Assembly: GCA_026415355.1 (NCBI GenBank)
Contig: JAOAHF010000005.1
Coordinates: 1-64,000 of the forward strand
Length of the DNA: 64,000 nt
Direction: 5' to 3'
Origin: Brevinematales bacterium
GTDB lineage: Bacteria > Spirochaetota > Brevinematia > DTOW01
Shown here: positions 1 through 64,000 of the stretch, piece after piece
How the letters are laid out: each line of letters starts with the position of its first letter
Position numbering within the stretch: the first letter of the stretch is position 1
Position numbers and translations under genes: made by a program
The notes under the pieces: generated by a model
The model's database searches: none
What the model was told of the DNA's origin: nothing
What the model saw: the letters and a program-made list of their open reading frames with translations, nothing else

Positions 1-1
1 T

Positions 2-409
2 GATAAGGACAAAAACTTTGTGTATATAAAGACTAGATATCTACACAGAGTCTATACGGTTATGAGTGATGGTAGTAGTGTTAAAACGGAAGGTGTTGTA
101 AGGAATGTGAAAGCCTCACCGAATCCATTTACTCCTAGTGTAAAAAATGCGAGTGTTGATAGTAGGTATGGGGTATTTAAGATCACCTTTGAGTTAGATA
201 AGCCTTACGATAAATATAAGGTAAGGATATATGATATGAGTGGTAAGTTGGTCAGAGAACTAGAAGGTGATGGTAGCTTCGGACAAGGAGAGGTCTATTG
301 GGATGGTAAGGATCTAGATGGAGTTATAGTTAGAAATGGTGCTTACATTTTTGTGGTTGAGACAGGGGGTACGGTTGGTTATAGAGGAACCGTTATCCTC
401 GTGAAATAA
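2..409 (+). CDS. C-terminal part of an exported/surface protein with Ig-like (FlgD-Ig-like) domain; 5' end outside window
   Basis: The reading frame is open to the left edge, so this is the tail of a longer gene. The GTG at position 20 is probably internal. The visible ~135 residues hold one beta-sandwich domain. It begins around the motif NVKASPNPFTPS and continues with VRIYDMSGKLVRELEG, YWDGKDLDG and RNGAYIFVVE. This pattern is typical of FlgD-type Ig-like C-terminal domains, which end many secreted or surface proteins and are also seen at the ends of type IX cargo. The last residues (TVILVK) form the final strand. The function of the missing upstream part cannot be told. The next gene starts 12 bp downstream with a good ribosome-binding site, so the two are probably co-transcribed and both belong to the envelope. 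Confidence 0.75.
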   Translation, partial: DKDKNFVYIKTRYLHRVYTVMSDGSSVKTEGVVRNVKASPNPFTPSVKNASVDSRYGVFKITFELDKPYDKYKVRIYDMSGKLVRELEGDGSFGQGEVYWDGKDLDGVIVRNGAYIFVVETGGTVGYRGTVILVK

Positions 410-421
410 CAGGAGGTTGTT

Positions 422-1735
422 ATGAGTAGGTTTAGTTTTGGGGTTATGTTAATTGTCTTGTGTATATTGCTTTTGGGAATATATGCAGAAGCCGCTTTCG
501 AGTACCTTGATAGGGGTACTAGCGTTAGAGCTAAAGGTTTTGGGAATGCTATGTTTGGATTATTTGATGGAGTGAACGGTATGGAGTATAACCCTGCTTT
601 GATGGCTAATACTAAAAATATAGAAAGTAGGGTTAACTTTGGTATACCTATAGGATACCTTGATGATACTGGTATGAACATGTTTAGTATATTTGGTGTG
701 ATACCTTTCAGTAATAAAGGTTATGCTGGAATTGATTACTTAGCGGGTGTTATTGCGGGTGGTAATGTGCCATATTTCTTTAGGGAAGGATCTATAGGTT
801 TTTCTTATTCTAGGTTTAATGTCTTGGATTTATACTATGAGCAAGTTATAAGCATAGGATATGCTAAAAATCTTGATGATTTTATATCGAAAGGTGCCAG
901 AATATCAGCAGGAGTGAAACTAAATTTGTATAACCTAGGTTTGGTTCCAAATTCTGATACACAAGTTAATCCGTATCTTGGTGATAGATTAAGTACTTGG
1001 GGATTTGGTATGGATGTAGGTGTGACTTATGATTTCAGCTATACTATAAGGTTAGGATTTGCCGTTCAGAATATCATAAAACCTAATACAGCATTAATTG
1101 AAGGAAATGAATCTACCCTTCCGAGAAAGATAAAGTTTGGAGCAAACTGGATAGTTGGTTCTTTCTTTGATGTTTTTGAGGATCTTATGGTTGGAGTAGG
1201 TATAACACAAACCGAAAGAGAACCTGGCGATAATAGAGAACTTGATTTGACATATCATTTTGGTGTTGAGACATGGTTTTTGAATAGAATAATTGGTCTT
1301 AGGGCAGGATATGAATTTGGTTTGTATGAATTTTCAAGTATAAGTGTAGGACTTTCTTTTGGTTATGTTTTTGCTGATGAGCATGAAGTTAATTTTGACT
1401 ATAGTTTAAGTATTATGCCTCATTTGTTTGCTTCAGTTGGTGATTTGTCTCATTCTTTTAGCTTGGTTTACAGGTTTAGGCTACCTAGAAGTGCTTTTGC
1501 CTATACTGAAGAGAAGATAAGAGAATTACAATTTATGGAAGAGCTTGAAAAGCGGAAGAAGGAAATGAAAGAATTAGGAATTGATACTAAATCACAAAAT
1601 ACTGGAAAGAAAGAAGAAATTCAGCAAGAACAACCTCAACAGCTTCAAGAACAACCTAAACAAGAACAACCTAAACAAGAACAACCTAGAAAAGATCAGC
1701 AAAGAGGAGATACCAAGAAACAGAAATCTAATTAA
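422..1735 (+). CDS. Outer-membrane beta-barrel protein, PorV/UPF0164-like
   Basis: 437 residues. An N-terminal signal peptide (hydrophobic residues ~5-22, cleavage near AEA) is followed by FEYLDRGTSVRAKGFGNA and GVNGMEYNPALM. This is the typical opening of PorV/FadL-like barrels and of the UPF0164 family known from treponemes. The rest alternates aromatic and polar residues in beta-strand fashion up to about residue 355. A charged tail then contains tandem EQPKQ/QEQP repeats (residues ~400-430), probably periplasmic or surface exposed and low complexity. The start is well supported: AGGAGG lies 6 bp before the ATG at 422. A strong stem-loop follows the stop. Barrel assignment is fairly secure; substrate or role (pore, lipid transport, secretion partner) is unknown. 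The upstream Ig-domain protein may be a partner. Confidence 0.75.
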   Translation: MSRFSFGVMLIVLCILLLGIYAEAAFEYLDRGTSVRAKGFGNAMFGLFDGVNGMEYNPALMANTKNIESRVNFGIPIGYLDDTGMNMFSIFGVIPFSNKGYAGIDYLAGVIAGGNVPYFFREGSIGFSYSRFNVLDLYYEQVISIGYAKNLDDFISKGARISAGVKLNLYNLGLVPNSDTQVNPYLGDRLSTWGFGMDVGVTYDFSYTIRLGFAVQNIIKPNTALIEGNESTLPRKIKFGANWIVGSFFDVFEDLMVGVGITQTEREPGDNRELDLTYHFGVETWFLNRIIGLRAGYEFGLYEFSSISVGLSFGYVFADEHEVNFDYSLSIMPHLFASVGDLSHSFSLVYRFRLPRSAFAYTEEKIRELQFMEELEKRKKEMKELGIDTKSQNTGKKEEIQQEQPQQLQEQPKQEQPKQEQPRKDQQRGDTKKQKSN

Positions 1736-1764
1736 GGCCACCTCCTGAAAAGGTTATTTTGAGT

Positions 1765-1787
1765 CCCCCCCCTTTCAATAGGGGGGG
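1765..1787 (+). terminator. C8/G7 stem-loop terminator after the barrel gene
   Basis: Eight C (1765-1772), an 8-nt loop TTTCAATA and seven G (1781-1787), followed by CAATTTATT. The stem is pure G:C and sits 30 bp after the stop at 1735. The T tract is weak. The transcript just before it contains CCACCTCCT (about 1738-1746), complementary to a Shine-Dalgarno sequence. Confidence 0.65.
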
Positions 1788-1799
1788 CAATTTATTCGT

Positions 1800-2114
1800 A
1801 TGGATAACATAGTATCAAGGTATAACTCCTATGAAATAAGTACTACTAACAGATTGGTTTCAATATTACTAATGTGTCTACTCCTACAGTGGACGTTTAA
1901 TAGGAGTTTTGATGGAACTACATTTCAAGATTACATCTAGGTAATACTCTATATGTTTAATAATGGAGTTGTTGGTGTTGAAGCTCTTTGTACTTACTCT
2001 TCACCTGTTAATGTAACTATTAGGTGCTGTGGTCTAGCTTGGAGTTTTGATAATATACACTATTACAATAGAGGTAACTATACTACTTCTCCTGGTATTG
2101 GAATGAAAAAATGA
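1800..2114 (+). pseudogene. Decayed fragment of a repeat-containing surface protein
   Basis: This fills most of the 470-bp gap between two barrel genes. A frame from ATG 1800 is broken by a TAG at 1938. It then continues in the same frame to a TGA at about 2114, reading FNNGVVGVEALCTYSS, NVTIRCCGLAWSFDN and YYNRGNYTTSPGIGMKK. Before the break the same frame contains NRSFDGTTFQDYI, and another frame near 1862 reads NITNVSTPTVDV. The pieces resemble two degenerate Ig/fibronectin-like repeats (…SFDxxxFxDY… and …SFDNIHYYN…), as in surface adhesins. No ribosome-binding site is seen. Between 2115 and 2205 the only structure is an inverted repeat ATGTTG/CAACAT (2171-2196) just before the next gene. 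Identity is an inference from a few dozen residues. Confidence 0.4.
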
Positions 2115-2204
2115 AGAAGACAGTTGGTAGATATTAAGATGTTTAGGAAGTATATTTCGATTTAGATTGAATGTTGGATATGAGAATGTTCAACATCATA
2201 TAAT

Positions 2205-3800
2205 ATGACAAACGTTAGGATTTTGTTTGTTATTAGCGTTTTGCTTTTTTGTTTTGTTTTGTTGAGTTTTGCTCAGACAAATACTAATGAGGTTATTTTA
2301 CCTCAAACTGAATTTTTTGCTGAACCTGCTACTTCACCTGTGATGGATGATAGAGAAAGTTATTTACCTACAAAGGAAGAGAAAAAGGGGCTTTATGAAA
2401 TACCTACTATTAGGAGCGTAGATGTTCTTGAAAAAGAAGCTAAGAAAGATATATCCCAAGATGTAAAGTCAAGACTGATAGCGCTTTTTGCCTATGGTCT
2501 AAACGATATCCTTGATTTTTCAATAATAGGTCTTAGTCAAATACCTTCTGATAGTGTTAGTATAAGTGCTGTAGTAAAATATAATAGATTCAAAAGACCT
2601 GATGTGGTGTTATATGGTTATGATGGTAGCTTCTTGAATACTTTTAAGGAGCTTGATCTTGCTAATGTTTCTATAGGTGTTTCTTCAAGTGTTGTCTTTT
2701 GGAGTAGTACTATTGAGTTTTTTGAGGATTTTAAAGGACTTTGGAGTAATAGAAATTATCTCGATGAAAAGGATAGGAAAGTTGTTGCTAACTCAAGATT
2801 TAGGTACCGAATTGATAGGGATTCAACTTTTAATGTTTTATTAGAACTTGAACATTTTAATAGTAGGATAAGGGATAGGACTTTTTCTTACTATTATACT
2901 TCACTTAATGATTTCTCTCTTAGTGTTGGATACAAGTATGGAATAGAAGAGTTTAATTTTTTTGGAATTGATTTTGGTATAGGTACAGACGTAATCAAAT
3001 TAACTTACGATAATGATTTCAAAAGTGGTGTTTACGGAGATATTTCGTTTTCTTTTAGTTTTCCTATATATGAGAATAGTTGGTTTGTGGGTCTTAGTAC
3101 CGGTATTTTGCCAAACACTTTCTTTCCGATGGAGTGGTATACTAGACTAAATCTAGGTTATAGATTAAGTGACAACTTGGTTGTCTTTCTATCAGTTTTC
3201 AAAGATTTTGAAAAGTTTGAAATCTCTTACTTATCTAGAGGTTTAAACTTTGTTACATATATTCCTTTTGGAGATTCTTCTTTGGGTGTTGAGTTGAGTC
3301 CCAGATTTTTCTTCTGGGGTAACAATTCTATTAAGTTATTTATAGGATATTCATATTATTTTTCAAAACTATATGATAAATTGCAAAATGATGTTTATGT
3401 TGTTGATATTACCAATGTAAGTGCTTTGTATTCAAAAGTTTCTTTAGATGTGGTATCTGTTGAGTGGTTTAATTTAAGTGCTATTTATAGGTTTTCACTA
3501 TTTATTCCATTTATACCTTATGTTTCTATACATTCCACTGAGATTTCTTCAAAGTTTATATTAGGTAACTTTAATTTGTCGTTTAGCGTTTTTGGTGAAA
3601 CATCAAGATGGGTTGATTTTGGTATTTATGAGTTGTACCCCTATTTGGGTGTTTCTACTGAGATTGAATGGGAGTTTTTGAAGAATATTTCTGTAATTCT
3701 TAAGGTAGATAATATTCTTAATAATGTTATTCAAGTTAGATATGGGAGTATTATTTCCGAGCCTTTTTACATTCAAGGTGGAATAAAGGTGAAACTTTAG
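2205..3800 (+). CDS. Putative outer-membrane beta-barrel protein of unknown function
   Basis: 531 residues. A signal peptide (hydrophobic residues ~4-22, ending LLSFAQ) is followed by a polar stretch to about residue 85 and then by a long series of amphipathic beta strands rich in Tyr, Phe, Ser and Gly. The C-terminus (YIQGGIKVKL) looks like the closing strand of TonB-dependent-receptor-like barrels. The preceding DNILNNVIQVRYG also resembles barrel ends of that class. No plug domain or TonB box is visible, so it is not a complete receptor. No Shine-Dalgarno sequence precedes ATG 2205; TATAAT abuts the start codon, and an inverted repeat lies at 2171-2196. der follows after 19 bp. Confidence 0.6.
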   Translation: MTNVRILFVISVLLFCFVLLSFAQTNTNEVILPQTEFFAEPATSPVMDDRESYLPTKEEKKGLYEIPTIRSVDVLEKEAKKDISQDVKSRLIALFAYGLNDILDFSIIGLSQIPSDSVSISAVVKYNRFKRPDVVLYGYDGSFLNTFKELDLANVSIGVSSSVVFWSSTIEFFEDFKGLWSNRNYLDEKDRKVVANSRFRYRIDRDSTFNVLLELEHFNSRIRDRTFSYYYTSLNDFSLSVGYKYGIEEFNFFGIDFGIGTDVIKLTYDNDFKSGVYGDISFSFSFPIYENSWFVGLSTGILPNTFFPMEWYTRLNLGYRLSDNLVVFLSVFKDFEKFEISYLSRGLNFVTYIPFGDSSLGVELSPRFFFWGNNSIKLFIGYSYYFSKLYDKLQNDVYVVDITNVSALYSKVSLDVVSVEWFNLSAIYRFSLFIPFIPYVSIHSTEISSKFILGNFNLSFSVFGETSRWVDFGIYELYPYLGVSTEIEWEFLKNISVILKVDNILNNVIQVRYGSIISEPFYIQGGIKVKL

Positions 3801-3819
3801 TTTATTTCTAAGAGAGATT

Positions 3820-5187
3820 ATGGGGTTGAGTGTAGTTTCAATAGTAGGGCGCCCTAATACAGGTAAATCATCTCTTTTTAATGTCCTAATTGGTAGGGGT
3901 AAGGCTATTGTGTTTGATGAACCTGGTACTACTATTGATATAAACAAAGAAATAATAGATTTTGATGGTGTAAAGTTTATATTACAAGATACGGGAGGAT
4001 ATTTGCTTGATGATTCTTTGGGGTCTATACCCAAAAAACTTACTAGTAGAGTCAGAGAACTTTTACTTAAAGCTATCCAAGATTCCTCTCTTATTCTTTT
4101 TACGGTGGAGTATAATAATGTTGGATTTTTGGATTTTGAGCTTGCTAGTATATTGAGACCATATAAAGAAAAAGTTAAGCTAGTTGTTACCAAGGTTGAT
4201 ACCGAGCATCAGAAGATTGCAGTAGCGGATGAAGTATTTAGATTGGGATTTGAAGATATACTTTTTGTATCTTCAAAAACCAAGTATGGTATTGATGTAC
4301 TTATTGATACATTAAAGGAATCTATTACTTTTAAAGGTGATAATTGGAGTAATTTGGATGATAGTATAAATGTTAGTGTAGTAGGTAGAATTAACGTTGG
4401 TAAGTCTACACTTATGAACGCTTTAGTTGGATGGGATAGAAGTTTAGTTGATGATGAACCAGGAACGACTAGAGATAGTGTTGATGATATTATTAATGTT
4501 GATAAAATTACATTTAGGATAACTGATACTGCTGGTTTTAGGAAAAGTATCAACAAAGTAGGCTTTATTGAAAGGTTTGGTATTCAGAGAACTGAGAGTG
4601 CTATCAAAAATTCTGATGTTGTTGTTATAGTTATTGATGGAAAAGAAGGTATAACCAAACAAGATAAGAAAGTTTTTGACACAGTTATGCAAAATTATAA
4701 GCCTTTTGTTATTGCTGTAAATAAATGGGATTTGGTTGTTGGTGTTGATAATATTAGGAATATTAGAGAGGTTAAGAAATATGAGTCTGCTTTTAGAGAC
4801 TTTCTATCTAGAACATTTCAAGGGATTGAAAACGTACCAGTTGTTTTAATATCCGCTAAAGAAAAATACAATATTGATAGGCTTTTAGATGAAATTCTTA
4901 GGGTTTTTAAAAACTCGAAAAAACGAATAACAACAGGTTTTTTGAATAGAAAGATAAGAGAAGAAATTCCACAGTTTTTTAGTGGAGAACTTTCTACTAG
5001 GTTAAGAATATACTACATAACCCAAGTAGATATAAATCCACCTACTTTTGTTGTCTTTGTGAATAGATCAGAACATTTTAAGAAGAATTTTGAAAACTTC
5101 TTAAAATCGAGAATAACAGCTTTATTTGGTTTTTATGGAGTACCTATAAAAATAATAATCAAGGATAAGAGTCAAAAAGAACATTGA
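3820..5187 (+). CDS. der: Ribosome biogenesis GTPase Der (EngA)
   Basis: 455 residues with the diagnostic double GTPase arrangement. G-domain 1 has GRPNTGKSS (~9-17), DTGG and TKVD. G-domain 2 has GRINVGKST (~191), DTAGF and NKWD. A C-terminal KH-like domain covers about the last 100 residues. Der acts in assembly of the 50S ribosomal subunit and is essential in most bacteria. The G4 motif of the first domain is TKVD rather than NKxD, a mild deviation that could affect nucleotide affinity. It starts 19 bp after the barrel gene, with only a weak AGAGAG ahead of ATG. The length matches the family. Confidence 0.95.
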   Translation: MGLSVVSIVGRPNTGKSSLFNVLIGRGKAIVFDEPGTTIDINKEIIDFDGVKFILQDTGGYLLDDSLGSIPKKLTSRVRELLLKAIQDSSLILFTVEYNNVGFLDFELASILRPYKEKVKLVVTKVDTEHQKIAVADEVFRLGFEDILFVSSKTKYGIDVLIDTLKESITFKGDNWSNLDDSINVSVVGRINVGKSTLMNALVGWDRSLVDDEPGTTRDSVDDIINVDKITFRITDTAGFRKSINKVGFIERFGIQRTESAIKNSDVVVIVIDGKEGITKQDKKVFDTVMQNYKPFVIAVNKWDLVVGVDNIRNIREVKKYESAFRDFLSRTFQGIENVPVVLISAKEKYNIDRLLDEILRVFKNSKKRITTGFLNRKIREEIPQFFSGELSTRLRIYYITQVDINPPTFVVFVNRSEHFKKNFENFLKSRITALFGFYGVPIKIIIKDKSQKEH

Positions 5188-5228
5188 TACGAATTGTAAT
5201 TTATAAATAGTTTTAACCAAAACTCATT

Positions 5229-5257
5229 TTGAAAGTTGTTAGTATTTTCTATATACT
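5229..5257 (+). promoter_or_regulatory. sigma70-type promoter for fliW-csrA
   Basis: TTGAAA at 5229-5234, a 17-bp spacer and TATACT at 5252-5257, close to the vegetative consensus. The predicted start at about 5264 gives a very short leader in front of GAGGAAGG and ATG 5273. Confidence 0.6.
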
Positions 5258-5272
5258 TTTTGTGAGGAAGGT

Positions 5273-5707
5273 ATGAAAATCCTCTCGAAGCATTTTGGAG
5301 AAATTGAGATAGATAAAGAGCATATAATAACTTTTGACAGAGGAATTATTGGATTTGAAGATTATAAGAGATATGTTTTTATAGAGTTTGAGAAGGATTC
5401 TTTCGTTTACTGGATGCAGTCAATTGAGAATTCGGATCTGTGTTTTCTTGTTGCGAATCCGTATGTTTTTAAACCTGACTATATACTTGATGTTTATGAA
5501 GATGATCTTAAGTACATAGATATGGAAAATCAAGAAGATATTATGGTTTTTGTAATACTAAATGTTAATCTAGATGAGCAAAAAGTTACTGCTAACCTTC
5601 TAGGTCCTATTCTAGTAAATACAAAGAACAACAAAGGAGTGCAAGCAGTTTCTAAGCTAAACGACTATCCAACAGATTACGATATAACAACGAGGGTTAG
5701 TGTCTAG
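5273..5707 (+). CDS. fliW: Flagellar assembly factor FliW
   Basis: 144 residues, full length for FliW. The opening ILSKHFGEIEIDKEHIITFDRGIIGFEDYKRYVFIE and the later FLVANPYVF, LNVNLDEQKVTANLLGPI blocks are family signatures. FliW binds either flagellin or CsrA. When flagellin is secreted, FliW is freed to inhibit CsrA allosterically, coupling filament synthesis to assembly. csrA follows 9 bp downstream, the classic partner arrangement. A sigma70-like promoter and a GAGGAAGG ribosome-binding site lie just upstream. No flgK/flgL genes lie beside it, unlike many fliW loci; der precedes it. Confidence 0.95.
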   Translation: MKILSKHFGEIEIDKEHIITFDRGIIGFEDYKRYVFIEFEKDSFVYWMQSIENSDLCFLVANPYVFKPDYILDVYEDDLKYIDMENQEDIMVFVILNVNLDEQKVTANLLGPILVNTKNNKGVQAVSKLNDYPTDYDITTRVSV

Positions 5708-5716
5708 GAGGTTAGA

Positions 5717-5968
5717 ATGTTGGTTCTTTCAAGAAAGGAAGAACAAAGTATAATAATAGGAGATAACATAGAGATAAAGGTTCTTTCTATAAAGGGTGAT
5801 ACTGTAAAAATTGGAATTTCCGCGCCACCAGAATTAAAAATATACAGAAAAGAAGTCCTCGAAGAGATTCAAAAAGCAAACTTGAGGGCGGTTGCTAGTT
5901 CCAAAAACCTTAAGGATATAATTTTAGGAAAGGTTAATGAGATTAATAATAACAAAGGTATTAAGTAG
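5717..5968 (+). CDS. csrA: Carbon storage regulator CsrA
   Basis: 83 residues. It begins [20 protein letters not shown] and includes [18 protein letters not shown], the conserved CsrA core whose edge strands bind GGA motifs in mRNA leaders. The C-terminal extension past the core (~residues 60-83) is typical of FliW-controlled CsrA proteins, where it forms the FliW contact. AGGAGG lies just before the start. It is in one operon with fliW, and its stop codon is only 4 bp from a tRNA-Leu gene. Confidence 0.97.
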
Positions 5969-5972
5969 CTAG

Positions 5973-6057
5973 GCCGAGGTGGCGGAATTTGGTAGACGCG
6001 TGGGATTCAGGATCCCATGCCTTCAACGGCGTACGGGTTCAAGTCCCGTCCTCGGCA
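5973..6057 (+). tRNA. tRNA-Leu (anticodon CAG)
   Basis: Acceptor arms GCCGAGG (5973-5979) and CCTCGGC (6050-6056) pair over 7 bp; the discriminator is A6057 and CCA is not encoded. The anticodon stem TGGGA/TCCCA encloses the loop TTCAGGA, giving CAG. A long variable arm and the T-arm GGGTTCAAGTCCC mark a class II leucine tRNA. The gene sits 4 bp after csrA and 8 bp before the next ORF, so it must be cut out of an operon transcript. Confidence 0.95.
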
Positions 6058-6065
6058 TATAATTA

Positions 6066-7499
6066 ATGATAACAACAGTAATAGTGTCCCTTACATACGG
6101 TATATCTCTCTTCGTTTTTTTTCATTCCATGATAGCTAATTACTTCTACTATGAAATGAAACGAACGTTTAAGTTAGTCTACTCAATATCGATTTCTTTA
6201 GTTTTTTTATCAGCAACTTTTAACTTTGTTGCCTTTTTTACAGATTATTGGGGTATTCAAATTGTTGATATTCTTGCTATTTTGTCAGTTATATCACTTC
6301 TGATTCTTATGGATGTATCCTTTAAAAAAAATTATTTAATTCATATTACCTTATCTTTTTTATCTATTCTGTTTGTAATACTATTTACAGTATTTGGTAT
6401 CTATTCAGCTGTTATATTTGATGGAGTATTTTTAGGTGATTTAGTTTATATTTTGATGTTGGTTGTGATTTTTTTGGTTATTAGGGATATAGTTCTTGGT
6501 ATGGTGAATAAGGAAGAAAATTATTTGAAGTCTGAATCGCACTTGGGGTATAAGCAGCTGCTTGTTGGTTTTTTGGCTCTCTTTTTGATGTTTTTACTTA
6601 AAATAATTTTTGGTTTTTCGGTAAGGAGTAGTTGGGGATTTGTGTTTCATAGTATTGTGTTTTTAATAGTTATTCTTACACTTTTATACTCTAGAATGAA
6701 TTATGTATTTTTCCTGAAAAATAAACTTGTAGAAGATAACAATAGATTTTTAACTCTTTACAGGAGTGTTGTTGATGAGATTATAGTTGGTAAGGAAATT
6801 ATAGATAGACTTTTACCTAACAAAAAAAGTGTAAAAGGATTAGAGTTTGATAAATATTTTAAACCTGCTGTTTTGGTTGGTGGAGACTTTTTAGATATTA
6901 TACCTCTGTCAGAGAGTAAATTTATATCGTACATTGCTGATGTTTCAGGACATGGGGTTTCTGCAGGTATAATTGTTTCTATGTTAAAAGCTCTTCTACT
7001 AAAAGAAGTTGTTGAAGGATATTCTAGTTTGACTTCAGTTGTTAGAAATCTGAATGCGGATTTTAATAGTCTTATTAAAGATACTGGTAGATATTCAACA
7101 CTTTTCATAACTTTGATTGATAAAAATAGAAAGAAGTTTCAGTATGTCAGTTGTGGTCATACTGATTGTCTTTATTGGAGTTCAAGCTTAAATGAGTTTT
7201 TTGTTCTTTCATCGACTGCTCCTATACTTGGATTACTTTCAAAAATAGATGTTTATTCTTCTGAAATTGATTTTAATCAAAACGATTATCTTATATTGCT
7301 TAGTGATGGGTTATTTTCTATTTCAGATAAGGACGGTAATATTTTTTCTATTGATGACATGATGAGAATTTTATATAAGTATATAAGTCTAGATATAATG
7401 CCAAATGAACTTATGTTTAAAGTTTCCCAAGAAGTTGAATCATTTATGAATAATGGTATGGTAATTGACGATATAAGTATGCTTTTTATAAAGCTATAA
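6066..7499 (+). CDS. Membrane-bound SpoIIE/RsbU-type PP2C phosphatase
   Basis: 477 residues. The N-terminal half (~1-215) holds about seven hydrophobic segments and looks like a multi-pass sensor. The C-terminal part (~245-477) is a PP2C/SpoIIE domain with FKPAVLVGGDFLDI, YIADVSGHGVSAGI, TLFITLID, YVSCGHTDCLYW and LILLSDGLFSI. The metal-binding Asp residues of the family (GGDFLD, DVSGHG, SDGL) are present. Such phosphatases usually dephosphorylate an anti-sigma-factor antagonist or other partner-switch protein; no such gene is seen nearby. There is no Shine-Dalgarno sequence before ATG 6066, which lies 8 bp after the tRNA. A thioesterase gene follows after 13 bp. Confidence 0.85.
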   Translation: MITTVIVSLTYGISLFVFFHSMIANYFYYEMKRTFKLVYSISISLVFLSATFNFVAFFTDYWGIQIVDILAILSVISLLILMDVSFKKNYLIHITLSFLSILFVILFTVFGIYSAVIFDGVFLGDLVYILMLVVIFLVIRDIVLGMVNKEENYLKSESHLGYKQLLVGFLALFLMFLLKIIFGFSVRSSWGFVFHSIVFLIVILTLLYSRMNYVFFLKNKLVEDNNRFLTLYRSVVDEIIVGKEIIDRLLPNKKSVKGLEFDKYFKPAVLVGGDFLDIIPLSESKFISYIADVSGHGVSAGIIVSMLKALLLKEVVEGYSSLTSVVRNLNADFNSLIKDTGRYSTLFITLIDKNRKKFQYVSCGHTDCLYWSSSLNEFFVLSSTAPILGLLSKIDVYSSEIDFNQNDYLILLSDGLFSISDKDGNIFSIDDMMRILYKYISLDIMPNELMFKVSQEVESFMNNGMVIDDISMLFIKL

Positions 7500-7512
7500 T
7501 TCTGGGGGTTTT

Positions 7513-7980
7513 ATGATCAATGAAACTTACCTGAAGGTTAGGTATGCTGAGACAGATCAAATGGGAGTAGTTTACTATGCTAACTACTTTGTTTGGATGG
7601 AAGTTGGTAGAACAGATCTTATAAGAAAGATAGGTATAACATACAGAGAAATTGAAGATAGGGGATATTTACTTCCAGTTGTTTACACTTCAGCGAAATT
7701 TATTGATTCTTCTTACTATGATGATGATATAGTTGTTCAAAGTTGTCTTATTGAAATAACAAAAACTAAATTGAGTATTGGATACAAAATATTTAGAATT
7801 GAAAACTATCAAAAATCCTTAGTTTGTGTTGGTCTTTCTGAACTTGTATTTCTAGATAAGAATACCAGAAAAGTTGTTAAGGTTCCAGATTTCTTTGCTA
7901 AAGTTGTTAAGATAGAGAAAAACGAAAGTTATGATGAGTTTGTTGAAACAATAAGGAAACATTTGAAATTCGATTTATAG
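7513..7980 (+). CDS. YbgC-type acyl-CoA thioesterase (hotdog fold)
   Basis: 155 residues. RYAETDQMGVVYYANYFVWMEVGRTD near the N-terminus is the 4-hydroxybenzoyl-CoA thioesterase/YbgC signature, with the catalytic Asp in AETDQMG. The later SKxxIGYKIF and ELVFLDKNTRKVVKVPDF blocks also fit. YbgC enzymes hydrolyse acyl-CoA or acyl-ACP and are often linked to envelope or phospholipid functions. A GGGGG-type ribosome-binding site precedes ATG 7513. It lies 13 bp after the phosphatase gene and is probably co-transcribed. The exact substrate is unknown. Confidence 0.88.
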   Translation: MINETYLKVRYAETDQMGVVYYANYFVWMEVGRTDLIRKIGITYREIEDRGYLLPVVYTSAKFIDSSYYDDDIVVQSCLIEITKTKLSIGYKIFRIENYQKSLVCVGLSELVFLDKNTRKVVKVPDFFAKVVKIEKNESYDEFVETIRKHLKFDL

Positions 7981-8063
7981 GATATCATTAGGCATTTTTT
8001 GTTTATTGTGATTTAAGGTTTGTTATTTGTAAAGTTTTTTGTAGTTTTTACGACTTTTGTAAT

Positions 8064-8489
8064 ATGAAGGGTAAGATTTTTGGTATTAGTTTATTTGGGT
8101 TTTTATTGTTTAATTTTGGGTATGCTGTTGATTTTTCAAAACCTGATGATGTGGTTTCTAATGCTATTGAGATGCTTATAAAAAAAGACTTCTCTTCTAT
8201 GGTTCATCTTACAGAACTTTCAGAAAAAAAAAGAGTTGAGAAAATTATCGATGTTTATTTAACTGATAAGTCTTTGGTTGATAGAGAGATAGGTAATATT
8301 CAGTCTTATCAATTTTCAGATGTTTATTATGAAAATGATATTGCTGTGGTTCGTGTTAATTGGGTTGTTAAGAATTCTTATCAGACTAAGGAAGGAATTA
8401 GGGTTTATAATGCTAATAGAAAAGTGATTTATCTACTTAAGAAGTTTGATGATAAGTGGAAGATAATAACGAAAAGAGTTGAAATATAG
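8064..8489 (+). CDS. Small exported protein with NTF2/DUF4878-like fold, function unknown
   Basis: 141 residues. A signal peptide (hydrophobic residues ~5-20) ends near GYAVDF. The body reads KPDDVVSNAIEMLIKKDFSSMVHLTE, followed by beta-strand-like segments ending VIYLLKKFDDKWKIITKRVEI. This order (helix pair, then strands closing on DxKWKI) resembles the DUF4878/NTF2-like family of small periplasmic or lipoprotein domains. There is no lipobox Cys, so it is probably soluble periplasmic. No Shine-Dalgarno sequence is seen; TGTAAT abuts ATG 8064. It stands alone between the thioesterase gene and rfbA. Confidence 0.6.
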   Translation: MKGKIFGISLFGFLLFNFGYAVDFSKPDDVVSNAIEMLIKKDFSSMVHLTELSEKKRVEKIIDVYLTDKSLVDREIGNIQSYQFSDVYYENDIAVVRVNWVVKNSYQTKEGIRVYNANRKVIYLLKKFDDKWKIITKRVEI

Positions 8490-8551
8490 ATTTTGATAAG
8501 AGTTTTAAATTGTTTTTATCTTGGTTTTTAGTTATAAGAGGTTAGACTTGT

Positions 8552-9427
8552 ATGAGGAAGGGTATAGTTTTAGCTGGTGGTAGTGGTACAAGGTTGTATC
8601 CTGTGACGAAAGCTGTTAGTAAACAGCTGTTACCTATTTATGATAAACCTATGATATATTATTCACTTTCAGTTTTACTTCTTTCAGGCATAAGAGATAT
8701 ATTGATAATATCTAATCCTGAGTTTATAGACTTGTACAAGAGACTTTTTGAGGATGGTAGTTTTATAGGAGTTTCTGTAAAATATAAAGTTCAAGAAAAA
8801 CCAAGAGGTATAGCAGAGGCTTTTATAATAGGAGAAGATTTTATAGGTGGAGATAATGTATGTTTGGTTTTGGGTGACAATATATTTTTCGGTCAAGGTT
8901 TTTCAGTTATGCTAGAAAAGGCTAATAGTTTAGATGGAGCTACAGTATTTGGTTATTTTGTTAAGGATCCGAGTGCATATGGGGTTATAGAAGTTGACAA
9001 AGATGGTAAACCTTTATCAATAGAAGAAAAACCCCAAAAGCCTAGATCTCATTATGCTATCCCTGGTCTTTATTTTTATGATAATGATGTTGTAAATATA
9101 GCAAAATCTTTAAAGCCTTCTGCTAGAGGAGAATTAGAGATTACTGATGTGAATAAAGTTTATTTAGAAAGAGGAAAGTTAAATGTTTTACTTTTTGGTA
9201 GGGGATTTGCGTGGTTTGATGCTGGAACCCATGATGGTCTTCTAGAAGCATCAAATTTTATTGAGACAATCCAAAAAAGGCAGTCTATGTATGTAGGATG
9301 TATTGAGGAGATAGCATACAGGAAGGGGTTTATTAATAGAGAGCAGCTTGTTGATCTAGCTAAAAGGTTAGAAAAGACAAACTATGGTAAATATCTACTT
9401 GAAATTGCTAATGAAAATATTTTATAG
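8552..9427 (+). CDS. rfbA: Glucose-1-phosphate thymidylyltransferase
   Basis: 291 residues, full length. The nucleotidyltransferase signature [16 protein letters not shown] begins at residue ~4 and is followed by [15 protein letters not shown]. Later motifs are [31 protein letters not shown] and [18 protein letters not shown], which are specific for RmlA/RfbA. It makes dTDP-glucose, the first step of dTDP-rhamnose synthesis for surface polysaccharide. rfbB, rfbC and rfbD are not adjacent, so the pathway must be completed elsewhere. AGAGG lies upstream of ATG 8552. Confidence 0.95.
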
Positions 9428-9465
9428 GATTTATTTGCAAAGTGTTAATCTTAATTTTCTACAAA

Positions 9466-9494
9466 TTGACTATAGGTTAATACTCTATTAAAAT
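9466..9494 (+). promoter_or_regulatory. Promoter of the Rrf2 gene, possibly with overlapping Rrf2 operator
   Basis: TTGACT (9466-9471), a 17-bp spacer and TAAAAT (9489-9494). The -35 box reads on as TTGACTATAGG, which resembles the left half of IscR/Rrf2-type operators, so autorepression at this site is plausible. The leader contains AGGAGAG before ATG 9518. Confidence 0.55.
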
Positions 9495-9517
9495 TATAGT
9501 ATATTAGGAGAGCATTT

Positions 9518-9991
9518 ATGATAAAGATTTCTACCAGGGTTTTGTATGGCTTGAGGGCTATAATATATATGGGGCTTAATAAGGATAAATGGCCTGTGTC
9601 CTTAAGCGAAATTGCTAATTACCAAAATATACCGTTGAGGTATATAGAACAAATATTCATAAGATTCAGAAAAGCTAATATTGTCAAAAGTATAAGAGGT
9701 GTTAAAGGTGGATATATCCTAAAGAATGGATTTGAAGATATTACCTTACTTGAAATAGTAGAATCTGCTGATAGTAAGATTATTCCGGTTTGGTGTTTGA
9801 ATCCTAACTCGAAAAAGAAGTGTCCTATAGTTGAAGATTGTATATTAGTTGATATTTGGGCTGGTTTGGGTAAAAATATAAGAGATTATTTGGGTAGTAT
9901 AAGATTAGGTGATATACTAAAGAAAGCCAAGGAAACAGATTTTGTTGAGCTTATAAGAAAAATGTCTTTAGGTTCATATCATAGGAGTTAG
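9518..9991 (+). CDS. Rrf2-family transcriptional regulator with three-cysteine (Fe-S) motif
   Basis: 157 residues. The N-terminal winged helix (STRVLYGLRAIIYMGLN, LSEIANYQNIPLRYIEQIF, VKSIRGVKGGYIL) is classic Rrf2. The effector region has three Cys in WCLNPNSKKKC and PIVEDC, spacing C-x8-C-x5-C, placed like the [2Fe-2S] ligands of IscR/NsrR. It is likely a redox, NO or Fe-S-status sensor; no isc/suf genes are nearby to say which. AGGAGAG precedes ATG 9518, and a good promoter overlaps a possible operator. Its 3' end overlaps the convergent membrane-protein gene by 4 bp. Confidence 0.85.
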   Translation: MIKISTRVLYGLRAIIYMGLNKDKWPVSLSEIANYQNIPLRYIEQIFIRFRKANIVKSIRGVKGGYILKNGFEDITLLEIVESADSKIIPVWCLNPNSKKKCPIVEDCILVDIWAGLGKNIRDYLGSIRLGDILKKAKETDFVELIRKMSLGSYHRS

Positions 9992-11172
9992 GATGTATGT
10001 AGTGTTTTTATTTCTATAAACTGTATTATAAGCATTTTTTCTGGTGAGAAATGTTTACTTGTTGCAGGAAATATTTTTATGGTAGAGTTGAATATTACTT
10101 CGTTGTTTGCCAATGAGAATTTAAAGTTTTCTAGTGTAAGTCCTTCTCTATAGAAGGATATTTGCTTTGTTTTTATAAAACTTGATTCATCTTCTGGTAC
10201 TACTGTAGGTATTAATCCTTGGGTTTCTTGGAGTATATCCGTTTTTGAAAGAGCTTCTGGTAGGCCATATCTCTTTCTGTATTCGGAATAGTTTAAGATG
10301 TCGAGTACAGTGTTTATATCTAAATCAGTTAGATCACTTCCTCTTACTAGTTCTTTTAGTACTGATATTATTTTTTTACTTCTGTCGTCAACTGGATGTA
10401 GAAACCAATCAACCTCAACTAAAAACTCTTCTATTCCTATTTCTTGTCCTGTGAATATCTCTTCTATGTCTTCGGAGTTTCTTGACCTTATAATGTCAAA
10501 TATTGTATCGTATAAGTATTTATCAGGATGTTGTTTTATTTTAAAACGATCCATGAGTTTTACTGCTAGTTTCACAACATTTTCTGTTTTTATGGCTTTG
10601 AGAAATTCAAGATTGAGATTTGCCACTATTACTGATGGTTTTTTTTGATGTATTTTTCTAAGTATTATTATTGGTATGTCAACGAAACTTATTAACTTAC
10701 TTATGACTTCTTTTTGATATGATAAAAGTCTGCTTTTTTCAATATCTTGATGATAAACATTTGATAACATGATATTTATCATCCTACCAAAATCACCAAA
10801 TTCATCATCTTCAGGTAATACGGAAAATATTCCAGATTCGTCTTTATGTGTTCCCTTGAGTAGATTTTCTAAGAGTGAAGTTTTTCTACTCTCTAAATCT
10901 CCAAAAACTTTTGAAACTATAACTTTATATCTTTCGTGATACTCTTTTAAAAATTTTCTGTACTTAAAGAAATAAATATATGCTATTATGAGTCCGGATG
11001 ATAGTGAAATAACATATAACGGTATTCCAAATAATACTAGATATTTTTCAAATGATTGTGGACTAAGGTTTTGGTTTAAAAACACAGTTAGGAAGTATAG
11101 TACTATCAGTATAATAACAAACGTAAAACCTGATAGGATTATAGATGACTTTATATAGTTTCTTATGTTCAT
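9988..11172 (-). CDS. Two-TM membrane protein of unknown function, downstream of an ExbB/TolQ-like gene
   Basis: 394 residues. Two transmembrane segments (~10-32 and ~48-70) flank a short periplasmic loop, followed by a long cytoplasmic region. A basic helix after the second TM (FKYRKFLKEYHERYKVIVSKV) could be HAMP-like. The region at ~145-260 (KEVISKLISFVDIPIIILRK, VIVANLNLEFLKAIK) has a PAS-like feel, but I cannot assign it. No kinase or cyclase motif is present. The gene begins 1 bp after the ExbB/TolQ-like gene, so both are translated from one mRNA and may work together, in the place where ExbD/TolR would be expected. Confidence 0.55.
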   Translation of the reverse strand: MNIRNYIKSSIILSGFTFVIILIVLYFLTVFLNQNLSPQSFEKYLVLFGIPLYVISLSSGLIIAYIYFFKYRKFLKEYHERYKVIVSKVFGDLESRKTSLLENLLKGTHKDESGIFSVLPEDDEFGDFGRMINIMLSNVYHQDIEKSRLLSYQKEVISKLISFVDIPIIILRKIHQKKPSVIVANLNLEFLKAIKTENVVKLAVKLMDRFKIKQHPDKYLYDTIFDIIRSRNSEDIEEIFTGQEIGIEEFLVEVDWFLHPVDDRSKKIISVLKELVRGSDLTDLDINTVLDILNYSEYRKRYGLPEALSKTDILQETQGLIPTVVPEDESSFIKTKQISFYREGLTLENFKFSLANNEVIFNSTIKIFPATSKHFSPEKMLIIQFIEIKTLHTS

Positions 11173-11173
11173 T

Positions 11174-11809
11174 CTACCATATGGTCTTATTTGATGACAT
11201 TAGTAGTAATATTTCTGTAACATTTGCTTCAATCTCTTCGATTATTTCTTGGGATTTATTTACTAGGTAATTGTATAGTATTAGGAGAGGTATTGCGACT
11301 ATAAGTCCTGCTGCAGTTGTTATTAACGCTTCAGCGATACCTGTTAAGAGTTCTGAAGGTGATGCTAGGCCTTTTTCTGCTAATACTGATGTTGCCTTTA
11401 TCATACCTAGTACTGTTCCAAGAAGCCCAAGCATCGGAGATACTGTTACCATAGTTCCAAGTAAGTATAGGTATCTGTTAACAACAGGTAGTTCTATTTT
11501 TGCTATATCTTGTATTGAATTTTCAATATCCTCTCTAGAAGATCCTTTTAGGTAGACATCAACTGCTGTTTTGAGTATGTTTGAAGCGACTGACTTTTCA
11601 GCATCACATATTGCTATTATGTCTCTTAGATTGCCTTTGTTTATTTTATCCTTTGCTAGGCTAAAGAGTTTTTTTGTTGATCTTCTCAGATTTGTGAGAA
11701 AAAAGTATCTTTCTATAGATATAGCTACTCCTATAATAGAAGCAATTAGAATAAATATCATCATTATACCGCCTTTTGCTAGATAATCAAAAATTCCTCC
11801 TATTTCCAT
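11174..11809 (-). CDS. MotA/TolQ/ExbB-family proton channel protein
   Basis: 211 residues with three membrane segments: ~12-32, ~122-145 and ~160-185. The family core VSPMLGLLGTVLGMIKATSVLAEKG and LTGIAEALITTAAGLIVAIPLLILYNYL matches TolQ/ExbB. These proteins form the stator of proton-driven envelope motors together with a single-TM ExbD/TolR protein. No ExbD/TolR gene follows; a 394-residue two-TM protein does. GGGATATTT near the start gives only a weak ribosome-binding site. TonB, Tol-Pal or gliding-type roles are all possible. Confidence 0.88.
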   Translation of the reverse strand: MEIGGIFDYLAKGGIMMIFILIASIIGVAISIERYFFLTNLRRSTKKLFSLAKDKINKGNLRDIIAICDAEKSVASNILKTAVDVYLKGSSREDIENSIQDIAKIELPVVNRYLYLLGTMVTVSPMLGLLGTVLGMIKATSVLAEKGLASPSELLTGIAEALITTAAGLIVAIPLLILYNYLVNKSQEIIEEIEANVTEILLLMSSNKTIW

Positions 11810-11914
11810 AAAATATCCCCGTTCAAGTTTAATTTTCTATGTTTGGAGTATTTTTATTCAAATTTAATTAGATAATTTTTACGTCGATCTTTTGAAAGCT
11901 TGATTCTAATAATT

Positions 11915-11942
11915 TTGACTTTTGTATGCTAATTTGTATATT
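11915..11942 (+). promoter_or_regulatory. Promoter of the flavin oxidoreductase gene
   Basis: TTGACT (11915-11920), a 16-bp spacer and TATATT (11937-11942). The predicted start near 11949 lies downstream of the in-frame ATG at 11922. This rules that codon out and favours the start at 11970, which has AGGAGG in front. Confidence 0.6.
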
Positions 11943-11969
11943 ATTAGTAGGAATTGTTTAGGAGGTTTT

Positions 11970-12716
11970 ATGGTAGGTGCTAAAAAACTATTCCAAGGAA
12001 TAGTTGAGATAAAAAAGATAGTTACTGAAGCAGAAGGTGTCAAAAGTTTTTATTTCAGTATAGATGAATTTAATTATGAACCTGGTCATTTTGTTATGAC
12101 TGCTTTGCCTGAGGATTACGAAGATAAGAAAAAGAGAAGAGCGTATTCGATATCAACATCTCCTACTGAAACTAGCAAAGATGGTCTTATAGGAATAACT
12201 ATAAAGCTAGTTGAGGGTGGGTATTTTACAACTAAGATACATGATCCTTCGATAATTAATGAAGCCTCCAAATTATTTGTTGCAGGTCCTTTTGGACATA
12301 GTATATTTAGTGGAAATGAAAATAGTATAAAGAGTGTAGTTTTATTTGCTGCGGGTAGTGGAATTGCACCTGTTAGGTCTGCTATGAAATATATCTATGA
12401 CAAGATGCCACATGTAAAGGTTACTTTATTTTATAGCTTCAAAACTCCAAAAGATTTCATATATGAAAAAGATATAAAAGAAATGCTAAGAAATCCTAAT
12501 TTCAAAGGTTTTATAACTGTAACAAGGTATGATGGCGATGATTGGAAAGGTTTAAAAGGTAGAATAACTAGAGATTTAATTCTTGATAATGTTACTGGAG
12601 AAGAAGATATATTCTATGCTTGTGGTAATACTGCTTTTGTGAAGGAAATTGAAAACGTTGTAATCAATGAGCTTAGAGTAGATAAATCAAGATTTAAGGC
12701 GGAGGCTTGGGGTTAA
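11970..12716 (+). CDS. FAD/NAD(P)-binding oxidoreductase (ferredoxin-reductase fold)
   Basis: 248 residues from the preferred ATG 11970 (AGGAGG 4 bp upstream; a promoter at 11915-11942 excludes the longer frame). FAD-binding barrel: YEPGHFVMTALPE and KRRAYSISTSPTE, the RxYS flavin motif. The NAD(P) domain carries LFAAGSGIAPVRSAMKYI and ends FYACGNTAFVKEIE. No 2Fe-2S domain is attached, so it resembles stand-alone reductase subunits that pass electrons to a ferredoxin or flavoprotein partner. The partner is unknown. Its stop codon overlaps that of convergent galE within the four bases TTAA. Confidence 0.85.
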   Translation: MVGAKKLFQGIVEIKKIVTEAEGVKSFYFSIDEFNYEPGHFVMTALPEDYEDKKKRRAYSISTSPTETSKDGLIGITIKLVEGGYFTTKIHDPSIINEASKLFVAGPFGHSIFSGNENSIKSVVLFAAGSGIAPVRSAMKYIYDKMPHVKVTLFYSFKTPKDFIYEKDIKEMLRNPNFKGFITVTRYDGDDWKGLKGRITRDLILDNVTGEEDIFYACGNTAFVKEIENVVINELRVDKSRFKAEAWG

Positions 12717-13690
12717 GCTGATTTTTTTATTTTTTGGTGCCATTTCCAAGCGTGAGATATTATATCTTCGATACCGAATTCTGGCTCCCATTTTAGAATG
12801 TTTTTTGCTTTATTGCTCTTAGCTATGAGTATTGCTGGATCTCCCGGTCTTCTTTCAACTTCTTCAACTGCGAAATCTTTTTTTGTAACGTTTTTGACAG
12901 TGTTGATTATTTCTCTTACACTGAATCCTTTTCCATTTCCTAGGTTGAAATAGTTAGAATTATTTCCTTCCATTAAGTATTCAACACCTTTTATGTGAGC
13001 TGATGCAAGATCATTTACATGTATGTAATCTCTTATGCAAGTACCATCTGGTGTGGGGTAGTCAGTTCCAAATATTTTTATTGATTTTCTTATACCCATT
13101 GCTGCATCGAGCACTAGTGGTATAAGGTGAGTTTCTGGTTCATGACATTCTCCTATTTCTCCTTCAGGATCTGCACCTGCTGCATTAAAATACCTGAAAG
13201 CTACATATTTGAGAGAGTGTGTATCAGAATAATCCTTTAACACTTGTTCTACCATCCATTTAGTTCTACCGTAAGGGTTTATGGGATTCTTTGGTTCTTC
13301 TTCATCAATTGGTACATTTTCTGGCATTCCATATACAGCAGCTGTTGATGAGAATATAATTTTATTTATTCCGTTATCAAGCATAGTATGGATAAGATTT
13401 AATGTGTTGCAAAGATTATTTTCATAATACTTTCTTGGGTTTTGTACTGATTCGCCAACTTCAATATAAGCACAAAAATGCATTACAACATCTGGTTTGT
13501 AGTTTTTGAACACTATTTCTAGTTGTTTTCTGTCACCAATGTCACCTATAATAAACTTACCATACTTAGCTAGAAATTCATATCCATGTGAAAGATTGTC
13601 ATAAATTATAACATCATAACCTTTCTTTAAGAGCATTTTGCATACATGTGAGCCTATGTATCCGGCTCCTCCTGCTACAAGTACTTTCAT
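12713..13690 (-). CDS. galE: UDP-glucose 4-epimerase
   Basis: 325 residues from ATG 13690, which has a strong GGAGG ribosome-binding site at 13691-13700; the longer frame to 13738 lacks one. The Rossmann motif VLVAGGAGYIGSHV lies at the N-terminus. The catalytic Ser is in SSTAAVYG and the Tyr/Lys pair in NPYGRTKW. CIRDYIHVNDLA and FNLGNGKGFSVREI are GalE hallmarks. It interconverts UDP-glucose and UDP-galactose for glycan synthesis. It lies downstream of trpS on the same strand (31 bp from trpS end) and is probably co-transcribed with it. Confidence 0.95.
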   Translation of the reverse strand: MKVLVAGGAGYIGSHVCKMLLKKGYDVIIYDNLSHGYEFLAKYGKFIIGDIGDRKQLEIVFKNYKPDVVMHFCAYIEVGESVQNPRKYYENNLCNTLNLIHTMLDNGINKIIFSSTAAVYGMPENVPIDEEEPKNPINPYGRTKWMVEQVLKDYSDTHSLKYVAFRYFNAAGADPEGEIGECHEPETHLIPLVLDAAMGIRKSIKIFGTDYPTPDGTCIRDYIHVNDLASAHIKGVEYLMEGNNSNYFNLGNGKGFSVREIINTVKNVTKKDFAVEEVERRPGDPAILIAKSNKAKNILKWEPEFGIEDIISHAWKWHQKIKKSA

Positions 13691-13741
13691 AAGAACCTCC
13701 TTATAAAAACTTAATTTGATTGTGTTTACCAAGTACACTAA

Positions 13742-14722
13742 CTATATAGATAATTTCATTGCTTCTTTAACTTCTTGTAACGTTTTTGATGCTACTTCTC
13801 GTGCCTTTTTAGATCCTTCTTTAAGTATGTCAATGACTTCATCTATATTCTTTTCGTAATATTTTCTTTTTTCCTTTACTGGAGCTAAGTATTCAACAAT
13901 CTTTTTAGCAATTCTATCTTTACATTCTACGCATCCTATTTGAGCACCTATGCATTCTTCAATAACAGTTTCTACTATTTCGGGATAAAACACCTTGTAA
14001 AGAGGAAATGTTTTACAGTTATCTGGGTTTCCTGGATCTGTTCTTTTTATTCTTCCAGTATCTGTTACCATCATTTTGACCTTTTTGTATATTTCGTCTT
14101 GGTTATCTTTTATGTATATTGCATTATTGTAACTTTTGCTCATTTTTCTACCGTCTATTCCATAGACATGAGTTACTTCTCCTAGTATTGGTTGGGGTTC
14201 TGGAAATAGCTCTCCAAATAGATAATTAAATCTTCTAATGATTTCTCTAGTTATTTCTAAGTGTGGTAATTGATCTTTTCCTACAGGGACTCTTGTTGCC
14301 TTGTATATGATGATATCTGCAGCTTGGAGTACTGGGTATGCCAGGAAACCTATGTTATTCAGATCTTTGTCTCTAATGTTTTCTTTTGCATCTTTGTAAG
14401 TAGGATTTCTTTCAAGCCATCCTAGGGGGGTTATCATAGAAAGTAGTGTGAAGAGTTCGGAGTGTTCTGGTACCATTGATTGTACGAATATTACGCTTTT
14501 GTTTGGATCAATACCTGCGGATAACCAGTCTATTACCATTTCTAATGTTAACTCTTTGAGATTAATATTTTTGTCAAAATCTGTCGTCATAGCGTGTAAG
14601 TTTGCAACCATATAGAAACATTCGTATTTGTCTTGAAGTTCAACCCACTGTTTCAATGCACCAACATAGTTGCCTAAGTGTAAATATCCAGTCGGTCTCA
14701 TTCCGCTCAAAACTCTTTCCAT
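13742..14722 (-). CDS. trpS: Tryptophanyl-tRNA synthetase
   Basis: About 326 residues. The class I HIGH-like motif appears in MRPTGYLHLGNYVGAL and the KMSKS loop as RKMSKSYNNAI. AYPVLQAADIIIY and VPVGKDQLPHLEITREI complete the TrpS fingerprint. I prefer the start at 14722 (MERVLSG), which matches typical TrpS N-termini; an in-frame ATG at 14746 adds eight residues, and neither has a clear ribosome-binding site. The 280-bp region upstream holds a hairpin at 14794-14807 and a candidate antisense-direction small RNA. galE follows. Confidence 0.95.
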   Translation of the reverse strand: MERVLSGMRPTGYLHLGNYVGALKQWVELQDKYECFYMVANLHAMTTDFDKNINLKELTLEMVIDWLSAGIDPNKSVIFVQSMVPEHSELFTLLSMITPLGWLERNPTYKDAKENIRDKDLNNIGFLAYPVLQAADIIIYKATRVPVGKDQLPHLEITREIIRRFNYLFGELFPEPQPILGEVTHVYGIDGRKMSKSYNNAIYIKDNQDEIYKKVKMMVTDTGRIKRTDPGNPDNCKTFPLYKVFYPEIVETVIEECIGAQIGCVECKDRIAKKIVEYLAPVKEKRKYYEKNIDEVIDILKEGSKKAREVASKTLQEVKEAMKLSI

Positions 14723-14793
14723 ACACAAAATTCTGTATGAAAGCATTTGTTAATTTCCAAAGTTGAACTGTTTGTAAAGGTAGAAATTGAAAT

Positions 14794-14807
14794 ATCCCGT
14801 TTGGGAT
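14794..14807 (-). promoter_or_regulatory. Small hairpin in the trpS leader
   Basis: ATCCC (14794-14798), a 4-nt loop and GGGAT (14803-14807), extendable by A/T pairs on both sides. On the trpS strand it is followed by ATTTCAATTTC and lies about 70 nt before the start codon. It could be a weak attenuator or simply a leader structure. No T-box specifier or tryptophan-rich leader peptide was recognised. Confidence 0.25.
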
Positions 14808-14872
14808 TTGTGGTAATTTAAACTTGACTTTTCAAAACTTGATTTTTTAGAAGAAAATACTATATTAATAGT

Positions 14873-14932
14873 AGCAATTAAGAACTTTCCACACCTCCTT
14901 CCCGGGCAGGTTTCCCCCTTCCTGCCCGTTTT
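14873..14932 (+). ncRNA. Candidate C-rich small RNA with anti-Shine-Dalgarno stretch
   Basis: A promoter-like pair TTGATT (14839-14844), 16 bp and TATATT (14861-14866) predicts a start near 14873. The transcript would contain ACACCTCCTTCC in an apparently single-stranded stretch. It would then form the stem CGGGCAGG (14903-14910), a loop TTTCCCCCTT and CCTGCCCG (14921-14928), followed by TTTT. That is a compact ~60-nt RNA ending in an intrinsic terminator. ACACCTCCTT is perfectly complementary to a strong ribosome-binding site, as in C-rich regulatory RNAs of other bacteria. The region lies between divergent trpS and the TPR gene, so no known + strand gene explains a terminator here. Expression is inferred, not shown. 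Confidence 0.45.
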
Positions 14933-15030
14933 CATCATGTAATGAAATTATTGATTTATTCTTGAATTTTTATCTGTGTATTAATCAAATTATTAATGTC
15001 TCTTGTAATTAGTTACGAAAATTATCTAAG

Positions 15031-16659
15031 ATGGAGTTTCTAATAGCATTAGAAATAGCATTGGTAATAGCAGTAATTGCTTATTTTGTTGTAAGTTCTC
15101 TTTTTAAAGACCAATATAAGGTAATAACTGATCTTAAGAGTAAGGGTAATTATGAGGAAGCTTTAAAGAGGCTTTTAAGAATGTATCAGAAAAATAAAGA
15201 TGATACTAGAGTTATATACGAGCTTGCAGAGATAAATAAGCATCTTAAAAATAATCTTGAGGCTATAGGTTATTATCTAAAATTAGTTGAAAAAGATACT
15301 TATCCATCTATTACTAGTAAAGGTGAAGTTTTAAAGGATATAGGTATTTTGTTTTTGAATGAAAAGAAAATTCGTGAAGCATTTTATTATCTTTACTATG
15401 CTTCTTATTTTCTTCCTGCTGATAAGGATGTTAACTTTAGTCTTTTCAAGGTTCTATTTGAAGAGGAGAATTTCCAACTTGCTGATACTTTTGGTCAAAG
15501 GGCATTACCTTTTTACTCAAAGGATCCATTGTTTTTAACTGATTATGCTATTACTAAGCTTGAGTTGGGTAAGTATGGTGATGCTATTGAACTTGCTGAA
15601 AAAGCGGCGTTTTCAAAGAATGTGAAAACTCGTATAGTATTAGGATTTACGTTACATAAACTGGGTGGTTATAGGAGAGCCGTTGATGTAGTTTCTTCAA
15701 TACTTACAGAGGAAGGAATTCCTGATCAGGTTATTTACTTAGCGTATAAAATAATAACTTACTCTCATATAGCGATGAAAAACTTTAATGAGGCAATGAA
15801 GTACTGGGATCAGTTTCTGACTTTTGCTACGTCGAAGGGTATGGATAGTGTTATACGAGAGATTGGATTTGGAATTTTTATGACGTATCTTTTCTTCTCT
15901 AGATATGAGAGTGCAAAGGAAATGTTATCGATGCTCAAAGAGTATAATATAAGTGATGCTGTTATAAATTCTTTGTCTCCATTTATTGATGAAGCTATTA
16001 GAAATACAAACCTTAAGAAAGAGATGAAACCGTATGATCTCAGACCTATAAAAGAGATAGAAAACTATGTTAATTCTTGGATAAATTCATCTCTTAGACC
16101 ACGAGAAATTGTAGATGCTTTTGTGTTAAGGAGAGAAAAAAGAGAGAAGTTAAACGTTATTGAAATAATAAAACAAGTTCAAGAAGAGATGAAAATACAC
16201 AACAAAAAAGTTGAAGAATTTCTGAGTTCTGGTAGAGGAGGGTTGTCTGTTGAGGATGAAGAAGATATATGTGATATGTTTACAAATCGTTTAGATAGTA
16301 ATACGTTTACTAGTATATCAGAAGAACTTGTAAAGGCGCTAGGATTTAGTATACTTAGGAAGTTGGATACTGATGTTTTTGCTGAAGCTGAAGGAATTGA
16401 TTTTATATGCTCAAGACATAAGGAAGTTGATAAGTATTATGTTGCTGTTAGAAGATGGGGTACAAATGAAATAGGTAAGATAGCAATAGTTGATATCAAT
16501 CAAAAAGCCACGGAAAATGATTGTGATAGAGTATTTATAATATCATCTGCTCCACTTACTGAAGAAGCTAGGGATTATGTTGAGAAGAATAGTAGAATTG
16601 AGTTTAAAACTTGTAAAGAAGTTGCTGGTGTGCTAAAGACTATTATTCCTTCGGTCTAA
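15031..16659 (+). CDS. Membrane-anchored TPR protein with C-terminal Mrr-like (restriction-endonuclease-fold) domain
   Basis: 542 residues. One N-terminal TM helix (~4-25) is followed by TPR-like helix pairs over ~30-300 (NYEEALKRLLRMYQKNKDD, NNLEAIGYYLKLVEKD, GKYGDAIELAEKAA) and a charged linker. The C-terminal domain (~430-542) reads LVKALGFSILRKL, AEAEGIDFICSRH, KYYVAVRRWG and ends VFIISSAPLTEEARDYVEK, FKTCKEVAGVL. That order matches the Mrr/RecB-like fold. However, the usual QxK catalytic pair is replaced by AVRR, so nuclease activity is doubtful. It overlaps the convergent response-regulator gene by 27 bp. No Shine-Dalgarno sequence precedes ATG. Role unknown; a scaffold at the membrane is a guess. 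Confidence 0.65.
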   Translation: MEFLIALEIALVIAVIAYFVVSSLFKDQYKVITDLKSKGNYEEALKRLLRMYQKNKDDTRVIYELAEINKHLKNNLEAIGYYLKLVEKDTYPSITSKGEVLKDIGILFLNEKKIREAFYYLYYASYFLPADKDVNFSLFKVLFEEENFQLADTFGQRALPFYSKDPLFLTDYAITKLELGKYGDAIELAEKAAFSKNVKTRIVLGFTLHKLGGYRRAVDVVSSILTEEGIPDQVIYLAYKIITYSHIAMKNFNEAMKYWDQFLTFATSKGMDSVIREIGFGIFMTYLFFSRYESAKEMLSMLKEYNISDAVINSLSPFIDEAIRNTNLKKEMKPYDLRPIKEIENYVNSWINSSLRPREIVDAFVLRREKREKLNVIEIIKQVQEEMKIHNKKVEEFLSSGRGGLSVEDEEDICDMFTNRLDSNTFTSISEELVKALGFSILRKLDTDVFAEAEGIDFICSRHKEVDKYYVAVRRWGTNEIGKIAIVDINQKATENDCDRVFIISSAPLTEEARDYVEKNSRIEFKTCKEVAGVLKTIIPSV

Positions 16660-18060
16660 ACCATATTTATCCATTTTTGAAAGTAGTGTTTTTCTCGTTA
16701 TACCTAGTATTCTTGATGCTCTCGATTTGTTTCCATTGACTAGTTTTAGTGTTTCTTCTATAACTTTTTTTTCAATATCATCAAGTTTGTTACCTAATTC
16801 TATTACGAGAATTGGTTTTTTGTCGTCTATTGTATACTGTGTTTTTTCTGTTATCTTTACGGGGTTAGATACCTTAGGGGGTAAGAGTTTTGTTTTATAG
16901 TGAAGTGGTATACAGTCAACTGATAAGTGATCTTTATTGCATATTATAACAGAACTTTCAATAAAATTTTGTAACTCTCTAACATTACCGTACCATGGAT
17001 ATTCTAGTAGTATGTCCATCAATTCCTTTGAAATGCTATTTATTGACTTTTTGTAGATATTGGAATAAAGTTTTAAGAAATAGTTTGAGAGGATTGGTAT
17101 ATCGACTTTTCTTTGTCTTAATGGTGTGATATGTATGTTTATTGTATTTATCCTGTAGAACAAATCTTCTCTAAATGATCCTTTTTTGACTTCTTCTTCT
17201 AGATTTTTGTTTGTAGCTGCTATTATTCTAACATCTACTTTTATATCTTCTTCTCCACCGACTCTTTGAAATTCTTTTTCTTGAAGTACTCTGAGTAATG
17301 CTACTTGTAATTTGGGTGATATTTCTCCTATTTCGTCTAAGAATATTGTACCTCCATTGGCTAGTTCAAATCTTCCTTTCCTGCGGTTTATTGCTCCCGT
17401 GAATGCTCCTTTTTCGTGTCCAAAGAGTTCTGCTTCAAGAAGTGTTTCAGGAATGCTACCACAGTTTACTTTAACAAATGGACCTTCTCTACGGGGGCTT
17501 AATGCATGTATTGCGTTTGCCACTAGTTCTTTACCTGTTCCTGATTCACCTGTTATTAAAACTGTTGCATCGGTTGATGCAACTCTTCTTATAAGATCTT
17601 TTATTTGTTTTATGTCTTCACTTTCTCCTATTATAGCGTCAAGGAAATCTTTTGGTAAGAAAGGTTTTTGCTTATTTTTCTCTATCAAACTTTTTCTTAT
17701 ATCTAGTGCTTTGCCAATAGATACTAGAAGTTTATCGATATCCGGTGGCTTTATAAAGTAATCAAATGCTCCTTGTTTTGTTAGATTTACTGCTTCTTCA
17801 ACAGATCCGTAGGCTGTTAAAATTATAACTGGTAAGTATGGATCTGTGTTTGATACAGTTTTCAAAAACTCATAACCATTCATATTAGGCATCTTAAGAT
17901 CGAGTATTATGAGATCAACTTTCTCTGTGTTTATCTTTCTTATTCCATCTGTCCCATCGGTTGAAGTTATAACGTTGTATCCTTCAAGTTCAAAAATAGT
18001 TTTGAGCCCTTCTCTTACTTGTTCTTCATCATCTATGATTAGTATTGTTTCTCTAGCCAT
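16633..18060 (-). CDS. NtrC-family sigma54-dependent response regulator
   Basis: 475 residues. The receiver domain (1-~120) has the acidic pair D10/D11 and the phosphoacceptor D54 in LIILDLKMPNMNG. A central AAA+ domain (~145-380) has Walker A GESGTGKELVANAIH, the sigma54-contacting loop GAFTGA, and TIFLDEIGEI. The C-terminal Fis-type helix-turn-helix is NKSRASRILGITRKTLLSKMDKYGL. When phosphorylated it should remodel sigma54 RNA polymerase at -24/-12 promoters. No histidine kinase gene is adjacent, so the cognate signal is unknown. Its 3' end overlaps the TPR gene. Confidence 0.93.
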   Translation of the reverse strand: MARETILIIDDEEQVREGLKTIFELEGYNVITSTDGTDGIRKINTEKVDLIILDLKMPNMNGYEFLKTVSNTDPYLPVIILTAYGSVEEAVNLTKQGAFDYFIKPPDIDKLLVSIGKALDIRKSLIEKNKQKPFLPKDFLDAIIGESEDIKQIKDLIRRVASTDATVLITGESGTGKELVANAIHALSPRREGPFVKVNCGSIPETLLEAELFGHEKGAFTGAINRRKGRFELANGGTIFLDEIGEISPKLQVALLRVLQEKEFQRVGGEEDIKVDVRIIAATNKNLEEEVKKGSFREDLFYRINTINIHITPLRQRKVDIPILSNYFLKLYSNIYKKSINSISKELMDILLEYPWYGNVRELQNFIESSVIICNKDHLSVDCIPLHYKTKLLPPKVSNPVKITEKTQYTIDDKKPILVIELGNKLDDIEKKVIEETLKLVNGNKSRASRILGITRKTLLSKMDKYGLDRRNNSL

Positions 18061-18238
18061 ACTCCAAGGATATTTATTAATGAGTTTGTACCATTTCTAC
18101 AAGTTTATACTGACATGCTTAGTAATTTGTAAAGTTTTTGACTGAAAAACATAGGGGTATCGTTAATTTTATTTGCTTTTAGAAAAAGGTAGACAGTAAT
18201 ATGCAATTTCTTTTATCCTAAAATAGGGGTTAGATATT

Positions 18239-20869
18239 ATGAAGGATGGTATATTTTACTTTTTGGTTGTTAATTTTGTTATACTCTTTTTTATGCTTTA
18301 TCAGCAACTGTTTGGTTATGGTAATTTTTTTGATGTTAGTAAGGTAGAATTGAAAAAAGGTGATATTAGAAGTTTTGTATTTTACGATAGGTTGGATGGA
18401 TATTATGAAAACAAAACGTTTTCATATGCTGGTGGTGAAGGATATAAGGTAAGAAATACTGTTATATTTAGAGATTTTATTTCTGTTCAGAATGATAAAC
18501 CCCTTAACCGAAGAGAAGCAGATAAAATATTTTTGTATCCTTCTTACTTTGAAGTTTTGTATCAAAATCATCTTGAAAGGATGTATGTGATACAGAATAA
18601 ACAATATGTAGTAATACAGATTGAGTCTCAAAGTCCATCAAGGTTGGGTATAATTGCTTTACTCAATTGGTTCAAAAAAGATGTTAGTGTTAGAAAACTA
18701 GATGAAAGAACTATTGTTGTTGAAAACACGAAGGTAAAGGGTTCAGCAGTACCTTCTTTTGCTATTATAAATTCTGATAAAGATGTGGAGTTAATTCAAG
18801 ATCCAACCAATATATTGAAAGAGGTTAAAGTATCTCCTACGTTTGGGAATTCAGGCTTGATTGTAAGTAAGGATAGCGTTAATAAGGTATCGTATGTGGT
18901 AGTTTTTTCTACTAATGAGTTAGAAGGTATTAGAAATGCTAGTAATGTAATTTCAGATATTCAGGTGTTTTTAGATAGTTATAAGAGAGAGATAGCTAAT
19001 AGGGTTTTAGGATCTAGGTTTGAGACTGATCTAAAAGATATTATAGACAAACCTCTATACTGGTCTCTTTATTCAGGTGATGGATTTGTGGTTGAGGAGT
19101 TTGGTAAGGGAATATGGGCTGGATTACCATGGTTTAAGAATAACTGGGGGAGAGATACTTTTATTTCTCTTGCTGGATGTAGCTTAGTTAATGGAAATTT
19201 TGCTGAAGCTAAAGATGTAATTCTCAATTTTGCGAACTTTCAGGACAAAGGTAATCTTTCTATTGAGATAATTTCTGATGATGAAGAATTTCTAAGACAA
19301 GTATTACAAGATATAAAAAACATAAGTAAGTTTATAGGTTTAAGGAAGTTAAGTAATAGGTTGCTTATAACAGTACCAGGATATATGTTTAGTAAAACAT
19401 TTTCTTCAAAAGGTGAGCTTATTTCGAAATCCAAAACACTCAAGGAGAATGAGGGTAAGTATGTTATAAGGGAAAGTATTGTTAAATCAAAGACATATGG
19501 AAGGGTACCAAATTTAGTATCGAGTGAAACTTCAGTGCAATACAATACTGCTGATGGGACTCCTTGGTTTATAAGAGAAATTATGAATTATGTTAATTAT
19601 TCTGGTGATTTAGAATTCTTGAAAGAAATTTATCCTGTTGTAAAACTAGCTATAGAAGGTGCAATTGAAAATTTTGTTGATAGTGATGGACTCTTAACAC
19701 ATGATGATGCTGATACTTGGATGGATGCGAGAATAGAAGGCAAAGAAGCTTGGTCACCAAGAGGTAATAGAGCTGTTGAAGTACAATCTCTTTGGATAAC
19801 TTCTCTTGAAGTTGGAGTTTTTATGGCTAGTTATGTAGGAGATGGGGAATCTTCTAGAAAATGGTCTGAGCTTTATAAAAAGGCAAAAGAGAATTTTGTA
19901 AAAGTCTTTTGGGATGATGTAAATAAGAAAATTGCTGATAGGGTTAGGAGTGATGGATTTAAAGACTTCAAGGTTAGGCCTAATATGCTTATGACGATAA
20001 CTGTACCATTTGATGCTAGTATAGTTGGAGAAGATAGAGAAGCATATATTTTAAGAAATGCTGTTGTTGAACTTCTATATCCTTATGGTATAGCATCTCT
20101 TTCGCAGAATGATGAGTTTTTTCACCCTTGGCATGAGAGATGGGATCTATATCATAAGGATTCTGCTTATCACAATGGGACTGTTTGGGTTTGGAATACT
20201 GGATTTGTGATATTATCATTACTTAAGTTTGGATATAAAGATCTTGCCTATTCTTTATTCACAAATACATTAAACCAAGTTATAAATGAAGGTCATGTTG
20301 GAACTTTAAGTGAGCTTATTGATGCGATACCTCAGCAAAATGGTAGAATAAAATTGTCTGGTACTTACTCTCAGGCTTGGAGCGTTGCAGAAATTAATCG
20401 TGCTTGGTATCAGGGATTTATTGGTTTCAATCCTAGATTATCTCAGAATAAAATAATATTCTCACCTAATCTGCCGAGAGATATTAGAGACATAAAAGCA
20501 TCTCTTAAGTTTGGTAAAGAAGAGTATTTAGATGTAGAAATTAAAAATTCTGAGTATTTTGAGGTTTATTCTATATCTCCAAGAAGTATCCGAAGGAAGC
20601 TGGAAATTGTTTTCATATATACTGATGACTACAAAGGTGATAGGTATTTTTTATCTTTTCCCCTGACTACTAAAAGTGAAGTTAAAGTTGATAAAAAGAA
20701 AAAGACAATTACTTTGAATGGTAAACTTGTCAAACCTACTATTCTAAAAGGCTATAAGGACATAATAGGTGATCTAGGTTTTGTTGTACCTAGTATTCCT
20801 GATAGAAATCAAGTTTCAAAAGAGAAAGATTACTTGAAGAAAAAGATACTTGACAGAGAATGGTTTTAG
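18239..20869 (+). CDS. Exported or membrane-anchored glycogen-debranching-type glycosidase (amylo-alpha-1,6-glucosidase/GH133-like)
   Basis: 876 residues. An N-terminal hydrophobic segment (~5-22) could be a signal anchor. A beta-rich domain follows to about residue 250. The catalytic (alpha/alpha)6-barrel region begins GIWAGLPWFKNNWGRDTFIS (~residue 290) and includes TPWFIREIMNYVNYSGD, LLTHDDADTWMDAR (~485), HPWHERWDLYHKDSAYHNGT and GTYSQAWSVAEINRAWYQ. These match amylo-alpha-1,6-glucosidases. About 85 residues around 345-430 look inserted relative to the compact family. A final beta-sandwich follows. Related enzymes are usually cytoplasmic, so the leader is odd. It stands alone between a regulator and ftsK; GGGG precedes ATG. 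Confidence 0.78.
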   Translation: MKDGIFYFLVVNFVILFFMLYQQLFGYGNFFDVSKVELKKGDIRSFVFYDRLDGYYENKTFSYAGGEGYKVRNTVIFRDFISVQNDKPLNRREADKIFLYPSYFEVLYQNHLERMYVIQNKQYVVIQIESQSPSRLGIIALLNWFKKDVSVRKLDERTIVVENTKVKGSAVPSFAIINSDKDVELIQDPTNILKEVKVSPTFGNSGLIVSKDSVNKVSYVVVFSTNELEGIRNASNVISDIQVFLDSYKREIANRVLGSRFETDLKDIIDKPLYWSLYSGDGFVVEEFGKGIWAGLPWFKNNWGRDTFISLAGCSLVNGNFAEAKDVILNFANFQDKGNLSIEIISDDEEFLRQVLQDIKNISKFIGLRKLSNRLLITVPGYMFSKTFSSKGELISKSKTLKENEGKYVIRESIVKSKTYGRVPNLVSSETSVQYNTADGTPWFIREIMNYVNYSGDLEFLKEIYPVVKLAIEGAIENFVDSDGLLTHDDADTWMDARIEGKEAWSPRGNRAVEVQSLWITSLEVGVFMASYVGDGESSRKWSELYKKAKENFVKVFWDDVNKKIADRVRSDGFKDFKVRPNMLMTITVPFDASIVGEDREAYILRNAVVELLYPYGIASLSQNDEFFHPWHERWDLYHKDSAYHNGTVWVWNTGFVILSLLKFGYKDLAYSLFTNTLNQVINEGHVGTLSELIDAIPQQNGRIKLSGTYSQAWSVAEINRAWYQGFIGFNPRLSQNKIIFSPNLPRDIRDIKASLKFGKEEYLDVEIKNSEYFEVYSISPRSIRRKLEIVFIYTDDYKGDRYFLSFPLTTKSEVKVDKKKKTITLNGKLVKPTILKGYKDIIGDLGFVVPSIPDRNQVSKEKDYLKKKILDREWF

Positions 20870-20940
20870 AACAAAGTAGAAAAGATTGTAAAGATGTTTA
20901 AAATTTAATAGAATTTTTTACTTTAGGTAGTTATAGATTA

Positions 20941-23403
20941 TCATTCTAATCTTTCTAAATAAGATTCATCGACGAATATTTCTCTAGGCTTACTACCTTG
21001 CTGTGGTCCGACTATACCTTCTTCCTCCATACGTTCTATCATTCTAGCAGCGCGGTTATATCCTATTCTCAGCCTTCTCTGTAAATAAGAGGCAGAAGCC
21101 TTTTTCTCTCTTACAACTATTTTGATAGCTTCATTGTAAAGTTCATCTGAAAATTCTTCTCCATCATAATCTTCTAACTCTTCGTCTTTGCTTGTGATCT
21201 CAAGAAATGATGATAAGTCAACATAGTTTGGAGTATCTTGTTGGATTAGATAGTTTACAACTCTTTCGACTTCTTCATTAGATATGTAGCATCCTTGTAC
21301 TCTAAGGAGTGATGGATGTGATGGACTTGTGAATAGGAGATCTCCTTTACCTAGGAGTTTTTCTGCTCCTATTGTATCTAGTATTGTTCTTGAATCGACT
21401 TTTGATGCAACTCTAAAAGCAACTCTTGCAGGAAAGTTCGCTTTTATAAGTCCTGTAACTACATCGACTGATGGTCTTTGTGTTGCTATTATTAGGTGTA
21501 TACCAACTGCTCTTGACATTGCGGCAAGACGTGTTATGTAATCTTCTGTTTCTTTTGGTGATGTCATCATTAGATCGGCATATTCGTCTATTATTAAAAC
21601 TATGTAGGGTAATTTTTCTAAGCTTTCGTCATTTAATTTACTAACTTTTAGATTATATTGCACTATATCTCTGCTTCCTAGGTATTCAAGTTTTTTGTAT
21701 CTGTACTGCATTTCATCAACAAGCCATTCTAAAACTGCTTTAGCTAAAGATGGTGTTGTTATGACAGGGGTAAGCAAATGGGGTATACCGTTGTAGATCT
21801 TGAGTTCAACTATCTTAAGATCAATCATTATAAATTTAAGTTCGTCTGGTCTTTTGTTGAATAGCAATCCTGCTATTATTGAATTAACGTAAACACTTTT
21901 ACCAGATCCTGTTGATCCTGCTATGAGTAAATGTGGCATTTGAGTTAGGTCTTCTACTACAGGTTTACCGTGTATATCGACTCCTATAATTAGTGGGAGT
22001 TTAGCTTTTGTTTCTTTGTAGTCTTTGCTTTCCAAGACTTCTCTGATTTTCACTGTTCTTCTAACTTTATTAGGTATCTCGACGCCTATTACAGATTTGC
22101 CAGGAATAGGATAAACAATTCTAACTCTAGATGTAGCTAGATTTAGTGCCAAGTTGTCAGAGATATTAACTATTTTTGTTATTTTTGTTCCAGGTTTAGG
22201 TCTGACTTCGTACATTGTAACAACAGGTCCTCTGACAACTCCTTCTATGTCTGCCTCTATTTTAAATTCATTGAATGTATCTTTTATTGTCTTTTTTGTT
22301 TCTTCTATTTCTCTCTGAATTTCTAAACTATTTATAGTATCTATTTCAGGCTTGTCAAGTAGTTCAATGGGTGGGGGATAGTTACCTGTAAATAATCCTT
22401 CTTCGAATATCTCTTTCATTGAAGTTGTAGATTGTTTAGAATATTTATCTTTTGTGTTATTTTCTTCAACATCAGATATGTCGTCTATGATGTCTTTGAA
22501 GTTGTTTTCATGGTATTTATTGTTATATGTGTTTATTGTATCTTCAAGGTCTTCATCTTGATTTGTATTGGTTGATATTATCTCTACATCCCTTATGACT
22601 AGTTTTTCTTGGTTATTTAGAAGGTATTTAGGTTTTTGATAGTGTTGGTATTTATTGTATGAGTTTATTTCTAAGTTGTCTAGACTATTTTTGAAAGTAC
22701 TAAAGGGTTTATAGTCTTTGAAGTTTTCCATTTCGTCATCTATTTCTGTTATCTCAATAAACTTTTCATTTTTGTTTCTTGTAGTGTTTGTCCTGTATGA
22801 TGTGTTTTTAGAAGAGTAGGAGGTTTTTGATGATGAGTTTTTACTTACTGAGGTTTCGAAATCCGGAGTTTCCGTATATTCGAAGATTGATTTTAGAAAT
22901 TCATAGGTTCTTTGTAAGGTTGTGATTGTTCCTGCTAGAAATAGAGATAATATCTTAGATAAGCTTTTGTAGGAGGTTAAGGTTAGAAGAATTCCAACTA
23001 TGAATAATAAGTAGAGAATAATGTAAGAGAGTGTTATTCCAAATGAAGTTAGGAGTATATTTGATATATCATAGGGTATCATCCCTATAATGTAGGGTTT
23101 GCTATTTGAGTTTGAGATACCATATATCCCTAACCAACTTATTGTTATTAGTTCTACACCCAGAAGATTCTTGAAAAAATAGTAAAAGGGTTTTTTGAAA
23201 AGTAGAGGAATAAAAACAAGTATCAATAACCCCATGCAGATGAGAGTATTCTCTTCACCTGCTAATACCCTTACATTATAGACTATCCTTCTTAATATAG
23301 AAGACAAAATGTTATCAAACCCTAATAGGAAGGGATAGTAGGCATATGTTAGCATAGTTGAAAGTATTAAGAATATAAATACCCCTCCCAGAACTCTTCT
23401 CAT
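20941..23403 (-). CDS. ftsK: DNA translocase FtsK/SpoIIIE
   Basis: 820 residues. Several membrane helices fill ~1-150, followed by a low-complexity polar linker (~165-340) rich in Asn, Asp, Ser and Lys. The motor has the alpha/beta region (YEVRPKPGTKITKIVNI), Walker A AGSTGSGKSVYVN (~residue 501) and Walker B YIVLIIDEYADLMM. The C-terminal winged-helix gamma domain (~757-820: ASASYLQRRLRIGYNRAARMIERMEEEGIVGP) reads polar DNA sequences. FtsK segregates the terminus and activates XerCD at dif. A dif-like site and polar motifs lie in the same window. One motif copy lies 95 bp upstream of its start. Confidence 0.95.
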   Translation of the reverse strand: MRRVLGGVFIFLILSTMLTYAYYPFLLGFDNILSSILRRIVYNVRVLAGEENTLICMGLLILVFIPLLFKKPFYYFFKNLLGVELITISWLGIYGISNSNSKPYIIGMIPYDISNILLTSFGITLSYIILYLLFIVGILLTLTSYKSLSKILSLFLAGTITTLQRTYEFLKSIFEYTETPDFETSVSKNSSSKTSYSSKNTSYRTNTTRNKNEKFIEITEIDDEMENFKDYKPFSTFKNSLDNLEINSYNKYQHYQKPKYLLNNQEKLVIRDVEIISTNTNQDEDLEDTINTYNNKYHENNFKDIIDDISDVEENNTKDKYSKQSTTSMKEIFEEGLFTGNYPPPIELLDKPEIDTINSLEIQREIEETKKTIKDTFNEFKIEADIEGVVRGPVVTMYEVRPKPGTKITKIVNISDNLALNLATSRVRIVYPIPGKSVIGVEIPNKVRRTVKIREVLESKDYKETKAKLPLIIGVDIHGKPVVEDLTQMPHLLIAGSTGSGKSVYVNSIIAGLLFNKRPDELKFIMIDLKIVELKIYNGIPHLLTPVITTPSLAKAVLEWLVDEMQYRYKKLEYLGSRDIVQYNLKVSKLNDESLEKLPYIVLIIDEYADLMMTSPKETEDYITRLAAMSRAVGIHLIIATQRPSVDVVTGLIKANFPARVAFRVASKVDSRTILDTIGAEKLLGKGDLLFTSPSHPSLLRVQGCYISNEEVERVVNYLIQQDTPNYVDLSSFLEITSKDEELEDYDGEEFSDELYNEAIKIVVREKKASASYLQRRLRIGYNRAARMIERMEEEGIVGPQQGSKPREIFVDESYLERLE

Positions 23404-23497
23404 ACATAATATTTTAACTCTGTTTCTTACCTTTTGTCTATTTACTTGATAAAAATAAAATGTATATAGTTGTTTTGCAATTATTGTGAGAGAGTCA

Positions 23498-23513
23498 AAA
23501 TTATGTTAACTTG
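23498..23513 (+). repeat. Copy 1 of the polar AAATTATGTTAACTTG motif
   Basis: Exact 16/16 match, in the 247-bp divergent region between ftsK (-) and the lptD-like gene (+). On its right the + strand is A/C-rich for about 70 bp (TTTTAGAAAACAAAACAC…); on its left it is G/T-leaning. No other structure is seen in this intergenic region. Confidence 0.8.
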
Positions 23514-23650
23514 TTTTAGAAAACAAAACACTTCAAGAAATCCTAGAATAATACAGACATTTACTTCTAACCTAGACTATTGTTGAGAGAGATTCAGTTA
23601 CTTTATAAATTGAATGAGAGTGGCTAGTTTTTTGATAATTTCTGAGATTT

Positions 23651-26600
23651 ATGCGATTTATTTTGTTAGTATTTTTAATACTTAAATTACTGATTTTTTA
23701 TCGTTTGGATGGTTTCGCTAATTTACTTACTAATGTAGTTTCTAATTCAAGCTTGAATGTTCAAGCAAACGCAGAAGTTTTGTATCCAGGGATTTTGTAT
23801 TCAAAGTCGTATGACATTATTGATATAAGTAATGTGGATTTGAATAAATATGTTGTTGTAAGAAGTTTTGATAGTATTGAGGTTTCTTCAAAGAGTAATG
23901 TTTCAATAATATTTTTCAGAGGTGGTGTAAATGCTGTCTATCAGGATAAAAAACTCAAGTGCAAGTCTATTACTGTCTTTCTTATTGACAATACTGTGAG
24001 AGAGATAGTAGGTGAAGGTGATGTTAGGTTTGTTAGTGGTAAAGATTTGTTTGAAGGAGAAAAGTTCTTTTACGATCTAAGTACTGGTAAGATATCTCTT
24101 TATGAAGCTAGAACAAAGCTTGATGATCAATTTTACTATGCTGATATCATGAAGCAGTTGGATAGTAATAGGTATTTTTTTGAGAATGTGTTTTTCACAA
24201 AGAGTGATTTGCTTTTTCCTACATATAAGGTTAGTGCTTTTAGAGTTTGGTATTATAGAGGAGATTATCTGTTATCTGTTAATAATTCCTATAGTGTTGG
24301 TGTTGGGTCTTTTCTTTATTTTCCTACTTATCTAGAGTTTTATAGGTATACAGATATATTTACAGATTTTGGTGTTGAAAGAAGTATAGGTTTTTACATC
24401 CAGAACACATTCTATCCTAGGAACTGGTGGGGTGAGAGATTTTTTCCGAGACTCAAAGTGAAGTTTGATCACTATGAGAAACTTGGAGAATACTTAGGTT
24501 TTGAAGTACCTAGTATACCTTTGTTATCGAACTTGAATGTGAATCTTATAGTTGATCTTGAGTATGACAAAAAGTATGAACAGAAGGGAAGTTACATAGT
24601 TAATTTCATAGATCAGTATGGAAAAAATGATTATAGGGAGTACAGAACGTTTGGATGGTATTATAACCTTAAGCTTAACTATAGCGTTAGTGGTACTTCA
24701 GTGAGTTTTTCAACTGAAAATTTAAATGATCCGTTTTTACCTTCAAAGTTTTCATCACGTCGTGAGAGGTTTGATGTTAGAAGATTTATTTTTCCTAATG
24801 AGAACCTATTTTGGTCTCTTCCTGGTCCTAAGCAGAGTGTATCAAGAAATTTGAAAATATCTTATCAATATGGTATATCGTCTTTGAATTTAGGTATCGA
24901 TTGGGTTTATCAACTTAGATCTGGTTATAGTATTACTAATACTAATAGTTTTGGTGTTGTTATAGTGAAAAATAAGACTAATAAGTATGAAAATGATTAT
25001 TACAGGTATGATTTACAGAGGTTATCGGGACCATATTTGTATTATTCGGCTAATCTTGGTAATTTTATTTCGTATACATATGAGAAGAGTTATACTAATG
25101 TTTCTTTAAAGGATAATGTTACTCAGCCTAGAATATTCTCGAAATATACTACAAATGAATTTGTGATAGGAACTAACTACTTTAATACAAATCTAATTGT
25201 TGTACAAACGATGTACTTAACAAATTTTATTACAAACCGTGTTGGAAGCAATACAAACTATGTGATTAGTATTATTACAAACATCTCTACTAATTTTTTT
25301 GTCAGCACTAATCTTATTCGTTTTGTTAGCATAACAGATCTTACTAATAACACTAATTTAGGTTCTAATTTTGTGGGTATTAGCGGTACAACTAATTTGG
25401 TACAGTATGGATATTCTGCGAAGTTTATGACAAATATTTCTAGTTTTAAGTGGCTTCAGTTTAGTGTTTCTCCGTCTGCTTCTGTTTCTGTTGTACCTAA
25501 TTCTGTTTATAAGGTAGAGGATGGAACACCGATAGAAGATACTTTTACTCATACTGAGTTAGTCAACATATCTGCTTTATTAGGACTTTTTAATAACGTA
25601 CTTTCGATAAGTTCTTCGACAGGGATAAGAAATAATAATATATGGACTAGGACGGATAACATAAATAGAAAAAAACAAGATGATCTTAATTCTTCGGCTA
25701 CACTGGGTATATCAAGCTCTGCGAGTTTGTCCGACGGATTTTTTAAAGGTACTTTTGTTTTTTTTGAACCTAGAGTTTCTGTATCTCATAATGTATCTTA
25801 CAGACTTACATTACCAAAGTTTTTATCTCCAGAAGAGGATCCTTATGTTGATAATGTAATTGCTCATAATTTATCTGGTAGCGTTTATTTTAGGTTTTTA
25901 GATTTAACCGTGCTTTCGAATTCTCTTCTAAATTTCGTTGGTTTTTCTTCTGTTATACTTTCCACAGCTTTGTCTTATAATTTACTTTACCTGAAGAGTG
26001 AGATTAAGTACAAAGAGGATAAAAGTTATTGGACTAATAAGATTTCCAACCCTATAGGTGTAAATATTTCTTTTGGTCCTTTGTTTAATTATAGTATTTC
26101 TTATAGAGTAAAGCTTTCTAACGATATTGTGGTGTTTGATCCTGTAGGTGTTGGTATGTCGGGTGGTTTATCTGTTAGGGATTTATCATTACTGTATCTT
26201 ATAAAAAAAGTAAATTTCATTAACATAAATTATCAACTTTTCTTTGACTACGTTAATCCAATAAATAATCGTTTTTCTCTTTCTTTTTCTATTGGGGGGA
26301 ATATTGATGAAAATTGGAGTTTTGCTTTATCAACTAGTATAGTTAACAACAAGATTTTCAGATATGTTCCCGAGTATGCTTTAAGATACAATGTACCCCA
26401 GGTTAATATTATTCAGGATATAGTTGATGCTATAAATATTTTTGATATAAATGCCCTTAGAAGAACGCTCTTCAAAAACACGGGGGTTACGATATCTATT
26501 TTAAGAGATCTTTATGATTGGATTGCTTCGTTAAGCGGGGGTATTAGGTTGTATAAGGATGAAGTTAGAAACTTTGCTTTTTTTGAACCTTATGTTAGTT

Positions 26601-26677
26601 TTGAGGTTAAATCTAAAAAGAGTATAGGCATAGATGTACCTCCTATACAGCCGGAGTTGTATAGACTTTTTGAATAA
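23651..26677 (+). CDS. lptD: LptD/OstA-like outer-membrane LPS- or lipid-assembly protein
   Basis: 1008 residues, large as in spirochaetes. A signal peptide (~1-23) is followed by an OstA-like N-terminal domain (~30-180: INTIF-like strands, VNAVYQDKKLKCKSITV, DVRFVSGKDLFEGEKFFYDLSTGKI). That order matches the LptA/LptD jellyroll. A long beta-barrel region then runs to the end. Residues ~510-590 form a Thr/Asn-rich insertion (TNFITNRVGSNTNY, NISTNFFVSTNL) that is probably an exposed loop. LptD inserts lipopolysaccharide at the outer membrane; in spirochaetes lacking LPS the homologue's cargo is unsettled. No Shine-Dalgarno sequence precedes ATG 23651. Its stop directly abuts the convergent HAD gene. 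Confidence 0.8.
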   Translation: MRFILLVFLILKLLIFYRLDGFANLLTNVVSNSSLNVQANAEVLYPGILYSKSYDIIDISNVDLNKYVVVRSFDSIEVSSKSNVSIIFFRGGVNAVYQDKKLKCKSITVFLIDNTVREIVGEGDVRFVSGKDLFEGEKFFYDLSTGKISLYEARTKLDDQFYYADIMKQLDSNRYFFENVFFTKSDLLFPTYKVSAFRVWYYRGDYLLSVNNSYSVGVGSFLYFPTYLEFYRYTDIFTDFGVERSIGFYIQNTFYPRNWWGERFFPRLKVKFDHYEKLGEYLGFEVPSIPLLSNLNVNLIVDLEYDKKYEQKGSYIVNFIDQYGKNDYREYRTFGWYYNLKLNYSVSGTSVSFSTENLNDPFLPSKFSSRRERFDVRRFIFPNENLFWSLPGPKQSVSRNLKISYQYGISSLNLGIDWVYQLRSGYSITNTNSFGVVIVKNKTNKYENDYYRYDLQRLSGPYLYYSANLGNFISYTYEKSYTNVSLKDNVTQPRIFSKYTTNEFVIGTNYFNTNLIVVQTMYLTNFITNRVGSNTNYVISIITNISTNFFVSTNLIRFVSITDLTNNTNLGSNFVGISGTTNLVQYGYSAKFMTNISSFKWLQFSVSPSASVSVVPNSVYKVEDGTPIEDTFTHTELVNISALLGLFNNVLSISSSTGIRNNNIWTRTDNINRKKQDDLNSSATLGISSSASLSDGFFKGTFVFFEPRVSVSHNVSYRLTLPKFLSPEEDPYVDNVIAHNLSGSVYFRFLDLTVLSNSLLNFVGFSSVILSTALSYNLLYLKSEIKYKEDKSYWTNKISNPIGVNISFGPLFNYSISYRVKLSNDIVVFDPVGVGMSGGLSVRDLSLLYLIKKVNFININYQLFFDYVNPINNRFSLSFSIGGNIDENWSFALSTSIVNNKIFRYVPEYALRYNVPQVNIIQDIVDAINIFDINALRRTLFKNTGVTISILRDLYDWIASLSGGIRLYKDEVRNFAFFEPYVSFEVKSKKSIGIDVPPIQPELYRLFE

Positions 26678-27610
26678 TTATGTTTTTACTCTTATGTTCT
26701 CAACGAAGTATAATAAGTCTGATAGAGATGTTACTGTTATTAGTTTGTCTATTTGCTTTAATAGTTTTTCATTTTTAGGTAAGTTAAGGATTTTTCTTAA
26801 GCTTTTTGCGTTCATTTCCTTTAAAAACTTTGATATTATGTTTCTATTCTGTATTTTGATCTTGGTGTTAAAAAGTATGGTTTTTAGATTTAACATTTTG
26901 GCTGGAAGTATGTCATTTTCTACTGAATTTCCGAAGACTATCAAGTTTGTAGTTGGTATCTTTTCTTCTTCTATTATTCTCTGTAATCCTCTTTTTGATG
27001 GTTTCTGGTATGTTGGTGGAAATTCCATAATATCACATATTAGAGAAGATACATTATTACAAATTGCTTGGTACCATATGCTTGCTACTGAAGTATCTTC
27101 AAAATCTTCATTGTTTTCGTTTTGATTTAGAAAGTTATCTTGAAGTGCATATATAGTATCAAAGTACCTGTCTATATCAAGTAATTTTATTCTTTGTTTT
27201 GTGACTCTTGATGGAGAGTTTGTAAAACCTATTATGATTATTCCCATATCTTTGAGTTTTTTTAGAAGTGTTAGTGCTCCATTGAGAAACTTAAGATTTT
27301 TTAATCGCCCTTGGTTGAATTTCATTCGCAGTGTGTTTATAAACGATACTTTTGAATTATTACTGCTGAAAGTGATTTGCTTTTTTAAGTGTTCTTTTAG
27401 TACTTCATAAGTTATGAATAAGTAATCGTTGTTTATGAATGTTTTAGTTGTTAGTTTTTTTATGAAAAATGTTAGGAATTCATCTTTGTTAAGTCCAAAA
27501 TTTTCGTTTACAAATGACCCTATATAGTCTACTGTTTTTAGGTAGTAGTTTCCAAAGTCATATATAACATTATCGATTTCCATTATGATGTAAAGTTTTG
27601 TAGTTTCCAT
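26678..27610 (-). CDS. HAD-superfamily protein with altered nucleophile motif
   Basis: 310 residues from ATG 27610, which has AAGGAGC 6 bp upstream (the frame runs back to 27667 without one). HAD motifs are visible in order. Motif I is YIIMEIDNVIYDFG, with Glu11 where the nucleophilic Asp normally stands and Asp13 kept. Motif II is IIIGFTNSPSR. A Lys lies in YQKPSKRGL. Motif IV is LIVFGNSVENDILPAKMLNLKTIL. The cap (~25-125) is helical. Loss of the nucleophile suggests it does not act as a normal phosphatase. It is divergent from the alcohol dehydrogenase, with 99 bp between the starts. Confidence 0.7.
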   Translation of the reverse strand: METTKLYIIMEIDNVIYDFGNYYLKTVDYIGSFVNENFGLNKDEFLTFFIKKLTTKTFINNDYLFITYEVLKEHLKKQITFSSNNSKVSFINTLRMKFNQGRLKNLKFLNGALTLLKKLKDMGIIIIGFTNSPSRVTKQRIKLLDIDRYFDTIYALQDNFLNQNENNEDFEDTSVASIWYQAICNNVSSLICDIMEFPPTYQKPSKRGLQRIIEEEKIPTTNLIVFGNSVENDILPAKMLNLKTILFNTKIKIQNRNIISKFLKEMNAKSLRKILNLPKNEKLLKQIDKLITVTSLSDLLYFVENIRVKT

Positions 27611-27709
27611 TTTTTGCTCCTTCTGGAGATTATCTTTATTTAGAATAAGAGATGTTTTTTTTTTCAACTTATTTGTTATTATCTTTTATTTTCCTTGATA
27701 ATAGTACAT

Positions 27710-28867
27710 ATGAAATTTATTTCTTTTAGTAAGACTAAAATACTTTTTGATTTATCGAGTTTAGACGATGGAGTTGAGGCATTTGATAAGTATAATAGAT
27801 TTTTGGTGCTTACTGGTAAAAATCACCTTAAGTTTTCAGATGGTTATCAGAAAATAGAGAAGTTTTTTTATTTACTTGGCAAAGAATACACTATTGTATC
27901 AGAGATTACTCCTAATCCTACTACTGAGCTTATCGATAGAATTTATGAACAAGTTAAGGCATATGAATTTGATGTAATAGTTGCGATTGGTGGTGGTAGT
28001 GTAATAGATAGTGCAAAAGGATTATCTCTTAAGATGTCTAATCCGAGAGTTGACATTTGGGATTATGCTGAAGGCAAAGAAACACTTCAAAAGGCCATAC
28101 CCATAATTGCTGTGCCTACTACTGCTGGTACTGGTAGTGAGGTTAATAAAGTAGCCGTTTTAACAAATATTCAAAAAATTCAAAAACGATCTATAAAGAT
28201 GGATGTTTTGTACCCAGAGTATGCTCTTATAATACCATCTATGACTTTAACAATGAATAGGTACTTGACAGGAATTACTGCTGTGGATGCTTTGTCTCAT
28301 GCTATTGAATGTATGGTGAGTAAAAAGTCTAATTTTGTTACACAATCTCTTTCTAGAGAAGCTATAAGGATTATAATTAACAATATATTCAAAGTTTATA
28401 ATAATGGTTCTAATCTAGAAGCTAGAAGAGATATGCAATTTGCTTCTGTTCTTTCTGGTCTTGCAATAGATATTAGCGGAGTAGGGCTTATGCATGCTCT
28501 TGAACATCCTATTAGTGCTAGATTCCCCCATATATCTCATGGTCAAGGGTTAGCAATAGTGTTTAAAAAAGTTGTGGAGCATAGTTTTCTTTTTGCTGTT
28601 GATAGATATAGAGAAGTAGCAGATGCTATGGGAATAAAAGTCAAAGGTAATAGCGACTTTTCTATAATGCACACAATACTTGATGCTATTGAATATTTAC
28701 TTTCATATCTTGATCTAAACAAGAGGTTGTCGGATTTCGGGGTTCAAAAATCAGACATAAAGTATCTGGCTGATGATGTTGTGTCTTATATGACTACTTC
28801 TCTTAGCAATTCTCCTTATGTCCCTTCAAGGGATAGTATTGAGAAAATATACAAAGAAGTTTTGTAG
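27710..28867 (+). CDS. Iron-containing (group III) alcohol dehydrogenase family protein
   Basis: 385 residues from ATG 27710; a TTG at 27695 is in frame but less likely. The NAD-binding motif VIVAIGGGSVIDSAKG (~residues 85-100), VPTTAGTGSEV, and the metal-site region DALSHAIECMVS with GLMHALEHPISARFPHISHGQGLA are diagnostic. These enzymes reduce aldehydes or oxidise alcohols with NAD(P) and Fe(II) or Zn; substrate cannot be told from sequence. It is convergent with the MEMO-like gene, 1 bp between stops. No Shine-Dalgarno sequence is seen; GATAAT lies shortly upstream of the start, which could make a leaderless or near-leaderless mRNA. Confidence 0.9.
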   Translation: MKFISFSKTKILFDLSSLDDGVEAFDKYNRFLVLTGKNHLKFSDGYQKIEKFFYLLGKEYTIVSEITPNPTTELIDRIYEQVKAYEFDVIVAIGGGSVIDSAKGLSLKMSNPRVDIWDYAEGKETLQKAIPIIAVPTTAGTGSEVNKVAVLTNIQKIQKRSIKMDVLYPEYALIIPSMTLTMNRYLTGITAVDALSHAIECMVSKKSNFVTQSLSREAIRIIINNIFKVYNNGSNLEARRDMQFASVLSGLAIDISGVGLMHALEHPISARFPHISHGQGLAIVFKKVVEHSFLFAVDRYREVADAMGIKVKGNSDFSIMHTILDAIEYLLSYLDLNKRLSDFGVQKSDIKYLADDVVSYMTTSLSNSPYVPSRDSIEKIYKEVL

Positions 28868-28868
28868 T

Positions 28869-29711
28869 TTAGTACATTATTGCTGATAGGTAGCCTACAA
28901 CATAGTCTTTGGTACCGCTAGTGTCTCCAGAATTTAATAGCTTTAGTACGTTTATCTCTTTGTTTTTTGTTTTTGCCATATACAAGAAGGTTCCGAGAGG
29001 GCCTGCACCACATGCTTCTATTTTCTTTTGGTTTAGCATACTTATGTATGCTTCAAAATCTTTTTCTCTTAGTATCTCTATTAATCTATTATCGATGATA
29101 TATGCTTCTTTGTATGGGTGGTAGTGTGATAAATCTGTTGATACAACTATTAGTATTTTTAGATCCTTAAATTTTTCGAAAATCTCGTCTAGAACTTCAG
29201 TCATTGTCGTCATAAATATTCTGTTTTCTTCACCGTAGAGTATAGGTACTATTTCAATTTTACCGTCAGATATGTAGTGCAGAAATGGTAGTTGTACTTC
29301 TAGCGAGTGTTCTTCATCTTGGACTTTATAGGATACTTCAAATCCCTGTTTGTTTCTTAAAAATTCAGTAATATCTTTGTTAACTTTTAGAGGGCCAAGT
29401 GGTGTTTGATAATATTTCCTATCATCAACTATGAAAAAGTGTAAATAGAAATGATGACTTGGAGCAAGTATTATTGCAACATCATAGCTTTTATTTCTAA
29501 TAGCTTTGTAAGAGTGAGCTGCTACTATACCTGAATACTTATAACCAGCGTGTGGCGATATTATTGCTATTATTTTTTTCTCTTCAACTTCCTTCGGTAT
29601 ATCTGATTCTTCTATGTAGTTTCTAATTATTTCTTCAAGTTTAAATTTTTCAGATGGATAAAAAGATCCAGCATAATTTGGTTTTCTACAACTTTTTCCA
29701 TCATCTAACAT
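28869..29711 (-). CDS. MEMO1/AmmeMemoRadiSam system protein B family
   Basis: 280 residues. The opening RKPNYAGSFYPSEKFKLEEII, then ISPHAGYKYSGIVAAHSYKAI, ILAPSHHFY, EVQLPFLHYI and VVSTDLSHYHPYKEA are the MEMO family landmarks, including the conserved His residues that resemble a dioxygenase metal site. In many prokaryotes it is encoded beside an AMMECR1 protein and a radical-SAM enzyme; neither is next to it here, so it is an orphan. The cellular function of the bacterial family is not established. The next upstream region contains polar motif copy 2. Confidence 0.88.
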   Translation of the reverse strand: MLDDGKSCRKPNYAGSFYPSEKFKLEEIIRNYIEESDIPKEVEEKKIIAIISPHAGYKYSGIVAAHSYKAIRNKSYDVAIILAPSHHFYLHFFIVDDRKYYQTPLGPLKVNKDITEFLRNKQGFEVSYKVQDEEHSLEVQLPFLHYISDGKIEIVPILYGEENRIFMTTMTEVLDEIFEKFKDLKILIVVSTDLSHYHPYKEAYIIDNRLIEILREKDFEAYISMLNQKKIEACGAGPLGTFLYMAKTKNKEINVLKLLNSGDTSGTKDYVVGYLSAIMY

Positions 29712-29822
29712 AAATTAAATATACAAATTTGAAAACATTATGTCAATATTTTAGTTGATATAAATCACTCAATATAATGTGACACTTTTTTTAATTTACT
29801 GAATTTCTTTGTATGTCTATAC

Positions 29823-29838
29823 AAATTATGTTAACTTA
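29823..29838 (+). repeat. Copy 2 of the polar motif
   Basis: 15/16 match (last base A). It is followed by a strikingly A/C-rich + strand from about 29845 to 29900 that continues mildly into the start of the next gene. A small inverted repeat GTGCT/AGCAC around an A tract lies at 29841-29862. The gap lies between two divergently transcribed genes. Confidence 0.75.
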
Positions 29839-29935
29839 TGTGCTTTAAAAAAAAACAGCACAAAAAACAGCAACCTCCAAACAACCATTTACAAAATAGA
29901 AAAATTACTAAGAATCCATATAAAATATATCTACA

Positions 29936-30685
29936 ATGGATGTTTACAAGATACGTGAAAGAATAAACAACATAAAAAAAATGTTAGAAAGCGCGCTAGC
30001 ACTTGCTAAAGATCCAAGAAGACAAGAGAGTATAAAGGCATCTCTTGTTTTAGTTATGAAGGATTTAAAGAAAATAGATGAAGGTACATTTACTGAAGAA
30101 GATCTTAAGAAATATGAATTTAGTACTAGAGAAGACAAAATCGAGCAGGTTGAAATCTCTTTTGATATACTTGAAACAATACCTAAAATTTCTCCATCTC
30201 CACACATAAGTGACAAGGAATTGGTTGATGTAAATAGTTATATGGATTTTTTCGAGAGAGAATACTTACCTTTATTTACTACTAAGTATCTTAAAGTTAT
30301 TTTTTCTTATCAACACAAACTAGATTACTTCTTTTCTGAGTTTAGGAGAGTTCAAATGTTGTTTTCGAAATATGTTGAATTGATTGAAAATATTAGTAGA
30401 AGTGATAGTGATGCTTATATCTCTGAGATGCAGAAGTTGAGGAGGAAGAGGTTTAGAGAGCTTTTGTTTAACATAGACAAATTTTTTGAGGAGATACAAG
30501 AATTCTTAGAGAGTATTCTTGAGAATCCAACTTCTGATGGTATATTACTAGAACCACATTTTTTGATAGAGTTTGATTCTGATCAGAATAAAGTTATAAA
30601 CAATATAGAAGCAATCGATGCTATAAAGGATATGTACAAGTTTGTAATTGAATTTAGAAACTACATAGGGGTAGTAGGAGTTTAG
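29936..30685 (+). CDS. Helical protein of unknown function, upstream of bactofilin
   Basis: 249 residues, no signal peptide or membrane segment. Mostly charged helices: MDVYKIRERINNIKKMLESALALAKD at the start, a linker around residue 80-100 with FDILETIPKISPSPHIS, then long helices (KLRRKRFRELLFNIDKFFEEIQEFLESILEN). I recognise no family. It ends 9 bp before the bactofilin gene, which has AGGAGG, so the two are co-transcribed. A role in anchoring or regulating the bactofilin cytoskeleton is a fair guess from context only. No ribosome-binding site is seen; TAAAAT lies 10 bp before ATG. The first 30 codons are A/C-rich, next to motif copy 2. Confidence 0.65.
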   Translation: MDVYKIRERINNIKKMLESALALAKDPRRQESIKASLVLVMKDLKKIDEGTFTEEDLKKYEFSTREDKIEQVEISFDILETIPKISPSPHISDKELVDVNSYMDFFEREYLPLFTTKYLKVIFSYQHKLDYFFSEFRRVQMLFSKYVELIENISRSDSDAYISEMQKLRRKRFRELLFNIDKFFEEIQEFLESILENPTSDGILLEPHFLIEFDSDQNKVINNIEAIDAIKDMYKFVIEFRNYIGVVGV

Positions 30686-30694
30686 GAGGTTAAG

Positions 30695-31081
30695 ATGGCT
30701 GATGTTAGGACAACAGTTTATAATACAGTAATAGGTGAGAATTCCTTCTTTGAAGGAAGGTTTATGGTCAATGGTAGTATTAGGATTGATGGGAAATTTG
30801 AAGGTGAGATGTTGAAGGTATCTCAGGTAACTATAGGAGTTAAAGGTAAGGTCAAAAGTAATATATCTGCTATGAGTGTTATTGTGGAGGGTATTTTGAT
30901 TGGTAATATAGATGCGAAGGTTAGAGTTATGCTTTTACCAACTAGTAGAGTTTATGGAGATATCACAACACCTGAAATAATAATCCAACAAGGTGTGATA
31001 TTTGAAGGGAAGATTAAGATAGTTCAGGATAGAAGTATATCTGTTAGAGATGAAATAGAGAGAATATATAGAGGAGCATGA
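30695..31081 (+). CDS. Bactofilin
   Basis: 128 residues. The bactofilin beta-helix signature is clear: TVIGENSFFEGRF, VNGSIRIDGKFEGEM, then repeating VTIGVKGKVKSNISAMSVIVEGILIGNIDAKVRVMLLPTSRVYGDI. These small proteins polymerise into filaments without nucleotide and in helical bacteria are linked to cell shape and peptidoglycan patterning. The short N- and C-terminal tails are normal. AGGAGG lies before ATG 30695. Its stop overlaps the hisC start (ATGA), implying translational coupling, although no functional link with histidine synthesis is known. Confidence 0.93.
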   Translation: MADVRTTVYNTVIGENSFFEGRFMVNGSIRIDGKFEGEMLKVSQVTIGVKGKVKSNISAMSVIVEGILIGNIDAKVRVMLLPTSRVYGDITTPEIIIQQGVIFEGKIKIVQDRSISVRDEIERIYRGA

Positions 31082-32136
31082 TGTATTTACGTAACTTAGC
31101 TAAGATACCAAATTATGTAAGTGGTACAAAAGATGTTTCTTGCAAGCTAAGGCTATCTTCTAATGAGAATAACTATGGTCCTTCACCAAAGGTTAGGGAG
31201 TTAATCAGGAAGATTTCTAAAGATGCTTATAAGTATCCAAATTCTTCTTATTTTTCGCTCAAGGAAATTTTATCTGATCATAATAAAGTTTCCGTTGATA
31301 ACATAATACTTGGTAATGGTTCTGACGAAATTTTCTTATATTTGTTTTTTATATTTTTGGATGAAAATTCTTCAATAGTCACTCTTGAAAAAACATTTAC
31401 TTACTACAAAATACTAGCGTCTATAGTTGGAGCTGAGGTTATAGAAGCTAGAAGAGGTAAAAATTTTTCAATATCTTGTGAAAATATATTGAGTTCAATA
31501 AGACCTTCTACGAAGATTGTTGTGTTTCCATCTCCTGATAATCCTACGGGTGTTATAACAAATAGAGAGTGTTTAGAAAAGATATTAGGCAGCATAAGTC
31601 CGAATACATTGTTTATTTTAGATGAAGCATATTTTCAATTTGTCCCTGAAGATAAGTATTGGAACTCTATAGAACTAATTAATAAATACGATAACCTTGT
31701 TGTTACTAGAACGTTTTCGAAGTTATACGGACTTGCAGGAGTTAGAATTGGGTATGGTGTTTGCTCTAGTAGTATAACGAAAATCTATGAGAAAGTCAGA
31801 ATGCCGTTTAATTTATCACTTTTTGCTTCAGAAGTAGTAAAGCAAGCACTCCTTGATAATGAATATTATTCGAGAGTGCTCAGACAAATAGTGAATGATA
31901 GAGAAAAAATGAAAAAGAGTTTGAAAAAGTTAGGTATATGGGTTCTTGAAGAGTCTTACGGAAATTTTGTATTCATAAGAGGGCCTCAGAAACTTGATGA
32001 AAAGTTACTTAATCATGGTATATTGATAAGAAACCTTAAGTCTTTCGGCTATGATGAGACATTCTACCGTATAACTGTAGGAACTACAAACCAGAATAAG
32101 ATTTTAATCAAAACAATAAGTAAAATAGTCTGTTAA
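31078..32136 (+). CDS. hisC: Histidinol-phosphate/aromatic aminotransferase
   Basis: 352 residues. Fold-type I PLP enzyme with LSSNENNYGPSPKV at the N-terminus, ILGNGSDEIFLYLFF, SPDNPTGVIT, LDEAYFQF and the PLP Lys in RTFSKLYGLAGVRIGYG. This set is characteristic of HisC. It transfers an amino group to imidazole-acetol phosphate in histidine synthesis and may also serve aromatic amino acids. Two tandem ATGs (31078 and 31081) could start it; GAGGAG lies just upstream. It overlaps the bactofilin stop by 4 bp. No other his genes are present in the window. Confidence 0.9.
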   Translation: MMYLRNLAKIPNYVSGTKDVSCKLRLSSNENNYGPSPKVRELIRKISKDAYKYPNSSYFSLKEILSDHNKVSVDNIILGNGSDEIFLYLFFIFLDENSSIVTLEKTFTYYKILASIVGAEVIEARRGKNFSISCENILSSIRPSTKIVVFPSPDNPTGVITNRECLEKILGSISPNTLFILDEAYFQFVPEDKYWNSIELINKYDNLVVTRTFSKLYGLAGVRIGYGVCSSSITKIYEKVRMPFNLSLFASEVVKQALLDNEYYSRVLRQIVNDREKMKKSLKKLGIWVLEESYGNFVFIRGPQKLDEKLLNHGILIRNLKSFGYDETFYRITVGTTNQNKILIKTISKIVC

Positions 32137-32179
32137 GTAATTACGATGTTAGAGAGTAAGTATTTTTTAGTAAGTTTTT

Positions 32180-32195
32180 AAATTATGTTAACTTG
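32180..32195 (+). repeat. Copy 3 of the polar motif
   Basis: Exact 16/16 match in the hisC-nadA gap, followed by TTTGT and then a long + strand run made almost only of A and C (about 32201-32258). The A/C excess extends into the first ~120 bp of nadA. Confidence 0.8.
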
Positions 32196-32277
32196 TTTGT
32201 AAAAAAGAAAAAAACAACAAAACAAAAACCAAACTCAACCTTGAAACCAAAAAAAAAATTAGTTAAATATTTATCAT

Positions 32278-33246
32278 ATGAAAACAAACACAAGCACAAA
32301 CCAAACAAAAAAAGAAATAGTCGAAGAAATATTAAAAATAAAGAAAGAAAGAAACGCAGTAATACTAGCACACAATTACCAAATAGGAGAAATACAAGAC
32401 ATAGCTGATTTCGTAGGTGATTCATTGGGTCTATCGATAAAAGCAAAGGAAACAAACGCCGACATAATAGTATTTTGTGGGGTTCATTTCATGGCCGAAA
32501 CTGCCTACATACTAAACCCTGATAAAAAAGTATTACTTCCTGACCTTGAGGCTGGTTGCTCTCTTGCAGATAGCATTACTGCTGAAGAATTGAGAGAATG
32601 GAAGAAAAAACATCCTGGTGCTGTTGTTGTGTCTTACATAAATACTACTGCTGAAGTCAAAGCTGAAAGTGATTATTGCTGTACCTCTTCTAATGCTGTT
32701 AAAGTTGTAAATTCTATTCCTGTGGATAAGGAAATACTCTTTTTGCCTGATATGTTTCTCGGAAGCTATGTTGCAAGAGTAACTGGTAGGAAAATACATA
32801 TATGGGCTGGAGAATGTCACGTACATGCTAATGTTAGACCTTCGGACATAGAAAGCATTAGAGGAAAACATCCTAATGCAGATTTTCTTATACATCCTGA
32901 ATGTGGTTGTACTACTAGTTGTTTTTATTATGTTGAAAGTAAGGATATAAGCTCTCAAAATATGTATTTCTTATCCACAGAAGGTATGGTAAATTTTGTT
33001 AGGAACTCACAGAAAGACGAGTTTGTCGTAGCAACTGAGATAGGTGTATTACATAGAATGAAAAAGTTCAAGCCGAATGCCAAATATTACCCAGTTAGCG
33101 AAAGTATGATATGTGAGTATATGAAAAAAATAACTCTTGATAAGGTTTTGAATTCGTTAAAAGAGGAAAAGTATGTTATAACTGTCTCTGAAGAAATAAG
33201 AAAAAAAGCACTTGTGCCTATACAAAGAATGCTTGAAATTCCTTAA
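32278..33246 (+). CDS. nadA: Quinolinate synthase A
   Basis: 322 residues. AVILAHNYQIGEIQDIADFVGDSL, VFCGVHFMAETAYIL and LPDLEAGCSLADSI are NadA signatures. Candidate [4Fe-4S] ligands are Cys in EAGCSLA, a Cys in the middle region, and those in HPECGCTTSCF. It condenses iminoaspartate with dihydroxyacetone phosphate to quinolinate in NAD synthesis. nadB and nadC are not adjacent. No Shine-Dalgarno sequence precedes ATG. The first ~40 codons use almost no T or G at free positions (KTNTSTNQTKKEIVEEILKIKKERN), a local bias ending about 32400 that seems tied to the motif at 32180. Confidence 0.95.
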   Translation: MKTNTSTNQTKKEIVEEILKIKKERNAVILAHNYQIGEIQDIADFVGDSLGLSIKAKETNADIIVFCGVHFMAETAYILNPDKKVLLPDLEAGCSLADSITAEELREWKKKHPGAVVVSYINTTAEVKAESDYCCTSSNAVKVVNSIPVDKEILFLPDMFLGSYVARVTGRKIHIWAGECHVHANVRPSDIESIRGKHPNADFLIHPECGCTTSCFYYVESKDISSQNMYFLSTEGMVNFVRNSQKDEFVVATEIGVLHRMKKFKPNAKYYPVSESMICEYMKKITLDKVLNSLKEEKYVITVSEEIRKKALVPIQRMLEIP

Positions 33247-33251
33247 GTGGT

Positions 33252-35321
33252 ATGAAAGACAGAATCTTTGATGTTCAAGAATTGGTAGATATACTGTCCC
33301 CTAACTACTCAAACAGTGAAGAATTTTTTAGGAAATTACTTATCTTTCTTGTGAAGATAACTGAATCAGAAATAGGAGGTCTTTACTTTCCAGATCCTTT
33401 TGAGAAGAAAGGACTTGAGCTTAAGTACTATGTCGAGAAAACAGACGGTAACTTTAAGTTTCTAATAAAGGAAAACTATTATCTAGCCCCTGATAAAGGT
33501 ATAGTTGGATGGGTTTACAGAAATAAGTCAATTTATATATCGGATGATACTGAAACTGACAAGTTCTACATACCTGTTGAGGATATCAAAAAGTCTGATA
33601 TAGCATTTCCCATACTATCTGATGAAGGTAAAGTTATCTTAATTGTAAACCTGGAAAGTAAACAAAAGGATAAGTATACTAAGATTGATATTGAGAATTT
33701 AAACCTTCTCATACCTTTGATCTCGAGATTCGTTAATTACAATTACAAACTACAATCTAAGGAATATGAGATAAAATTCTATAAGTCTCTATACTCTGTG
33801 TATAAGATATTTCAAAATATTGATGACTTGAATACTCTGTTTACAAAGCTGATGAACTTTTTGGTAAACACCGCAGGTATTGAAAGAGGAATGATATTCT
33901 TAATAAACGAACAGAAAGACGAAATAAGGATAACAAACAGTTTTGGTCTTACAGAAGATGAGATAAGGAGGGGAGTATATAAACTAGGTGAAGGTATAGT
34001 TGGTACAGTCGCTTTGACGTCAAAACCTATATCAGTGCCCAACATATGGGAAGATAAGAGATTTCTCAACAAGACAAGAGCTAGAAGACACAAAAGTAAA
34101 ATTATATCTTTCTTTGCAAATCCCATAAAGTTTGGTGATGAAATACTAGGTGTTATCACTGTCGAAAGAGAGTTCTCAAACCTTGAAGAATTCAAGACTA
34201 TAGAGAAGATATTGAACGAGATATCTGATCTTATAGCTATATCTGTTTTAAGATACTTAAAACTAAAGAAAGAAAGAGAGGAGTTGATAAACGAAAATAT
34301 TTCTCTAAGAGAGCAACTCTCAAAAAGGTATAGTATTTATAACATAATTGGCAACTCCAAAAGTATGATGAAAGTTTTTGATATTATAAGTACTGTTTCG
34401 AAAACTAATTCAACAGTGCTCATAGAAGGAGAGTCTGGTACTGGTAAGGAACTAGTAGCAAGAGCAATTCATTTCGCAAGTGATAGAAGGGATGGTCCAT
34501 TTGTAGTTATAAACTGTGCTGCCATTCCTGAAACTCTACTAGAGAGTGAATTGTTTGGATATAAAAAAGGGTCATTTACAGGAGCAACAGTAGATAGAGA
34601 TGGTAAAATACTTATGGCAAATAGAGGCACCTTGTTTCTAGATGAGATAGGGGATATGCCTATCCAACTTCAGGCAAAGTTACTGAGAGTTATACAGGAA
34701 AAGGAAGTCGAACCTATAGGTGGAAAGCCAGTTAAGGTTGATGTTAGATTTATATCCGCAACGAACAAAAACCTTGAGAAACTAGTTGAAGAAGGTAAAT
34801 TTAGGTTGGATTTGTACTACAGACTTAATGTGGTTAAAGTAACACTACCGCCGTTGAGGGAGAGAATAGAAGATATACCGTTACTAGTTGATCACTTTAT
34901 AAAAAAGTTTGCAAGAGAGCACAACAAGAACATTAGTAGGATCGACAAAGAGTTTATAGAACTCCTTACGTTACACAACTGGCCTGGAAATGTGAGGGAG
35001 CTTGAAAATGTTGTTGAACAAGCGGTAGTTATGTCAACTGATGGAGTTATATCTAAATCTTTATTACCAAGGTACATATTTAACAAAACTACATCGAAAA
35101 TGAATTATGAAGAAAAAATATCTGAAGCCATAACAGAGTTTATACAATCAAATGATATTGACAGTGAAAGTAATCTCTACGAAAAGATTGTATCTCCTGT
35201 AATAAAGACACTCCTAAACCAGCTTTTGGTAAGAACGAATAAGAATAAACTAAAGGCATCCAAGATACTAGGAATAAATAGAAATACACTTTTCTCATAT
35301 ATAAAGAAATACAAGCTGTAA
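33252..35321 (+). CDS. sigma54-dependent activator with GAF sensor domains (NifA/NtrC-like)
   Basis: 689 residues. Two GAF-like domains fill ~10-155 and ~175-330 (LAPDKGIVGWVYRNKSIYIS; KLGEGIVGTVALTSKPISVPNIWEDKRF). The AAA+ domain (~360-600) has GESGTGKELVARAIH, the sigma54 loop as GSFTGA (Ala to Ser variant) and TLFLDEIGDM. The C-terminal Fis-type helix is KLKASKILGINRNTLFSYIKKYKL. No receiver domain is present, so activity is likely set by a ligand or protein such as PII sensed through GAF. A sigma54-like promoter and inverted-repeat sites lie directly downstream before amt-glnB-glnA, its probable target. It starts 5 bp after nadA. Confidence 0.92.
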   Translation: MKDRIFDVQELVDILSPNYSNSEEFFRKLLIFLVKITESEIGGLYFPDPFEKKGLELKYYVEKTDGNFKFLIKENYYLAPDKGIVGWVYRNKSIYISDDTETDKFYIPVEDIKKSDIAFPILSDEGKVILIVNLESKQKDKYTKIDIENLNLLIPLISRFVNYNYKLQSKEYEIKFYKSLYSVYKIFQNIDDLNTLFTKLMNFLVNTAGIERGMIFLINEQKDEIRITNSFGLTEDEIRRGVYKLGEGIVGTVALTSKPISVPNIWEDKRFLNKTRARRHKSKIISFFANPIKFGDEILGVITVEREFSNLEEFKTIEKILNEISDLIAISVLRYLKLKKEREELINENISLREQLSKRYSIYNIIGNSKSMMKVFDIISTVSKTNSTVLIEGESGTGKELVARAIHFASDRRDGPFVVINCAAIPETLLESELFGYKKGSFTGATVDRDGKILMANRGTLFLDEIGDMPIQLQAKLLRVIQEKEVEPIGGKPVKVDVRFISATNKNLEKLVEEGKFRLDLYYRLNVVKVTLPPLRERIEDIPLLVDHFIKKFAREHNKNISRIDKEFIELLTLHNWPGNVRELENVVEQAVVMSTDGVISKSLLPRYIFNKTTSKMNYEEKISEAITEFIQSNDIDSESNLYEKIVSPVIKTLLNQLLVRTNKNKLKASKILGINRNTLFSYIKKYKL

Positions 35322-35451
35322 TCAGAGTTAACTAGCAATACACTAAAAACCAAAATAAGATTGACAATTACCCTATAGCTTTCAGTAGTTCCAAGTAGAA
35401 ACTGTGAGTACTTTGATAAATATAATTAGAATCTGTGCTTGTTTTTAGTTG

Positions 35452-35500
35452 TTGCCTATTTATTAGGCAATATTCCTATTTATGCTTGTAGTTTAGGCAA
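35452..35500 (+). promoter_or_regulatory. Inverted-repeat upstream activating sites for amt
   Basis: TTGCCTA (35452-35458), a 5-bp gap and TAGGCAA (35464-35470) form a perfect 7-bp dyad. A further TAGGCAA half-site lies at 35494-35500, 30 bp on, and TAGGCA recurs at 35614. The dyad centre is about 130 bp upstream of the -24/-12 promoter, the usual distance for an enhancer-binding protein. The rest of the 316-bp gap (35322-35637) holds a partial GTAAATAC/GTGTTTAC dyad and no ORF. Confidence 0.55.
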
Positions 35501-35592
35501 TGTCATTTGGTTTTTTAGATATCGTAAATACTTTCGACAATAGTGTTTACTTATAGAAGTTATGGTATTTTTGGCATAGGTGTTATATTAAC

Positions 35593-35606
35593 GGCACGTT
35601 TTTTGT
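35593..35606 (+). promoter_or_regulatory. sigma54-type -24/-12 promoter of amt-glnB-glnA
   Basis: GGCACG at 35593-35598, then six T and GT at 35605-35606: GG-N10-GT, compared with the consensus TGGCACG-N4-TTGC. The -24 part is near perfect; the -12 part has GT instead of GC. The predicted start near 35618 leaves a ~20-nt leader with AGGAGG (35622-35627) before ATG 35638. Confidence 0.6.
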
Positions 35607-35637
35607 ACTCAAATAGGCATTAGGAGGTACGAAGCCT

Positions 35638-37286
<1,649 letters not shown>

Positions 37287-37324
37287 ACATTTAGATTTAG
37301 AAAATCTTTAAGGAGGTATAGAGT

Positions 37325-38755
37325 ATGTTTAAGGACAAAAACGAAGCCCTTAAATTCATCAAAGATCAGGGTATTGAGATTATTGACCTTAGGTTTATGG
37401 ATTTTCCAGGCCTTTGGCAACACTTCTCAATACCTGCTAGTGAGATCGACGAAGATGTATTTGACAAAGGACTTGGATTCGATGGATCTTCAATAAGAGG
37501 GTGGCAATCTATAAACGAAAGCGATATGCTTCTAACCCCAGATCCCACTTCGGCGTTTGTCGATCCATTTGCGGAGCACAAAACTCTTATATTCTTCTGC
37601 GATATTAAAGATCCATTAACTGGTAAGGATTACACAAGAGATCCAAGACATATAGCTAAAAAAGCTGAAACGTATCTAAAATCAACGGGCATAGGTGATA
37701 CTGCGTACTTTGGCTCAGAACTTGAATTCTTTGTCTTCGATAAAGCATATTTTGATCAGAACTCTCACAGCGGGTATTACTTCATAGATTCTGATGAAGC
37801 GATATGGAATAGTGGAAACGAGAGGAATATTGATGGTTCTTTCAACAGAGGTTATAAGATAAGACATAAGGAGGGGTACTTCCCAGTTCCACCTCACGAT
37901 TCATTACAAGATTTGAGGAACGAGGCTGTAATTATATTGCAGAAAATAGGTATAAGAGTTGAAACACATCACCATGAGGTAGCTACAGCGGGACAAGGTG
38001 AGATCGATTTTAGGTTTGATACTCTAACAAAAACTGCTGATAATGTTCTGAAGGTTAAGTATGTCCTTAAGAATGTTGCTTGGAAAAGAGGCAAAACTGT
38101 TACTTTTATGCCAAAACCCATCTTTGGAGATAATGGTACAGGTATGCATACACATCAGAGTATTTGGAAAGACGGCAAAAACTTGTTCGCAGGAGATAAG
38201 TATGCAGGACTTTCTCAAGAAGCTTTATGGTATATTGGAGGTCTACTCAAGCACGCAAAGGCAGTTGCAGCGTTTACTAATCCTTCAACTAACTCTTACA
38301 AGAGACTAGTTCCAGGATTCGAAGCACCAATAAATCTTGCATACTCTGCAAGAAACAGGAGTGCAGCTGTTAGAATACCCGTCTATTCTACATCTCCAAA
38401 AGCTAAGAGAATTGAGTACAGACCACCTGATGCAACTTCTAATCCGTACCTAGCATTTGCAGCAATGCTGATGGCTGGATTGGATGGTATAAGAAATAGA
38501 ATAGATCCAGGAGAACCAATTGATAAAAACATATATGATCTACCACCAGAGGAAAAGGCAAAGATACCTCAATATTCAGGTTCGCTTGAAGAATCACTTA
38601 ATGCACTAGCAAACGACCACGAGTTTTTACTCCAAGGTGATGTATTTACTAAGGATGTTATAGAAACATGGATAGAGTATAAGATGAATGCTGAAGTAAA
38701 AGCAATAGCGCAGAGACCTCATCCTTACGAATTTGTTCTCTACTTTGATGTCTAG
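37325..38755 (+). CDS. glnA: Glutamine synthetase type I
   Basis: 476 residues. [15 protein letters not shown] at the start, [56 protein letters not shown] and [15 protein letters not shown] cover the active site. The region [15 protein letters not shown] with Tyr ~404 matches the adenylylation loop of GSI-beta enzymes, so control by GlnE-type adenylylation is possible (no glnE here). It assimilates ammonia into glutamine. AAGGAGG lies upstream, and a G5/C5 terminator follows the stop. Confidence 0.97.
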
Positions 38756-38762
38756 TTAATCA

Positions 38763-38778
38763 AGGGGGTATTCCCCCT
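38763..38778 (+). terminator. Terminator after glnA
   Basis: AGGGGG (38763-38768), loop TATT and CCCCCT (38773-38778), followed by CTCTTATTTCTTTT. It ends the amt-glnB-glnA unit 8 bp after the glnA stop. Confidence 0.65.
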
Positions 38779-38900
38779 CTCTTATTTCTTTTAGTTTACT
38801 TGATTACGATCATCAACTAAATTCAATTTATTCTTTTGATATTTCAGATCTTAAAAGTGGTTTTGTTGAAATAGTTACTGGTATATTTTATTATTTGTCT

Positions 38901-41060
38901 ATGAAGAAGTCATTAAAAGATTTAATTATCCTAGTTTCTATAGGTTTGTTGAGTGTATTACTATCTTTTATTCTCGTTGAAGGACCTTTGTCTAGAGTGA
39001 AAGATACTATATTTAATGCTTTCTTCCACTTCAGAGAAGTCTCAACTGATGTAATTTCCGAAGGAGTTCAAAAAAGAGAGTTCGAAGGAATAAGTTTCTT
39101 TACAGAGGATATAGTAATAGTTGGCATTGATGATAAGTCTTTGTCGGTATTAGGTAAATTTCCATTTCCTAGAAGTTATTACGGTGATTATGTTCTAAAG
39201 CCTTTGTATTCAATAACCAACAATAAGAAACCTAACATAGTGTTTTTTGATATTGTCTTCTCTGAATACTCAACAGAAAAAGAAGATAAAGCATTTATAA
39301 GCATTCTTGAAAAAGCTAAGGATAGAATAAGAGTAGCTTTTGACTATATGTTTGTTTTTGAAGAGTTAGGAGAGGAAGGACTACCATTAGACAGTCAAGT
39401 AAATAGAGAAAAACTGAAACCTTTGAAAAAGTTTACTATTCCTAGAAGTAATGTGAAAGGTAAATCAGGAAGTTTTGTAAACTCTCCATCCAGAGGTAAC
39501 CTGCCTATAAGAGAGATATCAGAAAGATCATATGGAGTTGGATATGCAAATATTTCTAAATATAATGTATTTGCTGAGACGTACAATGTTTTTCCTATGG
39601 TTCTAGAATATAATGGCGATTATTATCCAAGTATTCTGCTTATACTACTATGTAGTTACTATGAAGTTTCTTTATCGAACGTAATAGTATATCTTGGTGA
39701 AAAGATTGTGATAAAAGACGCAAAAGTCAAATACCCTGATGGAAGTTTTGAAACGAGAGATGTTTTTATACCTATTGATGAGTACAATAACTTCTTTGTT
39801 AATTATGTGTCAAGAAGTACAAAGCTATCTAGAAGTGGGTTTATAAGAACTATTTCTCTCTCCGATTTGCCAAGAATAAGAGGAATAGGGAACTTTGTAG
39901 ATGGTAAGGTACTCATGATAGGTATGCTAGCATATGGATATGGTGATGTATGGAAATCACCAATTGCTGATAATATGTATGGTATAGAGCATATAGCAAA
40001 TGCCATGAATAACGTAATAATGGCTAATATCCAAGGGTATCCTGGATTTGTTAGGGTTGTTCCAAGAAGTGTTGTTGTACTAATATCTTTAGTAATGGCT
40101 TTTATTGCAGTTTTGATATTAGTTTTAACAAAAAGAATAATACTTGTACTAGCTGAAGCTATAGGTGTAATGTTTCTATTTGTTTTTATTTCTTATTTTA
40201 TTTTTTCACAAGGTACTATTATACCTTTCTTAAAGCCAATTTCAACGAATGCTTATCTTCTGGATGTACTTACCCCTGGTCTCGCTTTTATTACATCTTA
40301 CATAGGTGGACAAGTTTTTATAATATCTAGGGAAAGAGCTCAAAGATTACAGATAAAAAGTATGCTAGATAGTTATGTATCTCCAGAGGTTGTAAACCTA
40401 TTACTTAAAAATCCTGAAAAACTAACTTTAGGTGGTGAAGATAGAGAAGTTACTATATTTTTTTCTGATATTAGGGGATTCACGTCGCTTTCAGAAGGTC
40501 TTTCTCCGCAAGAATTAGTTTCTTTAATAAATAGATATCTTTCAAGAATGACTGACATAATAATGGATAACAGAGGAACTGTTGATAAGTATATAGGTGA
40601 CGCTATAATGGCGTTTTGGGGAGCGCCTCTTGATGATCCAGAACATGCTTATAGAGCTTGTAAAGCAAGCCTGGAGATGCTGCAAGCACTTGAAGAAATA
40701 AATTCAACGCTACCACCCGACAAGCAGATAGAGATAGGTATAGGTATAAACACAGGAATAGCAACTATAGGAAACATGGGATCAACTAAAAAGAAAAACT
40801 ACACGGCAATGGGAGATAGCGTAAATTTAGCATCTAGACTTGAAGGTGTTAACAAGCTCTTCCATACTCGTATTATAATAAGTGAGTATACCTATGAAAA
40901 AGTAAAGGATAGAGTTATAGCAAGAGAACTTGACCTTATAAGAGTAAAAGGTAAGAAGATGCCTGTAAGGATATATGAACTTATAGGTTTTGTTGAAGAT
41001 TATAACGACACTCTAATTGCAAATGGTATGAGTCTAAATGATATACAACCGGAAGTGTAA
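38901..41060 (+). CDS. CHASE2-domain adenylate/guanylate cyclase (class III)
   Basis: About 720 residues from ATG 38901 (a TTG two codons upstream is in frame). An N-terminal TM (~10-28) leads to an extracytoplasmic CHASE2 sensor (~40-370: VIVGIDDKSLSVLGKFPFPRSYYGD, PNIVFFDIVFSEYSTEKEDKAF). Three to four TM helices (~387-475) follow. The cyclase domain (~515-700) has FFSDIRGFTSLSEG, DKYIGDAIMAFWGAP and YTAMGDSVNLASRLEG. Both metal-binding Asp residues are present, and the Lys of VDKYIGD with the Asp of MGD favours ATP as substrate. It converts an envelope signal into cyclic nucleotide. Monocistronic; no Shine-Dalgarno sequence seen. Confidence 0.92.
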   Translation: MKKSLKDLIILVSIGLLSVLLSFILVEGPLSRVKDTIFNAFFHFREVSTDVISEGVQKREFEGISFFTEDIVIVGIDDKSLSVLGKFPFPRSYYGDYVLKPLYSITNNKKPNIVFFDIVFSEYSTEKEDKAFISILEKAKDRIRVAFDYMFVFEELGEEGLPLDSQVNREKLKPLKKFTIPRSNVKGKSGSFVNSPSRGNLPIREISERSYGVGYANISKYNVFAETYNVFPMVLEYNGDYYPSILLILLCSYYEVSLSNVIVYLGEKIVIKDAKVKYPDGSFETRDVFIPIDEYNNFFVNYVSRSTKLSRSGFIRTISLSDLPRIRGIGNFVDGKVLMIGMLAYGYGDVWKSPIADNMYGIEHIANAMNNVIMANIQGYPGFVRVVPRSVVVLISLVMAFIAVLILVLTKRIILVLAEAIGVMFLFVFISYFIFSQGTIIPFLKPISTNAYLLDVLTPGLAFITSYIGGQVFIISRERAQRLQIKSMLDSYVSPEVVNLLLKNPEKLTLGGEDREVTIFFSDIRGFTSLSEGLSPQELVSLINRYLSRMTDIIMDNRGTVDKYIGDAIMAFWGAPLDDPEHAYRACKASLEMLQALEEINSTLPPDKQIEIGIGINTGIATIGNMGSTKKKNYTAMGDSVNLASRLEGVNKLFHTRIIISEYTYEKVKDRVIARELDLIRVKGKKMPVRIYELIGFVEDYNDTLIANGMSLNDIQPEV

Positions 41061-41099
41061 GATTGTAACTTCGTGGAGTTTCTGTAAAAACCTTGTAAC

Positions 41100-41720
41100 T
41101 TAGGTTATTTGTTCAAAGACTTGCTTTTCGTAGTTGTAATTCAATATTTCGCCAGTTGATATTACATAGTACCAACCGTATATCTTGAGCTTTCCGTTTT
41201 GGACCTTTTCCTTTATGAAAGGATATGTCATAAGATTTTCTAATTGTTTTACTATGTTTAACTGTTCAGTGGTAATTGCAAGTTTGTGAGGATCATCTTT
41301 TACTATTTCCCGTGCTTTTTGGCCAACATCTTTCGATAGAGATACCCATTTTTTTAAATTTGGCTTATCGTTGAGTTTTTCTTCTTCTAGATGTAATGCT
41401 GCACATCCTCCACAATTGTGGTGACCACATACAACAATATTTTGTACTTCTAGAACGTTTACAGCGTATTCTATTGCTGATGATACAGTAGCTGATATAT
41501 CACTATTATCGTATTTCGGAACTATATTTGCGACGTTTCTGATTACAAATAGCTCTCCTGGGTTTGAATTTGTTATTAGTTCAGGTATAACTCTACTGTC
41601 AGAACAACTTATGAATAAAGTATGAGGCTTTTGACCTTTGCCTAACTCTTCAAATAGATTCTTTAGGTTGTTTAGCTTTTCAGCACGAAATGACTTATAT
41701 TTCTCTATTATATTAACCAT
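41100..41720 (-). CDS. Beta-class carbonic anhydrase
   Basis: 206 residues from ATG 41720 (the frame extends to a TTG at 41783 with no support). Zinc ligands appear as Cys and Asp in FISCSDSRVIPE and His/Cys in VVCGHHNCGGCAAL. VIRNVANIV and GWYYVISTGEILNYN are also family features. It hydrates CO2 to bicarbonate, supplying carboxylases. The gene is 18 bp downstream of mtaB on the same strand, so co-transcription is likely although no functional link is known. No clear ribosome-binding site. Confidence 0.93.
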   Translation of the reverse strand: MVNIIEKYKSFRAEKLNNLKNLFEELGKGQKPHTLFISCSDSRVIPELITNSNPGELFVIRNVANIVPKYDNSDISATVSSAIEYAVNVLEVQNIVVCGHHNCGGCAALHLEEEKLNDKPNLKKWVSLSKDVGQKAREIVKDDPHKLAITTEQLNIVKQLENLMTYPFIKEKVQNGKLKIYGWYYVISTGEILNYNYEKQVFEQIT

Positions 41721-41801
41721 ACTATGTAAGTTTATATGTTGTTTATTGTAATTCTCAAATTGTTGCAAATTAACGATGGCCAATATTAGTTTGTAGATCT
41801 T

Positions 41802-43094
41802 TCAACTTGATATAACTGTTGTTACGTCGTCCTTGTTGATATCAGTAATTTCAACATAGCTAAATTCATTTCTTTTTAGTGTTGGATTTTTAGACAATAC
41901 TCGCAAGTAGTTATCAGCGTATCCGTATACGCCTTCTTCACAGTATTCTTCGGGCAGTATTCTTAGCTTTTTGCCTAGGAAGTTAGTTTTGAACTTGGTA
42001 GATAGTTCTTTTACTACTTCGGTTAGTATGTGTTCTCTTTCTTTTTTTGTATTGTAGTCTACTTGATCTGGAAATGCGGATGCAGGAGTGCCTTTTCGAG
42101 GAGAGAATGGAAATATGTGAAGTCTAAAGAAGCCTACATTCCTTACTGTTTTGATTGTGTTTTGAAAATCTTCTTCTGATTCTCCAGGAAATCCTACTAT
42201 TACGTCACCACTAAAACCAAAGTCAGAAACGTACTTTCTTGCTTTTTCTGCTATCTTTATTACGTCTGAGGATGTATAGTGCCTTTTCATCATTTTGATT
42301 ATCCTATCAGATCCACTCTGAATCGATATGTGTAGATGTGGTGATAACTTACCGTCTTTTGTAAACTCAAGTATTTCTGTGTCAAATTCATCCGGCATTA
42401 TTGATGATAGTCTGATCCTATATTCACCTTTTACATCAAGTATGAGTTTAATTAGATCTTTGAGTGTATTTCCAGACCAATAGTAGCTGGTTATATTAAC
42501 TCCAGTTAATACTATTTCTTTGTATCCTAAGTCAAGCAATCTTTTGAATCTTCTTATGATCTCGTCTGTTTCAAGTGAAATGCTGCCCCCCCTTGCGAAA
42601 GGTACCTTACAAAATGAGCACATTCTGTTACATCCATCTTGTATCTTAAGAAAAGCTCTAGTTCTCCCCGGAAAGGATTCTGGTTCAAATTCGAATCTAT
42701 CGCTTCTAGTTACCTTTACTTTGCCTGTCTCAAAAACTCCATTTTTTAGGTAGTAATCAACAAACTCAGGTATTTTGTGTTTAAGCTTGTTGTCGACTAT
42801 AAGATTTATTCCATTCATTCCAAGGATTTTTTCTCTGTCTGTTTGTGCTAAACATCCAGTAACTATAAAGATTATATCTTTGTTATTTTTAAGTCTTTCT
42901 ATCTGCCTTATGAACTTTATTGCTTTTTTATCTGCAGTATTAGTTACAGTACATGAGTTGAAGATAACGATGTCTGCGCTTTTGTAGTCTTCAGTATATA
43001 CTATTCCTATGTTTGAAAGCTTTGTTGATATGGCAGCACTTTCAAACTGATTGAGTTTACATCCATGGGTAACAACAGTAAACCTCTTAGTCAT
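41802..43094 (-). CDS. mtaB: tRNA threonylcarbamoyladenosine methylthiotransferase MtaB
   Basis: 430 residues. The N-terminal MTTase domain has VVTHGCKLNQFES, FNSCTVTN and VTGCLAQT, providing three Cys for one [4Fe-4S] cluster. The radical-SAM CxxxCxxC is in QDGCNRMCSFCKVPFARGG. GCKLNQ and the TRAFLKIQDGC context point to MtaB rather than MiaB. A short TRAM-like tail ends the protein. It adds the methylthio group to t6A37 in tRNA. tsaD, which helps make t6A, is also in this window at 60 kb. It heads a unit with carbonic anhydrase. Confidence 0.93.
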   Translation of the reverse strand: MTKRFTVVTHGCKLNQFESAAISTKLSNIGIVYTEDYKSADIVIFNSCTVTNTADKKAIKFIRQIERLKNNKDIIFIVTGCLAQTDREKILGMNGINLIVDNKLKHKIPEFVDYYLKNGVFETGKVKVTRSDRFEFEPESFPGRTRAFLKIQDGCNRMCSFCKVPFARGGSISLETDEIIRRFKRLLDLGYKEIVLTGVNITSYYWSGNTLKDLIKLILDVKGEYRIRLSSIMPDEFDTEILEFTKDGKLSPHLHISIQSGSDRIIKMMKRHYTSSDVIKIAEKARKYVSDFGFSGDVIVGFPGESEEDFQNTIKTVRNVGFFRLHIFPFSPRKGTPASAFPDQVDYNTKKEREHILTEVVKELSTKFKTNFLGKKLRILPEEYCEEGVYGYADNYLRVLSKNPTLKRNEFSYVEITDINKDDVTTVISS

Positions 43095-43126
43095 ATCTAT
43101 AAAATTATAATATCTGTAGTACTATC

Positions 43127-43155
43127 TAGACAAGTATAGTTTACATAGTTGTCTA
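43127..43155 (+). promoter_or_regulatory. Inverted repeat in the mtaB divergent region
   Basis: TAGACAA (43127-43133) and TTGTCTA (43149-43155), a perfect 7-bp dyad with 15 bp between, plus an internal ACTAT/ATAGT dyad. It is centred between divergent mtaB (-) and the gene at 43190 (+). It could be an operator for a dimeric regulator; the regulator is unknown. Confidence 0.4.
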
Positions 43156-43189
43156 CAGTCTTGTTTAATAACTCCGACAATTTCAATAT

Positions 43190-44767
43190 ATGTTTAGGCA
43201 CATTGCTTCATTTTGTCTTTTGTTTGCTATTGTTCGTGCTTCGATGGGAGATATTATTTTTAGTATAAACTCTACTGAGATTCTACATTATGACTACATT
43301 AAGGTTGTTGCTAGTTTCCGGAGTGGATGTTTAAAGAGTAAAGTAGATGATTATCGTTTGATAGTTTTAAAAGATGATGGAATAGTTTCAGATCTTTTAG
43401 GTAGGGAGTTTGTAAAGCCTAAGGTATTTAGTAATCAGATGGTATTTTTGTTTGTACCAAGATATGGTATGAAAAGTGGGTTTTACGATGTGGTGATTAA
43501 GAATGTTGATGAAGTTTTATTTAAAACCAACGTTTTGTTACAGTCAAGGCAGCAGGCTAAGCTTTTGGAACCTCTCAAAGTCTTGACTTTTGAGGAGAAT
43601 ATGGATATTAGGAATCTTGATTTTAAAGCTAGGTTATCTACTATGAAAGATGATGTCAGTATCTTCAAAGTGCAGATGAAGAAACCAGGTACTAAGTCTT
43701 ATAGAAGTGTTGCTGATTCAATATACAGATTGATGCTTGAAGCAAATCTAAATACTTTTCTTATGTTAGGTGGACAAACTACCTATCTTAAGGACAAAAG
43801 AAATGTGTGGTACTCAACTCCATTGTCTAATCTTACTGTTCTGAAGTACCTAAAAGATAAAGGTATTCAAACTGGTGCTTATGTGATGTGTTTTCTTACA
43901 CTTGGTCAGAATGATAAAGATATTTTCAAAGGTTATAGACCAATAATAACTTACAGAAATGGTAGAATATCAAAAGAATACAAGTTTACTTCTGTTCTTT
44001 CAACAAACCGCGTAAATGATATAATTGATATTCTTACCTATATTGGTAGGAAGGATTATATAGATTTCTTGGGACTTGATTTTATTAGGGTAGGGGACTA
44101 CGGGGGATATGAGCTTATACCTGAGTTTTATTCTGAGGTTCTCTCTATGATGGATCTTTCTGACATAGTAAATGTTGATTTTTCTAAGTTGAGTTATGAG
44201 GGCCTTATAAAAGTTGTTGGTGGAAATGAAAGTCTGAGAAGTCTTTTTAGATGGTACCAAGCAGTTAGAGTTAGTAGGATTATCAGAAGTATAAGAAATC
44301 ATCTTATGAGGATGGGCATAAGTAAACCGCTTGTTGCGTTCATGTTGGGGTGGAATGCTGGTAGAGAACATGGCCAGGATCTATTTATGTTTAGAGATGC
44401 AGGGATTGATTATTCCTTTTATATGCTTTATGAGTTTTATAGTGACAGTATGTACGAAAGTGCCGGAGAATACTATCTAAGATATGTATATAATCTTGAT
44501 ACAAATATTGTATTTGGTAACATTATAGATAGTATATTGAACAGAGGTAATCAGGATCCTCTGGATACCTTTTCAAGTAGATTGAAAATGTTTATAACTC
44601 ACTATTCATATTTCCCACCTAATGGTTTCTTTATTCATGATCTTTATAGATTGTTTAACGGTAGAATAAAGCCTTACACTACTGAGAAATGGTTAGAGAA
44701 GGTAAAAGAAACTGTAAAGTATATCGACGATGCTGAGACTATGGTGGGGAATAATTTGTTAAGGTAG
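43190..44767 (+). CDS. Exported protein of unknown function, possible TIM-barrel glycosidase-like fold
   Basis: 525 residues. A signal peptide (~1-20, ending RASMG) is followed by a beta-rich domain to ~residue 130 (VFLFVPRYGMKSGFYDVVIKN). A larger domain (~180-500) alternates hydrophobic strands and helices: LNTFLMLGGQTTYL, IQTGAYVMCFL, DFLGLDFIRVGDYGGYELIPEFY, PLVAFMLGWNAGREHGQD. GLDFIRVGDY followed by LGWNAG suggests a barrel-type glycosidase or sugar-binding fold, but I cannot name a family. No Shine-Dalgarno sequence; CAATAT abuts the start. flgD lies 79 bp downstream, beyond a stem-loop. Probably periplasmic. Confidence 0.6.
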   Translation: MFRHIASFCLLFAIVRASMGDIIFSINSTEILHYDYIKVVASFRSGCLKSKVDDYRLIVLKDDGIVSDLLGREFVKPKVFSNQMVFLFVPRYGMKSGFYDVVIKNVDEVLFKTNVLLQSRQQAKLLEPLKVLTFEENMDIRNLDFKARLSTMKDDVSIFKVQMKKPGTKSYRSVADSIYRLMLEANLNTFLMLGGQTTYLKDKRNVWYSTPLSNLTVLKYLKDKGIQTGAYVMCFLTLGQNDKDIFKGYRPIITYRNGRISKEYKFTSVLSTNRVNDIIDILTYIGRKDYIDFLGLDFIRVGDYGGYELIPEFYSEVLSMMDLSDIVNVDFSKLSYEGLIKVVGGNESLRSLFRWYQAVRVSRIIRSIRNHLMRMGISKPLVAFMLGWNAGREHGQDLFMFRDAGIDYSFYMLYEFYSDSMYESAGEYYLRYVYNLDTNIVFGNIIDSILNRGNQDPLDTFSSRLKMFITHYSYFPPNGFFIHDLYRLFNGRIKPYTTEKWLEKVKETVKYIDDAETMVGNNLLR

Positions 44768-44778
44768 TAATGTTATGT

Positions 44779-44822
44779 TTTCGGATACTAATAAACTAAA
44801 AGGTTTTGAGTATTATCCGAAA
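44779..44822 (+). terminator. Stem-loop between the exported-protein gene and flgD
   Basis: TTTCGGATA (44779-44787) pairs with TATCCGAAA (44814-44822) across a 26-nt loop. No T tract follows, so it is either a weak terminator or a leader structure for flgD, whose AGGAGG begins ten bases later. Confidence 0.35.
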
Positions 44823-44845
44823 TTCCTTATTAGGAGGGGTCAGAT

Positions 44846-45316
44846 ATGATAATAAATAGTAATTACAGTCTTGATATGATCTCAAAGAAGGTTGATCTTG
44901 ATAAAGCTACTAAAGAGGAAATAAGAAGACTTAACGAAGAGCTAAAGGTGAATAAACAAGGAAGTAAAAACACACTTGGAGAAGAGGATTTCCTTAAGAT
45001 ACTAACTACTCAACTTAAAACTCAAGACCCTACCAATCCTATAGACGATAAAACTTTTATATCTCAGATGGCTCAGCTTACTACTCTCAAAGAATTAAGC
45101 ACTCTAAACAATAACATTTTGTCTTTAGTTTCTCAGAATTCAATAAATAGTTCTTTATCAATGATTTCCAAGGTTATTGAGTGGATGGATGGTGATACAG
45201 GTAACTCTTATAGTGATAAGGTTGTTGGTGTTAGGCTTAATGAGAACGGTGAAGTATTTTTAAAGACAGAAAAAGGATACCTAGTTGCGACGAAGCAAGT
45301 TATTGAGATTAAGTAG
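44846..45316 (+). CDS. flgD: Flagellar hook assembly scaffolding protein FlgD
   Basis: 156 residues, short as in spirochaetes (no Ig/Tudor domains). The FlgD core LGEEDFLKILTTQLKTQDPTNPIDDKTFISQMAQLTTLKELSTLNNN (residues ~45-90, given here only by its key pieces EDFLKILTTQL, DPTNP, FISQMAQ) is unmistakable. The C-terminal part has a small beta domain (VVGVRLNENGEVFLKTEKGY). FlgD caps the growing hook. Other hook genes (fliK, flgE) are not adjacent. AGGAGG precedes ATG 44846; a nucleotidyltransferase gene follows 7 bp after its stop. Confidence 0.93.
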   Translation: MIINSNYSLDMISKKVDLDKATKEEIRRLNEELKVNKQGSKNTLGEEDFLKILTTQLKTQDPTNPIDDKTFISQMAQLTTLKELSTLNNNILSLVSQNSINSSLSMISKVIEWMDGDTGNSYSDKVVGVRLNENGEVFLKTEKGYLVATKQVIEIK

Positions 45317-45323
45317 GTGATTT

Positions 45324-46022
45324 ATGATACTTGGTGTAATTCAAGCAAGGGTAAATTCGGATAGATTTCCTTTCAAAGTTTTAGCTAGATTTTCAGATGG
45401 TACAACAGTTCTTGAGAGAGTTATAAGGCAGGTTAAACATTCGAAGCTAGTAGATAATATAGTTGTGGCTACCAATCATTTATCTTTTGGTATTATCTCG
45501 TCTTTCGTAATGAGTAAGTTTAATGATGTTAATGTGGTTGCAGGTTCTGATGAAGACGTACTTGATAGATTTGTAAACTGTGTTAGTGTCTTTGATGATG
45601 TTGATCATGTTGTAAGAATAACAGCAGATAATCCACTAACATGTCCCAGGTATATAGACAAAGTAGTAGAAATACATTTAAAAGATAAGGCAGATTTAAC
45701 TCATTTTCTGGGGATACCTTTGGGTACAGGTGTTGAAGTTATAAAATTTGAAGCATTAGTTATGTCTTCGAAGCTTGCGATCGACGAATATGATAGAGAA
45801 CATGTAACTCCTTATATATACAAAAACAGAAAGATATTCAAAGTTTTGGAACCTGTGTATGAATATGGTAACTTCCAAGATATAAGAGTCACGTTAGATA
45901 CTCAAGATGATTATAATTTCATAGATGTTCTTCTTCATAGGATGGGATATAAGATACCAGTTTTTGTTGAAGATGTTATCAAATTTGCTCCTAGCTTAGT
46001 TACAACGGATATAAGAGATTAA
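45324..46022 (+). CDS. SpsF-like cytidylyltransferase family protein
   Basis: 232 residues. It begins MILGVIQARVNSDRFPFKVLA, the SpsF/CMP-sugar synthetase opening (IQARxxSxRxPxK). It continues with NIVVATNHL, DVNVVAGSDEDVLDRFVN, VVRITADNPLTCPRYID, EYDREHVTPYIY and RVTLDTQDDYNFI. These match the 'spore coat polysaccharide' cytidylyltransferase-like family, which activates acidic sugars for surface glycans or flagellin glycosylation. It is 7 bp from flgD, so a flagellar glycan role is attractive but unproven. The start ATG 45324 has a weak AGGTG. Confidence 0.82.
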   Translation: MILGVIQARVNSDRFPFKVLARFSDGTTVLERVIRQVKHSKLVDNIVVATNHLSFGIISSFVMSKFNDVNVVAGSDEDVLDRFVNCVSVFDDVDHVVRITADNPLTCPRYIDKVVEIHLKDKADLTHFLGIPLGTGVEVIKFEALVMSSKLAIDEYDREHVTPYIYKNRKIFKVLEPVYEYGNFQDIRVTLDTQDDYNFIDVLLHRMGYKIPVFVEDVIKFAPSLVTTDIRD

Positions 46023-46058
46023 AACTCTAGATATATGAAGTTAAGATTCTTTATATTT

Positions 46059-46086
46059 ATTTCCGATAATAAATATTATGTTAACT
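46059..46086 (+). other. dif-like XerCD recombination site (includes polar motif copy 4)
   Basis: A 28-bp site: left arm ATTTCCGATAA, 6-bp centre TAAATA, right arm TTATGTTAACT. Compared from memory with known dif sites, the right arm differs from the E. coli XerD arm TTATGTTAAAT at one base. The whole site agrees with the B. subtilis dif at 23 of 28 positions. Motif copy 4 (46073-46088, 15/16) forms its right half. It lies between a + strand gene end and pstC, in the part of the window where composition suggests the replication terminus. Confidence 0.6.
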
Positions 46087-46116
46087 TGAGTAAAAACCTG
46101 AAAATTTTGCCATATT

Positions 46117-46166
46117 TTTACAATCACTTTACAATTATTTTACACTAGGCAGAAATAATTTTTACA
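46117..46166 (+). promoter_or_regulatory. Pho-box-like direct repeats upstream of pstC
   Basis: TTTACA at 46117, 46128 and 46139, each separated by exactly 5 bp (11-bp period), with a fourth TTTACA in phase at 46161 ending on the A of the pstC ATG. This is the layout of PhoP/PhoB binding boxes. AATAAT at 46154-46159 could be the -10 box. Confidence 0.6.
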
Positions 46167-47104
46167 TGGATCTAAGTAAGTTTAAGTTAAAGTTAGATCT
46201 AAAGTCTAGAAGGAAGTTCGGTGATGTAATTGCAAAGGGGTTTATATACTTTGTTGCTTTCCTGGCTATACTACTTTTGGTTTTTATAATTGTTTTTATA
46301 TTCAGAGAAAGTTTTCTTATTGTTACAAAGGGATTTGTAAAAGGGTATGCTTCGCTTGACAGGCTTTTTTCGTCGGTATGGCAACCTATTTCTTCCGAGC
46401 CGAAGTACGGAGTTATACCTTTAATGGTAGGTTCTTTGAAAATATCCATTATTGCTTTATTAATTGCTATACCACTTGGCGTTTTTTCTGCTTTGTATGT
46501 CAGTGTTTATGCTTCTAGGAGAATTAAGGAATTCATAAAACCAGTTATAGAGCTTATAGCAGGTTTACCTACTGTTGTGATAGGATTTTTTATGCTTATG
46601 GTCGCTGCATCTTTTTTGCAGGAATTGTTTCAATGGGACTATAGATTGAATGCAATTGTAGGTGGAATTGGTGTAAGCATAGCAATCTTACCAGCCATAT
46701 TCACAATAGCTGAAGATGGAATGAATACAGTACCGAAACATCTTGTAGAATCTGCTTATGCATTAGGGGCGTCAAAACATCATATTGCTTGGCGTGTCAT
46801 TTTACCTTCTTCTATAAATTACACGTTCTCAGCTATAATAATAGGTGGCATAAGAGCTTTTGGTGAAACTATGATAGTTCTAATGTGTACAGGGAATGCT
46901 GCTGTATTGACTTTTGACTTTATGCTACCTACCAGAACAATGGCGGCAACTATAGGTGCCGAAATGGGTGAAGTTGTAATAGGTGATGAACATTATGCTG
47001 TCCTCTTCTTCATAGGTTCAATACTTCTAACTTTTACTATAGTATTCAATATGCTAGCAAACTATATATCATCAAGGATAAGGGCAAAAATGGGTATTTC
47101 ATGA
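46166..47104 (+). CDS. pstC: Phosphate ABC transporter permease PstC
   Basis: 312 residues, six membrane helices. VLLVFIIVFIFRES at the start, YGVIPLMVGSLKISIIALLIAIPLG, ELIAGLPTVVIGFF, the EAA-loop AYALGASKHHIAWRVILPS and GGIRAFGETMIVLM are typical of PstC. With PstA, PstB and a binding protein it imports phosphate at high affinity. It leads pstC-pstA-pstB-phoU; no pstS is in the window. There is no Shine-Dalgarno sequence, and the promoter is so close that the mRNA may be leaderless. Pho-box-like repeats lie immediately upstream. Confidence 0.94.
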   Translation: MDLSKFKLKLDLKSRRKFGDVIAKGFIYFVAFLAILLLVFIIVFIFRESFLIVTKGFVKGYASLDRLFSSVWQPISSEPKYGVIPLMVGSLKISIIALLIAIPLGVFSALYVSVYASRRIKEFIKPVIELIAGLPTVVIGFFMLMVAASFLQELFQWDYRLNAIVGGIGVSIAILPAIFTIAEDGMNTVPKHLVESAYALGASKHHIAWRVILPSSINYTFSAIIIGGIRAFGETMIVLMCTGNAAVLTFDFMLPTRTMAATIGAEMGEVVIGDEHYAVLFFIGSILLTFTIVFNMLANYISSRIRAKMGIS

Positions 47105-47127
47105 TGGAATTAACAAGGAGGTAAATT

Positions 47128-48078
47128 ATGAAGGATATAGCGTTACCGAGTATAAAAGAGAGAGAAAATAAAAATCTTAAGAGTATCTATAGGATAGGTA
47201 ATATATCAACGTATGCTTTACTAGGAATTTCTTCGTTATTAGTAGTGTTGATTCTTGCAATAATACTTTTAATAATATTTATCGGTGGGTATGAAAAAAT
47301 TACATGGGAATTCTTACTAGGTTCACCTGAAGAAGGAATGACTGAAGGTGGTATATTCCCTGCTATATTTGGAACCGTATTTTTAGTTATAGTCATGTCC
47401 ATATTTGCAATACCAATTGGAGTTGTGACTGCTATATACCTGAGTGAGTATTCCAAAAAGGATTCTCTATTTTACAGGTTTGTTCATTTTTCAATAAACA
47501 CAATTGCTGGAATACCTGCTATACTTATAGGTTTGTTTGGTTTTTCTTTCTTCATTGTGTTTATAGGAGGCGGAATTGACAATTTGTTTTACGGTGGCAA
47601 ACTGGTCTGGGGTAAGCCGGCGATATTGTGGGCTGGTATCACAATGGCAGTACTGACTTTACCCGTTGTTATAGTTTCGGTAAAAGAGGCACTTGAGGCT
47701 GTACCAAGTACACTGAGGGAGGCATCATTTGCGTTAGGAGCAACAAAAGCAGAAACTGTTTTTAAAGTTGTTTTACCTAGAGCTATGACAGGAGTCTTTA
47801 CAGGTTCAATACTTGCAGTATCAAGAGGAAGTGGTGAAGTTGCACCAATACTATTCACAGGAGCAGCATATTTCCTACCCTATCTTCCAAGTTCTCTCAA
47901 TGATCAATTCATGGAATTAGGTTACCATATATACATAATGTCTACGCAATCCGTTGATGTCGATGCAACATTACCTATACAATTTGCGACAACTCTAGTA
48001 TTGTTACTTTTGACTTTTCTTCTCAATCTTGTAGCAATAATTCTAAGAAGAAGATTAAGGAAGCTACAAACTTTATAG
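47128..48078 (+). CDS. pstA: Phosphate ABC transporter permease PstA
   Basis: 316 residues. Six TM helices; [54 protein letters not shown], the EAA loop [23 protein letters not shown] and [18 protein letters not shown] are PstA features. A large extracytoplasmic loop before [17 protein letters not shown] is normal. It is the second permease of the Pst channel. AAGGAGG precedes ATG 47128, 24 bp after pstC, and pstB follows after 14 bp. Confidence 0.95.
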
Positions 48079-48092
48079 GTGGAGGTAATACT

Positions 48093-48878
48093 ATGAAGAA
48101 TAACAACAGAAATAATAATACTAATGAAATACTATCAACTCATTCTTTGAATTTCTGGTACGGTGATATCCATGTACTCAAGAATATTAACATATCCATA
48201 AAGAGAAACAAAATCACAGCTCTAATAGGCCCATCGGGTTGTGGGAAAACAACGTTACTTAGAACTTTCAATAAAATGTACAAACTTTCAGAAGGAGTAA
48301 AAATAGAAGGAAAGATAATATTTGAGGGAATGAACATTATAGAGGATGGAGCTATTGATGATTTTGAGCTGCGAAGTAAAATAGGTATGGTATTCCAAAA
48401 ACCAAACCCTTTTTATACATCTATCTATAACAACGTTGCGTTTGGTCCTAGACTAAGAGGTATAAAGAGAAAAAGTGACCTGGATGAAATAGTTGAGAGA
48501 TCTTTGAGAAGAGCTGGTATTTGGGATGAAGTAAAAGATAGACTTAATAAACCAGCAATATCTCTATCAGGAGGTCAGCAGCAAAGAGTATGTATAGCAA
48601 GAGCTTTAGCAGTACAACCAGAAGTTTTGCTTATGGACGAACCCACTTCAGCTCTAGATCCAGCATCTACAGCAAAAATTGAAGAACTTATCATCGATTT
48701 GGCCCAAAACTATACAGTTGTCATAGTAACCCACAATATGCAACAGGCATCAAGGATATCAGACTTTACAGGATTTATGCTGAATGGGGAACTAATTGAA
48801 TTTGGTCCAACAGAAGATATATTTACTACCCCAAAAGACGAAAGGACAGAAAACTATATAACAGGAAAATTTGGATAA
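48093..48878 (+). CDS. pstB: Phosphate ABC transporter ATP-binding protein PstB
   Basis: 261 residues. Walker A is [17 protein letters not shown], the Q-loop [26 protein letters not shown] is PstB-specific, the signature is [18 protein letters not shown] and Walker [13 protein letters not shown]; the switch His is in [10 protein letters not shown]. All catalytic residues are present. It energises the PstC/PstA channel. GGAGG precedes ATG 48093. phoU starts 17 bp after the stop. Confidence 0.97.
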
Positions 48879-48895
48879 TTTTTAGGAGGATTTTT

Positions 48896-49546
48896 ATGAT
48901 AAAACTTGAAAAAGAAGTTAGTCAAATTGAAGAAGATATTGTAAATACAACTTCAATAGTTACTGACATGTTATATCAAGCAATAAGAGGATTGAAGGAA
49001 ATGAACAAAGAGACTTGTGAAGGAGTGATCAAATCTGATGAAAAGGTTGATAAGATCGAAGTTGAAATCGAAAGCAAGATAATAAGAGCTATAGCACTTT
49101 ACCAGCCTGAAGCAGAAATGTTAAGAAAACTCGTGATGGCAGTTAAGATAAACAAGGACATTGAGAGAATAGGAGATCATGCTGTTAATATAGCCAGTAA
49201 TACCATAAAGTCTCTCAGCCTAGGTAAGATAGAAATACCTGAAGAAGTCGACAGTATGTTTAACAACCTCATAATAATGATGAATAAAACGGTTAGAGCA
49301 TTTATAGATCATAACTCAGAGATGGCTAAAGAAGTTATTACAATGGATAAGGAAATTGATAACCTGAGAAATAAGGGAGTAAAAAGGATAATGCAAGAAA
49401 GCCAAAGAGACAATAGTACTGAAAGAGCAATATTACTAATTCTTGTCTTTAAGGACCTTGAGAGAATAGGAGATTTGCTTACTAACATATGTGAAGATAC
49501 AGTCTATATAATAGACGGTAAAATCATAGAACATAAGTACAAGTAA
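48896..49546 (+). CDS. phoU: Phosphate transport/regulation protein PhoU
   Basis: 216 residues in two repeated three-helix PhoU domains: MLYQAIRGLKEMNKETCEGVIKSDEKVDKIEVEIESKII in the first and KTVRAFIDHNSEMAKEVITMDKEIDNL in the second. Each is followed by a metal-binding (D/E)xERIGDxxxNI motif (KDIERIGDHAVNIA, KDLERIGDLLTNIC). PhoU restrains Pst and PhoR signalling. AGGAGG precedes ATG 48896. Neither phoR/phoB nor pstS is in the window. It ends the operon and is convergent with the next gene. Confidence 0.95.
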   Translation: MIKLEKEVSQIEEDIVNTTSIVTDMLYQAIRGLKEMNKETCEGVIKSDEKVDKIEVEIESKIIRAIALYQPEAEMLRKLVMAVKINKDIERIGDHAVNIASNTIKSLSLGKIEIPEEVDSMFNNLIIMMNKTVRAFIDHNSEMAKEVITMDKEIDNLRNKGVKRIMQESQRDNSTERAILLILVFKDLERIGDLLTNICEDTVYIIDGKIIEHKYK

Positions 49547-49610
49547 TCATTACTTACAGATATTTAGTTGAAAAAACTTGGATAATTTGACCTATGAATA
49601 ACACCTAGGT

Positions 49611-49637
49611 ACCTACGACATGTTAGGCTACCTACGA
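49611..49637. repeat. Direct repeat ACCTACGA x2
   Basis: ACCTACGA at 49611-49618 and again at 49630-49637, a 19-bp period (about two helical turns), preceded by ACACCTAGGT. It lies between the convergent ends of phoU and the LPP20-like gene, where no promoter is expected. Function unknown. Confidence 0.35.
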
Positions 49638-49675
49638 AATTATTGTATGTTACGATAGTAAACTTTGCACTGGAT

Positions 49676-51103
49676 TTAGAATTCCATTTCTTCAATTACT
49701 TCGCCAATATTAGTAGGTAAGTTTGAATTCATAGCACTCAAACTACTGCTGGACAAGTTTTTTGACAGAGAGTTAATGAGGTTACCTTCCTCGTCGTATA
49801 CCTCAACAGATATCTCGTACTCTACTCTATTTATCTTCTCGTTACCAAAGTCGATGACTTTCTGTTTTGGTTCAGAAACTTTCACAAGTACTATAACTGC
49901 ATCTTTAGCAACGAACTTTCTTATCTTTTGAACGTCATCACTGTTTATTGATGTCGAAGTAGGCTTAGAAACTTTATAGCCTTTCTTCATTACGTAGCTA
50001 CTTAACGATGAAGACAAAGTACTATCGTAGAGATATCCACTATTATCCTTATCTTTCAATGATATGATAACTGCATTTTTAGCTTTTGTCTCACTCATGT
50101 ACCAATTTGCTTCCGATTGAACAAGTCTGCCTTTAGTTATAAGTTTGGCAGCATCTTGTTTTGTTTCTCTACTTATGCTTGCCAGAGAAGTGAAATCGAG
50201 ATTCAAGAATGCCTTTATTGAGAGTTTCTTATTGTCAAATCTCAACACTCTAAACACATTACAGGTGACAAATCCATTTTCATCACTAGTAGCTGAAGTG
50301 CTTACTTCGGCACCTCCTGAGGAAACTCTAAATATAACGTTAGCATCTCTGATGGGTACTTTCTTACCTTCCGAATTATAGAACACCCTAAACTTTATCT
50401 CACCCTTGTCCCCTACTCCAACCTTTTTGTTACTACCTTCAACTACCTCAATAGAGAGTCTTGATATTATATCGTCTATCTTCTTTATTATTTCTGGGTA
50501 AAACATTTTCCTTTCTTCAACATTCACAGAATTCTTAGCAGCTAGCGTATATGAGGCTATTGCATTGAGAAGTTTTCCTTCTCTTACGAACATATCACCT
50601 TCTTCTATAAACTTATCAACAGATCTTATCATGTCTTTATACATTTGTTCTATCCTTTGTCTTTCTTCTAATATTTTAGATTCTGGAAACTTGACCAGAA
50701 GATAAACTACATAACTACCATCTTTGTCTTGATACGAAACTTCCTCATCAGGCGCTGGAACGAAGATTCTCGCTTTGCCTTTAACCGTTACTTCATTTCT
50801 AATGTTCTGGGTTACGTCAATCTCGCCACTTTGTGATGATATTACAGTCTCACCCTTTGTTTCAGCAGTTACATCGACTAGTATAGATTGAACTACTTTG
50901 GATTTTATATCTTCAATAGCCAAATTTCTTGCTGAAACTATATCTTTGCTAATTCCCATACCCACAAAATAAAAGTCTTTCCCTTTCTTGAAAGTAGGAA
51001 TTGAAATCCAATCAGGCATCTTCTTCTGTGCTTTAAGATAAGAACTCGAAAAGAATAGTAGGCTAAAAATGCAAAGAAAAATTAGAAAGTTTCTAAACAT
51101 CAT
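49676..51103 (-). CDS. Exported LPP20-like protein with Ig-like domain
   Basis: 475 residues. A signal peptide (~1-26, ending YLKAQ) is followed by an LPP20/FlgT-like domain (~28-150: PDWISIPTFKKGKDFYFVGMGISKDIVSARNLAIEDIKSKVVQSI). Next come a helical linker (~155-215) and a bacterial Ig-like domain (~225-310: GEIKFRVFYNSEGKKVPIRDANVIFRVSSGG, TSATSDENGFVTCNVFRV). The last domain (~335-475) has alternating strands and helices. LPP20-type domains in periplasmic proteins are linked to flagella or envelope assembly in some groups, but the function here is unknown. Two ATGs (51103, 51100) follow GGAGG. A terminator separates it from the lipoprotein gene upstream. Confidence 0.65.
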   Translation of the reverse strand: MMFRNFLIFLCIFSLLFFSSSYLKAQKKMPDWISIPTFKKGKDFYFVGMGISKDIVSARNLAIEDIKSKVVQSILVDVTAETKGETVISSQSGEIDVTQNIRNEVTVKGKARIFVPAPDEEVSYQDKDGSYVVYLLVKFPESKILEERQRIEQMYKDMIRSVDKFIEEGDMFVREGKLLNAIASYTLAAKNSVNVEERKMFYPEIIKKIDDIISRLSIEVVEGSNKKVGVGDKGEIKFRVFYNSEGKKVPIRDANVIFRVSSGGAEVSTSATSDENGFVTCNVFRVLRFDNKKLSIKAFLNLDFTSLASISRETKQDAAKLITKGRLVQSEANWYMSETKAKNAVIISLKDKDNSGYLYDSTLSSSLSSYVMKKGYKVSKPTSTSINSDDVQKIRKFVAKDAVIVLVKVSEPKQKVIDFGNEKINRVEYEISVEVYDEEGNLINSLSKNLSSSSLSAMNSNLPTNIGEVIEEMEF

Positions 51104-51142
51104 AACCTCCTTTCATAACTGTATTTCATAAAGTAAAAATTC

Positions 51143-51160
51143 AGGGGGATACTACCCCCT
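51143..51160 (-). terminator. Terminator after the lipoprotein gene (minus strand)
   Basis: On the minus strand AGGGGG, loop TAGTAT and CCCCCT, followed by GAATTTTT. It lies 13 bp beyond the lipoprotein stop and 40 bp before the next start, so it probably lowers read-through between the two genes. Confidence 0.6.
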
Positions 51161-51172
51161 TTTATGTTAAAA

Positions 51173-51856
51173 CTACATAGCTTCAGACATCTGTTGTATA
51201 AGCTTATCCATTTTCTCCCTTGCTTTTTCTGGTATATCAGGTTTTTGTTGCTTAGTTTGTTGCCAAGCACCAGAAAGCATTTGCCTCCATGTTCCGAGAT
51301 CCATCTGATATCTTATAGCATAACTGAAGTATTTCTCTCTAGGGGTATCACCCAAGTATTCCTGTAATTCTGCCCAGTATTCGTTTACTGGTACAAGTCC
51401 ACTAACCTTAACGTTCTTGGCAAGCAATCCTATTGCTCCCTGTATGTATTGTGCAAAGGTATCCTGATCACCCTCAAATACTTTTGCAGCTTCGGAAGTT
51501 ACCAATGTTTGGACTGACTCAGCTACCCTTGCATTTAAGTTTAACTTTGCGTTCTGTTTTGCAAGGTCAAGGTTTTTTTGTCTTTCTATAGCCACAAAAT
51601 AAACAACCTTTTTGTTGTCCTGATCAGTACCAAATTGTAATAGGTTGCCTTGAAGAGCATTCAAAAGCCACTCTGGTAGTGGCATAGTTCTACCAGTAAA
51701 GGCACTTTGTTGATCTTGAATAATCTCATACCTAACTTTTGATTCTTGAGGTTTTGTAACTGGTTCAGGACCTTTCTGTGGTTGAGGACAGCCCCCTAAA
51801 ATTACCACAGATGTGGTAAATACTGTAAACACTATAAGTGAGATTAGTTTTTTCAT
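51173..51856 (-). CDS. LPP20-family lipoprotein
   Basis: 227 residues. A lipoprotein signal is clear: KKLISLIVFTVFTTSVVILGGC, with the lipobox VILGGC giving Cys23 (quoted here as its last part VILGGC). A Pro-rich spacer (PQPQKGPEPVTKPQES) is followed by the LPP20-like domain (~60-190: LPEWLLNALQ, VVYFVAIERQKNLDLAKQNAKLNLNARVAES) and a Gln/Lys-rich tail. It has the same domain type as the protein encoded next on this strand, so the pair may act together in the outer membrane. AGGAGG lies before ATG 51856. Confidence 0.75.
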   Translation of the reverse strand: MKKLISLIVFTVFTTSVVILGGCPQPQKGPEPVTKPQESKVRYEIIQDQQSAFTGRTMPLPEWLLNALQGNLLQFGTDQDNKKVVYFVAIERQKNLDLAKQNAKLNLNARVAESVQTLVTSEAAKVFEGDQDTFAQYIQGAIGLLAKNVKVSGLVPVNEYWAELQEYLGDTPREKYFSYAIRYQMDLGTWRQMLSGAWQQTKQQKPDIPEKAREKMDKLIQQMSEAM

Positions 51857-52063
51857 ATATACCTCCTAATACAAATATCATAATTCACTATACTGATTTT
51901 TTCAAGTTAGCTTTGGTGTATAGTAATCAGATCAGGTTATACTATGATCGCAATGTAAAGAATTTTTTATGTGGTAAGTTTACTACTGTTTAACAAAGCA
52001 TTCTTAGTTTGTTTAAACTTGAAAACATCATATATAATCCTTAAGACTGCGAGGTACTACTGT

Positions 52064-53125
52064 ATGAATAGGTTTCTGCAAATAATATTTCTTTTCTGTC
52101 TAGTCGCTTTTATCTTTATGTCCACAGATTCATATTCTCAGTATAATTCCAAGAGGTACCCTTTGGATAGGGTGATTGCTGTTGTTGGAAATAGAGAAAC
52201 TATAACATTACTTGAACTAGCTAAAAGGAAAGAGTTTCTACGGAATAAGCTTTCTACTCTTGGTGAAACTAACCAAATATCTGATAAGGATGTTATGATG
52301 AAATTAATCCTAGAAAAAATGGTACTAGTTATAGGGAAAGAGAAAAACATAGTGTTACCAGAGGATGAAAGAATTGTTGCTAGCATAACAGATGACGAGA
52401 TAAAAAACTCCCTCAGAAAGGAAAAAAGATTCTACCATGATTACTTAGGAGAAATAAAACAGCAATATATTCTTTCAAGGCTTATTACTTCTGATGAGAA
52501 GCTAAAGAATTACCTGTCAAGAGAACCAGATGACTCCGAAGTAAACAAGTTAATTGAGGAGTTGTACGAAAAGAATAAACAGAACGTCAAGTCAATTAGA
52601 GTTAGTTTCTTGTCGATAGTTGTAAACTTACCAAGAGATCTCTCTCTTAAAGAAGAAAAGGAAATAGAATCTGTGTTCTCAGAGATAAGCAACCTTGTTG
52701 AATTAAGGAAATATCAACAAGCAGTATCAGTGGCGGAGAGAAAGTTAGGAAAATACTTATTTAAAGATGCAACTATGTTTGTTGAGAAGCCAGTATCCAT
52801 ACAATCTCTAGCAAAAAATGGCTTTCCTGTTGAGTTGTTGGGGGGATTGGTTAATATAAAAGTAGGACAAACGCTACCCTACCCTATAAAAGGTCTTAAG
52901 ATAAAAGGTAATGATTATGCTTTTGCTCTTAAGGTTATTTCAAGAGAAGAAGGATTCATCAGTAAAGATGAGTTCAAAGAAACTTTGCTCTTGGATCCTA
53001 ACTTTAAAAAACAAATAGTAGCTAGGATACAAGATGACAGAATAAGGGAATGGATTGTTAGCACGTTTAAAGAGTATGGTTTTTCAGTTACGTTTTTAGA
53101 CAAAAATTATGAAATCAAGATATGA
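52064..53125 (+). CDS. SurA-like periplasmic chaperone
   Basis: 353 residues from ATG 52064, chosen because a normal signal peptide follows (RFLQIIFLFCLVAFIFMS) and GAGGT lies upstream; the frame is open from 51971. The N-terminal chaperone part reads YPLDRVIAVVGNRETITLLELAKR, typical of SurA (VVG/D…ITxxEL). A helical region follows. A domain around 190-310 (IRVSFLSIVVNLPRDLS, GLVNIKVGQTLPYPIKGLKIKGNDYAFALKVISREEG) corresponds to a single parvulin-like domain, with weak conservation of the catalytic site. It would guide barrel proteins such as those at 0.4, 2.2 and 23.7 kb. It overlaps rdgB by 4 bp. Confidence 0.72.
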   Translation: MNRFLQIIFLFCLVAFIFMSTDSYSQYNSKRYPLDRVIAVVGNRETITLLELAKRKEFLRNKLSTLGETNQISDKDVMMKLILEKMVLVIGKEKNIVLPEDERIVASITDDEIKNSLRKEKRFYHDYLGEIKQQYILSRLITSDEKLKNYLSREPDDSEVNKLIEELYEKNKQNVKSIRVSFLSIVVNLPRDLSLKEEKEIESVFSEISNLVELRKYQQAVSVAERKLGKYLFKDATMFVEKPVSIQSLAKNGFPVELLGGLVNIKVGQTLPYPIKGLKIKGNDYAFALKVISREEGFISKDEFKETLLLDPNFKKQIVARIQDDRIREWIVSTFKEYGFSVTFLDKNYEIKI

Positions 53126-53730
53126 AACTTACTAGGATACTTGTAGCAACTTCTAATAAAGGTAAGTACAATGAAATAGCTGATATAATCTTGGGAGTAT
53201 TACCTGGTATAGAAATTCTCTCTCTGTCTGATTTGCCTAAAATACCTCCCCCAGTCGAGAATGGTAAAACTTTTTTTGATAATGCACTTATAAAGGCAAA
53301 GTATTACTATAGTGCTTACAACATTCCTTTAATATCGGAAGACTCAGGTTTGGAAGTTAATGCTTTGAATGGGGAACCGGGTGTTATGTCTGCAATATAT
53401 GCTGGTGAGAACTCAACGCAGGAAGATTTAATAAGAAAATTACTCAAAAATATGGAAAACAAGACAGACAGGAGTGCAAAGTTTGTCTGTTTAGCTGTTT
53501 TTATGTATGGTAAGGACAGATATTTGTTTTCAGAAGGTATTGTTAGAGGTAAAATAGCTTATGAACCTAGAGGACAGTACGGTTTTGGGTATGATCCTGT
53601 TTTTATACCTGAGGGGTATGATAAAACATTTGCTGAATTGGGTAGTAGTGTTAAGAATAGAATAAGTCATAGGAGGGAGGCTATTCTGGGTTTGTTGCTT
53701 GGGATGAGGGATTTGGGTTGTTTTTTGTAG
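53122..53730 (+). CDS. rdgB: XTP/dITP pyrophosphatase (RdgB/HAM1)
   Basis: 202 residues. LVATSNKGKYNEIADI at the start (SNxxK motif), PVENGKTFFDNALIKAKYY, SEDSGLEVNALNGEPGVMSAIYAG and YGFGYDPVFIPEGYDKTFAEL are diagnostic, ending with ISHRREAILGL. It removes non-canonical purine triphosphates. It overlaps the SurA-like gene through ATGA. The last ~100 bp of the gene are extremely G/T-rich on the coding strand (encoding LLGMRDLGCFL), part of the compositional switch at 53.75 kb. No terminator hairpin is seen after it, only T-rich sequence. Confidence 0.95.
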   Translation: MKLTRILVATSNKGKYNEIADIILGVLPGIEILSLSDLPKIPPPVENGKTFFDNALIKAKYYYSAYNIPLISEDSGLEVNALNGEPGVMSAIYAGENSTQEDLIRKLLKNMENKTDRSAKFVCLAVFMYGKDRYLFSEGIVRGKIAYEPRGQYGFGYDPVFIPEGYDKTFAELGSSVKNRISHRREAILGLLLGMRDLGCFL

Positions 53731-53773
53731 TTTTTGTTTTTTTTCTTTTTTTGGTGTTTTTTTGTTACACAAA

Positions 53774-53789
53774 CAAGTTAACATAATTT
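53774..53789 (-). repeat. Copy 5 of the polar motif, at the strand-composition switch
   Basis: Exact 16/16 match on the minus strand (CAAGTTAACATAATTT on +). The + strand to its left, including the end of rdgB, is strongly G/T-rich; to its right it becomes A/C-leaning and stays so to the window end. An ATTGTTGATAA stretch on the minus strand, 8 bp before the conserved arm, faintly resembles a XerC arm. Confidence 0.8.
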
Positions 53790-53898
53790 TAATTTTATCA
53801 ACAATTCACCTGCAGACTTCCGGTACACCATTTAGGACTATTTTTGAAATAGTAAAGGTTAGACATTGATAATTCTAGCTTGCGTAGGAGACAATAAG

Positions 53899-55959
53899 AT
53901 GAAGAAAGATTTTCTTTTTGAAATTGGAACAGAAGAAATACCTCATGATTATCTATCAAAATCTCACATACAATTTGAAAAAATATTCATAGAAACGTTA
54001 TCTTCATACAACTTAAACTATGCAAAGATATACACCTATTCTACTCCTAGGCGTCTAGCAATACTAATAACGGATCTTGAAGAAAAACAAGAAGACAGGA
54101 AAATAATCAAAAAAGGACCTCCTAAAAACATAGCATACCACGAAAATGGGGAACCAACACAAGCTCTTAAGGGTTTCTTATCAACAGTATCATCCTTTGA
54201 AGGCCAAATAAAAATACTTAAAGAGGGAGAAAAAGAATTTGTATTCTTCGAAGGAATTCAAAAAGGAGAATACACAGAAGAAATACTCAAAAGAGAAATT
54301 CCAAGAATAGTAAAGAGTATAGAATTTCCAAAAACGATGAGATGGTCAAACGTAGATTTCAGATTCGTAAGGCCAATTAGATGGATTGTATGCCTATTTG
54401 GAGATAAAATCCTAGACATTGAATTAGCAACAATAAAATCCTCAAACATATCTTATGGACACAGATTCATAGGAGAAAATGTAGAAATAAAAAATCCAAG
54501 AGAATACGAAGAACTTCTAGAGAATAAAGGTAAAGTCATCCCATCACCTAGTAAAAGAAAAGAAGTAATACTTAAAGATGTTGAAAAAATTTCAAAAGAA
54601 CTTAACTCGGTACCTGTCTTATCCGAAAAATTACTTGAAGAAATCGTAAATTTAGTAGAATACCCAAAAACGACAATAGGTACATTTGACGAAAAATTTC
54701 TTGAAATACCAAACGAAATACTAATATCAGAAATGGTAGAACATCAAAAATTCATCCCATTAACCCGAGATTCAAAACTCATAAATAAATTCATAATAGT
54801 GGTAAATACTCAACCAAATGAAAAAATAGTAAAAGGCAATCAAAAGGTTATTTCAGCAAGGCTTAATGATGGTAAATTCCTCTACGAGGAAGATACCAAG
54901 AAGTCCATAGAATTCTTTATCCAGAAAACTAAAGAACTAATATTCTTTGCAGGACTTGGAACAATATATGACAAAATGAAAAGAATGGAAAAGCTATCCC
55001 AAAGAATAATGGAAAAACTGAAAATTCAGGATGAGAAAATAAAAAGAGCATCAAGTATATGTAAGTTTGATTTAACAACAGGAGTAGTATACGAGTTTCC
55101 TGAACTACAAGGTATAATGGGATATTATTACTCTTTGAACTTTGGAGAAGAAGTAGAAGTAGCAAATTACATAAAAGAACACTACAAACCTATATCATCA
55201 GACGATGAATTGCCATCATCACTAGGAGCAGGAATCGTATCAATAACAGATAAATTAGATAATATATTCTCACTATATTCAGCAGGTAAAAAAGTATCAG
55301 GATCAAGTGACCCTTACGGTTTGAGAAGACAACTAGTCGGCGTATCAAGAATAATGATAAATTACAATCTAGATATTGACATAGTAGACATATTTACATC
55401 ATCAAAAGAAATATATGAAGCATTCTTCACAAAGGAATATAAAGAAATAACAGAAGACCTTAAGCAATTTGTAAACGCAAGACTCAAAGGATTATTTAAG
55501 GAAATGGGTTTTAGAACAGATGAAATAGAAGCAACAATAAAAGCAACAACTAATCCATACGATGCTTACTTAAGAGTGAAAACTATCAATAATTTCAGAA
55601 ATAAAGGTGAGTTCGCAAACGTCGGGATACTCTTCAAACGAGTCAGAAACATTCTAAACGAAGCTAAATTTACTTCCCCTACTCCACTAAACTACGATAT
55701 ACTAACTCCAGAAGAGAGAGAATTGTATAATCTAATATTATCTAAGAAAGACACTGTGTCTAATTACTTGGTAACTAAAAATTACGAGGAACTACTCAAA
55801 ACATTACTTGAATTCCAAAAGCCTATACACAATTTCTTTGAAAAAGTTTTCGTAATGGACAAAAATACAGAAATAAGGCAAAACAGATTATCACTTTTGT
55901 ACCAGCTCTACAAAATGTTCGAAGACTTCATAGATTTCAACATTATGGAACTAGCGTGA
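53899..55959 (+). CDS. glyS: Glycyl-tRNA synthetase beta subunit
   Basis: 686 residues from ATG 53899 (AGGAG upstream; a TTG at 53866 is in frame). KDFLFEIGTEEIPHDYL is the GlyS opening. YSTPRRLAILI, FPKTMRWSN, RFVRPIRWIVCLFGD, SYGHRFIGENV, GTIYDKMKRMEKLS, FPELQGIMGYYYSLN and SDPYGLRRQLVGV are all family marks. A C-terminal DALR-type domain follows. It pairs with the alpha subunit GlyQ to charge tRNA-Gly. glyQ is usually adjacent but is not here, so it must lie elsewhere. Coding strand is notably A/C-rich compared with genes to the left. Confidence 0.96.
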   Translation: MKKDFLFEIGTEEIPHDYLSKSHIQFEKIFIETLSSYNLNYAKIYTYSTPRRLAILITDLEEKQEDRKIIKKGPPKNIAYHENGEPTQALKGFLSTVSSFEGQIKILKEGEKEFVFFEGIQKGEYTEEILKREIPRIVKSIEFPKTMRWSNVDFRFVRPIRWIVCLFGDKILDIELATIKSSNISYGHRFIGENVEIKNPREYEELLENKGKVIPSPSKRKEVILKDVEKISKELNSVPVLSEKLLEEIVNLVEYPKTTIGTFDEKFLEIPNEILISEMVEHQKFIPLTRDSKLINKFIIVVNTQPNEKIVKGNQKVISARLNDGKFLYEEDTKKSIEFFIQKTKELIFFAGLGTIYDKMKRMEKLSQRIMEKLKIQDEKIKRASSICKFDLTTGVVYEFPELQGIMGYYYSLNFGEEVEVANYIKEHYKPISSDDELPSSLGAGIVSITDKLDNIFSLYSAGKKVSGSSDPYGLRRQLVGVSRIMINYNLDIDIVDIFTSSKEIYEAFFTKEYKEITEDLKQFVNARLKGLFKEMGFRTDEIEATIKATTNPYDAYLRVKTINNFRNKGEFANVGILFKRVRNILNEAKFTSPTPLNYDILTPEERELYNLILSKKDTVSNYLVTKNYEELLKTLLEFQKPIHNFFEKVFVMDKNTEIRQNRLSLLYQLYKMFEDFIDFNIMELA

Positions 55960-56054
55960 GAATCACCCATATAGTATTTTGAAAAGCAAAGATGGGACTT
56001 GAGTGTCCGTTTTGTGTTCCTGGGTGTTCCTTGGTTGTGGAGTTTTTACACAGA

Positions 56055-56070
56055 AAAGTTAACATAATTT
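56055..56070 (-). repeat. Copy 6 of the polar motif
   Basis: 15/16 match on the minus strand, in the gap between convergent glyS and pyrD, so it cannot be a promoter for either. The ~60 bp on its left (55990-56050) are G/T-rich on +, opposite to glyS and the surrounding region. No hairpin terminator was found in this gap. Confidence 0.78.
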
Positions 56071-56115
56071 TAAAATAGTATAAGAAATTCAACACCATAA
56101 AACAATGAAGGACTT

Positions 56116-56979
56116 TTACATCTTACTTTCATACAGTCTTTCAACGACCCTCTTTGGCAATAAAGGATCGAAGAAATTTGAAGTACCTATTTGTATAAGC
56201 TTTGCTCCAGCATACATAAATTCCAAGACATCTTCATAAGACGATATGCCACCTACTCCTATCACAGGTATTGAAACATTCTTACATATCTCATATACAT
56301 ATCTCAACGCAATAGGCTTTATTGCAGGACCTGAATATCCCGCAAATATATTCTTAAATACAGGTTTACCAGTTTTTACATCAATTTTCATACCCAGTAT
56401 AGTATTAATAGCTGTAATACCATCAGCACCTTCTTCCTCACATATGAGAGCATTTTTAACTATGTTAGATGTATTAGGACTCAATTTTACCCAGAAGGGC
56501 TTTTTCGAAACTCTTTTTATAACTTTAACAACTTCTCTAACATTTTCTTCATTACTATCAAAAGTTACCCCCCCTTTTTCAACATTTGGACAGGAAAGGT
56601 TAAGTTCAATAAAAGCAATATCCAAAGAAGAAATCTCTTCAACTATTTCTCTAAACTCTCCTACACTACTACCTGCAACACTAACAATAATGTTAGTCTT
56701 TATATTACCTAAAACCTTTGGTAAAACTTCATCCTTAAACCTACGAAGCCCAGGATTAGCAAGTCCTATTGAATTCAACACACCACCATAAGTTTCAACT
56801 ATTCTAGGAGGCTCATTACCTTTTCTCTCCTCAAGAGTTATAGTTTTCAAAACGATACCTCCAAGTTCAGATAAATCATAAAGTTTCATAAGTTCAAGCC
56901 CAAAAGAAGCCGTACCTGATGCTAGCAGAATAGGATTCTTAAATTTTACATTACTTAATGTAGGGTAAAAATCCAACAT
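56116..56979 (-). CDS. pyrD: Dihydroorotate dehydrogenase, class 1B type
   Basis: 287 residues. PILLASGTASFGLELMKLYDLSELGGIVLKTIT, NSIGLANPG, IELNLSCPNVEKGG with the catalytic Cys, PFWVKLSPNTSNI, NTILGMKID and PVIGVGGISSYEDVLEFMYAGAKLIQIGTS are typical. A Cys (not Ser) base places it in class 1; NAD-dependent 1B enzymes also need a PyrK subunit, which is not adjacent. It makes orotate for pyrimidines. It is 3 bp downstream of the lolA-like gene on the same strand, so they are co-transcribed. Confidence 0.93.
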   Translation of the reverse strand: MLDFYPTLSNVKFKNPILLASGTASFGLELMKLYDLSELGGIVLKTITLEERKGNEPPRIVETYGGVLNSIGLANPGLRRFKDEVLPKVLGNIKTNIIVSVAGSSVGEFREIVEEISSLDIAFIELNLSCPNVEKGGVTFDSNEENVREVVKVIKRVSKKPFWVKLSPNTSNIVKNALICEEEGADGITAINTILGMKIDVKTGKPVFKNIFAGYSGPAIKPIALRYVYEICKNVSIPVIGVGGISSYEDVLEFMYAGAKLIQIGTSNFFDPLLPKRVVERLYESKM

Positions 56980-56982
56980 AGG

Positions 56983-57615
56983 CTACTGGAAAATATCTGT
57001 TAAAACCTGAGCATCAGCAGGAGGTGTAAAGAAGAATTCTCTATCATCAATTATAACGTTAACACCACTATATGATATACTTATCGATAGAGTTTCTCTT
57101 GTAACTGTAATACCATTTATTGAAGAAATTAAACCATTCTTAAGAGCGGTAAACTTAGCACTACTGAAGGTAGTAAACACATCAGGTTTAGGCTTAAGAT
57201 CAAAAGTATAAGACTTGTCATCATACTTATCAAGAGTTATAATATACTCTCTGTTATACTTATCATAAGGGTTTATAACTTCTGAAACATATATAACTCT
57301 ATCACCTTTTTTTGGAAGCAACGGCTGTTTAATAACAGTATTATTACCCTTTACAAATATCCACATGGAAGACCCATCACTTATTAAGTCTATCTGAGAG
57401 GGTTGGAAGAAATTTATTTTCAGCTTGTTTGGCAACTTATATTTTATATTACCACTGAAGGTTTTATTACCTATTTTTATGGTTATAGAACCAGTAAAAG
57501 ACGAAATAGAGTTGTAAGCATTACGAAGCTGCCTTATTGCAACATCAGAAGTCAAAGTTGAAAAAACCATCCCAGATATTAAGGTAAAGGAAAAAACTAC
57601 AAAAAACTTCTTCAT
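56983..57615 (-). CDS. lolA: LolA-like outer-membrane lipoprotein carrier protein
   Basis: 210 residues. A signal peptide (~1-19) is followed by LRNAYNSISSFTGSITIKIG, GNIKYKLPNKLKINFFQPSQIDLISDGSSMWIFVKGNNTVIKQPL. That is the LolA half-barrel pattern (YKxPNKxRW…SDGxxxWxY). The second half has strands up to FFTPPADAQVLTDIF. LolA shuttles lipoproteins across the periplasm; the 51.2-kb lipoprotein would be a typical cargo. GGAGAACG precedes the start. It sits directly upstream of pyrD with no metabolic connection. Confidence 0.85.
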   Translation of the reverse strand: MKKFFVVFSFTLISGMVFSTLTSDVAIRQLRNAYNSISSFTGSITIKIGNKTFSGNIKYKLPNKLKINFFQPSQIDLISDGSSMWIFVKGNNTVIKQPLLPKKGDRVIYVSEVINPYDKYNREYIITLDKYDDKSYTFDLKPKPDVFTTFSSAKFTALKNGLISSINGITVTRETLSISISYSGVNVIIDDREFFFTPPADAQVLTDIFQ

Positions 57616-57689
57616 ACGTTCTCCTATTATAAACCATACAAATTCGTCAAGTAAAATAATCTAAAATTATCAATCACACAATCATTAAG

Positions 57690-57719
57690 TTGTCTAAAAG
57701 ACAGCATTTTATATATACT
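57690..57719 (+). promoter_or_regulatory. Promoter of tRNA-Leu(CAA)
   Basis: TTGTCT (57690-57695), 18 bp and TATACT (57714-57719). The predicted start near 57726 lies only a few bases before the tRNA. A small TGTCT/AGACA hairpin overlaps the -35 region. Confidence 0.5.
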
Positions 57720-57729
57720 TAAGACTGTA

Positions 57730-57813
57730 GCCGAGATGGCGGAACTGGCAGACGCGCCTGACTCAAAATCAGGTGGTGGCAACACCGTGCGGGTTCGACT
57801 CCCGCTCTCGGCA
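57730..57813 (+). tRNA. tRNA-Leu (anticodon CAA)
   Basis: Acceptor arms GCCGAGA (57730-57736) and TCTCGGC (57806-57812); the discriminator is A57813 and CCA is not encoded. The anticodon stem CCTGA/TCAGG encloses the loop CTCAAAA, giving CAA, which reads UUG. A long variable arm (GGTGGCAACACC) and T-arm GGGTTCGACTCCC support a class II tRNA-Leu. It precedes a membrane-protein gene by 20 bp and may be co-transcribed with it. Confidence 0.95.
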
Positions 57814-57833
57814 AAATACTAAAGAGGAAAGAA

Positions 57834-59603
57834 GTGAAAAAATTCCTAAAATTTTTATTTTACTTTGCAGTATTGTTAATAGTACTTCTATCCATATTGT
57901 TAATATCAGCATTATCAAATTTCTATAACAATCTCAAACATTTAGGCATAAGTACAATACTCTTAAGAGATACATCCGTGATACTTTTAATACCCTCATT
58001 AATCTTCATAACCCTACTGTTAATATTCAGACTAAGAAGTAGATTTATACTAATAAAATACTACCAAAAAGCAGAGTTAAACACAAAACATACTAAAATA
58101 TTATTTTGGTCAGATATCATAATCTCACTACTACTGACTTTATTTATTATACTCAATCTCAAAGAAGTCTACATGTTCGTAAATTTAATACCTTCAATAA
58201 CTGGAAGCTTTGATTTATTTAACTATCCTTTCATATTAAGTATACTAAAAACAATTTTAACACTACTTAATCTAGTCCTGCTTTATCTAATAATCCCAAT
58301 ACTATATCTATCACACAAAGCATACGAAATTAGATTTGTATCATTTAAATTAGTTCCACATAAAACCCCATTCTTAATACCATCATACGGATTTATCTTC
58401 TTCACCATTCTATCTGGATCCATCTTCATATACTCACTAGTAATATCACTTGAAATCTACCCGAAATACTCACTAATACTAACACTAACAATACTATTCT
58501 CAATAATACTACTCTTATACGGACTCTTATTTTTAGTCAATCTAACAAGAAGAAACCCAATGCCCTGGTATTTGAATATCCTAATACTTACTACCATAAC
58601 AACTTACTTTTTCCTAGTAAGTTTTGCAAATAACCTACCAAATATATCTCTCGTAAAACTGCAAATCCTTGAAGATATTAATTTAAAGCAGAAAAATTCA
58701 AAATTTGTCGTCAACATCAATAACTCCAATATCTCAGATGTTTTCAAAAAAATTGATCTAGCCAGACTAGAAAGTTTAAACAAACTAGAAATAAAAGATT
58801 ATTCTCTACCAAAAACGGAAAAACCTATTCTAAAAATTACTAGGAATGCTAAAACACTCGAAAGAATTTATATGGTATTAACATCTGGAATATTAGACCA
58901 CTTAGTTATAAGAAACATAATAATAACAAATTATCTCGATCTAGAAACGCTTTTCAAAACAGTTTTACCTACATCATTTTGTACATACTCAAAAGTAAAT
59001 GAAAAAAACATATTCGAAGTTTCAATACCTTACGAATTTAACAACACTGTCTTCTTCTACAAAAGATACATAATAGAATGGACAAATAGTTCAAACTTAA
59101 GAGTATACGACTTGGTAAAAACAAACTACAATTATTCATTGTATGGAATTCTATCATCAAAAGATTACTACCTTCTAACGAAGAAAAACAAATCAAAGAA
59201 ATCTCATATGATGTTTCAGATAAAGTATGACAACGCTTACCAATATGTCATCGCAGGAATAGGATACTCTCTTGTACTATCAAACGAAAATTATTACAAT
59301 TACACCATAAAAGATTACAATCAAGGAGAGTTTTTCGCATTTGTAAATGGTATTCCTATTTTCCTAAGCAATATAACACTCGATGGGAAAAGCGTTGGTA
59401 TGAAAGTAAGATATTTTGATGTAGAAGGCAGAGGTTATGTAATACAAGAAAGTATATCAAACCTAATAGGTAATGCAAACTACTATTACAAAGTCATTGA
59501 ACTAACTAATAGAATAGAAATACTGAGAAAATACATAAAAGAGAATCAAGATCGAATACCACCAGATGTCCTTGAAAATATACAAACTTTAATATTTAAA
59601 TAA
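57834..59603 (+). CDS. Multi-pass membrane protein of unknown function
   Basis: 589 residues with a GTG start preceded by GAGGAAAG. Roughly eight hydrophobic helices occupy ~1-265 (e.g. FLFYFAVLLIVLLSILLISAL, quoted in part as VLLIVLLSILLISAL). The remainder (~285-589) is soluble, with mixed strands: FVVNINNSNISDVFKKIDLA, VFFYKRYIIEW, YQYVIAGIGYSLVLS, FFAFVNGIPIFLS. I recognise no family and no catalytic motif. It begins 20 bp after the tRNA and is followed within 5 bp by the CBS-domain gene, so these are likely one transcript with tsaD. The codon use is A/C-rich, like its neighbours. Confidence 0.65.
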   Translation: MKKFLKFLFYFAVLLIVLLSILLISALSNFYNNLKHLGISTILLRDTSVILLIPSLIFITLLLIFRLRSRFILIKYYQKAELNTKHTKILFWSDIIISLLLTLFIILNLKEVYMFVNLIPSITGSFDLFNYPFILSILKTILTLLNLVLLYLIIPILYLSHKAYEIRFVSFKLVPHKTPFLIPSYGFIFFTILSGSIFIYSLVISLEIYPKYSLILTLTILFSIILLLYGLLFLVNLTRRNPMPWYLNILILTTITTYFFLVSFANNLPNISLVKLQILEDINLKQKNSKFVVNINNSNISDVFKKIDLARLESLNKLEIKDYSLPKTEKPILKITRNAKTLERIYMVLTSGILDHLVIRNIIITNYLDLETLFKTVLPTSFCTYSKVNEKNIFEVSIPYEFNNTVFFYKRYIIEWTNSSNLRVYDLVKTNYNYSLYGILSSKDYYLLTKKNKSKKSHMMFQIKYDNAYQYVIAGIGYSLVLSNENYYNYTIKDYNQGEFFAFVNGIPIFLSNITLDGKSVGMKVRYFDVEGRGYVIQESISNLIGNANYYYKVIELTNRIEILRKYIKENQDRIPPDVLENIQTLIFK

Positions 59604-59608
59604 AAATT

Positions 59609-60340
59609 ATGCCCAGACGAAAATCTACATCCGATTTCAAAAAACTAGTTTTCAATTACCTTTCTAACATACATGCTGGAGAAATGGTATTACCAAGACC
59701 TCATGTGATAACCTGCTATGCTGATTCAACACCAGATGAAGTATTGTCAACATTTAAAAAATATATGTATTCTAGGATACCATTAGTTGACAGAAAAACA
59801 GATAAAATTATTGGATATATCTTCTACAAAGACTTTTGTAATAAGTACATTGAAACAAAAGGTAAATTCAATATAATCGATGTAAAAAGAGAAATATTAT
59901 TCATTCCCGAAAACATGAATGCAATGGATATTATGAATGAAATGAAAAATAAATTTACCAACATTGCAATTGTTGTTGATGAATACGGAAACCACATAGG
60001 AATAATAACTCTCGAAGATATAGTCGAAAAAATACTAGGAGAGTTACTTGATGAAACAGACAACAAAGAAGATGAAGAATTTGAAGTTCAAAAAATCAAT
60101 GACGGAGAATATTTAGTAAGTGCTTGGGCACCTATAGAAGACATAGCTCTTGAGATTGGTATGGAAATCGACAAAGATATCCTTGAAAATATGGATGTTA
60201 GAACCATAGTAGGCTTCATAATGTACATATCAGGAAATATTCCTAGATATAATAGTACTTATGAATACAAAGATTTTCTGTTCAAAGTCGTTGAAATAGA
60301 AAACAATAGACCTTCAAAAATACTCATTAGAAGGAAATAA
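59609..60340 (+). CDS. CBS-domain protein, CorC/TlyC-like
   Basis: 243 residues. Two CBS motifs (~30-75: VITCYADSTPDEVLSTFKKYMYSRIPLVDRKTDKIIGYIF; ~85-140: ILFIPENMNAMDIMNEM, IAIVVDEYGNHIGIITLEDIVEKILGEL) are followed by a CorC_HlyC transporter-associated domain (~160-240: YLVSAWAPIEDIALEIG). The order equals that of CorC/TlyC proteins. In spirochaetes TlyC was once called haemolysin, but most members bind adenosine nucleotides and affect Mg/Co transport. No membrane helix is present. It lies between the membrane-protein gene (5 bp) and tsaD (3 bp) in one operon. Confidence 0.88.
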   Translation: MPRRKSTSDFKKLVFNYLSNIHAGEMVLPRPHVITCYADSTPDEVLSTFKKYMYSRIPLVDRKTDKIIGYIFYKDFCNKYIETKGKFNIIDVKREILFIPENMNAMDIMNEMKNKFTNIAIVVDEYGNHIGIITLEDIVEKILGELLDETDNKEDEEFEVQKINDGEYLVSAWAPIEDIALEIGMEIDKDILENMDVRTIVGFIMYISGNIPRYNSTYEYKDFLFKVVEIENNRPSKILIRRK

Positions 60341-60343
60341 CCT

Positions 60344-61354
60344 ATGATAATTCTAGGAATAGAAACTTCTTGCGATGAAACATCAGTTGCTGTAGTAGAA
60401 GACGGAAAAAAAGTAATGTCCAATGTTGTAATATCTCAAGTCGAATTCCACAAAGAGTTTTTCGGAGTAGTACCTGAAGTTGCTTCTAGAAAACATTTAG
60501 AATTCATAAATATCGCCCTAGAAAAAGCACTAAGTAACTCAGGAATAAACCTAAAAGACATAGATAAGATAGCAGTCACATTTGGACCAGGATTAGTTTC
60601 TTCACTCCTAATAGGAGTAAATGTAGCTAAAACTATATCGCTATCACTAAAAAAACCACTCATAAAAGTTGATCATATAGAAGCACACCTATTTTCACCA
60701 TTCATAGAATACGAAATTTCATTTCCTTTCATAGGACTAGTTGTATCTGGTGGACACACAAACATGTTTATAGTAAGAGATTTCTACAATATCGAGCTCG
60801 TGGGACACACTATCGATGACGCTGTTGGTGAAGCATTTGACAAAGTTGCTAAAATGCTAGGACTTGGATATCCTGGAGGTCCTATAATCGATAGATTATC
60901 AAAAGAAGGGAACCCAAACTCGTTTAAATTTCCCCTAGGTGCAGTAGATAAACCCTATGACAGGTATAACTTTAGCTATAGTGGACTCAAAACAAGCGTA
61001 CTATACACAATAAGAAACATAACTAATATCGATGGAAGAACTATAAAAGATATTTGTGCATCGTTCCAAAAATCTGCTATTGACGTCTTACACTTAAAAG
61101 TAAAAAGATTAGTAGAAGATTCTGGAATAAAAAACGTAGTTGTTGCAGGAGGAGTCTCAGCAAACTCCTACCTGAGAAAAAAATTCCTAGAAGACGAAGA
61201 AATAAAAACATACATTCCATCTATCAAATACTCAACAGATAACGCAGCAATGGTAGCATCTCTGGCATTCTTTAAACCAGTAGAAGCAAACTATAACGAC
61301 GATGTCTATCCAAGGTTTAGAAACCTTATCAAAGGCAAAAGAATCATCAGCTAA
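60344..61354 (+). CDS. tsaD: tRNA N6-adenosine threonylcarbamoyltransferase TsaD
   Basis: 336 residues. ILGIETSCDETSVAVVEDG opens the ASKHA fold. The metal-binding HxExH lies in KVDHIEAHLFSPF. FIGLVVSGGHTNMFIV, LGLGYPGGPIIDRLSKEG, YNFSYSGLKTSVL and VVAGGVSANSYLR complete it. TsaD transfers threonylcarbamoyl to A37 of ANN-decoding tRNAs. mtaB at 42 kb acts on the product. It follows the CBS-domain gene by 3 bp. Its 3' flank (61355-61550) contains ACCTCC (61356) and CACCTCC (61409) and no gene. Confidence 0.97.
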   Translation: MIILGIETSCDETSVAVVEDGKKVMSNVVISQVEFHKEFFGVVPEVASRKHLEFINIALEKALSNSGINLKDIDKIAVTFGPGLVSSLLIGVNVAKTISLSLKKPLIKVDHIEAHLFSPFIEYEISFPFIGLVVSGGHTNMFIVRDFYNIELVGHTIDDAVGEAFDKVAKMLGLGYPGGPIIDRLSKEGNPNSFKFPLGAVDKPYDRYNFSYSGLKTSVLYTIRNITNIDGRTIKDICASFQKSAIDVLHLKVKRLVEDSGIKNVVVAGGVSANSYLRKKFLEDEEIKTYIPSIKYSTDNAAMVASLAFFKPVEANYNDDVYPRFRNLIKGKRIIS

Positions 61355-61550
61355 ACCTCCAAACTTCCTAAGAACATCTCTAAAAAAATGAAATTATCTT
61401 CTATATTCACCTCCAGATTAGGTTTGCTTTGACATACTCATTATAAACCCCTTCTTACCATATCACCCCACTTATACTACAATAATAACTTTAAATATTG
61501 AAAAACACTAAATTATAATAATTTAACTAACCAGTTAGTAGGGGAATGGT

Positions 61551-64000
<2,450 letters not shown>

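Follow-up and report, generated by a model that had tools for sequence, protein, structure and literature searches.

The window analyzed here, a stretch of 64,000 nucleotides at the start of a 124-kb contig, comes from the draft genome (80 contigs, 1.76 Mb) of a Brevinematales bacterium, which we denote G000 and which belongs to a family of five sequenced genomes, the four relatives being G001 to G004. The window contains a chromosomal dif site of 28 bp (46059..46086, plus strand), read as ATTTCCGATAA-TAAATA-TTATGTTAACT, that is, a XerC arm (46059-46069, ATTTCCGATAA), a 6-bp centre (46070-46075, TAAATA) and a XerD arm (46076-46086, TTATGTTAACT), together with solitary copies of its XerD half on both sides. 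To the left, on the plus strand and facing dif, lie L3 (AAATTATGTTAACTTGTTTTA, 23498..23518, 22.6 kb away, PWM score 25.5), L2 (AAATTATGTTAACTTATGTGC, 29823..29843, beside a Memo-like gene, 16.2 kb away, PWM score 18.1) and L1 (AAATTATGTTAACTTGTTTGT, 32180..32200, 13.9 kb away, PWM score 32.5). To the right, on the minus strand and again facing dif, are R1 (AAATTATGTTAACTTGTTTGT, 53769..53789, 7.7 kb away, with the best PWM score in the genome, 35.2) and R2 (AAATTATGTTAACTTTTCTGT, 56050..56070, 10.0 kb away, PWM score 23.9), followed by one more half-site on the same strand at contig position about 82467-82468, 36.4 kb from dif. L3, the outermost left site, adjoins a gene (20941..23403, minus strand) for an FtsK/SpoIIIE-type DNA translocase with alpha, motor and gamma domains (Pfam FtsK_SpoIIIE 1.4e-61, FtsK_gamma 1.4e-30); FtsK is the expected partner of Xer at dif.

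The earlier note on this DNA had described six copies of an intergenic motif, AAATTATGTTAACTTG, all of which were found again in the sequence at the coordinates and on the strands claimed: three exact (23498, 32180 and, on the minus strand, 53774) and three with one change (29823, 46073 and, on the minus strand, 56055). Examination of the gene context confirmed that all copies are intergenic and that those at 53774 and 56055 (R1 and R2) are aimed at the 3' ends of plus-strand genes. The six copies are real, but the set needs two corrections: the copy at 46073 is not solitary but forms the XerD arm of a full dif site that had escaped notice, and further copies lie at contig position 82468 (minus strand) and on another contig, C15. 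The sequence identifies the motif core as the XerD arm of dif, with the copy at 46073 belonging to dif itself, and Xer-related sites, which had been offered only as an alternative, are what we find at this locus. The core, TTATGTTAACT, is identical in 11/11 positions to the XerD arm of the genome's own dif at the solitary sites. The pattern TTCCNATAA-N6-TTATGTTAA matched perfectly at exactly one position in every one of the five family genomes, and once in most members of the class, whose sister families have dif as well. Only 46059-46086 combines a XerC arm, a 6-bp centre and a XerD arm, singly in the chromosome, as dif is defined, and in G000, G001, G002 and G003 alike the site precedes the same ABC-transporter operon. 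Its layout is that of the published dif sites of Escherichia coli (GGTGCGCATAATGTATATTATGTTAAAT) and Bacillus subtilis (ACTTCCTAGAATATATATTATGTAAACT), and the core differs at a single base from the XerD arm of each species (TTATGTTAAAT in E. coli, TTATGTAAACT in B. subtilis) (PMC3025954). A distant genome of the same phylum, G049, carries, besides a full dif, oppositely oriented pairs of dif-like sites about 190 bp apart that resemble pdif modules (G049:C1 137677/137865, 696210/696400 and 901831/902021).

Alignment of 30 solitary sites from the five genomes produced the consensus (A)AAATTATGTTAACTTGTTTGT(T), in which bases 0-11 are near-invariant and the GTTTGT extension is strongly conserved; in these 30 sites, no XerC arm was found, and there is no conservation from -17 to -6 or upstream of about -5. 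Most of the solitary sites continue into an A/C-rich, G-poor tail of about 20-70 bp, such as that of L1 (32201..32260, plus strand), which is missing from several others; the median A+C fraction of the 54-bp tail is 0.76 (30 sites), compared to 0.46 in upstream control regions. What dif and the solitary sites have in common is the XerD arm plus the adjoining A-rich end of the central region, whereas the solitary sites, several per genome, have no XerC arm, and dif lacks both the GTTTGT extension and the tail. The strand bias that the earlier note had seen over 60-200 bp of flanking DNA is real, but it reduces to this shorter tail and is absent at some sites. As a mutational signature of wrong-way replication forks it was rejected, given that the flank, only tens of base pairs long, is too short, too irregular and at several sites not there at all; the tail is more likely to be part of the element than a trace of replication. 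Some of the solitary half-sites form tandem pairs in the same direction, 79-120 bp apart (G001:C13 17478/17563 and 41425/41545; G003:C10 1455/1534).

By count alone, the motif does not stand out in the window, where a search allowing up to three mismatches returns seven copies against 3.8 expected, an unremarkable number. At one mismatch or fewer, the whole 1.76-Mb genome contains 10 matches, seven of these on the 124-kb contig, and no match to the reversed pattern; along the contig, the strands of the copies read + + + + - - -, the last being at about 82467. A PWM was built from the four relatives only and run over 1.56 Mb of the 1.76-Mb G000 genome, with the reversed PWM as the control. Seven sites outscored every control, six of them flanking dif within 36.4 kb (binomial probability about 7e-8) and the seventh located on C15, on the GC-skew-positive strand. 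Of the matches to the extended motif with at most two mismatches, those surrounding dif number 6/6 in G001, 6/6 in G003 and 5/6 in G000, where one more dif-flanking site, at 29826, has three mismatches. The innermost solitary copies around dif in G000 are at 32183 (plus strand) and 53775 (minus strand). Orientation does reverse between them, but the reversal, which had been placed at about 53.75 kb, is centred on dif; nor do the cumulative skew maxima coincide exactly with 53.75 kb, the T-A skew peaking at 48.0 kb, the keto skew at 53.8 kb and the GC skew at 55.5 kb.

The same arrangement is seen in the relatives. Relative to dif, the solitary sites of G001 are located at -21.2, -17.3 and -17.2 kb and at +6.7, +6.8 and +10.3 kb, and G003 has three on each side, all within 23 kb; across the three genomes with this 3+3 arrangement (G000, G001 and G003), 18 of the 18 sites face dif, with a two-sided sign probability of 8e-6 that applies to sites of incomplete independence because they include three tandem pairs. 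In the fragmentary genomes G002 and G004, 12/12 sites are on the GC-skew-positive strand, that is, they point away from the origin. The stranded genome scan thus shows copies clustered around dif, with opposite orientations on its two sides, and not evenly spread, which lends strong support, relatives included, to the proposal of a polar terminus-organizing motif inverted about the terminus. The best explanation of this genomic pattern is that the solitary half-sites serve as markers of the replication terminus, arranged around one dif site.

Solitary sites are present in all five family genomes, and among 60 relatives scanned with the 16-mer, more than two matches were obtained only in these five. 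In the complete genome G006, the one sister-family genome examined in full, the core is not clustered at dif and there is no array. Two viral contigs with exact 18-mer matches show no similarity to the family genomes and were taken as chance hits. Within the family, position and direction relative to dif are kept and the neighboring genes are mostly not common between genomes; several of the G001 sites adjoin genes whose G000 orthologs sit, without such a site, on the origin-bearing contig C3. One site is common to two genera, being adjacent to the Memo-like gene in G000 (29826) and to its ortholog in G004 (C100). Elsewhere in G000, a weak motif copy, AAATTATGTTAACTCG, directly precedes a CRISPR array (repeat GTTTCAATCCCTGAAAGGGTAGGTAAAAAC; L025:6239 onward, C13:66239-66739), inside which the contig ends.

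Each of the genomes encodes exactly two tyrosine (Xer) recombinases, one best fitting the XerD model and the other the XerC model; the XerD model scores 322.7 bits, slightly below its cut-off of 329.6. SMC, ScpB and ParB are also present, and two parS-like sites adjoin parB. The smc gene of G001 is itself located in the terminus (C13 41623-44979, L114), between the solitary half-sites at 41425/41545 and 45036. In G003, a Xer recombinase gene (C10 443-1378, L115), orthologous to the XerC-like gene at C5:114.5 kb of G000, has a pair of solitary half-sites in tandem directly after it.

Half-site identity, clustering, polarity and encoded machinery can all be read from the genomes, and taken together they suggest, with a confidence just above even, that the solitary sites constitute a polar XerD-binding array comparable to the SMC-unloading sites (XDS) of B. 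subtilis, which Karaboja et al. (2021, Mol Cell) reportedly described as bound by XerD. From the half-sites, we infer that XerD would bind them alone. SMC-ScpAB, loaded at parS near the origin, would travel along both arms and reach the sites from the TTATG side, where XerD would release the arriving complex as B. subtilis XerD does at its terminus sites. With several sites on each arm, release would be more likely, and the fixed polarity would allow XerD to distinguish complexes that are coming in from those that are going out; this polarity is probably set by the GTTTGT extension and the tail, through an accessory contact or a bend. Published accounts report that B. subtilis relies on XerD, acting via XDS, to unload SMC at the terminus (PMC10945525, PMC12322038, PMC8357415, PMC13342612). 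Because the 6-bp extension and the tail lie beyond the 11-bp XerD arm and do not belong to dif, another protein may bind the solitary sites as well, or in place of XerD.

A further occurrence of the core bears on this reading. Close to the GC-skew minimum, a conserved intergenic element (G000 C3:124840-125400; L020:4840-5400) contains a single copy of the 12-bp core. The element encompasses TTGTGCRT-type repeats and repeated ACCAAAATATTTTGGT palindromes, is located 21 kb from parB and is probably oriC. This element was identified in G000, G001, G002 and G003 (counterparts at L163 about 16955, minus strand; L164 about 10079, plus strand; and L123 about 8611, minus strand), each holding one invariant TTATGTTAACTTTGTGCRT, the core of the terminus sites, followed by a TTGTGCRT box where the terminus sites have GTTTGT. 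Given that the core lies in the putative oriC, terminus unloading cannot be its role there, which counts against the SMC-unloading reading, as does the lack of an array in G006. XerD may act at the origin as well, or else a second factor may read the core.

Among the alternatives, a replication fork trap, the interpretation put forward in the earlier note, is unlikely. Under this scenario, polar sites bound by XerD or by another protein would admit forks to the terminus and halt those leaving it, with dif between the innermost opposing sites. Compatible with this are the two inverted groups of polar sites, three to an arm, whose innermost members flank dif, an arrangement like that of the E. 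coli fork trap, and also the skew maxima between or near the innermost sites, although GC-skew profiles do not reliably separate genomes with and without fork traps (PMC10331603). A further point in its favor is the odd tail, which sits on the outer face of the sites. However, the profile search of G000, G001 and G003 detected no Tus or RTP homolog, in agreement with the earlier note (no match to PF05472 or PF02334, with the E. coli and B. subtilis controls matched), and the core is the XerD arm, which is not known to play a part in fork arrest. Of the original interpretation, the terminus-organizing polar motif is strongly supported, and the fork trap is unproven.

A reading that spans both possibilities, which we regard as tentative and rather doubtful, is that the XerD half-site, the new 3' extension and the A/C-rich tail jointly form a terminus boundary element that would be read directionally, either as a polar SMC-unloading gate or as a Tus-independent polar barrier, acting on machines that come in from the origin side or on forks leaving the terminus. 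If true, the idea might also cover oriC, in which four genomes conserve one copy of the core.

A role in FtsK/Xer dimer resolution or terminus anchoring, whereby XerD bound outside dif would concentrate XerD, or stop or load FtsK, near dif, appears improbable. The FtsK encoded beside the outermost left site does have a gamma domain, and the sites face dif, the same direction in which KOPS lead FtsK (PMC13342612), but the strong extension that is present in the sites is absent from dif, and about seven copies are far too few for KOPS-like orienting sequences. Still less credible, to the point of being quite improbable, is a transcription factor site or promoter class of a regulon that chances to sit near the terminus. 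A downstream gene on the same strand was found at 21 of the 29 scorable sites, often 45-175 bp away; nevertheless, eight sites face 3' ends, the downstream genes differ between genomes, and the intergenic context (divergent, tandem or convergent) is that of the background (16:8 against 50:25, odds ratio 1), and promoters would not all face dif on both arms. The promoter or regulon reading was rejected for the sites as a class, in line with the statement of the earlier note that these are not ordinary promoters; the preservation of position and direction relative to dif, with a mostly changing gene context and a background-like intergenic one, argues instead for a chromosome-scale function. Finally, scars of mobile elements integrated by XerCD (IMEX-type or pdif modules), another suggestion of the earlier note, can be virtually dismissed: the core is a Xer arm, but the sites have no XerC arm, no match to the central hexamer and no element between them, their polarity is fixed, and they recur at different loci in related species.

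For the preferred reading, a polar XerD array that releases SMC, the broader context is that XerD-dependent SMC unloading has already been shown in B. subtilis. About three dif-facing half-sites per side, maintained in an uncultured family despite differing neighbors, amount to strong evolutionary evidence for a selected terminus function and, equally, that the direction of the sites matters. The array provides a signature by which similar sites could be sought computationally in other phyla, and it offers a clean test of a SMC gate against a fork trap.

Comparison with known systems places the solitary sites closest to XDS. The Tus-Ter and RTP-Ter systems are similar in that polar sites have opposite orientations on the two sides of the terminus, the innermost ones enclosing dif, but here neither Tus nor RTP was found in the three genomes searched and the core is the XerD arm; a likeness of the motif letters to Ter would presumably need a 2-bp gap. 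The matS-MatP system and KOPS similarly provide landmarks that distinguish the terminus or point to it. However, matS is a palindrome with copies scattered across hundreds of kilobases, and KOPS are distributed along whole arms, whereas the sites described here are non-palindromic and close to dif; with about seven copies of a motif that is non-palindromic overall, the MatP-like macrodomain signal suggested in the earlier note does not hold, as judged on the motif, and seven sites in 1.56 Mb, six of these within 36.4 kb of dif, lack the frequency and the whole-arm distribution of KOPS. With XDS, in contrast, the sites have in common that they are XerD halves of the host's own dif, concentrated near the terminus with several around dif (in G001 and G003 as well), in a host that has XerD, SMC, ScpB, ParB and parS-like sites. 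The strict dif-ward polarity is a feature of the sites described here, and what sets the solitary sites apart from XDS is the 6-bp 3' extension along with the A/C-rich tail.

Follow-up and report, generated by a model that had tools for sequence, protein, structure and literature searches.

What is the 28-bp element that lies next to pstC in this spirochaete chromosome, and what are the copies of its right half that surround it? The genome (G000; 1.76 Mb, 80 contigs, 97% complete) was analyzed together with genomes of its relatives. The window denotes the whole stretch of DNA that was analyzed, the 64,000 nucleotides of contig C5 from 1 to 64000; feature coordinates are collected in Table 1.

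The element reads ATTTCCGATAA-TAAATA-TTATGTTAACT, and the layout proposed in a preliminary description, an XerC arm, a 6-bp centre and an XerD arm in 28 bp, was found as described. The agreement reported there with B. subtilis dif (23/28 positions) was reproduced upon recounting against the B. subtilis sequence, ACTTCCTAGAATATATATTATGTAAACT. With both arms, a free centre and ≤3 mismatches, one site was found in the window, when 0.02 were expected. A whole-genome search with TTTCCNATAATNNNNATTATGTTAACT (≤3 mismatches) for further two-arm sites returned this element as its sole match and none with the reversed-pattern control, consistent with one dif per chromosome in a genome that is 97% complete. 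Matches to TTTCCNATAATNNNNATTATGTTAACT, mostly single, were detected in 35 of 60 relatives, which points to Spirochaetota-wide conservation; spirochaete dif sites were predicted earlier (PMC3025954). The cumulative GC skew over the whole of contig C5 climbs to about 2,900 at 44–56 kb and then drops. The element lies at this maximum, the GC-skew switch of the terminus, and no better unique dif was found at a skew extreme elsewhere.

Far from lacking Xer recombinases, the genome encodes two tyrosine recombinases. The best score is XerC for the one on C5 and XerD for the one on C4, both below the strict NCBIfam cut-offs, and the expected catalytic residues were read by eye in both proteins. FtsK is also encoded, 22.7 kb from the element (23 kb in the preliminary description). 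Judging from these protein families, XerC would bind the left arm and XerD the right arm, and FtsK would activate dimer resolution. The element thus matches the known XerCD/FtsK dif sites in length, arms, centre, single occurrence, position at the skew switch and partner proteins, FtsK with its gamma domain included, with no notable difference; it is bordered by the gene at 45324 and by pstC. The strong dif candidate is therefore upheld by its uniqueness in the genome, its conservation in relatives, its position and its recombination proteins, and it is almost certainly the chromosomal dif, where fused chromosomes (dimers) get separated. Taken alone, this dif is routine.

As first described, pstC adjoins dif, at a distance of 80–129 bp in G000 and three congeners. 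TTTACA repeats resembling a Pho box follow dif in all four genomes (in 11-bp phase in G000), suggesting that pstC has its own ordinary phosphate promoter.

Table 1. Coordinates of dif, the array copies and associated features (window numbering unless a locus is named)
Feature	Position	Strand	Remarks
dif	46059..46086	+	XerC arm 46059-46069, centre 46070-46075, XerD arm 46076-46086
ftsK	20941..23403	-	alpha, motor and gamma domains
Array copy (XerD half-site + extension)	23497..23521	+	between ftsK and gene at 23651
Array copy	29822..29846	+	diverged extension, weakest in set
Array copy	32179..32203	+	exact 18-mer, upstream of nadA
Array copy	53766..53790	-	exact 18-mer
Array copy	56047..56071	-	2 mismatches to 18-mer
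A/C-rich, G-poor tail of 29826 copy	29846..29895	+	
A/C-rich, G-poor tail of 32183 copy	32199..32248	+	
A/C-rich, G-poor tail of 53776 copy	53722..53771	-	
pstC	46166..47104	+	dif neighbour in four congeneric genomes
Probable Pho box of pstC	46117..46144	+	three TTTACA, 11-bp spacing, read by eye; not part of dif
Matching origin-like regions	L061 ~16.6-17.4 kb, L079 ~9.6-10.4 kb, L067 ~7.9-8.7 kb		TGTGCRT cluster, CCAAAATATTTTGG palindromes, one AATTATGTTAACTTTGTGC

Six exact copies of the right arm, TTATGTTAACT, are present in the window, at 23501+, 29826+, 32183+, 46076+, 53776- and 56057-, in every case between genes. When two mismatches were allowed there was no excess over chance (69 found vs. 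68 expected). The copies other than dif are a separate family, AATTATGTTAACTTGTTTGTT, rather than failed dif sites: they consist of the XerD arm, without an XerC arm, and an extension conserved as TTGTTTGTT, after which the DNA is often rich in A/C and poor in G. Exact matches to the 14-mer AATTATGTTAACTT number seven in the whole genome, and five of these fall within the window. Alignment of 31 copies from five genomes of this bacterial family yielded AAATTATGTTAACTTGTTTGTT, then a stretch of ~45 nt in which A and C often prevail and G is scarce; 10 of the 11 arm positions are invariant, and conservation is strong up to the end of TTGTTTGT. Tails with ≥80% A+C follow 13 of the 31 copies, vs. 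0.2% of background 50-mers, so that the A/C tail is common, although not universal. One array copy of G001 (C13:17540-17600, L058) is flanked by the inverted repeat GGGGGGGGGAAAAA...TTTTCCCCCC, so that the motif may lie in the loop of a hairpin. As to known RNA elements, the Rfam matches in the window were two tRNAs only.

The partner arm separates dif from the array. The left arm matches the XerC arm at 11/11 positions in the 46059 copy, and at 1–5/11 (mean 3.0; shuffled sequence, 3.4) among the 31 array copies of the five genomes, whereas dif sites match it at 9–11 positions; the earlier remark that only the 46059 copy has a good partner arm is thus confirmed. Lacking an XerC partner arm, the array copies are half-sites at which recombination is not expected. 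When G000 was scored with a weight matrix derived from the other family members, the six copies on C5 were recovered at 19–36 bits, random-sequence peaks reached 9–20 bits, and dif scored 9.9 bits, inside the null range; the weakest copy, 29826, scored 19.4 bits and overlaps the top of the null. The low score of dif indicates that it has just the XerD arm in common with the array. The proposal that dif is one specialised member of the motif family therefore holds for the 11–14 bp of the XerD arm, but fails beyond it, where the 9-bp extension is absent from dif. The dif arm of G003 has become TTATGTTAAGT (...AAGT) while the array there mostly retains TTATGTTAACT (...AACT), which argues that dif and array are not strictly coupled.

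The three best-assembled genomes (G000, G001 and G003) were searched with the extended motif TTATGTTAACTTGTTTGT at ≤2 mismatches. Each has six copies within ~36 kb of dif. In G001 copies occur only on contig C13 (13.6–45 kb; dif at 34.8) and in G003 only on C10 (1.5–34.5 kb; dif at 11.4). In G000 they occur on C5 (23.5–82.5 kb; dif at 46.1), where the weaker 29826 copy, with 3 mismatches, is the sixth, and one more (C15:11172) lies on a contig that is not joined to C5. All copies on the three terminus contigs (18/18) are oriented towards dif, an outcome far from chance, though the copies are not all independent. Among the 31 copies from five genomes the GC skew is positive in the motif orientation without exception, some values near the terminus being close to zero; by this sign, all 31 are assigned to the leading strand heading to the terminus.

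The copies are not tied to particular genes, and those next to them mostly differ from one species to another. Copies sit in divergent, convergent, co-oriented and antisense settings. On the contigs compared, the genes next to the six G001 copies all lack orthologues on C5 of G000, and two positions are shared, G001 C13:17478/17563 with G002 C152 and G000 29826 with G004 C100.

The array is also narrowly distributed. Among 393 genomes of the phylum, multiple copies were found only in five members of this bacterial family; three other genomes have a single, chance-like match each with 1 mismatch, and the extended motif is absent from the other families of the class. In six genomes, representing three of those families, the DNA around dif holds no array, only a 1-mismatch arm in one genome, which indicates that XerD function does not generally need the array. 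When 85k species were scanned for the 20-mer, it was encountered in just two MAGs, which belong to this family. An exact 18-mer TTATGTTAACTTGTTTGT is present in two viral contigs (L138:3129-3146 and L139:4514-4531), in both without the A/C tail; these two matches are probably due to chance rather than a sign of a phage source or of a phage using the site.

The exact 14-mer is also present, once, in an origin-like 1-kb region of G000 (C3:124.5–125.4 kb; L082:9500-10400). This region holds 14 of the 17 TGTGCRT (DnaA-box-like) words in 88 kb, together with palindromes of the type CCAAAATATTTTGG, and is close to the skew minimum of C3, as is its counterpart on C30 of G001; the GC-skew signal is weak on the G003 contig. 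In all four congeneric genomes the same 14-mer, followed by TGTGC, is found in the matching region (Table 1) beside different genes. We consider this cluster, with its one AATTATGTTAACTTTGTGC, the probable oriC of the genus. The origin element is flanked by different genes from one species to the next and thus appears to move; the occurrence of the 14-mer at the probable origin as well as at the terminus suggests that its reader may act at both chromosome ends.

What, then, might read the array? The right arm of dif is known to be read by XerD, which is therefore the most economical reader of the identical array arm; on the strength of this identity, XerD quite probably binds the array copies. 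The genome encodes SMC (a 1113-aa frame) and ScpA, the two proteins on which the presence of SMC-ScpAB is judged here. In B. subtilis, by the account given in PMC10945525 and PMC8357415, XerD that occupies sites of its own unloads SMC in the terminus. The array copies share with these sites (XDS) an XerD-type half-site devoid of an XerC arm and a place in the terminus outside dif. The comparison covered site type and location; the array may differ from the XDS in its strict inward polarity, the TTGTTTGTT extension, the A/C tail and the origin copy.

The half-site identity, the missing XerC arm, the confinement to the terminus, the polarity and the restriction to one family lead us to propose, with a probability of roughly 0.55, that the array consists of XerD-binding half-sites that most likely unload or stop SMC as at the B. 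subtilis XDS, here in a polar and extended form. XerD would bind the half-sites around dif, and the bound XerD would unload or stop origin-loaded SMC-ScpAB as it arrives at the terminus, and the polarity may be set by a second factor that recognizes the extension. The XDS-like unloading or stopping of SMC, taken on its own, is a tentative assignment that our analysis places a little short of even. The presence of SMC and ScpA, the B. subtilis precedent and the absence of Tus and RTP favour this XDS-like reading over a fork barrier or FtsK guidance. Against it, XerD alone does not explain the extension, the tail and the polarity; the dif arm and the array are uncoupled in G003; relatives of the class have dif without an array; and one G000 copy lies on a contig separate from C5. 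If the XDS-like reading is true, it would suggest that the second job of XerD, clearing SMC from the terminus, is widespread or was reinvented. A polar half-site array around dif may mark the chromosome end point for machines that travel along DNA, and it offers defined sequences with which to ask about polarity in SMC unloading, FtsK stopping and fork arrest.

We regard as doubtful a broader scheme in which a family-specific terminus system, made of XerD or a new protein sharing its half-site and a second factor reading TTGTTTGTT and the A/C tail, would form one-way barriers for SMC, FtsK or forks around dif; with the 14-mer at the probable origin too, one protein may then mark both chromosome ends.

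The Tus-Ter and RTP-Ter fork traps are likewise laid out as polar sites that flank the terminus and face inwards, and the strand-asymmetric A/C tail suggests action on one strand. The array could accordingly be a polar replication-fork trap, operated by XerD or another protein, that forks enter towards dif and in which they are halted on leaving. However, neither Tus nor RTP was found in the genome by searches that recovered the E. coli and B. subtilis controls, and the array core has the very sequence of the XerD arm, for which a dedicated terminator protein would have no need. We therefore consider a fork trap unlikely.

A role in guiding or halting FtsK near dif, in which XerD bound at a half-site would meet FtsK gamma and slow or park the translocase one way, appears more improbable still. 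It would agree with the gamma domain of the encoded FtsK, with the established action of FtsK gamma on XerD in E. coli and with an array polarity that fits translocation from the origin to dif. Like KOPS, the array switches polarity at dif, but with ~six to seven copies confined to the terminus it is much too sparse and too restricted in extent to serve as a KOPS-like loading sequence; an orienting sequence of that kind, which would be abundant along whole replichores, was rejected.

That the copies are transcription-factor operators or promoters unrelated to XerD is very improbable: they do lie near gene ends (typically 50–150 bp from a gene), and palindromes of the same core adjoin promoter-like sequence in another spirochaete of the phylum, G049, but their neighbours are mostly non-orthologous and found in every orientation, their strand tracks replication direction in 31/31, their range is limited to the terminus, and the 31-copy alignment has no conserved upstream hexamer. 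On these grounds a regulon was rejected.

G049 shows arrangements of its own. Half-sites are numerous there and, as read by eye, not polar around its dif. Three inverted dif-like pairs, ~190 bp apart (L132, C1:696150-696480; L133, 901780-902100; L130, 137600-137950), adjoin glycan or methyltransferase-like genes, and two of them have a promoter-like TTGATA...TATAAT between the sites; they are possibly Xer-driven invertible promoters. At two further loci (L134, C1:968950-969130; L135, 91450-91620) there are a palindromic AATTATGTTAAGTTAACATAATT and paired copies around a TTGACT -35 element, and the same core looks in G049 like a repressor operator.
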